Positions 1 to 64,000 of a stretch of 64,000 nt of DNA are shown piece after piece. Under the pieces are notes generated by a model. That model searched no databases and was not told the origin of the DNA. It saw only the letters and a program-made list of their open reading frames with translations. How positions within the stretch are numbered: the stretch's first letter is position 1; every line of letters starts with the position of its first letter. A program made the position numbers and the translations under genes. The stretch spans positions 7,564,001-7,628,000 of the forward strand of contig OY783214.1 in assembly GCA_963678705.1 (NCBI GenBank), given 5' to 3'. Source of the DNA: Panorpa germanica (lineage: Eukaryota; Arthropoda; Insecta; Mecoptera; Panorpidae).

Positions 1-1430
1 TGTTTCTGCTAGTGTATATGCTAAATTCCAAGTTGGACAATTTACTTATAATCCTTTAAACGAGTTTGGCTGATATCTTCGCTTTTATTTTATATTTAAT
101 TATTTGTACGAGTATATATGCGTAATTTATTATTTTCTGTTTTCACAAAAAAGTTGACCGATGTCTTGGCCACCCCTGATATAAAATAAGTTACTTTATA
201 AGATAAAAAATTTAGCAAGCGTTAACAATACCTTTATAAGATCGCATGTTGGTTTAAGCTGTACGATTATTTTCACATAATAATTAGTTATTGCCCTAAT
301 TGAATATGTTTCACAACGCGCGTATTGAATTGTTTGGAAACAACCTGTTCGCAGACCTGTTTTGGTTCTGTACAACCAGATATATGATATATGATATTCT
401 GTAGGATGGGGCAATATGCAATTTCGTACACCTCTCATTTTCTGCAATTAATAATGTATAGCACATAATAAAACATTCATTTTATTATAATTATAACAAA
501 GTTATTTCAGTACCTTGGCAACAGGAAAATTGATTTTAGTCAGTTCTAAAGCTTTCTAAATTTTAGAAGAAATCGTTTTATTATATTGATATAAATGTTT
601 TTATTATTTTATTTATTGTTTTACAAAACAATAAATTACAATGCGATGTTAGAAAAAAGATGTTCTTGTGTTACTTTCACCCGAGATAGCGAAGATTATT
701 ATAGAGAGATCTTAAACTGTAAATCTATTAAGAATACCAATTGTTTCTGAATAATTTTGAAACTGAAGGTGACAAAAAATGCTTTTAAATCGAAGGCTCT
801 AGACCAGACATATTAAATGCAAATGGAAACAGGTTTAATAGAATATATAAATAACTTATCATTAAAATTTCTATAACACTTTAAATATTCTTAACAATAG
901 AACTATTACAATATTTCATATAAGCGAAAGTTATTTTGAATGAAACTATTCAAGGTGAAATTTACTATAACTATAATTTCAAGTAGTTTAACTAATTGGT
1001 AATTATTAACTAAGCTGTTTTAATGGAAACCGGTTTTTATTCATCTAAACTTTAACACAAATGTTAATACATCATAAAATGCACACATGAAATTCATGTT
1101 AAATAATATTTCTTGAAAAGAAACTTGACATTGAATGGCGTTAAGAACAAATTCGTATTTTCTATTTATGATAAACTAAAAAAAGCGAATGTGTGTGTGA
1201 GTGAAAGTGAATGAATAATTACCTATGTTGGTTTCTATAGATTTATGATAGCTATATAGTCTTTACTGGGATGGGCAACTTACCATAAAAATGTACGCTG
1301 TAAACTTTAAAAAAATGGTAGAACAAAACTTTAGCCTATTTCTTAAATATCAATTTTCATGACAAAAATTCACAGATTTTTATAAATATTAAATCGAATT
1401 GAATCAGGCTCGGTCCGTTTCGTACTCAAG
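1..1430. other. AT-rich intergenic DNA
   Basis: No gene, RNA or transposon end could be supported here. Reading frames are short and AT-driven. Confidence 0.6.
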
Positions 1431-1562
1431 ATGCTGTCGCATTGGGCGCGAGGATTTAGGGAGCGGCAACTCTTCTCTACAAACATTGTTTCATATCGTA
1501 GTAATGTCGAAGAGCTTGATAACAATTTGAATAAGATTTTCGAAGCACGTTCTAAGCCACAG
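1431..1562 (+). CDS. possible first coding exon of an unidentified gene
   Basis: An ATG opens 44 codons that end exactly at CAG followed by GTAGAA, a usable 5' splice site, in phase 0. Base composition is more balanced than in the surrounding AT-rich DNA. The peptide starts MLSHWARGFRERQLFSTN and is rich in Arg and hydroxylated residues with no acidic residue in the first ten. That is compatible with a mitochondrial presequence, followed by an acidic helix-like stretch (VEELDNNLNKIFEAR). No downstream exon was found, and I do not recognise the family. It may be the relic of a processed or broken gene. Confidence 0.27.
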
Positions 1563-3615
1563 GTAGAAATATATATTTGGGTACGTACAGGAAAAGAAAT
1601 TTCGTATTTTAAAGCTTAAGTTTATTCTGAAATTTTCGTCTTAGAAACTTTTTTATCCATAAGTCACCCTAAACCGCCAAAAGTCGATTCCTATATTAAG
1701 TCGAGTTCTAGAATATCGTATTCGAATTTTATATGCTTCGAATCGAAATTGTTTGTAGGAGGATTCTGAAAAGGAGCGCCTACTGTTTACTGGGTTTGTT
1801 TTAAAATAACATAACCTAAAAGTTCAACGATGTTTGAGAACGTTAGCTAATGTTAAACCAACAAATATTATTCTGAATTATATTTAAACGATGAATTTTA
1901 TGCTCTATAACAAACTTGTCACAAGTATACATACGGTTCTACTAACATACGGTTCTATAACTAATAATATGCCCTTACGAGTTATCATTCATCCGCTTGC
2001 ATTCATATTTTACTGAAAATATAAATCTATCATTTTAATTGAAGACGCTTTGGAATTGGTATCAAATATATATTGTGATTAATAAATACATAATGATTCA
2101 CCATTGAATAAATATTATAATTAAAGTTAACATTGAAATTTAAATCGAGGTTTTTCATTTACATTTGGTAATGAACTTGACGGTTAGTTGTCTGCTTGAT
2201 TCTCTAACTTTCTCTACATTCACCTTGTGGGATTCACGATCTGATAGCAAGTATAAAATCCAGGTACACACACAACTGCATAATTGCTGCAGTAATATTC
2301 TTGGTGAATACTTTCGCACTTATTTATTTTGGATAATCGAATGATGTTTAAACTTTCTAAAAGTTAAGCTTGTTTTTTATGTTTTCTTTTGTTTACGAAG
2401 AAGCAGCAGGATATAATGTCTGCATTTCTGTACTGTGGACTAGTTAGGCAGTGAAGCGAACCCGAGCTCACGAACCCACATGATTGGATACTTAGAGTGT
2501 CAATTGTGACTGGATACAATAGTACTTCGTCTGAGATTGTTACGTATTCAAAAAAATTACAGCTAGTTTCAGGTACTTTAAATTTTAAGATTCGTATTCA
2601 TTTTGTTGGTACCTGTATCGTAAAGAAGAAGACACTTTTTTGTCATTCTATTTTTATGAAGAGAAATATCCTATTTCCAAACTTAGAATCATTGAAGTTT
2701 CGAGCTCTAAGCAAGACAATATTATTTCTAAATTCAACATTATTTTTTTGCTATTCCAAATTTATAATTCTAAGGTTTTATTCAAACCGCTTTACAAATA
2801 AACATGGTATACAATTTATACTAGTTATAAACTAAGAATATGCCTGTCCAGACGGGCTTTATAACTGGTATAAGTTTTATTACAAATTTATTTGTGAGGC
2901 TAATATTCTAAATTAAATAAACCACAAAAATGGAAACATATTTCTTCGATTAAGAAGAACCCAAAGCTACACAAATAGCTTTTGCTACAACAACATCTAT
3001 AACAAACTAGAAAATAATATCTTGGAATCAATTCAAAACAGAATCTTTTAAATTTTAACGCATAACGCCAAACAACGCAATCCGCCACTGTTTAGCAAAT
3101 TATTTCTAATCGTTTACGTTATACCAATAAAATAAAATAATTGTTTTGTACATTTTATGATTCATTAATTCTGAGTATTTCAAACATTTGTTAAGTGCTG
3201 CGAAGTTCGTATCCTATTAAGTGAATGTGGGTCACTTCTTGTAGTCAGAACAAAAGGTGAATGTTCTGCAAATGCTCTTGCACCTAACTATGCATCAGAC
3301 GAGTACATCAATATTGTTGTTCAAACAGTGCAATGCAATTCGAGATTATTTATTTGGGCCATCAAGGGCAATGCCGGTTTATACTTTCAGTGGTACTGTT
3401 ATTATCGATTTTTTGAAAACTGTTTGTTCAGCACAGTTACAGAAGTGACGTCACTAAAATCATTGTAACTCGTAAACTAACGAATGAAAGGTAATGAAAT
3501 TTTGACACATATCGTTTGAAGGATATAGAACTATTTAAAAATCATTGAGTGATGTGGTGTATATAGTATTTAGCCTCCATTAATATTATCCATTTATAAA
3601 ATTTGGACTCACATA
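1563..3615. other. intergenic DNA, nothing recognised
   Basis: Several short frames occur, the longest 112 codons at 2497-2835. They show low complexity and amino-acid usage typical of AT-rich noncoding DNA. No transposon termini or RNA genes were recognised. Confidence 0.5.
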
Positions 3616-4161
3616 GCACATGGGCTGAAAAGTCCCGGGCCTAACACATAGATGGCGCTAGTTTTATTGCATTCACCTTTTTTCAGTTAATACTAACCTT
3701 CAAAAGACAGCTGTTAAAATTTCATGATATTCTATTCAGTAGTTTGTGAGTTATTGTGCTAAGAGTTATATGGCAAAGAAAAAAATTTTGTTTCATCAAG
3801 ACAACGCACCGTGTCACAAGTCAATCAAAACAATGGCAAAACAACATGAATTGAACTTCGAATTGCTCCCACATCCACCGTATTCGCCAGATTTGGCTCC
3901 CAGCGACTACTGCCTGTTCGCAGACCTGAAAAAAATGCTCGCCGGTAAGAAATTTCGCACGAATGAAGAGGTTATCGCTGAAACTGAGGCCTATTTTGAG
4001 GCAAAAGATAAATCGTTCGACAAAAGTGGTATTGAAATGTTAGAGCGGCGCTGGAATGATTGCGTTGCTCTTGATGGAGATTACGTTGATGAATAAAGCT
4101 AATTTTGAATCAAAAAAACTGTGTTTTCTTTGTTAGGCCCGGGACTTTTCAGTCCATGTGT
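3616..4161 (+). mobile_element. internally deleted mariner transposon
   Basis: The element is bounded by TA dinucleotides (3614-3615 and 4162-4163). Its inverted ends read CACATGGGCTGAAAAGTCCC on the left and, on the opposite strand, CACATGGACTGAAAAGTCCC on the right. The ends stay complementary through GGGCCTAACA, so the inverted repeat is about 30 bp. At 546 bp it is less than half the usual mariner length of about 1.3 kb: the 5' untranslated segment is joined to the C-terminal third of the transposase. It could be mobilised only by an intact relative. Confidence 0.88.
3746..4096 (+). pseudogene. mariner transposase, C-terminal fragment (DD34D)
   Basis: The 116-codon frame contains the last two thirds of a mariner DDE catalytic core. 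The second catalytic Asp lies in HQDNAPCHKS (residue 19) and the third in YSPDLAPSDYCLF (residue 54). Exactly 34 residues separate them, the DD34D signature of mariner. The N-terminal helix-turn-helix DNA-binding domains and the first catalytic Asp are missing because of the internal deletion. The first few residues come from former 5' untranslated sequence. The protein cannot be an active transposase. A terminal inverted repeat follows about 30 bases after the stop. Confidence 0.88.
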
Positions 4162-4163
4162 TA

Positions 4164-4819
4164 TTTAAAATTAAAATGCATAATAACTTTAAAATAGTTC
4201 CAGTCATTCAGGAAATAGGTGTCAAATTTGACCTGACGATCAAGATCAAGTTGAATGTTATTGTAGAATTTCATAATTGAAAATATATTTAAAATTATTG
4301 TCAAATATTATTCAATATTCTCATACTAAAACGGAAGTTGACTGGCTTCGTATATGCCTTGCTTAAAGTATATACATATATATAACTTAGTTTTAAAGAA
4401 GGTGTGTGCACTTTTTTTTTGATGTATTCATTTATAAAAATATGACAATTAATGTTTATTTATTGACCTTGCGTTTAGGTCACATCATTAATTAATGTAC
4501 TACCATTTGAAATTTAAATACAATCGGACCGGTTTAAACCAATGTTCAAAATATCATACAAGTAAAGTTCAAAAAGTCACCTGTATATGACGATTTAAGA
4601 CAGCTTTTAAATCTATGATATGTAAAAATAATTTGGCCTCATTTCTTGTCATCGGGCAAGTCACTATATCTGGTCAATCCATCCCTTCCCACCCTATTAA
4701 TATTATGCGCGTAATAACCAGTATATAATATAATATTTTGATTTAATATTTACATATTTAATTGATCAGCTATTCATATAAAAGTAAATGCATTATTTTG
4801 TTATAGAACAATTTTAACA
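4164..4819 (+). other. upstream region of the desaturase gene
   Basis: AT-rich DNA between the mariner relic and the desaturase start codon. It should hold the promoter and perhaps a noncoding first exon, since ttgttatag at about 4797-4806 could be a 3' splice site just before the ATG. No specific regulatory motif can be supported. Confidence 0.35.
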
Positions 4820-5777
4820 ATGGCACCAAACTTAATTGGTAGTGGTTCATTATTTCTGGCTCAAACAACAATAGAAAATGAATCACAAAATATTGAAAAA
4901 GAACAAAAAACATTAATTGACGAACAAATCAAAACTAAACAACCTGATGAAATCCAAAGAAAAAGACGATTACAAATTGTGTGGTTAAATGTCTTTGTGT
5001 TTTTATATCTTCATCTTGGTGCTCTCTACGGACTTTATTTGGTTTTCACTACTGCGAAGTTTGTTACGTTTCTTTTTGGTGAGTACAATTTATATATTTA
5101 TTTTATATAATTATTATTAGAGGTGAACTATCTGGGGCCCTGGAGTCTACACAAGTTATAGTCTCATTAAATTAGCTTTTAGCTTTTTCTCTTATGACAA
5201 ATTTATTTATATCCAGTTAAGAACCGCCATAGTATCATGGACCGGATCATAAAATTCCTCTGTGATTATTATAAAATAAATTTTTTTAATGTCAAATGGA
5301 AATTGCAAAACAATAAAAACGATACCAAAAATTATCAACTACCTACTGAGTTTTCTAAATTTTCTGAAACACAATGTATTTTTTTCAATTTATTTAACAT
5401 CGGCTAATTTCTATCGTCAGTTTTGATGGTGAAAATCAAAGTAACTTTTCTTATATTAAATAAACCTTAAATTTTAAACATTTAACTGTATTAACGGGTA
5501 ATTTGGTATTCGGTAATTTTTTATAAACGAAACAGTGCTTTTACTTTTTTTTTACAATGAATAATTCTAATGGAGTAGATAGAAATATTAGAATACCAGT
5601 GTTTAAACAATAGACCTCTAGTGTTATTTGACTAGAACACCTGCCACATTTTATGCATATTATTATGTTATATTATTCAAATCAACTTTGCAAAAGTAGG
5701 GTTAATAGATTACAACCTTGAAATATTACTAAAACAATAAGCTATATTTTTAAATACTTTGTGTAGATTTATGTATA

Positions 5778-5843
<66 letters not shown>

Positions 5844-8654
5844 ACATACTCCAATATTAAATATTCACAGACATTTTGATTTGCATATACGTAATTCTAT
5901 GTGTGAATTATCTATTTAATTCTATTTAAAATTATTTAACTTTTGCTACTTTGATTTTATTTTGTGTACCTGCATATTTTATTCGTAATGTATTAGTAAT
6001 ATTTATTCTAAAAAGGTCTTGTTATATTATAGTTATTCAAGAAGGTTTAAAAACTACATCTTTAGAATTTATAACCCTTAAAATGGTGTTGTTAACAATT
6101 TTTATGGGTATGTTAATAGGTGATTAAAATATGTCACAACAAATTGTAAATTAGGTTACATTTTTATATAACAGGTAACTATTGTTATTTTAAAGAAACC
6201 TTAAATACTGTGAGAAAACCTTTAATACTTGAACCTTGGGAACTGTGTATATTATACAAATTTATAATCAATTTGTTACTGAATTAATAATAAAGTAGTG
6301 TTACTGATTAACTTTTTACTTTATTTATAGGTTTCGTATTCTCCACATTGGGAGGCATGGGCATAACTGCAGGGGCGCATCGGTTATGGGCCCACAGAGC
6401 TTACAAAGCAAATGTTCGCTTAAGAATTCTGCTTGCTATTTTCCAAACAATGGCTTTCCAGAATCATATCTATGAATGGGTTAGAGATCATAGGTATGAC
6501 TTAATATATTATTCGATTTATATAATTTGACGTAAAGGACATTTTATTTGATAATGTTCAAGTAAGTATTTAACTATTTTTAGTGTTGGTTTTTATACAT
6601 AAGTTTGCCTGATTCGTATATAAGAGGAGTGCCAACAGTTAAAAATGATTAGGAATATTATTGTGGGGATAGTGAAAGGTTAACTTATATAACAATAATA
6701 GTGGATTAGCTGTTTTGAAAAAACCACTGTCCATATTCTTTTTAATTGGCATTTAGGAACGAATGAATTAACGAGTAAACAAGTTTATCCTGTACAATAT
6801 GGTTTTAAATCCGGTTTCAGGATTTTTAAAATAAATTAATGTCACTTTTGTTAAAATAGTATTTTATAAAATATTAATTTACTACATAATTATGAAATTA
6901 GTAAGCAATGTAAATTTTATTGGTTTTAATATAAATTTTGTTTTATAGTTTTGCTATGATTCGACAGTTGGCAATAATTTCTAAGCAATTCTCTTCTGTC
7001 ATAGGGCACATCATAAGTTCACTGATTCAGACGCAGATCCTCATAACGCGAGGCGCGGATTCTTCTTTTCTCATGTTGGATGGTTGATGGTCAAGAAACA
7101 TAAAGATGTTAAAATAAAGGGAGCAACAGTAGACATGAGTGATCTTGAACGCGACCCAGTAGTCATGTTCCAAAAGAAGTAAGAAACTGGTTTTTAAAAA
7201 TACTTATACTAGAATTCTGGTATATTTTTTATATTTCTCGTAAAGTTATTCCAAAGGATATCATCTAAAATCTAAATCAATCAATTTTAAATAATATTTT
7301 AAACTTAAGGTGAAACGATCCTTGACCATAGGATATTATCGAATACTCTATATATTTTTAAGTCTTAAGCGTAAGTTTGAGATCCATAATAAAGGTTATA
7401 AAATTTATGACAAACCCTTAGAAATGTTACCAGTCATATAAAAATTGGAATCTAACTAAAAAATATAGCAATATTCATTTGCTAAACTTATTTTTGCGGT
7501 TCCAACTCACTAAAAGTCAGTAGAAGAAAGCTTAAAATGTAGATATGTTATTCATCTAACTAATTGCAGCTTGAGATTTTGATTCGCGTTTATAGTTACT
7601 TACATAAAACGATTTAAACATAAAAAGACATGGTTTTTTTGATAATATTTAACCTGCTGTATAGTATCGCCATCTATATTTTGCGAGTCAAAAATGGCCA
7701 AGTATCGTTTCACCTTAAACCCTATTAAAAATGTTAAAATCGAAGCGCACCTAAAATAAATTTGATGTTAGAAATGTTGCATATTTATAAGGCGCCAATA
7801 TACACTTTCCACTTTTTAAAACTAATTGTATAGAAAAATAGAATACTTCTGACTATGTATGACTATAATTTGCTGATTTGTATAATTTGGTTTCTTTTAG
7901 GTACTACTTGTGGTTAATGCCACTTCTCTGTTTCATTATTCCATCTTTAATTCCGTATCTTTTATGGAATGAACCTTTCTACGTGTCTTTCCACGTGGCC
8001 GCGATTCTGCGCTACACTTTATCGCTTAATGGAACCTGGTTAGTTAACAGTGCGGCTCACATTTGGGGAAAGAAGCCTTATGACAAGTAAGCAAATGATT
8101 TTATTATATTTTATGGCGTCTTAAGAAATTGTTATTAGTTATACATTTGTTATTTAGAAATATAAGCCCGACGGACAGTTTGACTGTAGGACTTGCAGCT
8201 TTCGGTGAAGGTTGGCATAATTACCACCACGTCTTCCCCTGGGATTATAAAGCAGCTGAACTTGGAAATTACCGAGCTAATCTTACTACAGCGTTTATTG
8301 ACTTCTTTGCTAAAATAGGTATTTATAACATATTATTGGAGATTTGTGTGAGTTATGTATGTTGCCTAAATAGCAGGCGCAGATATTATGTTATAATAGC
8401 GTCCGACATATATCAAGTTTTTTATTAAAATAATTTAACATCAATTTACTTCTCTTTTAGGATGGGCTTATGATTTAAAAACCGTCCCTATTGAAATGAT
8501 TAAAAAACGTGTGCAACGTACCGGTGACGGTTCCCACCCCCTAAGTATTGTGGAGGAAAGTCATGAAATGATTTGGGGTTGGGATGATCAAGATATGGCA
8601 CAAGAAGACAGAGATGATGCTGAAATTATAAATAAACAAACGAAGAAGGAATAA
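4820..8654 (+). CDS. acyl-CoA desaturase (Delta9-type, membrane)
   Basis: Six coding exons join in frame: 4820-5078, 6331-6493, 7005-7178, 7901-8086, 8158-8318 and 8461-8654. All have GT/AG junctions. They encode 378 residues, normal for insect acyl-CoA desaturases. The three histidine boxes of the di-iron centre are HRLWAH (103-108), HRAHH (140-144) and HNYHH (281-285). Hydrophobic segments near residues 55-75 and in exons 2 and 4 fit the usual four-helix endoplasmic reticulum topology. The enzyme family inserts a cis double bond into saturated fatty acyl-CoA using cytochrome b5 and oxygen. Downstream of KNI the tetrapeptide at 264-267 is SPTD, the position used to sort lepidopteran pheromone desaturases. 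Regiospecificity cannot be read from the sequence. Intron 1 carries a long TA microsatellite. The gene looks intact. Confidence 0.95.
5781..5837. repeat. (TA)n microsatellite in desaturase intron 1
   Basis: An almost perfect TA dinucleotide run of about 55 bp inside the first intron. It is probably length-polymorphic. Confidence 0.9.
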
Positions 8655-9537
8655 ATTATTAGGCTTATGTAAAGTATTTATATTTTAAAATTATAATTAG
8701 CCTGGCTACTTTCTTTGGGGTTATTTATTATACTATTATATGTACATTAGTTAATAGGCTTCATTTTATTTATTAGACGCGAAAACAATATGTCACATAC
8801 GTCATACCTTACACGAAAGGCAGTTTACGTAATATTTCATTTTAACTAATAGATTTATAAGTGAACTAAAATAGCTTAACTGAAGCAAACCTAAAAATTA
8901 AGTGAATTCATTTAAATTAAACTTATGTAAAAACGATAATACGATTCGGCGTAAACCATAGTTCTAAAGTCATACAGTACACAGGGCTTACAAAGGAAAG
9001 GTTCAAAGTGACACGCTTAATAGGACTTTGATCATATGGTTCGTTTTTTATCCGCCAGGATTCTGGTTCTGTTTTGTACATGAAAATGTCTGCGATCTAA
9101 CCTAAAAGTTGTAAAAATGTTCGTGTTACATTTCAATTACATAACATGCCAAAACTTTGTTTTCAATGCGCAGTCTTCTGTCATTTATGACAGATAGTTT
9201 CGATATTTTTTTACAGTGCTGTTAGCGAATTGTGTCATTAAGGACGTTACTTTTTTAAGCATGATCGTTCCCCTATTCTCATACTTCTGTACATGACCAT
9301 GGCGTAAACAATAGGTAACTGTTACATAACAATTGAGTTTGTAGGTTTAAATTTTGTAAATAATGTCATTTTATGAATAATGAGAATAATTCACTAAAAA
9401 TTAAGTTTTTCTTTTAACTGATGCTGAATGTAAAATACATATTAATCTATAAACATGTGATTTTATTGCGTATATTTTCAGTAATTTGTATATGATGTAA
9501 AAATATATATTTTTAAATTGAGTTACTTTTTATCTAA
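8655..9537. other. desaturase 3' flank and intergenic DNA
   Basis: This holds the 3' untranslated region of the desaturase and gene-free DNA. An AATAAA overlaps the stop region (8650-8655), but no clear downstream polyadenylation signal could be chosen. Confidence 0.4.
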
Positions 9538-10333
9538 TCTAATATATAAAATTCTCGTGTCGCGGTGTTTGTTCCCAAACTCCTCCGAAACGGCTGAACC
9601 GATTTTAATAAAATTTTGTGTGCTTATCGGGTAGGTCTGAGAATCGGCCAACATCTATTTTCAATACCTGTAAATGTTAAGGGTGGTCCACCCCAAATTT
9701 TTATTTTTTATTTTTTGGACAAAATTATTTGTTTTTATTCTTTCATGATTCAGCATTGAAAAATACATTTGATTCTAAATTTTCACCCTTATACGATCAA
9801 CCCCTGATTTTTAATCGCGATTTTTATATTATTCTGTTCCATCCACAGATCCACAAGATGGCAATCGAATATAATAATTATAGTATACTATAATTTTCAT
9901 GTATAGTTCTATCAACCAATGAATTATCCGCGCCAGTGTCTTCCATTGTCACTTTTCAACCAGCAAACATCATGGAGTAGGGGTGAGAACGAAGCCGGCT
10001 TCCTTTCTCTCACTCACTATAGTTTCGTACATTTTTTTTTGGTTTTATTTGTGTCTCGATCGTAGCAGTGACTGTTATCCGTATCATTTTAATTTTCGAT
10101 GTATAGATAGCTATCAATAATTGTAATTTAATATATATTTATTACTTTAATAAAGAATAATTTATTAACTTAATTAAAGTATACTTTAATTGTCTACAAC
10201 GCTTCATTCCTCTTTGAATTATAATGACATCCCCACAAACTTATAGTGTTAGCTATTTTTTTAAATATTTCTTTAAAAAAATATTTCCTAGAAATAAAGT
10301 ATATGGCAAAACAACGTTTGCCGGGTGAGCTAG
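9538..10333 (+). mobile_element. non-autonomous Helitron
   Basis: The element starts TCTAATATATAAAATTCTCG after an A and ends with GCCGGGTGAGCTAG before a T. This matches the Helitron rule of 5'-TC, 3'-CTRR and insertion between A and T, without target duplication. The 5' part (CTCCTCCGAAACGGCTGAAC, then CCGATTTTAATAAAATT) is the type of 5' end that recurs in arthropod Helitrons. It is about 0.8 kb long and has no Rep or helicase frame, so it depends on an autonomous relative. An alternative start is the TC at 9533. Confidence 0.8.
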
Positions 10334-10818
10334 TTAATTTTATAACATTTATTTTTGCTGTTAGTATCAAAATACTTTAATATGTTTACCAATTTATTTA
10401 TTGTTTTTTTTACTTTTTATTTACATTTACATTTATTGCTTTTTTGTTGCATTTTTGTTTTTGTACAAATAGTAACGGGTTTATACGTATCGTTCATTTA
10501 TTGCTTGTTTTATTCTGTTTAAAAAATAAATTAGTCATGCTCTATTTAAAGCTCAGGTTATTGAAAGACAACAGGTCAATGCCAGGAATAAAATAGAAAA
10601 ATGCAACGTGTTTATGTTTATAATATATTTATTTAATATCGCTACCTATAATATATAAAAAAAAGTCTTAAAGAAACTAAAAAACGTATATTATAAAAAT
10701 ATGAATAATAAATAAAATAATGATGAATTAATATGATTAAATTTCTGTAAGCAATAACGTAATAATTAACTTATTTAAATTTACAAAGTTTCAAATAATT
10801 TCTACAGAAGTAAATATA
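10334..10818. other. AT-rich intergenic DNA
   Basis: Gene-free DNA between the Helitron and the 3' end of the minus-strand Osiris-type gene. Nothing else was recognised. Confidence 0.4.
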
Positions 10819-10824
10819 TTTATT
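10819..10824 (-). terminator. polyadenylation signal of the minus-strand Osiris-type gene
   Basis: On the minus strand AATAAA lies about 11 bases past the stop codon at 10835. The spacing is short but usable. Confidence 0.45.
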
Positions 10825-10834
10825 TATAATAAGT

Positions 10835-12165
10835 TTAACGTCCTCCTCCATGAGGGCTGTTCCAATAAACCACTTTATTTTTATTTTGAGAGAATGCCAT
10901 ATTTCTCATTAACGTAAACAGAGCTGCGCTTAAAGCCATGTTGTTTAAAACTCCTACTGAAACTGCAGCTAACTTCAGAGCGGGCAATATAAATGGCAAG
11001 ATGGCCGACATTATTAACGGTGGTATTAATACAACGGGAAGCAGCATGTGAATCATGTTTTTCTTCGTTCCGCGTGCGTCTTCTTCATCTACAAATAAAA
11101 ATTAAATTTAAAGTGCATTATTAATTAATATTTATCAATCAGCAAGCATAATAAAGTAGTTTGAAGTGTACTGAAGGGTTGGAAAGGTGAATGTTCATGT
11201 GGTGTTTTTGGGAGTTCTAGAAATAGATAATTCTAAAAAAATGTATTTCATATAAGCTGAAAGGAATGATGAAAAAAAGGAAAGTAATTTAAAATATGTT
11301 GGAAGGAATCCTTGACTAGATACAATTGATTTTGTGTGGGAGCTATATAAATTTTTTCATATTGAGTACAGGGCCAAGCGGTAGTATGTCAGTAGTTGCC
11401 CCAGATCTACAAACAGGTTTCATTTTTTATTCGCTTGAGAGTAAAAGAAGATTGCAGGATTTTCTAATATAGATATTCTTCACCAAAAAGAGTACGGTTT
11501 GTCATCTTAAAATTATAGATAAGTTAAATTGAATTCAATATTTAATCACATCTGAATTTGATACATGTTTTAAAATAGCCATTATTAAAAACTTTTTCTA
11601 TAACTTAATGAAATTCGTTTTTTGGAAACATCATATCTTTAAGTAGCATGTATTTGATATTACCTTGTTTAAATGACAGGTCCATCGTGTTGCTGACAGT
11701 GGGAGATACTTTAATGACAATTCCCGGCAAGAAGTTCAACTTCACAACAGTTTCCTTAAAAATCTTCCTTAATCCGGTTACCAATTTCTCATCCAGTTCC
11801 GCATTATTCAATTTTTTTAATTTTGAAATTTCTATTTCATTTACTTCAGGAGGATTACTCAAAAATTGATCAAAACTATCGGTGCTCAACCGGGTAGTAT
11901 TGACCTCATTCAATCTTTGAACTATATAAACTTTTAAACATTGAAATATGTTATTTTCTCTAAAACAGTTAAATATTTTAACTGGAAACGATGTTTTAAT
12001 AAACTTTATTTGGCTGTCACTGAAATTTTTATTTGATTTTAATAAATATTTATCGTTTAGTTTTTTAAATGATATTGATGAATGATCACTACAATTTGTA
12101 AAATTAAAATATGTTAAAAATATTATATACATTATTACTGTTATTTTTATATTTGTTTTGAACAT
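10835..12165 (-). CDS. Osiris family protein (DUF1676-like)
   Basis: Two exons on the minus strand, 12165-11664 and 11088-10835, join in phase 1 (CAA G | AT GAA) with GT/AG sites to give 251 residues. A signal peptide covers residues 1 to about 25 (MFKTNIKITVIMYIIFLTYF, then NFTNCS). A Cys-containing region follows (NCFRENNIFQCLKVY, about residues 60-75), as in the two-Cys region of Osiris proteins. After the splice comes a basic stretch and then a long hydrophobic segment (LLPVVLIPPLIMSAILPF onward) typical of the Osiris C-terminal half, ending in a short GGGR tail. Osiris proteins are insect-specific secretory or endosomal proteins active in cuticle-forming epithelia. I cannot assign an Osi number. 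Confidence 0.8.
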
Positions 12166-12168
12166 TTT

Positions 12169-12387
12169 TTAAATAATTTGTAAATCGTTAAACAAGTTTG
12201 AGCTTGCTGTGTTAAATGCATGGAAGTGTAGCAGCGACTGACCATCTCTGTTGCCATTGATTACCACGCGTTTCGTTTCCTTGATGTTGCGGATTGTTAA
12301 TCTCGGAAGTGTCTCAAGTTCAACATGATAGAAGTCGGATTGAAATGAGAAGAACGCATTAGTACCGTGAAGTAGTGCATCGTCCAC
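12169..12387 (-). other. open frame directly upstream of the Osiris-type start codon
   Basis: A 72-codon minus-strand frame ends in TAA just three bases (AAA) before the Osiris-type ATG at 12165 and is in the same frame. Its base composition and residue use (about MDDALLHGTNAFFSFQSDFY at the start) look more like protein coding than the surrounding DNA. I do not recognise a family. It could be a decayed exon, a 5' leader frame or chance. Confidence 0.3.
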
Positions 12388-13079
12388 AACGGCGGTAATG
12401 TTTTACCACGGAAAACTAATTTAAGTATAAGGCCGTCTGCACAGCGATTGCTACGATTTTATTGTGTCGTATTATGAGGTATTTGTATGTTTCTATGTAT
12501 GTATTTAAATACTTTTGAATAGTATTTGTGCACATCTCTGCTCATGATATCACCATCAATAGCATGCAATGTAATTGCCCTGCGACCAAGAAACACAGTC
12601 GCTCAAAACTGCTTTCTATGCATTTATATTTATTTACTTGACATATAAAAATAATATTGAAAAGAAATTATTTAAAAATGATATCAATATTTAAACTCAG
12701 TGAATTGTATAAAAGCATAATATTCTTGACAATTTTGTTACTTTAATTAAAAGTAACTTGTGAACGCATCCGACTACAGTTAAACTACTACCTGTTTTTT
12801 CTGGTCTGCTAATTAGATGTACAATCCAATTAAGTAATAATTTATTCCATAGACAATAATTAGCACATATTATTGAATTGTATTTACATTTTTAATCTAA
12901 TAATATTAATTTTTTACTTAGACATTTATAATTTATAAATTTTTAAGTGATATTAGTAGATATTTACCTGATATTACAAAAGTTACCTATTACGTAAACA
13001 ATGTCACCTAATATAAAATATTTTACAACATCTTTTTCAAAAATAAATCTACATTTTTTGCTTAAAACTTATTAAGAAA
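12388..13079. other. AT-rich intergenic DNA
   Basis: Presumed promoter side of the minus-strand Osiris-type gene. No other signal was supported. Confidence 0.4.
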
Positions 13080-13310
13080 CTCAGTAAACAATTTGGTAGT
13101 GTCCTGTTTTGTGACGTTTCTATCACTTCAATTATAGTTCGCATCAACTTTATCTTCATTTGTATTCCAACAGGCGAACTGGTTTCGTCATATATATCAT
13201 TTGTAGCAGATAAAATAGACATTCCATATGACTGTAAGAAATTCAACTGTAAATGAACTCTTTCATGACAAAAAAATCATACGCATCTTCAGTGACTCCA
13301 AAATATTTAC
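13080..13310 (-). mobile_element. MITE family 1, copy 1 (end-truncated)
   Basis: This is homologous in inverted orientation to 16392-16644 and 63113-63353. They share CTTCACCAAATTGTTTACTG-type ends, a block reading AAATGAAGATAAAGTTGATG and a block around GGAGTCACTTTGACATC. This copy lacks the last few bases of one terminus, where repeat family 2 begins at 13311. Confidence 0.75.
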
Positions 13311-13563
13311 AAGAGGATAGACCGATCCAAGGGGCCAAACATCCCCTAGACCCAATTTGAATTCCGCTATGAGTAGGAGCGAGAGGGCATTATCCATGCG
13401 CATGAGAGTGAGTGAGACATAAACCTTAATTACCTGATACCTGAAAAATGGCCGCCTGGTCAAGTTAGCAAGTAGGCATACGATCATTGTACATACTAAC
13501 TCTACTCAATCTTACACATTTTGTTCATCAGAAAATAAGTGATGTCTGCCGGTTCTGGGATCT
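13311..13563 (-). repeat. dispersed repeat family 2, copy 1
   Basis: The reverse complement matches 22763-23000 over its length. Shared segments include ACATCACTTATTTTCTGATG, ACAATGATCGTATGCCTAC and CAGGCGGCCATTTT. No terminal inverted repeat or coding capacity was seen. It directly abuts MITE family 1, suggesting insertion near its end. It could be a SINE or a short DNA element. Confidence 0.7.
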
Positions 13564-14300
13564 TACTCTATTAGTAGTTCAACCAATAATTCATCGAGTT
13601 TGTTAAAGTTGTGCATACTCAATAGATACTCAGCTTCATATATAACTTTCACGTGTTAAAATGATATGCATTTTATTTAAAAACGAAAATGGTCATCTTG
13701 CTATTAATTACCTGCTGCACTTTACTGACTTACATTTCAATAAGTGTTTATGCATTGGCGATAATTTCTTCCTCTTCAATTAGTGTATCAGTATGTCAGT
13801 ATGTTGCATCCTCGATAAGTCGGATATCCGATATGTGACAACAGATAAACCACAGTCTATATCACACTAATGAATACTCAGATAAAAATACATTTTTAAG
13901 AGCAACACACTAGTTAAAAGCATTCATTAGTATGAATGTGAAACTGTGGCTTTATTTTCATTAACAATAGAATCGTCACTGTATTAATCGTTATTGTAAT
14001 GTGTGATTATCACATGTCCAATCATTATTAATAAGCGCGCATATAGTCACGCAAATGAGATTTTGATTTTAACCACAAAATCCGTTACTATTCCTTAATT
14101 AAATTATACGGGTTACTAGAGACAATGCTTTGATATGTCGGTGCTGGGTGATACAACGCACGGTGTTTCTTGATTTGAATATCGAAACAGTAACGCACTC
14201 ACGATGTCCGTGGACGATGTATTGTTCAAATATATCACAGACAACAAAACCCAGATCACACTAGCATAAAACAACCAAAGCGCCAATAATTGTCATATAA
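13564..14300. other. intergenic DNA, nothing recognised
   Basis: Gene-free and AT-rich. No frame, RNA or repeat termini could be supported. Confidence 0.4.
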
Positions 14301-14555
14301 CAATATGCTTATGTCTTAATTTCTATAAAAGTTTACTATATATTGATAAAGTGGGTTACTAGAACCTCAAATGTTCAATTATTTATTAATAACTCCTTAT
14401 ACGTTAGGAGATATTAACAATTGAAAAAGTCATTTTATCTCTTTAATTATTAAAGGGATTCAACGTTGTAGAAAATTCCAAGACAAGTGCTCTGCCAAGC
14501 AATAGAGCTCTGACAACTTTATAGGTTACCAACCTTACTGCTCATAAATCTCTGC
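14301..14555 (-). repeat. dispersed repeat family 3, copy 1
   Basis: The reverse complement matches parts of 61510-61815. Shared blocks are GGTTGGTAACCT, ACGTTGAATCTCTTTAATAA-like sequence, TAAGGAGTTATTAA and GAGGTTCTAGTAACC. Related pieces also occur in both arms of the palindrome (for example near 34155 and 33640). It is noncoding and its class is undetermined. Confidence 0.6.
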
Positions 14556-15337
14556 TATATGTATTTATATATCAAAATATCTAATACTATTTACAACTGT
14601 TTCGAGGAACAATAAAATTTTAATATTATGTCTGCCGTTACAGGGGTAAATAAAATGAAAAATTATTATTCTTAAACTTTTATGAAACTAACGATTTATA
14701 CGACTCTTATAGCCTATATTATCCTAACGTTAACCTATATAATTTGAACTCATTGCGAGACAACAATAAAATAAATTTATATTTTATTTAATGATATTTT
14801 AAAAATCGTTTTAAAATATTTTAAAGCTATATAAACTTTACTTTACAATTTTCAAGATACATTTTTACCTGAGAAGTTGGTGTTTCTTATGCATTATTAT
14901 TAATTTATTTATTTTTAATAACAAGTAATGCAAAACTATGTCTCTCGTATGAAAAATGAACAATTGGCTTATGGTACCATCGATAAGAGTAATATAGGAG
15001 CCATCTATTAGCTCTCTCACGAAATCAAATGCATCTACTCACATAATATTTGTAATTAACCTTCTTTTTAGCTTATACGCAAAATCAATTGTGTCTAGTA
15101 GTAGCAGAATTTTTTCTTTCAAGAGTATGATTTACTGAGACTTAATAAATTTTTCAGTAATATTTTTTTAGTGTTCTCCTGACTTTGATGATAATATCGA
15201 ATGCAAATCATGTTGACATGTAAACCTTATTTGTTCTGCGGTATCAGGTTATATCAACGAGTGATTTAGGTGACATTGTCATCAGTCTTACATTGTTTTT
15301 TGTTTGTGATATATCAAAAATTTATTATCCAGTTAAA
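14556..15337. other. upstream region of the short Osiris-like gene
   Basis: Intergenic DNA that should contain the promoter for the gene at 15338. No specific motif was supported. Confidence 0.35.
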
Positions 15338-15997
15338 ATGGCTTCTACTCATTTTGCAGCAGTCAAAATGTTTGTGATTGTTTTTGTTTTTAGTGCTGTG
15401 ATTAATTTGGCGTCTCCTTTAGCTATGGAGCAAAAATCAGATGTTTCAGGTTTGTAATATTTATTTTAAATTTTATTTCGTAATTGGCTACTTCTTAATT
15501 AAAAATAAAATTAAATATATAAAAAAAAAAAAAATTGTAAAAAAGTTTTCTTAACTTATAAGAGTAAAGGTGTTTTAATTTTTCTAGATATGTCAAAATA
15601 TCAACACTTTACAACAGTTTTTCCAATCTTATATGTATATAAATAAAGTTTCATTAATCAGCAAACGATTTAATTTTTTTTAGAAAGTCGTACATTTGGG
15701 CATCATTTCCTGAAACGTCTTAGTTTCGCTATAATCCCAATGGCTTTCATATTCGGTGTCATTAAAACGCTTCTGGCAGCTCTGACAGTGATGTCCATGA
15801 AGGGTCTAGGTATTGGAGTTCTTCTCCTGATCCTGGGACTAAGCCAAGTTTTAGCGAAAGCTCTACCAGTTTCTTACCCAGCTCCTCATCCAATTGTCTA
15901 CAGTCATCATGTAAGGGACATTGCACCACCTCCTCAAATTTGGGCCAAGGAAGAATGGAATGGATCCCCTTATACAAGCCATTACGGACACGCGTAA
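15338..15997 (+). CDS. short secreted Osiris-like protein
   Basis: Exons 15338-15449 and 15684-15997 join in phase 1 (TCA G | AA AGT) to encode 141 residues. An N-terminal signal peptide is clear (VKMFVIVFVFSAVINLASP, about residues 9-27). Exon 2 carries a hydrophobic block of about 45 residues (SFAIIPMAFIFGVIKTLL and onward), resembling the C-terminal half of Osiris proteins. A His/Tyr/Pro-rich tail follows (SYPAPHPIVYSHH). The Cys-containing N-terminal half of the Osiris domain is absent. The two-exon structure and phase-1 junction match the two neighbouring Osiris-type genes, supporting common ancestry. The role is unknown; cuticle or secretory-pathway function would be by analogy only. 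Confidence 0.7.
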
Positions 15998-16391
15998 TGA
16001 GATTTCAAGTTTGTCTTTTAATCGTCTTTTATGGGTTGTCTATCTAATACGTCACGCATTTTTTTAATATATTTTTTTACCATAAATCTGATTATAAGGC
16101 ATTTCGTCTTGCGAAAACTTTAGCAATAGAATCTTAGTGCCATTTTATTTATACCATTTATTTATTTATAAATCATTTTTTATTGTTAACTTAAACAATA
16201 GAAATTAAATATAGTTTTAAAGAAGAGCGGAATATTATTAGGGGCGATAAAAGGCTACGTGCCTAGCAAGCCCGAGAAATTATAAATAAAAATAAAAAAA
16301 AAAATGTTTCCAAATGATTTACGAAATCAAAAATGTTTACATTTTAAAATAATTTTATTTATGATATCGAAACATTATGAAAATAAATTAA
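15998..16391. other. 3' flank, with a short dispersed repeat at about 16243-16290
   Basis: The segment GGCGATAAAAGGCTACGTGC followed by CCCGAGAAATTATAA and an A-rich tail recurs inverted at 60851-60900. It is probably the 3' end of a short retroposon. The rest is AT-rich DNA. Confidence 0.45.
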
Positions 16392-16644
16392 CCCAGTAAA
16401 CATGTTGGAGTCACTTTGACATCATATTGAAGATGCGTCATGATTTTTTTGTCATGAAAGAGTTCATTTATAGTTCAGTTTCTCACATTTTTCATATAAA
16501 ATGTCTACTTTATCGGCTACAGATGACGGAACCACTCCACCTGTCGGAATACAAATGAAGATAAAGTTGATGCGAACTATAATTGAAGTCAAATAGTGAT
16601 AGAAACGTCACTAAATAGGGCACTTCACCAAATTGTTTACTGGG
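16392..16644 (+). mobile_element. MITE family 1, copy 2
   Basis: A 253-bp noncoding element with inverted ends CCCAGTAAAC and GTTTACTGGG. It is homologous to the copies at 13080 and 63113. The family has TA next to the ends in the third copy, so a Tc1/mariner-type origin is plausible. Confidence 0.78.
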
Positions 16645-18659
16645 AAGTCACACGTAAAGGGGGGAGGCGTGACACTGGGGACGCGGGAAGTGAAATTTGT
16701 ATGACTTAATTTATGGCTGACCTCTAATTTACATAAAAAATTATTTTAAAAATGTAATAATATTTAGAGTAATATGTATGCTTGAACTAATTTATTATGG
16801 AATAAATGATGTATTTAATTATATTATACATTAGATTATTATGTAATTTATTATGGAATTATATTATTAACTGTAATTTAGCTATTACCAAAATATATCA
16901 ACCTTTATAATCTCATAAATTTAATAAATTTAGCATTTATTTATAAAAGGAGTTCATTTTTTATATATGTATGTATTTTTTTCTTATATTTAACGTAAGT
17001 AATCCAAACCATGACCGATTTATAAGTGATTAATATTCAGTTCGCGAGCGACTTGTCTTAAAGCATGCTTCAAACTTTTTCTAAAAGTAACGCAAGGAAA
17101 TTAGTAACATCTTAGACAAAAAGAACTAACATGTATTATCCCACTTTTGAAAAATCGTTTTTATTTTATTACTATGATCGATCGATCATAAAATTTATTA
17201 TATCAATTCTATCAATTATTTAAAAAAAGTCACTAATTTTTTCCATTTTCAGTTCTTAATAGAATTTGATGTGCATTTTTTTATGGTTATGAAATTTGGT
17301 TATTTTACTCTCAGAAAAAATTATGCTTTATTTTTTTTTTCTCTTCTCATTGGACAGACGAGCAAGTGAATAAAAAACATTAATTTTAAAAATTTTTGAA
17401 ATGCATATTTAATTAATTTCTAATTATTTTTTTTCAATACAATTATAAAGTTTTATTACCTGTCAATTAAAACTATCTTATCAAGAGAGCCGACAATTTA
17501 TCTAATTGATTTCTTATTCGTAATTAATATTATTTTAATAATATATTTGTTTTTTATCATGTTCCACTTTAATTAACAAGAAAAGAATATGCTGCCAATT
17601 TACCGTTGCCAATTTTTTCGAAAAATTGAAATGCATTTTTTTGGAAAACTTTTAACGTCAGATATAAAAACAGCATAGGTTTTACTGGTGCCTAATTTTT
17701 TTGCGGTGCGGTATTTAATGGGTTAACTAGTCTTATCTCCAACAACCTCTGCTTTTGCTGCAACATCAATAAATGCCTGATTACATTAGTCGTAAAATCA
17801 ATTAATATATACAACCCGCAATTATTTTATTGTATTTTAATGTACTTCATTACTTTTACGTTGATCTATTTAAAATGATAAGTATGTGTGAACTATACCT
17901 CTGTTTAATAACAAATTTAAATCTAAACAAAATTCCTAGAGTCAGTCTAGAAAAAAGGCAAGGTTCAAAGCAAAAAAGGTTCCTTAAAATATACTTAATA
18001 AAATGATGATTCTTCAAGTTAGATAAAAATGAGATTGTACTTTATGCTTACATCGTGAGTCGTAACACATAACTACAACCATTAAGCATGTGAACTGAAT
18101 TATTGCAATCTAAGACAACCGACGTAAGTTGTTGTACTTTATGTCCATCTTGATGACTCTCGTTCTAAGTACATGGGTGTGTCTGATGTTAATCTTTCCA
18201 TAATAAAAGAACTAAGCTGTACCCACAGCGTATTACACGTAATTGTAACGAATAATTATATTAGTATATAAGTAGTCTAATAAATATAAGCAGGAGCGTC
18301 CGCTGAATATTTGAAAGAAGCCCAATGTCAAATTTCATTATATCTGGTAAAAATTTGTTATAAAATTTATTACGGTAAAACTCAAAAATCAGTGTGAAGT
18401 ACTTCGTTTGACACTGCTCGTGCCCATGTAGATAAGTATTGCAGTGGCATAATAAAATAAATACTTCCGTTAATTTTAGAGTAAAATGCGTTTAGAAAAA
18501 AATTCAGAGCGAATTTATGTTACCTGCAAGTAGAAACAAGTTGTGACATTCAATATTTATTTTTCTACTTCAAACGCAGTTGTATGATCAAGGTCAGTAG
18601 TTCTATAAATACAGGGTGTGTGTATATGAAATGTTCACAGTGGAAATCGGTTGAATAAT
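16645..18659. other. AT-rich intergenic DNA
   Basis: Two kilobases without a supportable gene or repeat terminus. Confidence 0.45.
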
Positions 18660-18771
18660 ATTGAGGGTCTACATTATATAAATTGAATAAAATTAAAGGA
18701 TCTAAATATACAAAAAAATTCCAAATCTCGTATATACTCTATTCCTTTTGAATCATTAATTAAACCTATGG

Positions 18772-18802
<31 letters not shown>

Positions 18803-19850
18803 CACACAATTATTATCAAAAACATTTAATAATGCGATAAATAATAAAAAAAATTTAAATGTAATGCATCAATTTAATACAAATTTTTCAAAAATAATAT
18901 ATACAGATGCATCCATTGATTTAGAAAGAAATAAATCAATATTTGCTATATATGAACAAATAAATTTAAGATATGATAAATTTAAATTAAATAACAAAGT
19001 TTGGTCTTATACAGGTGAAAAATTAGCAATATTAAAAGCATTGGAAATGAATGAAAATATGAACAATAATAAAATTATAATAATAACGGATTCTTTAAGT
19101 GTTTTAAAAAATTTAAATTCTAATGATAACAAATCAAATAATTGTATTTTGTCAAGCAAAATTAAGGAGATGTATTTCAATATAATAAATAAGAATAATA
19201 CCATAATATTTATGTGGATACCAGGACATTGTAAAATAAGAGGAAACGAAATTGCGGATAAATTGGCAAAGGAATCAATAAATTTGGAAATTGAGATGAA
19301 AGTGAAATTACCTTCATATGAAATTTTTAATATAATCAAAAAATTAAACTTCAATTTGAGAAACGAAGATTTCATTAATAAAAATCAGTTAAAAGGAAGA
19401 GATTATTATATGTTACATCCAAATTTAAGTAAGAAGAGATGGTTTAGAAATGAGTCCCGCAAAATTATATCAACTATAATCAAAATCAAAAGTAATCATT
19501 GTAAAACTCCAGCTCACTTGTCCAAAATTAATATTAAATCTGACGATAGATGTCAATGTGGTGAAGAAGGAACTTTAAATCATATTATATTTAAATGCAT
19601 AAATTATAGTTTAGAAAGATCAAAATTCAATAGTGAAATATTAGGTGTGATTAAAACTTTTCCTGTTAATACTAAATTTTTGTTAAGTGATTCAAAAATA
19701 TTAGTGAATTATTGAAATATTTAGAAGTGTGTAAAATAGAATTATAAATTATAAAAGATGTATAAAAAATGTTTGATGGTGGCTATGACGAATAAAAGTT
19801 AAGGCAAATAAATAAATAAATATAAAAAAAATAAATAATAATATTGAAGG
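18660..19850 (+). mobile_element. 5'-truncated non-LTR retrotransposon
   Basis: The 3' part of a LINE-like element: end of the reverse-transcriptase region, RNase H frame, short 3' untranslated sequence and a TAAATAAATAAATAAATA-type tail ending near 19850. The 5' boundary is not sharp; the frame is open upstream of the ATG at 18768. A short TA run lies at 18771-18799. Target duplications were not identified. Confidence 0.75.
18768..19715 (+). CDS. non-LTR retrotransposon ORF2 C-terminus: RNase H domain
   Basis: The 315-codon frame contains a complete type I RNase H. Catalytic acidic residues lie in YTDASID, GEKLAILKALE, ITDSLSV and GNEIADKLAKE, with the conserved WIPGHC before the last. A C-terminal Cys/His motif follows (CQCGEEGTLNHIIFKC), as in Jockey/I/R1-type elements that carry RNase H. 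This enzyme degrades the RNA strand of the RNA-DNA hybrid during retrotransposition. No stop or frameshift interrupts it, although the reverse transcriptase and endonuclease are missing. The ATG is only the first methionine after a TA run, so the true frame begins upstream. Extreme AT richness matches the window. Confidence 0.82.
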
Positions 19851-19852
19851 TA

Positions 19853-20083
19853 TCAGCTAGAAAGCAAACCAGATGAATAATCAACGTTGGGAACGGGTTG
19901 CAATCCTGGATTTATAATTTTATGCGTTAGACTACCCAGACTGCTGACAATCTTTTGGTTATTCGGCATGGAGGAGCCCGGCTTCTTGGATGCTTGAGGG
20001 TGAAGTGTCATAAGTCTAAACATCCTACGCTGGCCCAACCGATAATTCACAGCTAGATAAATAATACTTACTACTGCTGCCAT
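19853..20083 (-). CDS. small hypothetical protein
   Basis: A 76-codon frame with balanced composition compared with the flanks. An N-terminal hydrophobic stretch (MAAVVSIIYLAVNYRLG) is followed by a polar, basic region ending SSGLLSS. The fifth codon overlaps a good splice donor (GTA|GTAAGT), so the ATG region may instead belong to a spliced transcript. No family is recognised. It lies between the LINE tail and the third Osiris-type gene, in the opposite orientation to both. Confidence 0.35.
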   Translation of the reverse strand: MAAVVSIIYLAVNYRLGQRRMFRLMTLHPQASKKPGSSMPNNQKIVSSLGSLTHKIINPGLQPVPNVDYSSGLLSS

Positions 20084-20439
20084 AAGTTATATTATCTAAT
20101 TAATAAATTACACAGATGAATTACTTGTAATGTTCAAGATACCGTTTCGCAAACGGTCAGTAGTTTTATAGCAAAAAAAAAAAAATTGAATAAAACTCGG
20201 TAATCTTGTTTACAGTTCAACTAACCGGCTGTAGTAGAACCATTCAAATTAAGAAATAAGGCGTGAGCTACACATTAAACGGAGCGCAACTTGGTTACAT
20301 CTTTAGAATCACACCAAGCATCTTCATTGTTTCTCTAGTTTGATAGATAAGTGGAGTTACCTCAAGTAAATATACAAATTCTTTAACTAAATAAAAAAAA
20401 AATAATTTCGTTATAACTGATATATATTCAAATAAATTT
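20084..20439. other. upstream region of the third Osiris-type gene
   Basis: Contains an A-rich run at 20168-20183 and otherwise no recognisable element. Confidence 0.35.
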
Positions 20440-21735
20440 ATGAACATGTGCTACATTAAAATATACCTGATTTGTGTCTTCATAAGTTTTGTGGTTTGTT
20501 CGGCCGAAAGTGAATTGGAAAATAATGTCAGTGACAATACCACTGTTGCGCCTATGCCCTCTGGAAATACAACAGAGACATATGGACTTGAAAAATATGA
20601 ACTGGCCCCAGGAATTAATATTACTGTTGATATGAAACACGAAATTGTTGGAGTCAAATTCAAACAGGAATATGTGAAAGAACTTTTTGAAGGTATGTTC
20701 TTATTATTTTCATAAATTTTTAAGGATTTTTAAAAGTAGATTATGTAGCTTTAGTTAGATGTATAAATAAAGTCAATAGTTAGATATATTTTCTTTATTA
20801 AAAGTTTATAAGATTATTTTGGAGATCAAATAGTTACCATTTCAAACTGCGTTTATTCGTTTAGTTTTTAAAAGTACATAAACACAAAATATATTTAATA
20901 TTTATAAATAATTCTTATTAATTAATTACGTCACATGCTGAGTGGGAGAAGATCCACAAAGCTTGACAATCAGTTCAAGAGGAGAAAGAGGAGTGACAAA
21001 TTATGTAATATCACATCTAATCTAAAATTCGGCTCCCAAAAAAATGAAAAACAAAATGTGACGTCACAAAGGTTCGCAATGTGTGACAATTTAAGTGACG
21101 TAATTTATGAATATACGAATATTTATTTGTTTATATATAAAGATATAAAGATTTGATTATATATAATGATATAAAGAATTGGTAACTGCTTAAAATTCTA
21201 CAAAATAAAATAAAAATGAAATACATAACACGTTTCTTTTAAATACAGTTCGATACATATTTTTTCTTTAAATTCCGTTAAAAGTAGAGCAATTTTGAAT
21301 GGTTTAGTGAATTAGTGAATAAAGAACGGATAACGGAATTGTTTATAATGATATACGTTGTATTTAATTGAAAAACTATCAATCATTTCTTCTTTAATCA
21401 ATTTCTATATGCAAGATCAGATGCCAAAATCAGTTGTTAAACATTTTATTAAATTTTTAGGTCGAAAGAAAAAGGACGACAATATGTTAATGAAAATTCT
21501 ACCACTCTTTATCATACCATTTCTAATCCAATCAGCAATTATTCCGCTGCTGCTATCAGCACTGAAGTTTATGCTAGTGAAATCACTGTTAGTTGGAAAA
21601 TTAGCGCTTTTCCTTGTAGCTGTCAACGCCTTCAAGAACAGCAACAGTCAAAGTGAACCGGAAGTCCATCACTTTAACTACGGAAATGAAGATCATCACA
21701 AAAGAATTGGATTTGACACTCCCTACTATAGATAA
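20440..21735 (+). CDS. Osiris family protein (short form)
   Basis: Exons 20440-20692 and 21461-21735 join in phase 1 (GAA G | GT CGA) to give 175 residues. The signal peptide is MNMCYIKIYLICVFISFVVC; the Met at codon 3 is an alternative start. The luminal part has several N-glycosylation sequons (NNT/NTT/NIT types), then VDMKHEIVGVKFKQEYVK. Exon 2 begins with a basic patch (GRKKKDD) and continues with a hydrophobic block (ILPLFIIPFLIQSAIIPL and onward). The tail is His/Tyr-rich (NYGNEDHHKRIGFDTPYYR). The basic patch then hydrophobic block parallels the gene at 10835-12165. The N-terminal domain is short for the family and lacks an obvious Cys pair. The function is unknown. Confidence 0.78.
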
Positions 21736-22049
21736 TTTATAACGACTGCTTTATGTTAATTTTATTTTATGTTATTTATTTATTCAGAAGAATGTTATTT
21801 TTAGCACTAGACAGCGCTTCGAATAAAAACCGCGTGGAAAAAAATCCTCAATTTCGAATTTATTTCCGCTTGATTTTTATTCGCAGTGCAGCTTTAGCTT
21901 CACTGTTTTTAACCAAAAATATTTATTTTATAAATAAAATAAGGGTTGTATATGTTTATTTTATCTATTCATTTAATAACTACACTACATAACCTTCCCT
22001 TAAAACTATCCTAGGTAGCACACTGTAGACAAGACTGTCTTACTACAAG
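21736..22049. other. 3' flank of the Osiris-type gene
   Basis: Presumed 3' untranslated region and spacer. No clear element besides A/T-rich sequence. Confidence 0.35.
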
Positions 22050-22057
22050 GTTCGGTC

Positions 22058-22492
22058 CAGGGTACTATCAGTTAGTGTAAAATTCATCACTGTCGCTTTA
22101 GGCGCCCTCAGTCCGCTATTTTTGGAATAGTGAACTAAAATGCTCGGCGACTCAACATTTGAAGGGAATGAAGGGTGAAGGGAGTGATACCACATATTAA
22201 AACATAATATTTTTGTATAGTACTAAAGAAATGCAAATAATTGTATACAAAGTGATACAAAGCATAATACAAAATAAAACTACAATATTAATATATATTT
22301 ATGTATATATATAAATATTATGTTCTAATATGTGGTATCACTGAACTGTACTGAAGTTTAGCTCAGTGCACTCCCTTCACCCTTCATTCCCTTCAAATGT
22401 TGCCGAGCATTTTAGTTCACTATTCCAAAAATGGCGGACTGAGGGCGCCTAAAGCAACAGTGATGAATTTTACACTAACTGATAGTACCCTA
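22058..22492. mobile_element. foldback hAT-type MITE with 8-bp target duplication
   Basis: Terminal inverted repeats of roughly 190 bp begin CAGGGTACTATCAGTTAGTG. The right end is TAGGGTACTATCAG on the other strand. Both arms carry GGCGCCCTCAGTCCG and GAAGGGAATGAAGGGTGAAG. The right arm has about 33 bp absent from the left. Flanking 8-bp duplications GTTCGGTC lie at 22050-22057 and 22493-22500. The CAGGG-type end and 8-bp duplication are hAT hallmarks. The centre is a short AT-rich loop; there is no coding capacity. Confidence 0.88.
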
Positions 22493-22762
22493 GTTCGGTC
22501 TATGAGAGTAAATAATATAATATAATAGGTTTTTTCCATAAGTTAACGTTAAAATAGACGACACAAATCATATAATAACAAAGAGTGAGACATGCTAAAT
22601 TCTTGTTTTTTTTATATTTTTATTAAAGCGAGATAGACCTGCCAATGTTCATTATTTAATGATAGACCAACGTTATTTGTTATATACAATGATTTACAAG
22701 GTGGTGTGACTAAATTTTAGCTTAATAAATACTTTTCGATGTTGTCATAACATTATAGAGCA

Positions 22763-23000
22763 AGATCCCAAGGCGGCCAGACATCACTTATTTTCTGATG
22801 AACAATATGTGTAAGATTGATTAGTGTTGGTATGTACAATGATCGTATGCCTACCTGCTAACTTTACCAGGCGGCCATTTTCCAGGTATCAGGTAATCAA
22901 GGTATATGTCTCACTCACTATCGTGCGTACGGATAATGCCCCGTCGCACCTACTCATAGCGGAATTAAAATTGGGACCCTTGGATCTGTCTATCCTCTTG
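22763..23000 (+). repeat. dispersed repeat family 2, copy 2
   Basis: Matches the reverse complement of 13311-13563 with scattered differences. Boundaries are taken from where the similarity ends. Confidence 0.7.
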
Positions 23001-23430
23001 TGAAACGTTTTAAAACAGGAAATGCTATTCAAATTATATACTAACGAATTGCAATAAATAAATTTCGAATATAGATGATAAGTAATCTGTTACCAGAGGC
23101 TTTATAAACCACCTAACACCTACAAATAACACATCCCTTACACTTTATTCAATTTGTCTACACAGGAACAAATTTAACAGGATTACACCTAATACAGATT
23201 TGAACTACGTTATTCATTCATAACCAGAGAACCCAAAATTTATTTTCCATTCGCACACCAAAATAATAAAACCTTCTTATCTTGTAATGGAACGATTTGT
23301 TTTCCAATTTAATTTTATATTTTATTATATTTACACTGTAGATGAAAGGTGCTAATGACATTGGTAGTATACAAAAAGGTTACATTTTTATTGAGGAAAT
23401 AATAAAATGACTCCTTTAAAGTGTCTTAAT
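23001..23430. other. intergenic DNA, nothing recognised
   Basis: AT-rich sequence between repeat family 2 and the hAT relic. Confidence 0.4.
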
Positions 23431-23438
23431 ACCTAAGC

Positions 23439-24381
23439 CAGCGGTTCTCAAAGTGTTTATTTACTTACAAAATAATAAAACAAACTTTTTATTTTTAAAA
23501 TTACAACAAGTGTATATTTTTTAATGAACGCCGTAAGAGTGCCGAACATTTTATTTTTTTTAGTTTATCAGAAAATACAGAAAAAAGATGCAAACCTTCT
23601 GCAATGGACTGAAAAGATGAAAAGCTTTGTAATGAAGCTAAGTTTGTACGAGGGCAGTCTGAAAAATGACAATTTGGAGCTATTTCCTAATCTTAAAATT
23701 ATGATTGAAGAAATGGATCTCAAAACTATTCCAACCAATGCAAAGAAATGCTTTCTTAAACCCTTAGAAGTCCTCAAATCTCGTTTTGAAAAATATTTTA
23801 ACGAGAACTTGGATGGTTTGGCATGGATTCAAAACCCGTTCAAACCATCAGTCGATGAGTGCTCCCTCAACATGAAGGAAAAAGAAAATCTCATTGACCT
23901 CCAAGGTGACACTGGGCTTGAAATGAAGTTTAAAGAATCTTCTCTCACATCCTTCTGGATTGGTGTACAAAAGAAACACCCAATTTCGAGTGAAAGGGCA
24001 TTGCAATACTCAGTCCATTCGCCACCACTTATTCTTGTGAAACTGGGTTTTCTGCTTTAGCTTCCAGGCAGAGTAAATATCGCTCAAGACTGAATGTGAC
24101 CAAGGAACTCAGAGTAGCGTTAAGAAACTATGCGCAGAAAAAAAACAAGCACATCCTTCACACTGAAGCTCTTTTTATTATTATTGCTTTGCGAGTTACA
24201 AATAACAATTATGTACTATAGTAGCTTAGTATAGAATTTGTTGTGTGATTACGATTAAATTTATTGCCAATGTGCAAAGATTAACTAAATAAAAATTGAC
24301 TGTAAAATGTCAAATGCGACTCATTTATAATATATAGTACGCTTACATGTAGGGGGTAAGTAAAAAGTTTGAGAACCGCTG
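23439..24381 (+). mobile_element. hAT transposon relic (Charlie-type termini)
   Basis: The ends are CAGCGGTTCTCAAAGT on the left and, on the opposite strand, CAGCGGTTCTCAAACT on the right. This is the terminal form of Charlie-like hAT elements. Flanking 8-bp duplications ACCTAAGC (23431-23438) and ACCTAAAC (24382-24389) differ at one base. The 943-bp interior retains only part of a transposase, so it is an internally deleted, ageing copy. Confidence 0.88.
23524..24180 (+). pseudogene. hAT transposase C-terminal fragment
   Basis: An open frame of 178 codons ends at 24060 after a frameshift. The adjacent frame continues with CETGFSALASRQSKYRSRL from about 24035. This matches the C-terminal dimerisation region typical of hAT transposases of the SCAND3/ZBED type. 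The BED zinc finger, the RNase H-like core and the N-terminus are gone. The context (inside hAT termini with target duplications) shows it is a transposon remnant rather than a domesticated host gene. Confidence 0.75.
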
Positions 24382-24516
24382 ACCTAAACATTTTACTTAA
24401 ATAAGTAAAATTGAAGTAGAATTCATTCTTTCATTTCATTTCATTTTGTATTTCACCTGATAAACATCTACTCTCTCTTTGCATTTAAATATTTTTTGAA
24501 AAAGTCTAGTGTCAAT

Positions 24517-24648
24517 ATGTTGTCAGTTAAAGAATATATTTTTGTTCTTTTCTTAGTGAGAGTAGTTTTTATAGTTTCTAGTATCTCTATCAGTGATATT
24601 TCTTTGCTAAGCAGTATGCCGCAATTTGTAAGTTACATATTTAATACG

Positions 24649-24728
<80 letters not shown>

Positions 24729-26059
24729 CGTATTTATAACTTTGTTTGTATTAAGTAGGAAAGTTGCGGTGGTGTGCGCAGGAGGGTCTGGTCGTGAAAC
24801 TGTCTTGAGCCGCCATCGGTGCAGATCTTGTTGGTAGTTAATAATATTATAATAATTATATCACTAAGGAATTCAATTACTTTTTGATTTATTAATTTAT
24901 TATGTATTTCTTTATTACATTATGTTTACGTATTTAAATTATAATATTTCAGTTAAGGTCTACTACAACGCTTTCCGAGAGTGTTGCCCAAGGAATTCAA
25001 TTAGCTTTGCAAAACTGTCAACAACAATTTTTATGGGACCGATGGAATTGTCCACCTTCATCATTCTTTAAGAAGGGAACAATAGCTGCTGATAGAGAAG
25101 AAGCTTTTGTGATCGCAATCACGTCAGCGGGAATAATTAGCAGCGTCGCAAAGAATTGTTCCAGAGGAGATATAGATGGTTGCAGTTGTTTCAGAGGCAA
25201 AAAACTAAAGGAAGAGACAAACGGTAATAATTTTGAACATGTGTCATAATAGAAATTGGTGAAGTTTATGATATTAACTTGTAGTTTTTTGTTTTTAGAT
25301 AATACTCTAAATGGGACTTACAAATTTCAAGGTTGTAGCGATAATTTAGATTTCAGTGAAAGAGTATCTGATTATGTTTTGAACTTAAACCAAGATGGAG
25401 TTGATCCTCAAGCGTATGTCTTCGCACATAACGCAGAAGCAGGACGGCTAGTAGGATTATATTAATTCATTCACATATTAATTCTTTGATGAGGACATAC
25501 AAAATTAGAGACTGTTGTAATTCAAGTATTATCTGCTTAGGCCGTTCGTTCTTTCATGCGAAAGACTTGTAGATGTCATGGCGTTTCGGGTGCTTGTTCT
25601 GTGCAGACTTGTTGGAATAAAATTGCGCCATTGGAAGAAATCGCACATCATCTTCGTCAGAAACATAACAGAGCAGTACGTGTAACATTTGATAAAAAAA
25701 GAGGTGTGGTTCCTGTTGAAAATTCGGCAACAGAAACATCATCCAGTTCAATTCCAGAGATAGATGACAGGGAGCTTGTCTATTTCAGTAATTCACCGAA
25801 TTATTGCATCGGAATTAAGAGCCTTGGCTGGGAGGGAACTCTTGGAAGACAATGCTCAAGAAATAAATCCAAAAACATAAGTCACGCGGAAAGAAAATCT
25901 TGTAGAAACTTGTGTAAATCTTGTGGTTATAAAGTTAGGAAACAAATTAAGACGTTTTCCTATAGGTGTAACTGTAAATTTATCTGGTGCTGTGAAGTTA
26001 ATTGCGAGATGTGCACTAAAGATGTTGAAGAATACTTTTGCGATCATAAAGGTACTTAA
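24517..26059 (+). CDS. Wnt8: Wnt family secreted signalling protein, Wnt8/WntD-like
   Basis: Exons 24517-24627, 24953-25223, 25299-25450 and 25541-26059 join in frame with GT/AG sites to give 350 residues, the usual Wnt size. A signal peptide occupies about residues 1-25. Landmarks in order: NCQQQFLWDRWNCP, AFVIAITSAGI, GCSDNLDFSERVSDYVLN, AEAGRL|AVRSFMRKTCRCHG, then VSGACSVQTCW. The Ser of CHGVSG (about residue 194) is the site acylated by Porcupine in Wnts. The Cys-rich C-terminal domain ends SCNC-type/CKFIWCC...CEMC...YFC. The ERKSCRNLCKSCG and NCKFIWCC spacing is closest to the Wnt8 subfamily by my recollection; Wnt11 is the main alternative. Wnts bind Frizzled receptors. Intron 1 holds a 77-bp TA microsatellite. 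The gene looks intact. Confidence 0.9.
24651..24727. repeat. (TA)n microsatellite in Wnt intron 1 with inverted flanks
   Basis: About 77 bp of TA repeats, flanked by AATACGAAATATAT on the left and its near-complement ATATATTTCGTATT on the right. The whole block can fold back on itself. Confidence 0.9.
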
Positions 26060-26100
26060 TTAAGTGCTAAAAACCCCGGTTAGTTAAGTTAGTTTAGACA

Positions 26101-26106
26101 AATAAA
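26101..26106 (+). terminator. candidate Wnt polyadenylation signal
   Basis: AATAAA lies 42 bases past the Wnt stop codon, followed by a GT-containing AT-rich stretch. Confidence 0.4.
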
Positions 26107-27107
26107 TCACAACGAATTTAGTGCGCCTGAAATATGCAACAACTTCTACACCATTAGCTATTAGTATTATTTTGTATATAAATGAATTGTACATAAATGA
26201 AATATGTTTATAATATATCTTATAATTGTGATTAAAAATGTAATTAAACTAAAAATAAAATTAATAATGATATTTACATGTAGTTAGAAAATTTCTACTT
26301 AATAACAATACTCAAGGGTCATCGACTTTCTTCTAGAGTCTTTCTTACAGTCAGATTACAAAAATGTGTTTCATCGATAAATATTTAGGTATTGGTTAAC
26401 CTTGGCAATCAAACGTTTTGGGAGTTCATTTAACTTTTATGAATTAATTTAACACGTTCTGAAGGTCTGCAGTTCCAGGCACGCGAATAATCTATTCCGA
26501 ATTTGCTTATTACAATTTACAAATTTCGATAAAAATATATTTCCTTTTTGTTAGACCTTTCTTAGCTGTCAACCTAGTTTAAGCATCAACTTCCTGTTGC
26601 GTTGATCTTATTACTCATCATTGGTGTGATTATTTTATTTGCAGAGGCGAATTAATCGGTGGGCGCTTGAGTTCGCAATTGCATTTAAAAATAATTTCCG
26701 AAGTTTTGGTAGCGATTTATTTGTAGATAATTTATTGATAGTGCAGGTACTTTACTTCATGTACTACCAAACTAGGACTTAAAATATAAAGTATTTGCAG
26801 TAATTTATAGAACTAACTATTGCAAAATTGACACAAAATATGATTCATAAATAATATTTGTAACATTACAGTATCAACAAAAGCATATTATTTTTCATGA
26901 CACAGCATTTGTCGATTTTTACTTTCAATTTATTATTTTATTTAAAATATTTACAGTTTTAAATATTTGCATTATACAGCATCCTTATATTAAACGTTAG
27001 CAGAGGTTTCGGCAGGAAACGAGTCGCACACTCAGTGAATAGTCGCGTCATTTAAATCCGTATATTTCTAATTTCATTATATTTAAAAAAAACCTATTTG
27101 TAATATA
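26107..27107. other. spacer between the Wnt gene and a candidate secreted-protein exon
   Basis: AT-rich DNA. The last 100 bases contain TCAGTG near 27031, which resembles an arthropod initiator, upstream of the ATG at 27108. Confidence 0.35.
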
Positions 27108-27167
27108 ATGAGACTACAATTTTATTGTTGTATATTAATATATTGTTCCACAATAACTCTGCCTGTG
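27108..27167 (+). CDS. candidate signal-peptide exon of an unidentified gene
   Basis: The ATG opens 20 codons, MRLQFYCCILIYCSTITLPV, a compact hydrophobic leader. They end at a strong splice donor (GTG|GTAAGT) in phase 0. Nothing matching a second exon lies before the satellite array at 28 kb. A phase-compatible 63-bp exon with good splice sites occurs at 60365-60427, beyond the satellite and the big insertion. The identity is unknown, and the exon could also belong to a dead gene. Confidence 0.37.
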
Positions 27168-28049
27168 GTAAGTTGTGTTTGTTGTTGGTGTAAATATCAT
27201 AAGCTTAAGTTTGAAAACGTGGCGTTTGTTAAATCCAAATGATAAACTAATGATTTAAATTTTATTGGATAAAGGGTTTATATCCGCAAATAAAATAATA
27301 AATAACGGTGAAGGTTGTGTGTGTGTGTGTGCAATGTTCTTGCGATCCTGTGTTGCGCATGAACATGCTTGCGATTTCTAACCCTAGTTTTAGTAAAAGT
27401 GTTAGTGATGCAGCAATATTACAAATGTCAATAACTTTTACTTTCTATGGTACACAGGTCTGAATGCACGTATACACTGGTACTGCTCCAAGTTTAATAA
27501 CTACGAACTAATAATCGTAACTGCGTAAAACTTACGTTAACTTAGTAATATTTGTATACGGCTTGTTTATATACACACAATGTATAATTTGTTTTAGATA
27601 AACTACACAATCGATTGTGACAAATAAAGCAGAAATGCAAAAAAATTGATAATTTTACGATATAATTTCACATACGATAGACAGTGGCGGATTAATTGAT
27701 TGTCCGAAAACTATAAGCTATACTCATTATTCATTAATTATTTAATGTTATATATTTTATTTCTATTTACGTTTTATTATTTACCGAATCTTAACAAATT
27801 TCTACGTCGCTGAAGTTGGCGAAAAGTTTCAGCGAAAATATCGAAAATGAGCAGTACTAGTGGTGTCCAGCTGACATTCGCGCAAAAGTCTATATACTTG
27901 TTGGATTTAATATTTGCAAGTGTATTATGTCTTCTATTTAAATAAATACTTTACAATGTGTACGAAAAAAAATAAAAAAACATAAATAATAATAATATTG
28001 TAAAAATACCATATATTTGAATCGGTCAAAAAGTGTTTATAACACACAT
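27168..28049. other. intronic or intergenic AT-rich DNA
   Basis: Contains a short GT microsatellite at about 27313-27331. Nothing else was recognised. Confidence 0.4.
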
Positions 28050-28354
28050 GGCAAATGTCAATTTTCTCTAAAACAAGGAAAAATAAACTGTTTAAATTTT
28101 GCAGGGGGCTTATTAATATTACAACTAATTAAATAAATACAATTTTATTGACGCCTAATATATTAATCAAAAAACTACAGACATCAGAATTCCCCCAACT
28201 CAAATTCATTCCTTGCATATGAACAGTGTTTGTAGTAACTTCGAAAATGTCCATTTTCTCCAAAACTAGGAAAAATAAACGGTTTAAATTTTGCAGGGAG
28301 CTTATTAACATTACAACTAATTAAATAAATACAATTTTATTGACGCTTGATATA
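28050..28354 (+). repeat. two-copy tandem repeat at the left edge of the satellite
   Basis: A segment with TTTTCTCTAAAACAAGGAAA and TTTAAATTTTGCAGGG, followed by CAACTAATTAAATAAATAC, occurs twice with a period of about 190 bp. It shares no obvious identity with the neighbouring satellite monomers. Confidence 0.7.
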
Positions 28355-31300
28355 TAACCTTGAGTATAACCTTTAAAAATTTGAAAAAAAGTAAATTTTT
28401 TCTTTTGACAAATAAAATATGTATTCGAACGTAGTTTTTTATGCTGATTTCAAAAATGAAAATCAATTTTAAATATTCCTAATACTTACTATATTTAGAA
28501 AGTAAAAAGAGAACAACTAATAAGAAATTTGCAGCCGTACTTAGTGCACCCCGTTTTATGAAATTCAAACTGCGATTTTTATGAAATTAACAAGAGTATA
28601 ACCTTTAAAAATTTGATAAAAAGTCAATTTTTTGTTTTGACAAATAAAACATGTACTCGAACGTAGTTTTTTATGCTGATTACAAAAATGAAATCCATTT
28701 TTAAATATCTCTATTATTTATGCCTAATCATGTCGATATCTCGAAAAACGGGACACCTAGAAAAAAACAAATGGCAGATTTGAAATCAGCGTACAAAAGT
28801 ACGTTATTAACCATTCTAAAATTAACAAAATCAAAAGTTGAATTTTAAGGAAATTAACAAGAGTATAACCTTTAAAAATTTGATAAAAAGTCAATTTTTT
28901 GTTTTGACAAATAAAAGATGTATTCGAACGTAGTTTTTTATGCTGATTTCAAAAATGAAATCTATTTTAAAATATCTCTATTATTTATGCCAAATCATGT
29001 CGATGTCTCGAAAACCGGGACACCTAGAAAAAAACAAATTGCATATTTGAAATCAGCGTACAAAAGTACGTTAATAACCATTCTAAAATTAACAAAATCA
29101 AAAGTTGAATTTTTAGGAAATTAACAAGAGTATAACCTTTAAAAATTTGATAAAAAATCAATTTTTTGTTTTGACAAATAAAAGATGTATTCTAACGTAC
29201 TTTTTTATGCTGATTTATAAAAATGAAAATCAATTTTAAATATCCCTAATACTTACTATATTTAGAAACTAAAAAGAGAACAACAAATAAGAATTTTGCA
29301 GCCGTACTTAGTGCACCCCGTTTTATGAAATTCAAACTGCGATTTTTATGAAATTAACAAGAGTATAACCTTTAAAAATTTGATAAAAAATTAATTTTTT
29401 GTTTTGACAAATAAAAGATGTATTCTAACGTACTTTTTTATGCTGATTTTAAAAATGAGAATCAATTTTAAATATCCCTAATACTTACTACATTTAGAAA
29501 GTAAAAGGAGAACAACTAATAGGAATTTTGCAGCCGTACTTCGTGCACCCCGTTTTATGAAATTTAAACTGCGATTTTTATGAAATTAACAAGAGTATAA
29601 CCTTTAAAAATTTGATAAAAAATCAATTTTTTGTTTTGACAAATAAAAGATGTATTCTAACGTACTTTTTTATGCTGATTTATAAAAATGAAAATCAATT
29701 TTAAATATCCCTAATACTTACTATATTTAGAAACTAAAAAGAGAACAACAAATAAGAATTTTGCAGCCGTACTTAGTGCACCCCGTTTTATGAAATTCAA
29801 ACTGCGATTTTTATGAAATTAACAAGAGTATAACCTTTAAAAATTTGATAAAAAATTAATTTTTTGTTTTGACAAATAAAAGATGTATTCTAACGTACTT
29901 TTTTATGCTGATTTTAAAAATGAGAATCAATTTTAAATATCCCTAATACTTACTATATTTAGAAAGTAAAAGGAGAACAACTAATAGGAATTTTGCAGCC
30001 GTACTTCGTGCACCCCGTTTTATGAAATTTAAACTGCGATTTTTATGAAATTAACAAGAGTATAACCTTTAAAAATTTGATAAAAAATCAATTTTTTGTT
30101 TTGACAAATAAAAGATGTATTCTAACGTACTTTTTTATGCTGATTTTAAAAATGAAAATCGATTTTAAATATTCCTAATACTTACTATATTTAGAAACTA
30201 AAAAGAGAACAACTAATAAGAAATTTGCAGCCGTACTTAGTGCACCCCGTTTTATGAAATTCAAACTGCTGTTTTTATGAAATTAACAAGAGTATAACCT
30301 TTAAAAATTTGATAAAAAGTCAATTTTTTGTTTTGACAAATAAAAGATGTATTCGAACGTAGTTTTTTATGCTGATTACAAAAATGAAATCCATTTTTAA
30401 ATATCTCTATTATTTATGCCTAATCATGTCGATATCTCAAAAAACGGGACACCTAGAAAAAATCAAATGGCAGATTTCAAATCAGCGTAAAAAAGTACGT
30501 TTATAACCACTCTAAAATTAACAAAATCAAAAGTTGAATTTTTATGAAATTAACAAGAGCCTTAACCTTTAAAAATTTGATAAAAAATCAATTTTTTGTT
30601 TTGACAAATAAAAGATGTATTCTAACGTACTTTTTTATGCTGATTTTAAAAATGAAAATCAATTTTAAATATCCTTAATACTTACTATATTTAGAAACTA
30701 AAAAGAGAACAACTAATAAGAAATTTGCAGCCGTACTTAGTGCACCCCGTTTTATGAAATTCAAACTGCGATTTTTATGAAATTAACAAGAGTATAACCT
30801 TTAAAAATTTGATAAAAAGTCAATTTTTTGTTTTGACAAATAAAACATGTACTCGAACGTAGTTTTTTATGCTGATTACAAAAATGAAATCTATTTTTAA
30901 ATATCTCTATTCTTTATGCCTAATCATGTCGATGTCTCGAAAACCGGGACACCTAGAAAAAAACAAATTGCAGATTTGAAATCAGCGTACAAAAGTACGT
31001 TATTAACCATTCTAAAATTAACAAAATCAAAAGTTGAATTTTTAGGAAATTAACAAGAGTATAACGTTTAAAAATTTGATAAAAAATCAATTTTTTGTTT
31101 TGACAAATAAAAGATGTATTCGAACGTAGTTTTTTATGCTGATTTCAAAAATGAAAATCGATTTTAAATATTCCTAATACTTACTATATTTAGAAAGTAA
31201 AAAGAGAACAACTAATAAGAAATTTGCAGCCGTACTTAATGCACCTCGTTTTATGAAATTCAAACTGCTGTTTTTATGAAATTAACAAGAGCAACCTTTA

Positions 31301-32655
31301 AAATTTTGTTAAAAAGTCAATTTTTTGTTTTGACAAATAAAACATGTACTCGAACGTAGTTTTTTATGCTGATTACAAAAATGAAATCCATTTTTAAATA
31401 TCTCTATTATTTATGCCTAATCATGTCGATATCTCGAAAAACGGGACACCTAGAAAAAAACAAATGGCAGATTTCAAATCAGCGTAAAAAAGTACGTTTA
31501 TAACCACTCTAAAATTAACAAAATCAAAAGTTGAATTTTTATGAAATTAACAAGAGTATAACCTTTAAAAATTTGATAAAAAATCAATTTTTTCTTTTGA
31601 CAAATAAAAGATGTATTCTAACGTACTTTTTTATGCTGATTTTAAAAATGAAAATCAATTTTAAATATCCCTAATACTTACTATAGTTAGAAACTAAAAA
31701 AAAACAACAAATAAGAATTTTGCAGCCGTACTTAGTGCACCCCGTTTTATGAAATTCAAACTGCGATTTTTATGAAATTAACAAGAGTATAACCTTTAAA
31801 AATTTGATAAAAATTTAATTTTTTGTTTTGACAAATAAAAGATGTATTCGAACGTAGTTTTTTATGCTGATTTCAAAAATGAAAATCGATTTTAAATATT
31901 CCTAATACTTACTATATTTAGAAAGTAAAAAGAGAACAACTAATAAGAAATTTGCAGCCGTACTTAGTGCACCTCGTTTTCTGAAATTCAAACTGCTGTT
32001 TTTATGAAATTAACAAGAGTATAACCTTTAAAAATTTGATAAAAAGTCAATTGTTTGTTTTGACAAATAAAAGATGTATTCGAACGTAGTTTTTTATGCT
32101 GATTACAAAAATGAAATCCATTTTTAAATATCTCTATTATTTATGCCTAATCATGTCGATATCTCGAAAAACGGGACACCTAGAAAAAAACAAATGGCAG
32201 ATTTCAAATCAGCGTAAAAAAGTACGTTTATAACCACTCTAAAATTAACAAAATCAAAAGTTGAATTTTTATGAAATTAACAAGAGTATAACCTTTAAAA
32301 ATTTGATAAAAAATCAATTTTTTCTTTTGACAAATAAAAGATGTATTCGAACGTATTTTTTATGCTGATTTCAAAAATGAAAATCAATTTTAAATATTCC
32401 TAATACTTACTATATTTAGAAAGTAAAAAGAGAACAACTAATAAGAAATTTGCAGCCGTACTTAGTGCACCCCGTTTTATAAAATTCAATCTGCGATTTT
32501 TATGAAATTAACAAGAGTATAACCTTTAAAAATTTGATAAAAAGTCAATTTTTTGTTTTGACAAATAAAAGATGTATTCGAACGTAGTTTTTTATGCTGA
32601 TTACAAAAATGAAATCCATTTTTAAATATCTCTATTATTTATGCCTAATCATGTC
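28355..32655 (+). repeat. satellite DNA, left part of the array (A/B monomers)
   Basis: About 18 direct monomers. All start near GAGTATAACCTTTAAAAATT and share the first 110 bp (through TTTTTATGCTGATT). They then diverge into type A (about 232 bp, with TTTGCAGCCGTACTTAGTGC and CACCCCGTTTTATGAAATT) or type B (about 268 bp, with CATGTCGATATCTCGAAAAA and GTACAAAAGTACGTT). The order here is irregular, including a run of five consecutive A monomers at about 29127-30289. The last B monomer is cut at 32655 by the big insertion and resumes at 55959. Short frames inside are by-products. Confidence 0.93.
32650..32655. repeat. target-site duplication, left copy (CATGTC)
   Basis: The six bases before the element are identical to 55959-55964 after it. 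The intact B monomer has a single CATGTC at this place. Confidence 0.92.
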
Positions 32656-32862
32656 AGTAGTTGAGGAGAGCCGCTTCTGGCTTAAATCATACTATGAGTT
32701 GGAAATTATTGGTGGTGGGGATGCATTTAGGTCACGGTATGCAGAGGGGGCGTGGCTAGACTTGGAAGAATGTAAAAGGGGGTAATAGTGGGGTGAGGAG
32801 TGAGGTGGCGTGGCTAGACAATGTTGGGGTAATAGTGGGGTAATATGAAAGAGTGAGATAGC

Positions 32863-32896
32863 GATATTAATTATTACGTGTGTAATAATTAATATC
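32863..32896. repeat. perfect 15-bp hairpin near the left terminus
   Basis: GATATTAATTATTAC, a 4-base loop GTGT, then its exact complement. It lies about 207 bp from the element end. It is followed by a second copy of the AAAGAGTGAGATA-CGATATTAATT block (32904 region). The same hairpin is at 55718-55751 in the right arm. Confidence 0.85.
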
Positions 32897-33171
32897 TAAT
32901 GGTAAAGAGTGAGATACCGATATTAATTCTTATGTTTGATTTGTTATTGGTTATAAGATTATGACAGTGTTAAATTATTTATAACAGTGTATTTATAACG
33001 CATTCCTTCGAATGTAACTTGAAGCACACGTGTTAGCAGGCGTCAGCAAAATGATAATAATTTCAAACATGTCGTATATATTAGAAGAAATATCAAAACT
33101 ATTGTAATTACTTAATTTATAATATATAAAAATTTAAAATGTATATAATTCTTTTATTTATTTAGTTATTA

Positions 33172-33447
33172 TTGATATTAATTGATAATATAAGTAAGAT
33201 ATATTTAAACATAATATATATACCAAATAAATTTAATTTAGGCATTGATTTAAAGTTAAATTGTGGATTACAGTGTCATTTGTTAATAGATTTAAATATG
33301 TTTAATCAATTTAAATTCTTTGATGAAATTATAATCAATCAGAATAATTTCTGTGAAACTTTTAGAGCCGGGTTACTTTTTATATCTGAATTTGGAGACC
33401 CTGGATATGAGAGCCAAGACTCACTTGATTGGATTCTTAATGATTAA
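33172..33447 (+). CDS. unidentified 91-codon frame in the left arm
   Basis: The frame starts at a TTG just after a polypyrimidine-AG stretch (tttatttag at about 33158-33166), so it could be an exon rather than begin there. The C-terminus is less AT-biased (ISEFGDPGYESQDSLDWILND). No family is recognised. It has the same orientation as the polymerase gene and lies 1.2 kb upstream of it. An identical copy is at 55167-55442. Confidence 0.3.
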   Translation: MILIDNISKIYLNIIYIPNKFNLGIDLKLNCGLQCHLLIDLNMFNQFKFFDEIIINQNNFCETFRAGLLFISEFGDPGYESQDSLDWILND

Positions 33448-34200
33448 TTTTATTGCACTAATTACTAATAGATTGTAAATTTTGTTGTACATAGAAAATA
33501 TATCCAAATAAGGATAATTCATAAAGTATAAGGGTGCTAATTCATCCATTGAATTTACATGACTTGAACAATATGAATACAAAATTGCATGACTTAACCA
33601 AATATGGGCACAAAATTTTTATAGTACACTTTTATAGAAATTAAGACATAGTACATAAACCCATTACCAAACAGTTTAACTCGGTCTCGGTTTGATTCGG
33701 TCAAGTTCGTCGATTCTCACCATTTGCTATTTCATTTGACAGTTGTTACATTGTTTCGTTCCATACACTTATAAAAAAAATAGTTTTAGATACATTCTTT
33801 TATCTCAAGTTATATTTAAATAATAATAAATATATATAATAAAATATTATATTCTTGTCTGAGCGACGAGTATTTTGAGCAATACCGTTAGTAGGTTAAA
33901 GCATATTATTTCTTCGCATATTATGATTTCTTAGCTATATTTAAAAACTTAAAAAGGCTCTACATTATGCCTGATATAATGCAGCACTTTATACATGTTT
34001 CTCATACGCACTCAAATAATACATTTTAGGGTATATAAAAGAGATAGTAAAATAACAAATATATAATGAATTTTTATAAATTATTGAAATAGTTACGATA
34101 GATGTGTAAATATCTCTTATTGTATTGCAATATATTGAAAAATAACTAAATATTTGAGGTTCTGGTAGCCAACTTTATAAACATACTTTTACAGAAATGA

Positions 34201-34413
34201 GGCTCCTATTTTCTAACTGTTTACCAGACGTCTATATATTTTCTAAATTAAGCTATGTAAGTTAAGACAAAACTATCAGAAGACATTAAATAAAAAGCAA
34301 CACGGATCCTATACCTTGGAACTGGTATGAGTAGCGTAATTTGTAAAATATAGGCCTTTGAAAAATTGTTAGAAGTTATCAGCTGTCAGGTAAGCAGTTA
34401 CAAAATAGGAGCC
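34201..34413. mobile_element. short foldback MITE inside the left arm
   Basis: Inverted ends GGCTCCTATTTTCTAACTG and, on the other strand, GGCTCCTATTTTGTAACTG extend over 25 bp with about two mismatches. It has no coding capacity. Its mirror copy is at 54201-54413. Confidence 0.6.
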
Positions 34414-34636
34414 TTTTAAGTCATGGTTATCAAATATAACCTTTAGTGTCAGCAAGTGAGATGACATCCTGCAGAAATAATAAAATCCACTATACATTGT
34501 TAATGAACGCAGTCTTTAAAGTGTTTCTAGTTTAGATAAAAAGAAAATCGAAATATTATTTTGTGTAATTGTTTATTTTTGAAATTCATGTTCATATACA
34601 GCAAAAGTATAATAATACCTAATAATTAACATTCTT

Positions 34637-37600
34637 TTGTCAGTTAAAGATAAAAAGGCTATAGTAAATAATGATCAAGCTTGCTTTATGTGGGCTATAA
34701 CTTCAGCATTGTATCCAGCATCAAAAAGTATGGATAGAGTTACATCATATCCACATTATTCAAAAGTACTTAATTCAAATGGCATAGAATTACCGATGAA
34801 ATTAAAAGATATTAGAACATTTGAGAAGAATAATGATATAAGTGTGAATGTTTATGGACTTGAAAATAATTTCATTGTGGGACCGTTGCATTATACATCT
34901 AAAAAGAAGAAACAACATATTAATTTATTGTATATTGAAGATTTGAGTAATGGACATTATTGTTGGATTAAAAATATATCAAGATTAATAAGAAGTCAAT
35001 TTACTAAGCATACTAGTAAACAATTTTTGTGTGATGGATGCTTTTCATTTTTTAACACAGAAGATCAGTTAAATAGACATTTAGAATATGATTGCAATAA
35101 GATATATACAATCCTTCCTTCTAAGTATAACGCTAAAGATAAATTGGGTAATATGATATCTCAAAACATTTTAAAATTCGATAATCATAAGAATCAATTA
35201 CGCGTTCCATTTGTGATATATGGAGATTTTAAAACATTATTAAAACCCATTAGTACTTGTTATCCTGAAACTAATACATCATTTTCAAATAATATTCAAA
35301 TTCATGAACCATATTAAATGTTCCTTTAATGATTCCTTAAGTAAGTTTGTTACGTACAGAGGTATTAATTGCGTTAAAGTATTTATTGAAACAATAACTG
35401 ATACGTACAGAGGTATTAATTGCGTTAAAGTATTTATTGAAACAATAACTGAAGACGCTAAACAAATTTATAAAGTCTTAAATAAATTATCTGATTGGCA
35501 AAAACAGGAATATGATGAAGCTTCTATTTGCCATATTTGTGAAGGTATCCTCAATGGTGATAAAGTGTTAGATCATTGTCATTTAACTGGTAATTACCGA
35601 AGAGCTGCTCATAATCATTGCAATTTAAAATTTACAATTCCAAAGTTTATACCTGTCATATTCCATAACTTAAGTAATTACGATAGCCATATAATTGTAA
35701 AAGAATTAGGTAATGATAGTGAAAAAATTGAAGTTATTCCAGAAAATAAGGAAAAGTATATATCTTTTACGAAACATATTTTGGTGGAATCAAAAGTCGA
35801 TAAAAACGATAAAGTTCATAACTGCTATATTAAACTTAGATTTATTGATTCTTTACGATTTATGCATTCTAGTTTAGAAACACTTGCAAAAAATTTATTA
35901 TCAGAACAATTTTTCGAATTAAAAAATTCTATCCGAATGAAAATCATTTCAATTTATTAAAACGTAAAGGTGTATTTCCTTATGAATATGTAAATAGTAG
36001 GGATATGCTTAATGAATCTGACTTGCCATCTCAAAATAATTTTTATAGCTCACTTAATGGCTGTAATATATCTGACGATGATTACAATCATGCCAAAATG
36101 GTTTGGTATGCATTTGAAATGAAAACATTAGGGGAATATTCAGACTTATATTTAAAGATCGATGTTCTGTTGTTAACAGATATTTTTGAAAATTTTCGAG
36201 ATGTGGGCTATAAAACATATAATATACATCATTTTCAAATAATATTCAAATTCATGAACCATATTCTTTTGCTTATTATATTAAATGTTCCTTTAATGAT
36301 TCCTTAAGTAAGTTTGTTACGTACAGAGGTATTAATTGCGTTAAAGTATTTATTGAAACAATAACTGAAGACGCTAAACAAATTTATAAAGTCTTAAATA
36401 AATTATCTGATTGACAAAAACAGGAATATGATGATGAAGCTTCTATTTGCCATATTTGTGAAGGTATCCTCAATGGTGATAAAGTGTTAGATTATTGTCA
36501 TTTAACTGGTAATTATCGAGGAGCTGCTCATAATCATTGCAATTTAAAATTTACAATTCCAAAGTTTATACCTGTAATATTCCATAACTTAAGTAATTGT
36601 AACCATATAATTGTAAAAGAATTAGGTAATGATAGTGGAAAAATTGAAGTTATTCCAGAAAATAAGGAAAAGTATATATCTTTTACGAAACATATTTTGG
36701 TGGAATCAAAAGCCGATAAAAATGATAAAGTTCATAACTGCTATATTAAACTTAGATTTATTGATTCTTTACGATTTATGCATTCTAGTTTAGAAACACT
36801 TGCAAAAAATTTATTATCAGAACAATTTTTCGAATTTAAAAAATTCTATCCGAATGAAAATCATTTCAATTTATTAAAACGTAAAGGTGTATTTCCTTAT
36901 GAATATGTAAATAGTAGGGATATGCTTAATGAATCTGACTTGCCATCTCAAAATAATTTTTATAGCTCACTTAATGGCTGTAATATATCTGACGATGATT
37001 ACAATCATGCCAAAATGGTTTGGTATGCATTTGAAATGAAAACATTAGGGGAATATTCAGACTTATATTTAAAGATCGATGTTCTGTTGTTAACAGATAT
37101 TTTTGAAAATTTTCGAGATGTGTGCTATAAAACATATAATTTAGATCCCTATCAATATTATACAGCACCAGGACTTTCTTGGGATGCTATGTTAAATTAT
37201 ACATGTATTGAATTAGAACTTTTAACAGATATTGATATGTTACATTTTATTAAAAAAGGTATAAGAGGTGGAATATCACAATGCTCTCACAGACATGGAA
37301 TTGCAAATAATAAATATATGTCCAATTATGATTCAAATAAAGATTCTCAATATTTAATGTATTGGGATGCAAATAACTAAAGCTATTGAAGATAACTCAG
37401 ATGTTGGTTATATATTAGAAGTCGATTTAAGATATCCTAATTATTTGCACGATGAACACAATGATCTACCTTTCTGTACCGAAAATATTAAACCACCTTG
37501 CATTAAAACAAATGACGTTAAATTAATACCAAATCTAAATAACAAGTATAATTATGTGCTTCACAATAGATCGTTAAAGCAATGTCTTAAAAATAATCTG

Positions 37601-39370
37601 AAAATATCAAAAGCCGATAAAAATGATAAAGTTCATAACTGCTATATTAAACTTAGATTTATTGATTCTTTACGATTTATGCATTCTAGTTTAGAAACAC
37701 TTGCAAAAATTTATTATAAGAACAATTTTTCGAATTTAAAAAATTCTATCCGAATGAAAATCATTTCAATTTATTAAAACGTAAAGGTGTATTTCCTTAT
37801 GAATATGTAAATAGTAGGGATATGCTTAATGAATCTGACTTGCCATCTCAAAATAATTTTTATAGCTCACTTAATGGCTGTAATATATCTGACGATGATT
37901 ACAATCATGCCAAAATGGTTTGGTATGCATTTGAAATGAAAACATTAGGGGAATATTCAGACTTATATTTAAAGATCGATGTTCTGTTGTTAACAGATAT
38001 TTTTGAAAATTTTCGAGATGTGTGCTATAAAACATATAATTTAGATCCCTGTCAATATTATACAGCACCAGGACTTTCTTGGGATGCTATGTTAAATTAT
38101 ACATGTATTGAATTAGAACTTTTAACAGATATTGATATGTTACATTTTATTAAAAAAGGTATAAGAAGTGGAATATCACAATGCTCTCACAGACATGGAA
38201 TTGCAAATAATAAATATATGTCCAATTATGATTCAAATAAAGATTCTCAATATTTAATGTATTGGGATGCAAATAACTAAAGCTATTGAAGATAACTCAG
38301 ATGTTGGTTATATATTAGAAGTCGATTTAAGATATCCTAATTATTTGCACGATGAACACAATGATCTACCTTTCTGTGCCGAAAATATTAAACCACCTTG
38401 CATTAAAACAAATGACGTTAAATTAATACCAAATCTAAATAACAAGTATAATTATGTGCTTCACAATAGATCGTTAAAGCAATGTCTTAAAAATAATCTG
38501 AAAATAGATAAAATTCATAGAATTTTGGAATTTAAACAGTCCGATTGGTTAAAAAGTTATATTGATCTAAATACATTAAAAAGAAAGAACTCTGCAAATA
38601 CATTTGAGAAAAAACTTTTTTAAATTAATGAATAATTCAGTTTATGGTAAAACAATGGAAAATGTAGATAAACGTGTTGATATAAAGTTAATAACTCATT
38701 GGGATAATATAGGAAAAACAATGGGTGCTAATACACTTATAAGTAAACCAAACTATCATAGTTGTTCTATATTTCATGAAAACTTAGTTGCTATTCAAAT
38801 GCAAAAACTTAAAGTTTTTTATAATAAACCATTGTATTTAGGATTAAGTGTACTTGATATATCAAAAAACTTTAATATACGATTTTCATTATGATTTCAT
38901 CAAAAAAAAAAAAAAAATCTATAAAGGTAATGCTAAATTGTTGTATACAGATACAGATTCATTAATATATCAAATTAAAACAGATGATATATATGACGAT
39001 ATTAAGTGTAATCTAGATAAATTTGATACATCTAATTATCCATTTAATAATGAATTTTCATTACCTTTAATGAACAAAGCTAAATTAGACTTAATGAAAG
39101 ATGAATGCACGAGTAGTATAATTTGGGAGTTTGTTAGGTTAAGGTCAAAAATGTATGCAATTGATATTGAGGGTTCATGCACAGCTAAAGCAAAAGGAAT
39201 TAAGAAAAATATTGTAAACAAATTCAATATTAAAGATTATGTAAATTGTTTATCTCAGGATAACATATTATTGATCACAATGAATACCTTTAAATCTATT
39301 AAGCATACAATTTATACTCAAATGATAAGTAAAGTAGGTCTTAGTGGAAATGATAATAAAAGTTATGTAT
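34637..39370 (+). pseudogene. protein-primed family B DNA polymerase, left-arm copy, broken
   Basis: Fragmented frames, in order: an N-terminal domain (34637-35317) with a C2H2-like finger CDGCFSFFNTEDQLNRHLEYDC; an endonuclease VII-like Cys/His motif (CHICEG, LDHCHLTGNYRRAAHNHCN); an exonuclease-palm region (RFIDSLRFMHSSLETLAKN, LKIDVLLLTDIFENF); motif B (LMNNSVYGKTMEN, near 38640); and motif C (LYTDTDSLIY, near 38945). The exonuclease region is tandemly repeated, three partial copies with periods of about 916 and 901 bp. Breaks include a 17-bp deletion near 35317, a lost base near 35926, a Trp-to-stop near 36414, and truncation right after YWDANN in copies 2 and 3 that removes polymerase motif A. 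The last 16 codons lie beyond the gypsy at 47261-47311. Such polymerases replicate linear genomes of Polintons and related viruses. This copy cannot be functional. Confidence 0.85.
39367..39370. repeat. gypsy target-site duplication, left (GTAT)
   Basis: GTAT precedes the left LTR and recurs at 47261-47264 after the right LTR. The empty site in the right arm carries it once. Confidence 0.9.
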
Positions 39371-40119
39371 TGTTGTAAGAATTGTGTCGTATTGTCGTTC
39401 TGGAGGAGATTACTCAGCTTACTAGTACATTCTGCAGGGATGCTAGCTTCTGGTAGTAGATTCTTCAGTTGACGACTTCCAACACCAATTACAGTAGTAA
39501 TCGAATATCTTTCTTAAGATGATTAATAAGGATTCTTGTTCAGACGGTGTATTGTTGCAATTAGAGAATACTTGAGCGGTCTAAAGTAACCTCGTTGCGA
39601 CATGCGACGGTTGAACAATTAGTATCTTTTTATTACTATTAATACAAACACTTTTATTAAAATATATCATTTATTCGTTGTAATATTATATCTGCTTACT
39701 TAATTACAATAGTATTTTATTAGATTAACGAAGATGACAGATATAAAACAAAATGTAATTCTATAGTGTTATAATTTAATTAATAGTTGAAATGTGCTCA
39801 CTATTCAATACGTACGAAGTTGCGAATAGTAATGCTTGCTTTGAGACTCAGGAGAAGACTGGCTTTCAGCGTCTTGTGCAATTTAATATATAATAATTTA
39901 TTTCACATCACAGAACGCCAATACTGAATTACCAGCATTAAATCAATATTAATCTCCACAAACCAGAGACAATATTTATAAGCGCTAAACTTAAATAATT
40001 ATTCTTTACAATCTTAATACTAATACAAAAACTGTTTACATAATATAATTCTATTACATAATTAACATTTAATATCATTAAAAATAAAAGGTAAGTGCGA
40101 CATATGCGTACTTACAACA
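39371..40119 (-). repeat. gypsy 3' LTR (left)
   Basis: 749 bp, TG...CA ends with a 9-bp terminal inversion. By eye identical to 46512-47260. Confidence 0.93.
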
Positions 40120-40404
40120 CTCCTCAACCAAAGAAAAGGAACGCATATAAAACAAAACATATGCGTTTCTGCTCTAAGGAAAAGAAAAAGGAAAAATTGT
40201 GATAGGGGAGATGTCGTACATATCACAACACCCCCTTTCAAAAAAAAAGGGACACGTATAAAAACAAAATATACGAGTTACAATTCTAGAAAAAAACAAA
40301 AAGAGAAGCAAAGTGTCGACAACGATTCTGATCCCATCGTATAGAGTTAACACTGCTCCACAAAACAATCATCCCTGACAAAATCCATTTCATTCGTCAA
40401 GTTT
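40120..40404 (-). promoter_or_regulatory. gypsy 3' untranslated region with polypurine tract
   Basis: On the minus strand the sequence just before the 3' LTR reads GGTTGAGGAG, the expected place for plus-strand priming. The purine tract is short. The segment has no env-like frame. Confidence 0.5.
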
Positions 40405-43400
40405 TTATTCATTGGTACAAAATCTCTTCAACCTATTATTATGAACTACCGTATGTTTTTTACCAATTAGTATTTCTGTATTAACAGGGGATATAATTTT
40501 AGTAACTTTATACGGTCCTACGTATAAGGGTAAAAGTTTTTTTGACTGTCCTTTAGTTGGTAACTGTTCATTTCTTAATAAAACTAGTTCGTTTACTTCA
40601 GGTGTGAAAAGAGAATTGACCCTTTTATCAAAATATAATTTTGTTTTTTCTTTGCTTTTAACCAAGTTATTCATAGCAAGTTCCCTCGCTACTTGTAACC
40701 TGTGTTTGAGTTCTACTATAAAATTATTATAAGTATTTACCTCAATTGGTTCTTTATAAAAAATTGAAGGCAGATTTGCCTTATGTCCATAAATTAGTTC
40801 GAAAGGAGTAAAACCGGTCGCTGTATGCGGAGTTGTGTTATACACGAACATTGCATAGGGAATCCAATTTATCCAATCATCCTGCTTTTTACAAAAATTC
40901 CTTAGATACTCGGCAAGGGTTCTATGAACTCTTTCTAAGGCACCGTTGGTTGCTGGTCTAAATGCTGTTGTTTTTAATTGTTTAATTTTTAACAATTTGC
41001 ATATATCTTTAAAAATTTTCGACATGAAATTTGTTCCTTGGTCTGTTAAGATCATATTAGGAACTCCGTACCTACAAATAACGTTAGTTACTAATGCTTT
41101 CGCGACAGTATTTGCCTCCTGGTTTATAATAGGAATAGCTTCCGTAAATTTAGTAAGGTCATCCTGTATTGTTAGTAAGTATTTGTATTTGTCGTTGTCG
41201 TCTTTCTTGGGAAGATATACTATGTCCAAAGCCAACCTTTCGAAACTATGTTTCGAAGTCGATGTAATTGTTAATGGGCATTTATTTAATTTGCACACTT
41301 TATTCTTTTGACATGATACACATTGTCTAATAAAATTTTTAACTTTTCTAATCATACTTGGAAATTTAAAGTGTGATTTTAATCGTTTAATTGTTTTAGA
41401 AACTCCTAAGTGGCCTGCTGTGGGATTAACATGAAATTCCGAAATTACATTGTTTATTAACTCAGGGTCACTAATTTTAAGTATATTGTCATTATAAATG
41501 TGTACTATTATATTTGTTTTATCAAAGATATGTCTGATCATAGTTCGTAACTGGGCAAAATCTAATTTACTTAGTTCAGACTCGAACCTGTTCATAGCTA
41601 TGTTAGTAATTTTGTGTAAAGTACAAAAGTTTTTCAGATTCACTAATGCCAAAAATATTTCTTTATAATTTGGTAGATTAAAATGAAATTCCTTAATTAT
41701 TAAACAGATAATAAATCTAGTATCAATTTCAACATATGCAATTTCTGATACTTCTTTTTCTTGTATTAGAAATGCATTGATACTACTAAATTTATTGATT
41801 AATTCAGGAGAATTTCCAATTGAATTTTTAAAATCTTTTGATACAAAATCTACTAATGAAAATGACGTCGGTGCGTCATATAAACTTTTATCATGTTCAA
41901 TTACTTTATTGTTTATGATAATTTTATTTTTAATTATTTCTAAATAATTTTCGTATGTGACATCCATTGTTTCAACCTGAAGTGAGTATACGCGACTTAG
42001 GGCATCTACGTGTGGAATCGAACTACCTGGTCTATATATTACTTCGTAATTATATTCTTCTAGTTTTATCCGCCAACGCATAAGTCTAGAACTCGGGTCC
42101 TTAATACTCATTAACCAAGTCAAGGCTTGATGGTCTGTTACGATACTAAAAAACTTTCCATAGAGATAGGGTCTAAAATGAGCCACAGCCCATACTACTG
42201 CTAATAACTCACGTTCAGTAGTTGTGTAATTTTGTTGTGCCTTATTTAGAGTTCTTGAAGCATATGCTATTGGGTGGCTTTCCTTAATAGTACCTTGTGA
42301 AAGGACTGCACCTATAGCATATTTACTTGCATCCGTGGTTACAACGAAATTTTTACTAAAGTCCGGGTATTGCAAAACAGGTGATATGGTTAATTTATTT
42401 TTTAAAGTTTTAAATGATTCGTCGCATTGGTCTGACCATTCTAATACTTTAACATTACTGTTTGCTGCATTATATAGTGGTTTGGCTATCTCTGCGTAAT
42501 GCGGTATATGTCGGCGATAATAACCAGACATACCCAAAAATGTTTTAATTTGTTTAGGACTGTTTGGAATGGGGAAATTCTTTATTGCTTCTACTTTAGA
42601 AGGATCTGGTAGAATACCTGTTTCATTAATAACGTGACCTAAATAAATCAAATCTTTATGTAGAAAGTTACATTTGGATGGTTGGAGCTTCAAATTATGT
42701 TCCCGTAATTTAGAAAAAACGTTTTTTAATCTTTGGTTGTGCTCAGAAATGTTTTTTCCAAAAATGACTACATCGTCCAGATAGATTAAGCAATCTATTC
42801 CTTGCAAACCTGTGAGAACGTGAGACATAAGTCTCTGAAACATGGGGGGGGCTCCTTTAAGTCCGAATGGCATTCTTACAAATTGATAGTGTTTAAAGTT
42901 CGCACTAAATGCTGTTTTCTCTTTATCTTCGGGAAGCATAGGGACCTGGTGAAAACCGCTTGCTAAGTCAAGCGTAGAGAAAAATTTTGCACCACTAAGT
43001 TGGTCCAGTATATCATGTATAAGAGGCAAAGGGTAGGCGTCACTTGTTGTCTGCTCGTTAAGTTTACGGAAATCGACTACTACGCGGAATTGTTTATTAC
43101 CTAACGCATCTGGTTTTTTTGGTACTACTAATAAAGGTGCGTTATAGGGTGAGTCGCTTTCTTCAATTATGTTGTTGACCAACAGTTCCTGAATATGCTT
43201 TTCCACAATCTCTTTTTGCGCATGGGGCAATCGATACGGTTTAACGTTAACGGGTTTAGAAGAATTAATCTTTATCTTATGACTTAATGCGCTCGTACAA
43301 GATAACTTGTCTCCCGGTAAAAAAAATATGTCATTAAAGCTGTTACAGATTTCTATTAATTCTGTTACTAATTCTGAATTGACATGTGAAAGATTTAAAT

Positions 43401-45354
43401 TGTTTAATAAAAGTTCCTTACGGTTGTTAGGACTTGATTTTGAAAAATGGTAAATACTAAATTGATCTATCGGTATGATATTCGGTTTGAAATTACTAAG
43501 TATTATATTTTTTATTGAAGAATTTATTATTGAAATATAGAAAATATTTTTGACGGGCTTGATTAATGCATTAGCTAAAAAAACTTCAGGTAACAATTCC
43601 CTGGCTACACAAACTCCTACTGTAGAACCTGACATAGGAATTATTTTCCTCGTACGTGCTGGTAAAACGATATTGTTTATATTTATAAGTGGGAGCTCAA
43701 TTACTTTGCCACATTCTGAGAATTGTACTCTGTTCATTTTTAGATTAATTACTGCATTTAGTTTCCGTAAAATATCTAACCCTATAATTCCATCGTGTTT
43801 AATGGGGAAATTTTCTGACACAACCTGTAAAGTTTGTTTCGACTTATTACTATCTAAAATTATAGAAGTTTTCAGTGAACCTAAGGTATAAGGCGTGCCT
43901 TCAGAAATACCCTTCAATAGAATTTTAGATTTATTATTAATTCTGACATTGTTATTTAAAATATTTTGTTTAATCAAGGAGATTTGAGAACCAGTATCTA
44001 ATAAAAATGATACGGTTTTAGCTTTGGCTGCGACCATCTTGAATTGGATAGTGTCAACTGTTTGCTTAGCCTTAACATTTTTATTTTTACTGTCAAAACT
44101 TAGAATATCATTATTATTTTGTAAATTACCCGTATTGATCTCATCAAAATCATAAAAAAAACATAATTCATTATTTGAATTGTGTTGTGTCTTGTTAGTA
44201 AAAGATACTTGAGAACCATCAGATATAAGATGTTTCGATCTTTCACAACAAGTAGAAGGTTCTGATAAAATTGTGGCCTCCCTACAAGTATTAACTTGAG
44301 CAATAGGGTTACCCGTATCTAGATTTTCCTTCTTAATAAAACAATACTTTTCTGTATGACCACTTTTCTTACAATGGTTACAGAACAAATCTTTAGTTTT
44401 TGTTTCGACCTTATTAGGAATTTGCTTGCTTGAAACTGGTTTACTATTAGAATTAGGAACGCTTGGATATGTTTTGACTTTAATATGCCTTCTTCTTTCT
44501 AGATTGCGCCACCGTCTCTCCAGAAACTCCGTAAATTCATTTAAGGTTGGTAATTCAGAATTATTTCTGTTTTCCCATTCCTTTGACGAATTAAAATCTA
44601 ATTTGGTCTTTAAAATATGTATTAACATAAAATCTGAATGATTAGAATATATCCCCAATTCGGTTAATGCTCTAATCGATTCATTAATTTCATCTAGTAG
44701 TTTTTTGATATTGATTTCGGACTCTAAACGTATAACATTGTAGTTTATTAAATTGTTTAAACAGGTTTCAATAAGTGCTACCTTGTTATCATAACGTTTA
44801 CAAAGGATGTTCCAAACAATTTCGTAATTATCATTTGTTAAAGGATAATTCTTTATGAGTTTGAGTGGTTCTCCTGACAAATTTAACTTTAAATAATGCA
44901 TTTTTTCAATGCTTGATAGTTTACTATTATTACGAATTAAATTTGTAAATAATTCCATAAAACTTTGCCAATTAATATATTCTCCATCAAAAACGGTTAG
45001 TTGCATTGGACTTAAGTTCAGATTTTTTATTGAATCTATACTTTTTGAGTCGTCTACAATATGTGTATCATTCTCAAATGTTTGCTTATAATTCAACAAG
45101 TAAATAAGAGTGTCGTCATAAATACTTTCAACTTCCATAGACTTACTAACGATAGCCGAAGCTTCTTCATTTTTTAGAGTTGGAAGCAATGCTTCTACGA
45201 TACTACTATATTTAACCCAAGCTTTGTCTAAGTTTTTGATTTTTAATTCAACTATTGTTAAGGATGTTGATTGGACTTCTAGATTTTTTGAAAACTCGTT
45301 AATTAGATTGATTGTATTCTCAACTAGTGTGAGTGAATGAACGTTCGGTGCCAT
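40405..45354 (-). CDS. Ty3/gypsy gag-pol polyprotein, intact, 1649 residues
   Basis: One uninterrupted frame. The gag region fills about residues 1-320 and ends in a CCHC zinc knuckle (CNHCKKSGHTEKYC, about 322-335). The retropepsin active site is LLDTGSQISLI (about 450). The reverse transcriptase contains LDLASGFHQVPM and the catalytic YLDDVVIF (about 856). RNase H contains VTTDASKYAIGAVLSQG (about 1003) and TERELLAVVWAV. Integrase has the HHCC finger ending CVSCQKNK (about 1310-1350) and a DDE core in ALDIVYLP, LTDQGTNF and NGALERVHR (about 1375-1475). A GPY-like motif (LYVGPYKV) sits near 1612. Gag and pol are in one frame, so no frameshift is needed. All catalytic residues seen are present. 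The start is the first in-frame ATG. Confidence 0.95.
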   Translation of the reverse strand: MAPNVHSLTLVENTINLINEFSKNLEVQSTSLTIVELKIKNLDKAWVKYSSIVEALLPTLKNEEASAIVSKSMEVESIYDDTLIYLLNYKQTFENDTHIVDDSKSIDSIKNLNLSPMQLTVFDGEYINWQSFMELFTNLIRNNSKLSSIEKMHYLKLNLSGEPLKLIKNYPLTNDNYEIVWNILCKRYDNKVALIETCLNNLINYNVIRLESEINIKKLLDEINESIRALTELGIYSNHSDFMLIHILKTKLDFNSSKEWENRNNSELPTLNEFTEFLERRWRNLERRRHIKVKTYPSVPNSNSKPVSSKQIPNKVETKTKDLFCNHCKKSGHTEKYCFIKKENLDTGNPIAQVNTCREATILSEPSTCCERSKHLISDGSQVSFTNKTQHNSNNELCFFYDFDEINTGNLQNNNDILSFDSKNKNVKAKQTVDTIQFKMVAAKAKTVSFLLDTGSQISLIKQNILNNNVRINNKSKILLKGISEGTPYTLGSLKTSIILDSNKSKQTLQVVSENFPIKHDGIIGLDILRKLNAVINLKMNRVQFSECGKVIELPLININNIVLPARTRKIIPMSGSTVGVCVARELLPEVFLANALIKPVKNIFYISIINSSIKNIILSNFKPNIIPIDQFSIYHFSKSSPNNRKELLLNNLNLSHVNSELVTELIEICNSFNDIFFLPGDKLSCTSALSHKIKINSSKPVNVKPYRLPHAQKEIVEKHIQELLVNNIIEESDSPYNAPLLVVPKKPDALGNKQFRVVVDFRKLNEQTTSDAYPLPLIHDILDQLSGAKFFSTLDLASGFHQVPMLPEDKEKTAFSANFKHYQFVRMPFGLKGAPPMFQRLMSHVLTGLQGIDCLIYLDDVVIFGKNISEHNQRLKNVFSKLREHNLKLQPSKCNFLHKDLIYLGHVINETGILPDPSKVEAIKNFPIPNSPKQIKTFLGMSGYYRRHIPHYAEIAKPLYNAANSNVKVLEWSDQCDESFKTLKNKLTISPVLQYPDFSKNFVVTTDASKYAIGAVLSQGTIKESHPIAYASRTLNKAQQNYTTTERELLAVVWAVAHFRPYLYGKFFSIVTDHQALTWLMSIKDPSSRLMRWRIKLEEYNYEVIYRPGSSIPHVDALSRVYSLQVETMDVTYENYLEIIKNKIIINNKVIEHDKSLYDAPTSFSLVDFVSKDFKNSIGNSPELINKFSSINAFLIQEKEVSEIAYVEIDTRFIICLIIKEFHFNLPNYKEIFLALVNLKNFCTLHKITNIAMNRFESELSKLDFAQLRTMIRHIFDKTNIIVHIYNDNILKISDPELINNVISEFHVNPTAGHLGVSKTIKRLKSHFKFPSMIRKVKNFIRQCVSCQKNKVCKLNKCPLTITSTSKHSFERLALDIVYLPKKDDNDKYKYLLTIQDDLTKFTEAIPIINQEANTVAKALVTNVICRYGVPNMILTDQGTNFMSKIFKDICKLLKIKQLKTTAFRPATNGALERVHRTLAEYLRNFCKKQDDWINWIPYAMFVYNTTPHTATGFTPFELIYGHKANLPSIFYKEPIEVNTYNNFIVELKHRLQVARELAMNNLVKSKEKTKLYFDKRVNSLFTPEVNELVLLRNEQLPTKGQSKKLLPLYVGPYKVTKIISPVNTEILIGKKHTVVHNNRLKRFCTNE

Positions 45355-45662
45355 AGTACTTAATTAAAGTTATATATAATATACAGACTAAAGATTATTT
45401 TGTACCAATAAACGACTCTCCGAAGAACAGGATTCTGACAAGGAAAAATTGCTAGCGAAAACAGTAACTCACAGGAAATTTCCGATGGGGCTCAGACACC
45501 GCAGTTGTAACAGGAAGGTAGTCTCTCTGATTGAACAGACTGCTATCTAACTGCTTCAGCTCTTTACTTCTCCTTTTCAAAATTCTTTCTCGTTCATAAA
45601 GATGTTCTAAAAATATTAAACATGAATTAATATAATTGTAGAAACAATTATAGGAAATATTA

Positions 45663-46070
45663 TAGTAGATATTCAAAAGTATTGGATATAATACTAAAAA
45701 TATTGAACAATGATGCTACAAAATTGTTATTTTATAACAAATATTCAAAAGTATTGAATATAATACTAAAAAATAATAGCTTCAATGAATTACAAGGATG
45801 CTACTAATAGATAGGTTATAGCAAATATTCAAAAGTATTGAATATAATACTAAAAAAAAATAATAGCTTCAATGAATTACAAGGATGCTACTAATAGATA
45901 GGTTATAGCAAATATTCAAAAGTATTGAATATAATACTAAAAAAATAATAGCTTCAATGAATTACAAGGATGCTACTAATAGATAGGTTATAGCAAATAT
46001 TCAAAAGTATTGAATATAATACTAAAAAAATAATAGCTTCAATGAATTACAAGGATGCTACTAATAGAAA
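45663..46070 (-). repeat. tandem repeats of about 85 bp in the gypsy leader
   Basis: Four copies with periods of 84, 87 and 85 bp share ATATTCAAAAGTATTGAATA and CTTCAATGAATTACAAGGAT. A more diverged fifth partial copy starts near 45669. The small period differences come from the length of an A run. The repeats lie between the primer site and the gag-pol start. Confidence 0.9.
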
Positions 46071-46488
46071 AAAATACAATTATCAATTTATGATAATAAT
46101 TGTATACAAGATAAAAAGATACTGTCTTATTATACTTAACAAAAAAACTTTCGATTTTGATCTATGTACAGCTGTGTGCAGGGTTCTGGAAACGATTAAC
46201 ATCAGTTTAGATTATTCCATTTGTTCTAGAAGCATCCATCCATTCGCTGGGGGCAAAAGATTTCTTTTTTTTCTGGTTCAGCGGGCTGTTGTTTTACATC
46301 CACCGGACTTGTAGAAAAATTATGTGAAATACAGATGAATTGACGTTCTATCTCGTACTCTTCGGCAATCTTGGAAATAATCGATCGACGTAGTGGTATC
46401 CAGAATAATTGATCTGCATCCAGGTGTAGAATATATAGAAAAAAAATTTTGGGCGTACCTCTTGGATATTTATGTGTAGGAATATCTC

Positions 46489-46510
46489 TTCGAGACCCCA
46501 CCTGACACCA
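46489..46510 (-). promoter_or_regulatory. gypsy tRNA primer-binding site
   Basis: On the minus strand one base after the 5' LTR comes TGGTGTCAGGTGGGGTC, starting with the required TGG. Read on the plus strand, the 22 bases look like a tRNA 3' half: T-loop TTCGAGA, T-stem CCCCA, acceptor CCTGACA, then CCA. The tRNA species is not identified; a Leu-type acceptor ending CTGACA is possible. Confidence 0.7.
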
Positions 46511-46511
46511 A

Positions 46512-47260
46512 TGTTGTAAGAATTGTGTCGTATTGTCGTTCTGGAGGAGATTACTCAGCTTACTAGTACATTCTGCAGGGATGCTAGCTTCTGGTAGTAG
46601 ATTCTTCAGTTGACGACTTCCAACACCAATTACAGTAGTAATCGAATATCTTTCTTAAGATGATTAATAAGGATTCTTGTTCAGACGGTGTATTGTTGCA
46701 ATTAGAGAATACTTGAGCGGTCTAAAGTAACCTCGTTGCGACATGCGACGGTTGAACAATTAGTATCTTTTTATTACTATTAATACAAACACTTTTATTA
46801 AAATATATCATTTATTCGTTGTAATATTATATCTGCTTACTTAATTACAATAGTATTTTATTAGATTAACGAAGATGACAGATATAAAACAAAATGTAAT
46901 TCTATAGTGTTATAATTTAATTAATAGTTGAAATGTGCTCACTATTCAATACGTACGAAGTTGCGAATAGTAATGCTTGCTTTGAGACTCAGGAGAAGAC
47001 TGGCTTTCAGCGTCTTGTGCAATTTAATATATAATAATTTATTTCACATCACAGAACGCCAATACTGAATTACCAGCATTAAATCAATATTAATCTCCAC
47101 AAACCAGAGACAATATTTATAAGCGCTAAACTTAAATAATTATTCTTTACAATCTTAATACTAATACAAAAACTGTTTACATAATATAATTCTATTACAT
47201 AATTAACATTTAATATCATTAAAAATAAAAGGTAAGTGCGACATATGCGTACTTACAACA
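46512..47260 (-). repeat. gypsy 5' LTR (right)
   Basis: 749 bp, same length and apparently same sequence as the left LTR. It should carry the promoter driving minus-strand transcription of the element. Confidence 0.93.
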
Positions 47261-47534
47261 GTATTAACTGATGGTATAAGTACTTTAGCACATGGACATT
47301 ATAAAATTTAGTACTAATTTTAAGTTAAGTTTAAGTTTTGTATAAATTTATATCTGTTTTAGTTAAGATAATTAAAATGTATATTTATATAACAATTGAA
47401 AAATAGCATATTTATAAATAAATAATAATATATAAACACAAACCATTGAGTTTTATTATTATAAGATTTAATGTTTTAATACATCCATATAAAATAAGAT
47501 ACACATATTTTATTAGTAATGTTTTGTTATATAA

Positions 47535-47888
47535 TCTTAATATATATAAATTACGTGTCACTGTGTTGTCCTCGATGGACTCCTAAACTACTTCACCGAT
47601 TTTAATGAAATTTGTACACCGTGTGCAGTTTGACCCAACTTGAAAGATAGGATAGCTTACATCTCAATTTATTTATCTTATTGCTAATTATTTGTCTATT
47701 AATTATCTGTATATGACATATAACATCGGGCGACGATGATGGCAACATCTGTTGACTAGATTGAGTAAATATTCTGTTGAGTAAATCGAAATCTGTTGAC
47801 TAGATTGAGTAAATATTCAATAGATGACGCTATGTAATGTAATATGACAAAAACGTTAGGCACAGCAACGCGTGGCCGGGACAGCTAG
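47535..47888 (+). mobile_element. short Helitron, left-arm copy
   Basis: Starts TCTTAATATATATAAATTAC after an A and ends GGCCGGGACAGCTAG before a T, as Helitrons do. It is 354 bp, noncoding, with an internal repeat of GTTGACTAGATTGAGTAAAT. The same family is at 58923-59267. Confidence 0.75.
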
Positions 47889-47919
47889 TTCTTATATAAT
47901 TAACACTGGTCATAAGAGC

Positions 47920-47920
<1 letters not shown>

Positions 47921-47968
<48 letters not shown>

Positions 47969-48545
47969 TAGACATATTAATGTATGAGTATGCGTACATA
48001 AAGTGGATAACAATTGTATACGTTATATGCAGGAGCAGTACCCAACTTGAACGTAATGGGAACGTAACTTGCATGAACGTACTGGGAACTACGTTTAAGT
48101 TACGTTGAATTTTTATATATATGCATAGACATATTAATGTATGAGTATGCATACATAAAGTGGATGACAATTGTATACGTTATATGCAGGAGCAGTACCC
48201 AACTTGAACGTACTGGGAACGTAACTTGAACGTACTAGGAACGTAACTTGCATGAACGTACTGGGAACTACGTTCCCATTACGTTTAAGTTACGTTCCCA
48301 GTACGTTCAAGTTGGGTACTGCTCCTGCATATAACGTATACAATTGTCATCCACTTTATGTATGCATACTCATACATTAATATGTCTATGCATATATATA
48401 AAAATTCAACGTAACTTAAACGTAGTTCCCAGTACGTTCATGCAAGTTACGTTCCCATTACGTTCAAGTTGGGTACTGCTCCTGCATATAACGTATACAA
48501 TTGTTATCCACTTTATGTACGCATACTCATACATTAATATGTCTA

Positions 48546-48588
<43 letters not shown>

Positions 48589-48590
48589 GC
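47921..48590. repeat. palindrome core: TA tracts and four copies of a 157-bp unit
   Basis: Each arm ends in a TA microsatellite and then two direct copies (period about 157 bp) of a unit that starts TGCATAGACATATTAATGTA and includes GCAGGAGCAGTACCC. Next to it are short repeats built on GTAACTTGAACGTACTGGGA. The axis lies at about 48257 with a spacer of about 23 bp (48246-48268). The TA tract is 6 bp longer on the left. Confidence 0.88.
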
Positions 48591-48619
48591 TCTTATGACC
48601 AGTGTTAATTATATAAGAA

Positions 48620-48973
48620 CTAGCTGTCCCGGCCACGCGTTGCTGTGCCTAACGTTTTTGTCATATTACATTACATAGCGTCATCTATTGAATATTTACT
48701 CAATCTAGTCAACAGATTTCGATTTACTCAACAGAATATTTACTCAATCTAGTCAACAGATGTTGCCATCATCGTCGCCCGATGTTATATGTCATATACA
48801 GATAATTAATAGACAAATAATTAGCAATAAGATAAATAAATTGAGATGTAAGCTATCCTATCTTTCAAGTTGGGTCAAACTGCACACGGTGTACAAATTT
48901 CATTAAAATCGGTGAAGTAGTTTAGGAGTCCATCGAGGACAACACAGTGACACGTAATTTATATATATTAAGA
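48620..48973 (-). mobile_element. short Helitron, right-arm copy
   Basis: Exact mirror of 47535-47888. Confidence 0.75.
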
Positions 48974-49196
48974 TTATATAACAAAACATTACTAATAAAA
49001 TATGTGTATCTTATTTTATATGGATGTATTAAAACATTAAATCTTATAATAATAAAACTCAATGGTTTGTGTTTATATATTATTATTTATTTATAAATAT
49101 GCTATTTTTCAATTGTTATATAAATATACATTTTAATTATCTTAACTAAAACAGATATAAATTTATACAAAACTTAAACTTAACTTAAAATTAGTA

Positions 49197-52100
49197 CTAA
49201 ATTTTATAATGTCCATGTGCTAAAGTACTTATACCATCAGTTAATACATAACTTTTATTATCATTTCCACTAAGACCTACTTTACTTATCATTTGAGTAT
49301 AAATTGTATGCTTAATAGATTTAAAGGTATTCATTGTGATCAATAATATGTTATCCTGAGATAAACAATTTACATAATCTTTAATATTGAATTTGTTTAC
49401 AATATTTTTCTTAATTCCTTTTGCTTTAGCTGTGCATGAACCCTCAATATCAATTGCATACATTTTTGACCTTAACCTAACAAACTCCCAAATTATACTA
49501 CTCGTGCATTCATCTTTCATTAAGTCTAATTTAGCTTTGTTCATTAAAGGTAATGAAAATTCATTATTAAATGGATAATTAGATGTATCAAATTTATCTA
49601 GATTACACTTAATATCGTCATATATATCATCTGTTTTAATTTGATATATTAATGAATCTGTATCTGTATACAACAATTTAGCATTACCTTTATAGATTTT
49701 TTTTTTTTTTTTGATGAAATCATAATGAAAATCGTATATTAAAGTTTTTTGATATATCAAGTACACTTAATCCTAAATACAATGGTTTATTATAAAAAAC
49801 TTTAAGTTTTTGCATTTGAATAGCAACTAAGTTTTCATGAAATATAGAACAACTATGATAGTTTGGTTTACTTATAAGTGTATTAGCACCCATTGTTTTT
49901 CCTATATTATCCCAATGAGTTATTAACTTTATATCAACACGTTTATCTACATTTTCCATTGTTTTACCATAAACTGAATTATTCATTAATTTAAAAAAGT
50001 TTTTTCTCAAATGTATTTGCAGAGTTCTTTCTTTTTAATGTATTTAGATCAATATAACTTTTTAACCAATCGGACTGTTTAAATTCCAAAATTCTATGAA
50101 TTTTATCTATTTTCAGATTATTTTTAAGACATTGCTTTAACGATCTATTGTGAAGCACATAATTATACTTGTTATTTAGATTTGGTATTAATTTAACGTC
50201 ATTTGTTTTAATGCAAGGTGGTTTAATATTTTCGGCACAGAAAGGTAGATCATTGTGTTCATCGTGCAAATAATTAGGATATCTTAAATCGACTTCTAAT
50301 ATATAACCAACATCTGAGTTATCTTCAATAGCTTTAGTTATTTGCATCCCAATACATTAAATATTGAGAATCTTTATTTGAATCATAATTGGACATATAT
50401 TTATTATTTGCAATTCCATGTCTGTGAGAGCATTGTGATATTCCACTTCTTATACCTTTTTTAATAAAATGTAACATATCAATATCTGTTAAAAGTTCTA
50501 ATTCAATACATGTATAATTTAACATAGCATCCCAAGAAAGTCCTGGTGCTGTATAATATTGACAGGGATCTAAATTATATGTTTTATAGCACACATCTCG
50601 AAAATTTTCAAAAATATCTGTTAACAACAGAACATCGATCTTTAAATATAAGTCTGAATATTCCCCTAATGTTTTCATTTCAAATGCATACCAAACCATT
50701 TTGGCATGATTGTAATCATCGTCAGATATATTACAGCCATTAAGTGAGCTATAAAAATTATTTTGAGATGGCAAGTCAGATTCATTAAGCATATCCCTAC
50801 TATTTACATATTCATAAGGAAATACACCTTTACGTTTTAATAAATTGAAATGATTTTCATTCGGATAGAATTTTTTAAATTCGAAAAATTGTTCTTATAA
50901 TAAATTTTTGCAAGTGTTTCTAAACTAGAATGCATAAATCGTAAAGAATCAATAAATCTAAGTTTAATATAGCAGTTATGAACTTTATCATTTTTATCGG
51001 CTTTTGATATTTTCAGATTATTTTTAAGACATTGCTTTAACGATCTATTGTGAAGCACATAATTATACTTGTTATTTAGATTTGGTATTAATTTAACGTC
51101 ATTTGTTTTAATGCAAGGTGGTTTAATATTTTCGGTACAGAAAGGTAGATCATTGTGTTCATCGTGCAAATAATTAGGATATCTTAAATCGACTTCTAAT
51201 ATATAACCAACATCTGAGTTATCTTCAATAGCTTTAGTTATTTGCATCCCAATACATTAAATATTGAGAATCTTTATTTGAATCATAATTGGACATATAT
51301 TTATTATTTGCAATTCCATGTCTGTGAGAGCATTGTGATATTCCACCTCTTATACCTTTTTTAATAAAATGTAACATATCAATATCTGTTAAAAGTTCTA
51401 ATTCAATACATGTATAATTTAACATAGCATCCCAAGAAAGTCCTGGTGCTGTATAATATTGATAGGGATCTAAATTATATGTTTTATAGCACACATCTCG
51501 AAAATTTTCAAAAATATCTGTTAACAACAGAACATCGATCTTTAAATATAAGTCTGAATATTCCCCTAATGTTTTCATTTCAAATGCATACCAAACCATT
51601 TTGGCATGATTGTAATCATCGTCAGATATATTACAGCCATTAAGTGAGCTATAAAAATTATTTTGAGATGGCAAGTCAGATTCATTAAGCATATCCCTAC
51701 TATTTACATATTCATAAGGAAATACACCTTTACGTTTTAATAAATTGAAATGATTTTCATTCGGATAGAATTTTTTAAATTCGAAAAATTGTTCTGATAA
51801 TAAATTTTTTGCAAGTGTTTCTAAACTAGAATGCATAAATCGTAAAGAATCAATAAATCTAAGTTTAATATAGCAGTTATGAACTTTATCATTTTTATCG
51901 GCTTTTGATTCCACCAAAATATGTTTCGTAAAAGATATATACTTTTCCTTATTTTCTGGAATAACTTCAATTTTTCCACTATCATTACCTAATTCTTTTA
52001 CAATTATATGGTTACAATTACTTAAGTTATGGAATATTACAGGTATAAACTTTGGAATTGTAAATTTTAAATTGCAATGATTATGAGCAGCTCCTCGATA

Positions 52101-53977
52101 ATTACCAGTTAAATGACAATAATCTAACACTTTATCACCATTGAGGATACCTTCACAAATATGGCAAATAGAAGCTTCATCATCATATTCCTGTTTTTGT
52201 CAATCAGATAATTTATTTAAGACTTTATAAATTTGTTTAGCGTCTTCAGTTATTGTTTCAATAAATACTTTAACGCAATTAATACCTCTGTACGTAACAA
52301 ACTTACTTAAGGAATCATTAAAGGAACATTTAATATAATAAGCAAAAGAATATGGTTCATGAATTTGAATATTATTTGAAAATGATGTATATTATATGTT
52401 TTATAGCCCACATCTCGAAAATTTTCAAAAATATCTGTTAACAACAGAACATCGATCTTTAAATATAAGTCTGAATATTCCCCTAATGTTTTCATTTCAA
52501 ATGCATACCAAACCATTTTGGCATGATTGTAATCATCGTCAGATATATTACAGCCATTAAGTGAGCTATAAAAATTATTTTGAGATGGCAAGTCAGATTC
52601 ATTAAGCATATCCCTACTATTTACATATTCATAAGGAAATACACCTTTACGTTTTAATAAATTGAAATGATTTTCATTCGGATAGAATTTTTTAATTCGA
52701 AAAATTGTTCTGATAATAAATTTTTTGCAAGTGTTTCTAAACTAGAATGCATAAATCGTAAAGAATCAATAAATCTAAGTTTAATATAGCAGTTATGAAC
52801 TTTATCGTTTTTATCGACTTTTGATTCCACCAAAATATGTTTCGTAAAAGATATATACTTTTCCTTATTTTCTGGAATAACTTCAATTTTTTCACTATCA
52901 TTACCTAATTCTTTTACAATTATATGGCTATCGTAATTACTTAAGTTATGGAATATGACAGGTATAAACTTTGGAATTGTAAATTTTAAATTGCAATGAT
53001 TATGAGCAGCTCTTCGGTAATTACCAGTTAAATGACAATGATCTAACACTTTATCACCATTGAGGATACCTTCACAAATATGGCAAATAGAAGCTTCATC
53101 ATATTCCTGTTTTTGCCAATCAGATAATTTATTTAAGACTTTATAAATTTGTTTAGCGTCTTCAGTTATTGTTTCAATAAATACTTTAACGCAATTAATA
53201 CCTCTGTACGTATCAGTTATTGTTTCAATAAATACTTTAACGCAATTAATACCTCTGTACGTAACAAACTTACTTAAGGAATCATTAAAGGAACATTTAA
53301 TATGGTTCATGAATTTGAATATTATTTGAAAATGATGTATTAGTTTCAGGATAACAAGTACTAATGGGTTTTAATAATGTTTTAAAATCTCCATATATCA
53401 CAAATGGAACGCGTAATTGATTCTTATGATTATCGAATTTTAAAATGTTTTGAGATATCATATTACCCAATTTATCTTTAGCGTTATACTTAGAAGGAAG
53501 GATTGTATATATCTTATTGCAATCATATTCTAAATGTCTATTTAACTGATCTTCTGTGTTAAAAAATGAAAAGCATCCATCACACAAAAATTGTTTACTA
53601 GTATGCTTAGTAAATTGACTTCTTATTAATCTTGATATATTTTTAATCCAACAATAATGTCCATTACTCAAATCTTCAATATACAATAAATTAATATGTT
53701 GTTTCTTCTTTTTAGATGTATAATGCAACGGTCCCACAATGAAATTATTTTCAAGTCCATAAACATTCACACTTATATCATTATTCTTCTCAAATGTTCT
53801 AATATCTTTTAATTTCATCGGTAATTCTATGCCATTTGAATTAAGTACTTTTGAATAATGTGGATATGATGTAACTCTATCCATACTTTTTGATGCTGGA
53901 TACAATGCTGAAGTTATAGCCCACATAAAGCAAGCTTGATCATTATTTACTATAGCCTTTTTATCTTTAACTGACAA
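49197..53977 (-). pseudogene. protein-primed family B DNA polymerase, right-arm copy, broken
   Basis: The mirror image of the left-arm gene, with the same tandem triplication, deletions, stop and frameshifts. Here it is uninterrupted by the gypsy, so the C-terminus (about SYVLTDGISTLAHGHYKI, stop at 49197) is contiguous. A 14-base homopolymer near 49700 coincides with one frame change. Identical lesions in both arms mean the decay preceded the inverted duplication or was spread by gene conversion. Confidence 0.85.
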
Positions 53978-54200
53978 AAGAATGTTAATTATTAGGTATT
54001 ATTATACTTTTGCTGTATATGAACATGAATTTCAAAAATAAACAATTACACAAAATAATATTTCGATTTTCTTTTTATCTAAACTAGAAACACTTTAAAG
54101 ACTGCGTTCATTAACAATGTATAGTGGATTTTATTATTTCTGCAGGATGTCATCTCACTTGCTGACACTAAAGGTTATATTTGATAACCATGACTTAAAA

Positions 54201-54413
54201 GGCTCCTATTTTGTAACTGCTTACCTGACAGCTGATAACTTCTAACAATTTTTCAAAGGCCTATATTTTACAAATTACGCTACTCATACCAGTTCCAAGG
54301 TATAGGATCCGTGTTGCTTTTTATTTAATGTCTTCTGATAGTTTTGTCTTAACTTACATAGCTTAATTTAGAAAATATATAGACGTCTGGTAAACAGTTA
54401 GAAAATAGGAGCC
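54201..54413. mobile_element. short foldback MITE inside the right arm
   Basis: Mirror copy of 34201-34413. It was inserted before the arms became identical, or was copied with them. Confidence 0.6.
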
Positions 54414-55166
54414 TCATTTCTGTAAAAGTATGTTTATAAAGTTGGCTACCAGAACCTCAAATATTTAGTTATTTTTCAATATATTGCAATACAATAAGAG
54501 ATATTTACACATCTATCGTAACTATTTCAATAATTTATAAAAATTCATTATATATTTGTTATTTTACTATCTCTTTTATATACCCTAAAATGTATTATTT
54601 GAGTGCGTATGAGAAACATGTATAAAGTGCTGCATTATATCAGGCATAATGTAGAGCCTTTTTAAGTTTTTAAATATAGCTAAGAAATCATAATATGCGA
54701 AGAAATAATATGCTTTAACCTACTAACGGTATTGCTCAAAATACTCGTCGCTCAGACAAGAATATAATATTTTATTATATATATTTATTATTATTTAAAT
54801 ATAACTTGAGATAAAAGAATGTATCTAAAACTATTTTTTTTATAAGTGTATGGAACGAAACAATGTAACAACTGTCAAATGAAATAGCAAATGGTGAGAA
54901 TCGACGAACTTGACCGAATCAAACCGAGACCGAGTTAAACTGTTTGGTAATGGGTTTATGTACTATGTCTTAATTTCTATAAAAGTGTACTATAAAAATT
55001 TTGTGCCCATATTTGGTTAAGTCATGCAATTTTGTATTCATATTGTTCAAGTCATGTAAATTCAATGGATGAATTAGCACCCTTATACTTTATGAATTAT
55101 CCTTATTTGGATATATTTTCTATGTACAACAAAATTTACAATCTATTAGTAATTAGTGCAATAAAA

Positions 55167-55442
55167 TTAATCATTAAGAATCCAATCAAGTGAGTCTTGG
55201 CTCTCATATCCAGGGTCTCCAAATTCAGATATAAAAAGTAACCCGGCTCTAAAAGTTTCACAGAAATTATTCTGATTGATTATAATTTCATCAAAGAATT
55301 TAAATTGATTAAACATATTTAAATCTATTAACAAATGACACTGTAATCCACAATTTAACTTTAAATCAATGCCTAAATTAAATTTATTTGGTATATATAT
55401 TATGTTTAAATATATCTTACTTATATTATCAATTAATATCAA
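55167..55442 (-). CDS. unidentified 91-codon frame in the right arm
   Basis: Mirror copy of 33172-33447 with identical translation. The arms are themselves identical, so conservation does not by itself show selection. Confidence 0.3.
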   Translation of the reverse strand: MILIDNISKIYLNIIYIPNKFNLGIDLKLNCGLQCHLLIDLNMFNQFKFFDEIIINQNNFCETFRAGLLFISEFGDPGYESQDSLDWILND

Positions 55443-55717
55443 TAATAACTAAATAAATAAAAGAATTATATACATTTTAAATTTTTATATATTATAAATT
55501 AAGTAATTACAATAGTTTTGATATTTCTTCTAATATATACGACATGTTTGAAATTATTATCATTTTGCTGACGCCTGCTAACACGTGTGCTTCAAGTTAC
55601 ATTCGAAGGAATGCGTTATAAATACACTGTTATAAATAATTTAACACTGTCATAATCTTATAACCAATAACAAATCAAACATAAGAATTAATATCGGTAT
55701 CTCACTCTTTACCATTA

Positions 55718-55751
55718 GATATTAATTATTACACACGTAATAATTAATATC
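55718..55751. repeat. perfect 15-bp hairpin near the right terminus
   Basis: Mirror copy of the hairpin at 32863-32896, again about 207 bp from the element end. Confidence 0.85.
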
Positions 55752-55958
55752 GCTATCTCACTCTTTCATATTACCCCACTATTACCCCAACATTGTCTAG
55801 CCACGCCACCTCACTCCTCACCCCACTATTACCCCCTTTTACATTCTTCCAAGTCTAGCCACGCCCCCTCTGCATACCGTGACCTAAATGCATCCCCACC
55901 ACCAATAATTTCCAACTCATAGTATGATTTAAGCCAGAAGCGGCTCTCCTCAACTACT

Positions 55959-55964
55959 CATGTC
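55959..55964. repeat. target-site duplication, right copy (CATGTC)
   Basis: Matches 32650-32655. Satellite sequence resumes in register directly from here (CATGTCGATATCTCG). Confidence 0.92.
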
Positions 55965-58787
55965 GATATCTCGAAAAACGGGACACCTAGAAAAAAACAA
56001 ATGGCAGATTTCAAATCAGCGTAAAAAAGTACGTTTATAACCACTCTAAAATTAACAAAATCAAAAGTTGAATTTTTATGAAATTAACAAGAGTATAACC
56101 TTTAAAAATTTGATAAAAAATCAATTTTTTCTTTTGACAAATAAAAGATGTATTCGAACGTATTTTTTATGCTGATTTCAAAAATGAAAATCAATTTTAA
56201 ATATTCCTAATACTTACTATATTTAGAAAGTAAAAAGAGAACAACTAATAAGAAATTTGCAGCCGTACTTAGTGCACCCCGTTTTATAAAATTCAATCTG
56301 CGATTTTTATGAAATTAACAAGAGTATAACCTTTAAAAATTTGATAAAAAGTCAATTTTTTGTTTTGACAAATAAAAGATGTACTCGAACGTAGTTTTTT
56401 ATGCTGATTACAAAAATGAAATCTATTTTTAAATATCTCTATTATTTATGCCTAATCATGTCGATGTCTCGAAAACCGGGACACCTAGAAAAAAACAAAT
56501 TGCAAATTTGAAATCAGCGTACAAAAGTACGTTAATAACCATTCTAAAATTAACAAAATCAAAAGTTGAATTTTTAGGAAATTAACAAGAGTATAACCTT
56601 TAAAAATTTGATAAAAATTTAATTTTTTGTTTTGACAAATAAAAGATGTATTCTAACGTACTTTTTTATGCTGATTTTAAAAATGAGAATCAATTTTAAA
56701 TATCCCTAATACTTACTATATTTAGAAACTAAAAAGAGAACAACAAATAAGAATTTTGCAGCCGTACTTAGTGCACCCCGTTTTATGAAATTCAAACTGC
56801 GATTTTTATGAAATTAACAAGAGTATAACCTTTAAAAATTTGATAAAAAGTCAATTTTTTGTTTTGACAAATAAAAGATGTATTCGAACGTAGTTTTTTA
56901 TGCTGATTACAAAAATGAAATCCATTTTTAAATATCTCTATTATTTATGCCTAATCATGTCGATATCTCAAAAAACGGGACACCTAGAAAAAAGCAAATG
57001 GCAGATTTCAAATCAGCGTAAAAAAGTACGTTTATAACCACTCTAAAATTAACAAAATCAAAAGTTGAATTTTTATGAAATTAACAAGAGTATAACCTTT
57101 AAAAATTTGATAAAAAATCAATTTTTTGTTTTGACAAATAAAAGATGTATTCTAACGTACTTTTTTATGCTGATTTTAAAAATGAAAATCAATTTTAAAT
57201 ATCCTTAATACTTACTATATTTAGAAACTAAAAAGAGAACAACTAATAAGAAATTTGCAGCCGTACTTAGTGCACCCCGTTTTATGAAATTCAAACTGCT
57301 GTTTTTATGATATTAACAAGAGTATAACCTTTAAAAAATTGATAAAAAGTCAATTTTTTGTTTTAACAAATAAAAGATGTATTCGAACGTAGTTTTTTAT
57401 GCTGATTTCAAAAATGAAATCTATTTTAAAATATCTCTATTATTTATGCCAAATCATGTCGATGTCTCGAAAACCGGGACACCTAGAAAAAAACAAATTG
57501 CAGATTTGAAATCAGCGTACAAAAGTACGTTAATAACCATTCTAAAATTAACAAAATCAAAAGTTAAATTTTTAGGAAATTAACAAGAGTATAACCTTTA
57601 AAAATTTGATAAAAAATCAATTTTTTCTTTTGACAAATAAAAGATGTATTCGAACGTATTTTTTATGCTGATTTCAAAAATGAAAATCAATTTTAAATAT
57701 TCCTAATACTTACTATATTTAGAAAGTAAAAAGAGAACAACTAATAAGAAATTTGCAGCCGTACTTAGTGCACCCCGTTTTATGAAATTCAAACTGCGAT
57801 TTTTATGAAATTAACAAGAGTATAACCTTTAAAAATTTGATAAAAAGTCAATTTTTTGTTTTGACAAATAAAAGATGTACTCGAACGTAGTTTTTTATGC
57901 TGATTACAAAAATGAAATTTATTTTTAAATATCTCTATTATTTATGCCTATTCATGTCGATGTCTCGAAAACCGGGACACCTAGAAAAAAACAAATTGCA
58001 GATTTGAAATCAGCGTACAAAAGTACGTTAATAACCATTCTAAAATTAACAAAATCAAAAGTTGAATTTTTAGGAAATTAACAAGAGTATAACCTTTAAA
58101 AATTTGATAAAAATTTAATTTTTTGTTTTGACAAATAAAAGATGTATTCTAACGTACTTTTTTATGCTGATTTTAAAAATGAGAATCAATTTTAAATATC
58201 CCTAATACTTACTATATTTAGAAAGTAAAAATAGAACAACTAATAGGAATTTTGCAGTCGTACTTAGTGCACCCCGTTTTATGAAATTCAAATTGCTGTT
58301 TTTATGAAATTAACAAGAGTATATAAACCTTTAAAAATTTGATAAAAAGTCAATTTTTTGTTTTGACAAATAAAAGATGTATTCGAACGTAGTTTTTTAT
58401 GCTGATTACAAAAATGAAATCCATTTTTAAATATCTCTATTATTTATGCCTAATCATGTCGATATCTCGAAAAACGGGACACCTAGAAAAAAGCAAATGG
58501 CAGATTTGAAATCAGCGTAAAAAAGTACGTTTATAACTACTCTAAAATTAACAAAATCAAAAGTTGAATTTTTATGAAATTAACAAGAGTATAACCTTTA
58601 AAAATTTGATAAAAAATCAATTTTTTGTTTTGACAAATAAAAGATGTATTCTAACGTACTTTATTATGCTGATTTTAAAAATGAAAATCAATTTTAAATA
58701 TCCCTAATACTTACTATATTTAGAAACTAAAAAGAGAACAACTAATAAGAATTTTGCAGCCGTACTTAGTGCACCCCGTTTTATGAA
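55959..58787 (+). repeat. satellite DNA, right part of the array (A-B dimers)
   Basis: Same monomers and orientation as the left part. Here A (about 232 bp) and B (about 268 bp) alternate strictly. The A start GAGTATAACC recurs at 56091, 56589, 57088, 57587, 58085 and 58587, a higher-order period of about 499 bp. The array ends inside an A monomer at about 58787. Confidence 0.93.
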
Positions 58788-58922
58788 ATTACGATATAAA
58801 TCGATACGTGAAGTCAATTTATTGGGCCTCTATTTACCTACTGAAGGATCACTTATTCAGGCCTGACGCCTCAATTTAGCAGCCCAGTAATCAATTTGTT
58901 TTATTTAAACCTAGGGTTATAA

Positions 58923-59267
58923 TCTCTTAATATATATAAATTACGTGTCACGTTGTTTGTCCGAGTTTGTCCGCGATGGACTCCTAAACTACTTAACCGA
59001 TTTTAATCAAATTTGTACACCGTGTGCAGTTTGATCCAACTGGAAAGATAGGATAGCTTACATCTCAATTTATGATTGCAATATTATCTTATTGCAAATT
59101 AATTAATTATCTGTTAGCTCCAAACGATTTTAAAAGATGGCGACATCTGTTGACTAGATTGAGTAAATATTCTGTTGACTAGATTGAGTAAATATTCAAT
59201 AGATGGCGCTATGTAATGTAATATGACAAAAACGTTAGGCACAGCAACGCGTGGCCGGGACAGCTAG
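58923..59267 (+). mobile_element. short Helitron, third copy
   Basis: Same family as in the palindrome arms: TC start, CCGATTTTAAT near the 5' end, GTGGCCGGGACAGCTAG end followed by T. It differs by substitutions and small indels from the arm copies. Confidence 0.75.
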
Positions 59268-59345
59268 TTTAAGATAAGTCTGAAGGCAGTTTTGACTGAA
59301 TACAATTAATTTCGAGGCGCGGCGAGATATTACTATTTATATTAA

Positions 59346-59640
59346 CATGTATTCAGTAACGTAGCGTTCCTTAGATGGGCCCTGTATCAAAATTTGTTGG
59401 GGGCCCAAATGATCGGTAAAAATTTTCACAAAAGGAACAAAAACGCTCGCATTGAATTAAAATAATTATAAGTTATTACTTACAATTAATACTCCTAGAA
59501 ACTAAGCTAAGTACGGCCTAAGAGTTTAAGTGAGATTGTGGATAACATTTTACGATTTTTTGTTTACACACATTTGGGGTCTCTGAAGTCCGGGGGGGCC
59601 GTATCATTGATACGGCGGTAGCTACGCCAATGCATGTATT
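59346..59640. repeat. possible degenerate DNA transposon
   Basis: Weakly inverted ends (CATGTATTCAGTAACGTAGC and, opposite strand, CATGCATTGGCGTAGCTACC) enclose GC-richer blocks such as GATGGGCCCTG and GTCCGGGGGGGCCGTA. No target duplication is clear. Confidence 0.35.
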
Positions 59641-59659
59641 ATTTTCACTGTAAGTTTTT

Positions 59660-60040
59660 TAAGTGCAGCAAGGGCAAAATTTTGTCAGCGCCTTGCGACA
59701 TCATCGACCTAAGTTCGTAGCTGTAGCTATACCTGCACCTACTTCTTGCTTAGCTATTGTTATATTAATTTAGCAATGAACGTCACCTATTGTTATTAAT
59801 CAATTAATAATAATCAATTATTTACACAAATAAGTAAGTCGTAATATTAAATGGATTAACAATGTGACATTAAAAATAAGAAATTTTAATTTCCGCTGTA
59901 ATCGAGATACTTGAAGCACTCGAATGTGACAATAAAACAAGTGTTTGCTAGTTGTTTTAATAAGATCGATGCATAATAGTTACCCATTGTCTTATCAGAA
60001 GTATTGAGAAACAAAGACCACCAAGCGAAGTTTGATAAAA
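59660..60040 (+). repeat. diverged direct duplication of a promoter-like segment, copy 1
   Basis: Similar in the same orientation to 61830-62245. Shared blocks include CGACCTAAGTTCG, TTAGCTATTGTTATATTAAT, ATCAATTAATAATAATCAAT and CTTATCAGAAG. Copy 2 ends just upstream of the membrane-protein exon at 62315. Copy 1 is not followed by a comparable exon. Confidence 0.7.
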
Positions 60041-60364
60041 ATATTACATCATTATACGTTTTGTGTTAACGGTTGTCACGTCTTGTCACGCATTTAAAAA
60101 CAATTTGTTATTTAAGTCATATTTTAATTTTTATTTTTGTTTATTTTTTTATTTGTAAAACGATTGTTAGATTCGATGTCACGATTTCACGAAGCTTATA
60201 ACTCTTTCTCCTTCTTTTTGTCACATCTTGTCACACTTTACAGATCTCTCGTTCACACTTTACGTGTGATTATTTGACGAACTTAATTGATTGAGTTTTG
60301 AGGCTTGTATATAATATAAAAATATAAATTAGTATTAAATAAACTTATTTTTGTTTTATTTCAG

Positions 60365-60427
60365 ATATCTCTGGAACTCAATATGCATAAGATAAGTAGA
60401 AGAACGAAGAACCTAAACGATTCAGAG
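60365..60427 (+). CDS. candidate internal exon, unidentified
   Basis: A 63-bp segment between a good acceptor (TTTATTTCAG) and a strong donor (GAG|GTAAGT), open in phase 0 for 21 codons (ISLELNMHKISRRTKNLNDS and one more). The phase is compatible with the leader exon at 27108-27167. It could instead be a 5' untranslated exon or chance. Confidence 0.25.
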
Positions 60428-61509
60428 GTAAGTTGAAATAACGTTACATTGTATTTTAAATATTTATGAAAAGACACTGTCTCAATCATTGCCCGTTTGA
60501 GAAATATTTAAAATCTCGAAAATAAAATAAAATCACAATTTGTGCTCCTAATTGTTACACAATTGACACGAGCGTGAAATTCCATAAATTGTATAGATGG
60601 TAAGATGACAGACAAGTCATTAATCAATTCTTGAAGTATTTGACGCTATATAGATCGGTATCAGTTATCGGGTATCAGCTATCAATTCATTGTATTAATA
60701 TAATAGAAATTAATTATTTCATGTTTATTGTCTTTTAGATATTATCCCTGTTCAACACTTGAGTTTTTAAAACTTTTTATTTTCAAAATAAATGATCAAA
60801 AACGAAAAACGTGGGAGGTATTTATTTTAACATAATAAAATATTTTTTTTATGATTTCTCGGGCTTATTAGGCTCGTAGCCTTTTATCACGCCCAATAAA
60901 GTTCTCTTTTCTTTTTTTAATCATAATAATAGTTATCTGTTACGTAAACTCAACGCACAAAGAGCAACGCATTATCAATTTTAGGGGAACTACATACTAC
61001 AGCTGGATACAACTGATTTATTGTAAGTGGGTTAAAAAAATGATCATTGAAGACAGGGCTGAAAGGGTTGATTTCGTGGTGCCGCGTGACAGCTGAAAGA
61101 AAAGTATATTGTTAACATATATCTCAGTTTCCCCTTCTCAGATTTTTCAATTGCTGATTGCAATTGATGTTAATAAATGTGTATTGGCGTATCTATTTTA
61201 TTAAATATCTAAATATTCACGGAGATATAGAAATCAAAAATTTGAATTGTAGTTTTAGCGCTAGAAATGGTCGTCCATATTTGTATGACGTGCAAAGCAT
61301 TTTAACGTCAATTATTTGTTGAGTAGGTCAGTGCTGGGTAATGTTTTGTAGCCGTTGGTAGTCGAAATAATCAAGTCAAGTCAAAGAATAACAAGTTTTT
61401 ATTTTATTTAACCCTGTTACGGCGGACATAATATTGTAATTTTATTGTTACTTGAAATAGCAGTAAATAATATTTGATTTTTTGATATATAATTACATAC
61501 AGCACAGAT
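60428..61509. other. intergenic DNA with a short dispersed repeat at 60851-60900
   Basis: The repeat TTTCTCGGGCTTATTAGGCT and the following GTAGCCTTTTATCACGCCC is the inverted counterpart of 16243-16290. Nothing else was supported. Confidence 0.45.
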
Positions 61510-61815
61510 TTATGAGCTGTAAGGTTGGTAACCTGTAAACTTGCCAGAGTTCTATCTTGAATATTCTATCTCTATTACGCTCTGTTGTATAAAAGAGATA
61601 GCAACTATCGGCTGTGATGTCACATGCAGTGGGAATGTTGTCCAACGTTGAATCTCTTTAATAATTAAAGAGAAAAAGTGACATTTTTAAATTGTTAATT
61701 TCTCCTGAAATATAAGGAGTTATTAAAAAATAATTGACATTTGAGGTTCTAGTAACCAACTTTAACAATTTATAGTACAGTTTTATACAAATTAAGACAT
61801 AGGATACAAGCCCAT
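61510..61815 (+). repeat. dispersed repeat family 3, copy 2
   Basis: The reverse complement of this segment resembles 14301-14555, and parts match sequences in the palindrome arms. Noncoding. Confidence 0.6.
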
Positions 61816-61829
61816 TATTCTAAGAGCAA

Positions 61830-62245
61830 ATGAGCGGCAGAATTTCGTCAGAGTCCGGGACCACCGGCGCCACCGACCTAAGTTCGCCGCTGTAGCTACT
61901 GCTCATTAGCTACATGCATTTATTAATTATTTAGCTATTGTTATATTAATTCAACAATTCAATATCACCTATTGTTATTTATCAATTAATAATAATCAAT
62001 TATTTACATGTCTTAATATTATATGCATTAACAATATGACGTAAAAAATAATGAATTTTTAATTTGCTCTGCAATCGAGATATTTGAATCAGTCGAATGT
62101 TTGCTTATAGTAACTCCGCAGTACAAACAAATTTATTTTAATAACACGCACGCCTAATAGTTTTACAATCACAATAATTAGCCATTGCCTTATCAGAAGC
62201 GTTCAAGAACAAAGACACAAACCATATGACAACCAGAACGCAAAA
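61830..62245 (+). repeat. diverged direct duplication of a promoter-like segment, copy 2
   Basis: See 59660-60040. Its position immediately upstream of 62315 suggests it includes promoter or 5' untranslated sequence of that gene. Confidence 0.7.
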
Positions 62246-62314
62246 TCGTTCAAAACATTTGGCAGTGTGTGTTTACACCAGGCAGTGGAAAGTGTTCATT
62301 AATTTTGTGGAGTC

Positions 62315-62485
62315 ATGTTGGCAGTGTTAGCAGGGAAAAAGTTGGCCATTGGTTTAGGGGTAGTTGCTCTAGCATTTTGTGTTTCAACAATTGTTTTAGC
62401 GGTTTTATACGCTGAAACACAACATGAACCTGAAGAACCTGAAATTACCACTGAAGAACCTACTACCACTGAAGAGCCTGAATTG
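62315..62485 (+). CDS. first exon of a type II membrane protein (partial gene)
   Basis: ATG opens 57 codons ending at a donor (TTG|GTGAGG) in phase 0. A short basic N-terminus (MLAVLAGKK) precedes a transmembrane helix (about residues 11-31, LAIGLGVVALAFCVSTIVLA). A lumenal or extracellular stalk of Pro-Glu-Thr repeats follows (EEPEITTEEPTTTEEPE). This layout fits a signal-anchored ectoenzyme or receptor with a mucin-like stalk. The catalytic or binding domain would be in downstream exons outside or near the window end, so the family is not identified. Without splicing, the frame runs on to a stop at 62530. Confidence 0.55.
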
Positions 62486-63112
62486 GTGAGGTTTGATTAC
62501 AAAATAGTTCAGGTCAACAATGAATTATAATAAATAATAAATTATATAAATTAAGCTTGATTGATATAGAATTGTATCCAGTATACACAAACGTATTATT
62601 TACGTTTACATATACATAGCATAGCAGACACATATAGATAAGAATTACACAAAGATGTAAAAAATAGACAATGAAGTTTATAGATTCATCATAATACTGG
62701 AAATGGGTAGTGTAATAATAAAAAATCAAACATGCATTTGTGATCGGTAATGTAGAATAGTATTTACAGCATCTTGTACTATTATACTAATTCCTTTATT
62801 AGTTAATTAATTTAATTATAACAACGATATAAGTAATACGTTTTTTAAAATGGATTAAATTATTTACAAAAGAATAGAGGAAAGTAATCGGAATATTCAG
62901 TAAATATTTAACATTGTTATTTTCTGTGTAAAGAAGTGAAAATTTCTGAAAATGTAGTTTTTTTTTTTTTTTCTTTTTAATTGTGTGTGCCTTTCGGCTT
63001 TACAATCTACCGTATTCTATTTCTTAATACATTTCATTCCTATCTTAATAATTCAACCTTAAAACTAAACTTTATTAATTTTATTTAAAACTAATTACTG
63101 AAAATGTAGTTA
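62486..63112. other. probable first intron of the membrane-protein gene
   Basis: AT-rich, with a T-run at about 62958-62971. No gene was recognised. Confidence 0.35.
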
Positions 63113-63353
63113 CCCAATAAATATTTTGGAGTCACTTTGACATCCCATTGAAGATGCGTTTGATTTTTTGGTCTTGAAAGAGTTCATTTGCAGTTCAGTT
63201 TCTCACAGTCCTTCATATGAAATACCTATTTTATCACCTACAAATGGCAAAATCACTCCACCTGTCGAAATGCAAATGAAGATAAAGTTGATGCGAACTA
63301 TTACTGAAGTGCAACACACCAAACTTGTGCACTTCACCAAATTGTTTACTGGG
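63113..63353 (+). mobile_element. MITE family 1, copy 3
   Basis: Starts CCCAATAAATATTTTGGAGT and ends TTGTTTACTGGG, with TA on both sides (63111-63112 and 63354-63355). Homologous to 16392-16644 and, inverted, to 13080-13310. Confidence 0.78.
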
Positions 63354-63639
63354 TAATTGCACAACACGACTACCTAAAGCAAATTTCGTCTCTTTCATTA
63401 AAAAATTGAGACACTGAGGCAATTGAGTAAATTAAAGTCAGTCTCATACTTTCAGTTTACTGCTTGTGACGACGTCTTTTTGAGTAAAGCTGTTTATTGC
63501 GTATTAAAACCGCTGGTTCTTCTCATCCACTTCAATTTATACACCACTGTACATATGATCTCCATTGACGGTATAGTTTCTCCGTTTCTCACCGTTTCGC
63601 CTTCTATGAAATAATAAGCACAATCCATAGCATTATGGG
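63354..63639. other. intergenic or intronic DNA
   Basis: Short opposing frames only; nothing supported. Confidence 0.3.
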
Positions 63640-64000
63640 CACGGCTCACGTTATTTACGCATATCCATACATCCAAAATTGTTCGAATATCTGCGACGTG
63701 AAGTAGAAGAACAAATAAGAAACAGAAGACAACGTAAGGCTCACGTTCATAAGGACATATTCTACACTGAGAAGTTTCACTTTATATTTCAATTTTTCGC
63801 AACTCATGCTAAATTGAAACCTCCTCTACTACATCGCATTGTCTATGTGAATCTCGCAGCTGGAGTTCATGATATACTTAATGCGTTGCAAATAAACCAG
63901 GGCCAGTGTATAAATAGAACAGTGGATCAACAACAGTGGACGTTTCCACATACTACTATAAAACAGAGGTTACTTGCATTAACTTTTAATCTTTTTATTT
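63640..64000 (+). CDS. open frame running to the window end, possible exon
   Basis: A frame without stops, roughly from 63640 to the last base, with a peptide of balanced composition. Segments are LFEYLRREVEEQIRNRRQR, KDIFYTEKFHFIFQFFATH, HRIVYVNLAAGVHDILNALQ and QGQCINRTVDQQQWTFPH. The composition differs from AT-driven chance frames nearby. No clear acceptor or ATG marks the start, and I do not recognise the family. It might be part of the membrane-protein gene or of a transposon continuing past the window. Confidence 0.33.

Follow-up and report, generated by a model that had tools for sequence, protein, structure and literature searches.

Is a Polinton-like element that consists almost entirely of inverted repeat a one-off product of replication or assembly, or does it belong to a lineage? 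This question is raised by positions 32656-55958 of the window, a 64,000-nucleotide stretch of Panorpa germanica DNA. The segment forms a near-perfect inverted duplication within satellite DNA, with arms of ~7.7 kb and a spacer of 23 nt. Over 6716 nt, the outer arms (32656-39371 and 49243-55958) match exactly once one is reverse-complemented, and the inner-arm mismatches comprise a single 6-bp (AT)3 indel (47924-47929) and substitutions at 48228, 48235 and 48237. The ends read AGTAG...CTACT. An earlier note on this DNA had described AG...CT termini, a 6-bp CATGTC duplication in satellite, two ~7.7 kb arms with a ~23 bp spacer, and arm differences confined to a 6-bp microsatellite and three changes near the axis; both CATGTC copies were located, and the inverted-repeat comparison and arm alignment bear out the remainder. 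Joining the two flanks in an empty-site reconstruction restored a satellite stretch of 1001 bp (96.7% identity). On either side of the element, the satellite keeps a single orientation (32147-32655 compared with 55954-56462, 99.4%), so the flanks are unmirrored. The architecture is as follows:

28362..32655, no strand: host satellite array, left side of the insertion (repeat comparison)
32650..32655, no strand: target-site duplication CATGTC, left (sequence)
32656..33048, plus strand: left-arm terminal 393 bp (matched in Polinton end loci)
33165..33620, plus strand: 456 bp common to the left part of full Polinton L039 (L039 1861-2316), 99.8%; mirror at 54994-55449
47265..48245, plus strand: inner left arm, with polymerase tail and axis-proximal non-coding part (arm comparison)
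48200..48316, no strand: converging short repeats of GAACGTA type, ~11 bp (limits approximate, by eye)
48246..48268, no strand: axis spacer, 23 nt (59 nt under a stricter pairing rule)
48269..49242, minus strand: inner right arm (arm comparison)
55566..55958, minus strand: right-arm terminal 393 bp, mirror of the left (arm comparison)
55959..55964, no strand: target-site duplication CATGTC, right (sequence)
55959..58790, no strand: host satellite array, right side of the insertion, oriented like the left (repeat comparison)

Each arm contains a copy of a broken gene, and the left arm additionally carries a retroelement:

34616..39371, plus strand: broken protein-primed DNA polymerase gene, left copy (frames 34616-35317, 35244-35960, 36415-37380, 37720-38280 and 38848-39378)
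49197..53998, minus strand: broken polymerase gene, right copy (frames 49197-49766, 50334-50894, 51234-52199, 52654-53370 and 53297-53998)
35399..38506, plus strand: partial tandem duplications of the polymerase (35399-36230/36315-37147, 97.6%; 36705-37606/37606-38506, 99.4%), mirrored at 50108-53215
39371..47260, minus strand: LTR retroelement, 7890 bp, confined to the left arm (LTRs at 39371-40119 and at 46512-47260)

Pieces of the window polymerase matched PF03175 (protein-primed family B polymerase), and one piece was 51-58% identical to 21 aligned public proteins, whose named sources were often arthropods and cnidarians. A general domain scan of the six arm frames of at least 176 codons revealed no rve integrase, double jelly-roll capsid or A32-like ATPase, and no P-superfamily transposase match appeared among its results; an Rfam search returned 0 matches and a PDB profile search a single weak, unrelated one. 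The element had been called a polymerase-only form, which holds insofar as the polymerase is the sole Polinton gene in the scanned frames, but the gene is broken here: partial tandem duplications of ~900 bp, mirrored across both arms, disrupt it, and the window copy is a polymerase-defective family member. The LTR element, on which the earlier note is silent, as it is on the broken gene, has two identical 749-bp LTRs and a 4-bp duplication, GTAT, at 39367-39370 and 47261-47264; the left-arm polymerase frame 38848-39378 extends into it.

We surveyed the window's own assembly (464 Mb) with a polymerase piece and obtained at least 128 matches, or 124 once split ones were merged; 124 of 1629 candidates were scored, and the counts that follow rest on this scored list. 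Neighbouring matches at most 16 kb apart faced each other in 45 of 49 pairs (the others being two ++, one -+ and one --), and 34 of the 124 matches lacked a facing partner. As a control, a piece of the full Polinton's own polymerase gave 125 matches but just seven adjacent pairs, with four facing, two pointing apart and one ++. All ten facing pairs fetched as halves, picked mostly for long frames, were palindromic, with arms 98.6-100% alike across 4.4-7.7 kb. Among 20 further pair centres, 15 were palindromic at the midpoint, four at a displaced axis and one not at all; the displaced axes are read as one-arm insertions. Frames of 1280-1284 codons contain 24 of the 128 matches, some copies having two long polymerase frames, and pN/pS was 0.32-0.35 in six between-lineage comparisons. 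Matched 6-bp duplications flank all ten end pairs chosen from 40 window-type end matches. They also flank six of eight testable copies of subfamily 2; one of the two copies lacking them has arms from two lineages. An undescribed lineage had been proposed earlier, together with a search for same-end copies and a comparison with full-length Polintons sharing the ends. The search yielded palindromic copies that occupy separate sites and have differing 6-bp duplications, in line with that proposal, and the comparison showed nearly identical outer 340 bp and a divergent polymerase. The window element thus probably belongs to a heritable, capsid-less palindromic family derived from Polintons.

The tie to Polintons lies in the ends. 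The terminal 393 bp recur at 97.5-98.0% over 399 columns in six end loci, two of which are the ends of the full Polinton L039/L040, whose terminal repeats span ~505 bp at 98% and whose unique middle holds capsid, ATPase and integrase. The outer 340 bp of the window element recur at 98.5-100% in 16 end loci of eight elements. Three of these elements (C196, C5:19698944 and C1:28803576; 99.7-100%) have a full Polinton layout, each enclosing a single integrase match and a single full-type polymerase match. No full Polinton with subfamily-2 ends was found: C111, considered as such, is itself a palindrome with an identical polymerase deletion in both arms, and a 1.5-kb piece of the candidate C15 matched none of L029, L030, L039 and L040. 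Two full-type polymerase pairs (C1:5330880/5339485 and C5:7333199/7341975) were considered as fresh full-Polinton snap-backs and rejected, since their centres look like the axis found in other palindromes (86-96% to L042); the pairs are read as probable exchanges. The centre of a third such pair (C1:8964590/8971552, L096) contained no palindrome; a fourth pair lies at C5:8531954/8546279. Among viral contigs, an alignment query found relatives of the polymerase in L001 (43%) and L002 (40%), and a single-piece query found no confirmed ones. Neither contig has inverted repeats of at least 40 bp in its 14.5 and 12.5 kb, respectively, and in L001 integrase and A32 ATPase matches adjoin the polymerase. 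As to the host, a Wnt piece had as its best match a mosquito Wnt-8, at only 41% identity.

The palindrome axis consists of 11-bp repeats, and repeats of a similar kind run unidirectionally near the middle of a full Polinton. A 38-bp self-complementary axis core occurs 107 times genome-wide, compared with 0 for the reversed control, and sequence comparison indicates that axes are common to multiple copies. Changes are mirrored between arms, and the lengths of the arrays in the two arms match. The distance from end to polymerase varies from 1961 to 3177 bp among copies, and both arms agree within 1 bp in five of eight; in a shuffle test the mean was 1.25 of 8, with five or more in 540 of 200,000 shuffles. 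Similarly, a sister copy on C9 differs from the window at two bases out of 3963 in either arm, its own arms being identical over the stretch. Fold-back, giving a head-to-head origin, best accounts for the axis and the mirrored changes. The earlier note's suggestion of such a snap-back origin is favoured by both features; no direct Polinton parent with the same polymerase was found, because the full Polinton's array matches the axis repeats at only ~74-87% when compared in pieces, and the polymerases of the two are 53% identical at the protein level.

Some palindromes carry an integrase as well. Of 17 adjacent integrase pairs, 15 (fifteen loci) are divergent, and six of eight fetched centres of divergent pairs were palindromic over 1.2 kb. 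In the single arm read around the integrase gene, a Polinton integrase sits within the palindromic polymerase and interrupts it. This captured copy is present in another palindrome class and has no counterpart in the scanned frames of the window copy.

Shared Polinton ends and palindromy suggest that family members multiply by hairpin folding, and we infer hairpin replication, a turning back at the repeats and a helper integrase. The family unit would be two mirror copies of one Polinton-type end joined at the repeats. Each arm would contain a terminal repeat, a tail and 11-bp repeats in a converging array, and in most cases also a protein-primed DNA polymerase. Polymerase would prime at the protein-bound end and displace a strand. 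Polinton polymerases have a domain homologous to terminal proteins, according to the portion of the source consulted (PMC11071308); the N-terminal piece of the polymerase here matched only zinc-finger models and one model of unknown function. The displaced, self-complementary strand would then snap back as a hairpin, with the axis spacer forming its loop, and because it folds in this way, one kind of end would suffice. Copying round the hairpin would regenerate the palindrome, one arm templated by the other, and the integrase of a resident full Polinton would recognize the shared ends and insert the product with a 6-bp duplication. The first palindrome may have arisen when synthesis turned back at a Polinton's central repeat array; ends, polymerase and integrase would later have been swapped or captured, and then mirrored. 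Taken as a whole, we find it likely that this is a capsid-less palindromic lineage derived from Polintons, with a fold-back origin, arm-from-arm copying and a borrowed integrase.

Large perfect inverted repeats are a known class of assembly artefact, and missed-adapter or fold-back reads might be invoked for this locus. We regard this as hardly credible given that the flanks are unmirrored, the target duplication survives intact, the LTR element sits in a single arm and the genome has 45 facing pairs, several with arm differences of their own. Each palindrome could instead be an independent, dead-end snap-back of a full Polinton that chanced to integrate, much as a defective genome might, with no palindromic lineage; this might be suggested by the common ends and by the repeat array that lies close to the full Polinton's middle. 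However, the polymerase of the palindromes shares only 53% identity with that of the full Polinton, 24 of its 128 matches fall in frames 1280-1284 codons long, its between-lineage pN/pS is near 0.33 and multiple copies have axes in common, which makes this unlikely.

Rather unlikely, too, is that the elements inserted as palindromes and were kept identical in place by gene conversion, with no hairpin replication after the first event. Gene conversion is known for large palindromes, for example on sex chromosomes, and would fit the identity of the window arms across 6716 nt. Yet arms differ by 3-4% at the axis in some copies and at 9 of 3852 polymerase sites in another, a stop is confined to a single arm in eight of 45 facing pairs, and one-arm insertions persist in the window and, so read, at the four displaced axes; moreover, the C9 sister, located elsewhere, departs from the window identically in both arms. 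Integration, in turn, might depend on a factor within the polymerase, such as an endonuclease VII-like zinc region, and not on a borrowed integrase. The four polymerase pieces of L029 contain no integrase match, L029 shows no gene besides the polymerase except a 124-codon overlapping frame, and the polymerase has an Endonuclease_7 match below cut-off. The same region, however, occurs in homologous polymerases elsewhere (Pfam rows; L001, below cut-off), and end-sharing with 6-bp duplications fits Polinton integration, leaving this a very improbable route.

How does such a lineage compare with known systems? Bidnaviruses are segmented and have a parvovirus-type capsid. Like the palindromic family, they are DNA elements of insects whose polymerase derives from Polintons, but they are single-stranded DNA viruses, and the consulted part of the source does not describe a palindromic genome (PMC11071308). 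With Polinton/Maverick elements (L039/L040), the window element shares the 6-bp duplication, AGTAG ends, nearly identical terminal sequence and a protein-primed polymerase; it is, however, all inverted repeat, whereas in Polintons short terminal repeats enclose a unique middle that carries capsid, ATPase and integrase; the two polymerases are only 53% alike. An excerpt on vertebrate Polintons gives terminal repeats of 46-1447 bp, along with a 6-bp target duplication and AG/AGT...ACT/CT end motifs (PMC8097293), both of which the window element has. As in AAV snapback genomes, which the excerpted source presents as head-to-head duplications of one end, double-stranded by folding and possibly helper-regulating satellites, the window element is a head-to-head duplication of a genuine Polinton-type end; those genomes are packaged parental by-products, in contrast to a lineage with its own polymerase integrated in many copies (PMC8235507). 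AAV replication is generally taken to proceed by a rolling hairpin (PMC11575299) and is not protein-primed. Drosophila FB/Galileo foldback elements are likened here by description, and Galileo has been placed among P elements on the strength of its transposase (PMC3573991). Among the open-licence PMC papers listed by keyword searches, no title or abstract beginning describes palindromic Polintons, an architecture easily dismissed as assembly error.

More tentatively, the palindromes may form a class of obligately self-complementary elements whose axis is a heritable replication module. It would sustain the hairpin cycle over many transpositions and acquire ends, a polymerase or an integrase from resident Polintons, every gain being mirrored automatically, with polymerase- and integrase-bearing palindromes making up one divided genome. 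For the questions of how Polintons replicate and whether their movement is that of viruses, the palindromic family provides a natural replication record: arm differences could date insertions as LTR pairs do, mirrored changes show arm-from-arm copying, and shared ends point to the helper. The family would be an inheritable counterpart of the snap-back defective genomes of DNA viruses.

The palindromic Polinton-like element in the window matched its description in the earlier note: a near-perfect palindrome with small inner-arm differences, a 23-nt spacer and CATGTC on both sides. The element and its surroundings are laid out as follows:

13351–13571 and 22755–22975: inverted repeat pair of ~221 bp, 90% identity
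25541–26056: Wnt gene exon (best match mosquito Wnt-8, 41%), on a low-GC animal contig
28362–32655 and 55965–58790: satellite array, with units of ~232 and ~267 bp combining into a 499-bp unit
32656–39371 and 49243–55958: outer arms of the element (whole element, 32656–55958), exact reverse complements over 6716 nt
39371–47260: LTR retroelement of 7890 bp, confined to the left arm; its two 749-bp LTRs are identical, and a separate 4-bp duplication, GTAT, flanks it; a young insertion with a single 1652-codon frame matching DUF1759, protease, reverse transcriptase, RNase H and integrase
48246–48268: the gap between the arms
48618–48982 and 58916–59269: inverted copies, ~81% identical, one in the axis-proximal arm and the other outside the element

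Between the inner arms there are three substitutions and one (AT)3 indel of 6 bp; the element measures ~15.4 kb once the LTR element is subtracted. Joining its flanks at the CATGTC target duplication regained 1001 bp of satellite DNA at 96.7%, running in the same direction left and right of the insertion. The monomers bordering the insertion share 99.4% identity, more than the other listed pairs of that length. Terminal sequence of Polinton type makes up ~393 bp of each arm, which also contains a region of short frames only and a protein-primed family B polymerase, pieces of which match PF03175; this gene is disrupted by ~900-bp partial tandem duplications that are the same in both arms. Scanning six arm frames of the element gave no integrase, capsid or ATPase match. 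A protein search with the polymerase returned 4203 matches among 4779 candidates; 21 proteins taken from the best 120 of these 4203 were 51–58% identical to the polymerase piece, their named sources being mainly arthropods and cnidarians; a few entries bear the label of a bacterial metagenome bin.

Palindromes of this kind recur in the window's own genome (464.2 Mb, 249 contigs; the window is C11:7564001-7628000), in which all copy numbers are lower bounds. The 321-aa polymerase piece gave at least 128 matches (124 scored of 1629 candidates), or 124 once split matches were merged. Among 49 neighbouring pairs no more than 16 kb apart, 45 face each other (the others being two ++, one -+ and one --), and 34 matches have no facing partner among the matches listed. 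Ten facing pairs, selected mainly by long polymerase frames and fetched as adjoining halves, were all palindromic, with arms of 4.4–7.7 kb at 98.6–100% identity. At 20 further pair centres, the palindrome lay at the midpoint in 15 (short at L057 and L060, 116 and 258 bp, respectively) and on a displaced axis in four; one had no palindrome in the 1.4 kb inspected. A sister of the window element on contig C9 shares its broken gene structure over 3963 bases, with two bases per arm differing from the window and arms identical to each other, and sits in a different target duplication, ATCCGA; over the same length, a single arm on C244 shows no difference from the window sequence.

The ten fetched pairs belong to a second subfamily, with ends (AGTAGAGGG...) differing from the window's, a 263-bp end region and a 153-bp tandem array; its tail and axis are related to the window's. 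Polymerase frames span 1284 codons in 17 of its 20 arms and 1280 in one, in a sample chosen for long frames; by hand count, frames of 1280–1284 codons occur in 24 of the 128 listed polymerase matches. Matched 6-bp duplications flank six of the eight copies with both ends visible, the exceptions being L023/L024 and L021/L022. The latter, on C82, has arms from two lineages with 28 differences and is either recombinant or misjoined. For window-type ends, all ten pairs chosen from 40 end matches showed matched 6-bp duplications, that on C2 by eye.

Comparison of arms indicates that they were copied from one another. The 153-bp array determines how far the polymerase frame lies from the end. Across copies this distance spans 1961–3177 bp, but in five of eight elements the two arms match to within 1 bp; two others are one unit apart and the last is the C82 chimera. 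With arm distances shuffled, a mean of 1.25 elements agreed and 540 of 200,000 shuffles reached five. A copy on C111 carries an identical polymerase deletion in each arm. Stops in the polymerase piece, compared by type and not position across 45 facing pairs, were absent in 26, of the same types in both arms in nine, in one arm only in eight and different in two. Strong conversion in place would likewise keep arms alike, but is disfavoured by other copies whose arms diverge by 3–4% and by insertions present in one arm only. In seven elements with a full frame in both arms, 3852 sites were compared between arms: six elements differ at 0, 0, 1, 1, 4 and 9 of them and the C82 chimera at 28, and lineages differ from each other at up to 57. 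pN/pS is 0.32–0.35 in six between-lineage comparisons (the two chimeric arms included), and 1.8–2.0 in two close comparisons whose 9–10 differences are too few for much weight. This pattern fits a polymerase under selection while mobile and in relaxed drift once inserted.

The terminal 300 bp of the window element matched at least 40 loci; of 910 candidates, 40 were scored. One end pair, C5:20817654-20833813, obtained as two pieces (L039/L040), is an ordinary Polinton with ~505-bp terminal repeats at 98%, the duplication GATATA, a double jelly-roll capsid (PF21738), an A32-like ATPase (PF04665), an integrase with a sub-threshold chromodomain match and, at its right end, a polymerase frame of 1269 codons. 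Over 399 columns, a 6-bp gap among them, its ends match the window's at 97.5–97.7% identity. Across 16 end loci of eight further elements, the outer 340 bp are 98.5–100% identical. Three of these (C196, C5:19698944 and C1:28803576; ends 99.7–100%) have a Polinton layout, enclosing a single match each to integrase and to full-type polymerase; among the matches listed, C209 has integrase only, C1:7844591 polymerase only, and C7 and C5:8609093 neither, and the element on C4 is an integrase palindrome. The window arm also shares a 456-bp segment, at 99.8% identity, with the interior of L039/L040. Because ends and this piece are shared while the polymerases have only 53% protein identity, the palindrome combines Polinton ends and a piece common to the Polinton interior with a different polymerase.

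On either side of the spacer stand 11-bp repeats (GAACGTAACTT and variants) that converge on it; when pairing is scored strictly, the spacer measures 42 nt in five copies, 40 nt in four, 6 nt in three and 18–219 nt in the rest. Searching the genome for the 38-bp self-complementary core of the 42-nt class, with up to two mismatches allowed, gave 107 hits (reversed control, 0); this is not an element count, since at several loci two or three cores are separated by a few hundred bases. Neither the window nor any of the ten subfamily-2 loci has this core. At C1:7896228-7896929 and C6:20487482-20488207, three cores each are spaced ~330–360 bp, resembling a multiplied axis. Repeats of the 11-bp kind also occur in the L039/L040 Polinton, there in a single direction (L040 671–892); they lie 8.7 kb in from the left end, with the ATPase frame on one side and the integrase/polymerase block on the other. 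This one-way array, and the fact that most repeats of its kind on the right-hand side of the inspected palindrome centres point the same way, lead us to infer that palindromes may have arisen by turning back at the array, a proposal kept tentative because its similarity to the axis repeats is only ~74–87% over matched pieces.

The full Polinton integrase gave at least 124 matches (124 scored of 2556 candidates), and 17 pairs of neighbouring matches lie no more than 16 kb apart, 15 of them divergent at 3.3–4.0 kb. Six of eight fetched centres of divergent pairs are palindromic over the whole 1.2 kb (94.7–99.3%), and two in shorter or displaced stretches only. The 38-bp core is central in L084, L085, L087 and L091, flanks the centre twice in L090, lies off-centre in L088 and was not found in L086 and L089 at up to three mismatches. 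In the C4 palindrome, which has window-type ends and the duplication CAGTTG, a Polinton integrase segment (~99% identity) interrupts the palindromic polymerase, itself also rearranged, in the sole arm read around the gene. Pairs of full-Polinton-type polymerases at C1:5330880-5340444 (frames of 1262 and 1267 codons) and C5:7333199-7342934 have centres resembling the common palindrome axis, and polymerase exchange is possible at both.

Intact vertebrate Mavericks (PMC8097293) have terminal repeats of 46–1447 bp, 6-bp duplications and lengths of 12.7–24.6 kb. Because the window element shares with Polintons/Mavericks only the duplication, ends and polymerase and departs from them in the remaining criteria, we class it as a Polinton-derived palindromic satellite, outside Polintons proper. 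Among the papers listed from the open-licence PMC literature, no title or abstract opening described palindromic Polintons; the closest described analogue found was AAV snapback genomes (PMC8235507). Polinton polymerases belong to the protein-primed group, and their N-terminal domain, D1, is a homologue of terminal proteins (PMC11071308). We infer every step from replication onward: a palindrome encoding such a polymerase, with a putative D1, would need little more for replication; the displaced strand could form a hairpin with one protein-primed end; copying of this hairpin would restore the palindrome; and a Polinton integrase, acting on the shared ends, may then integrate it.
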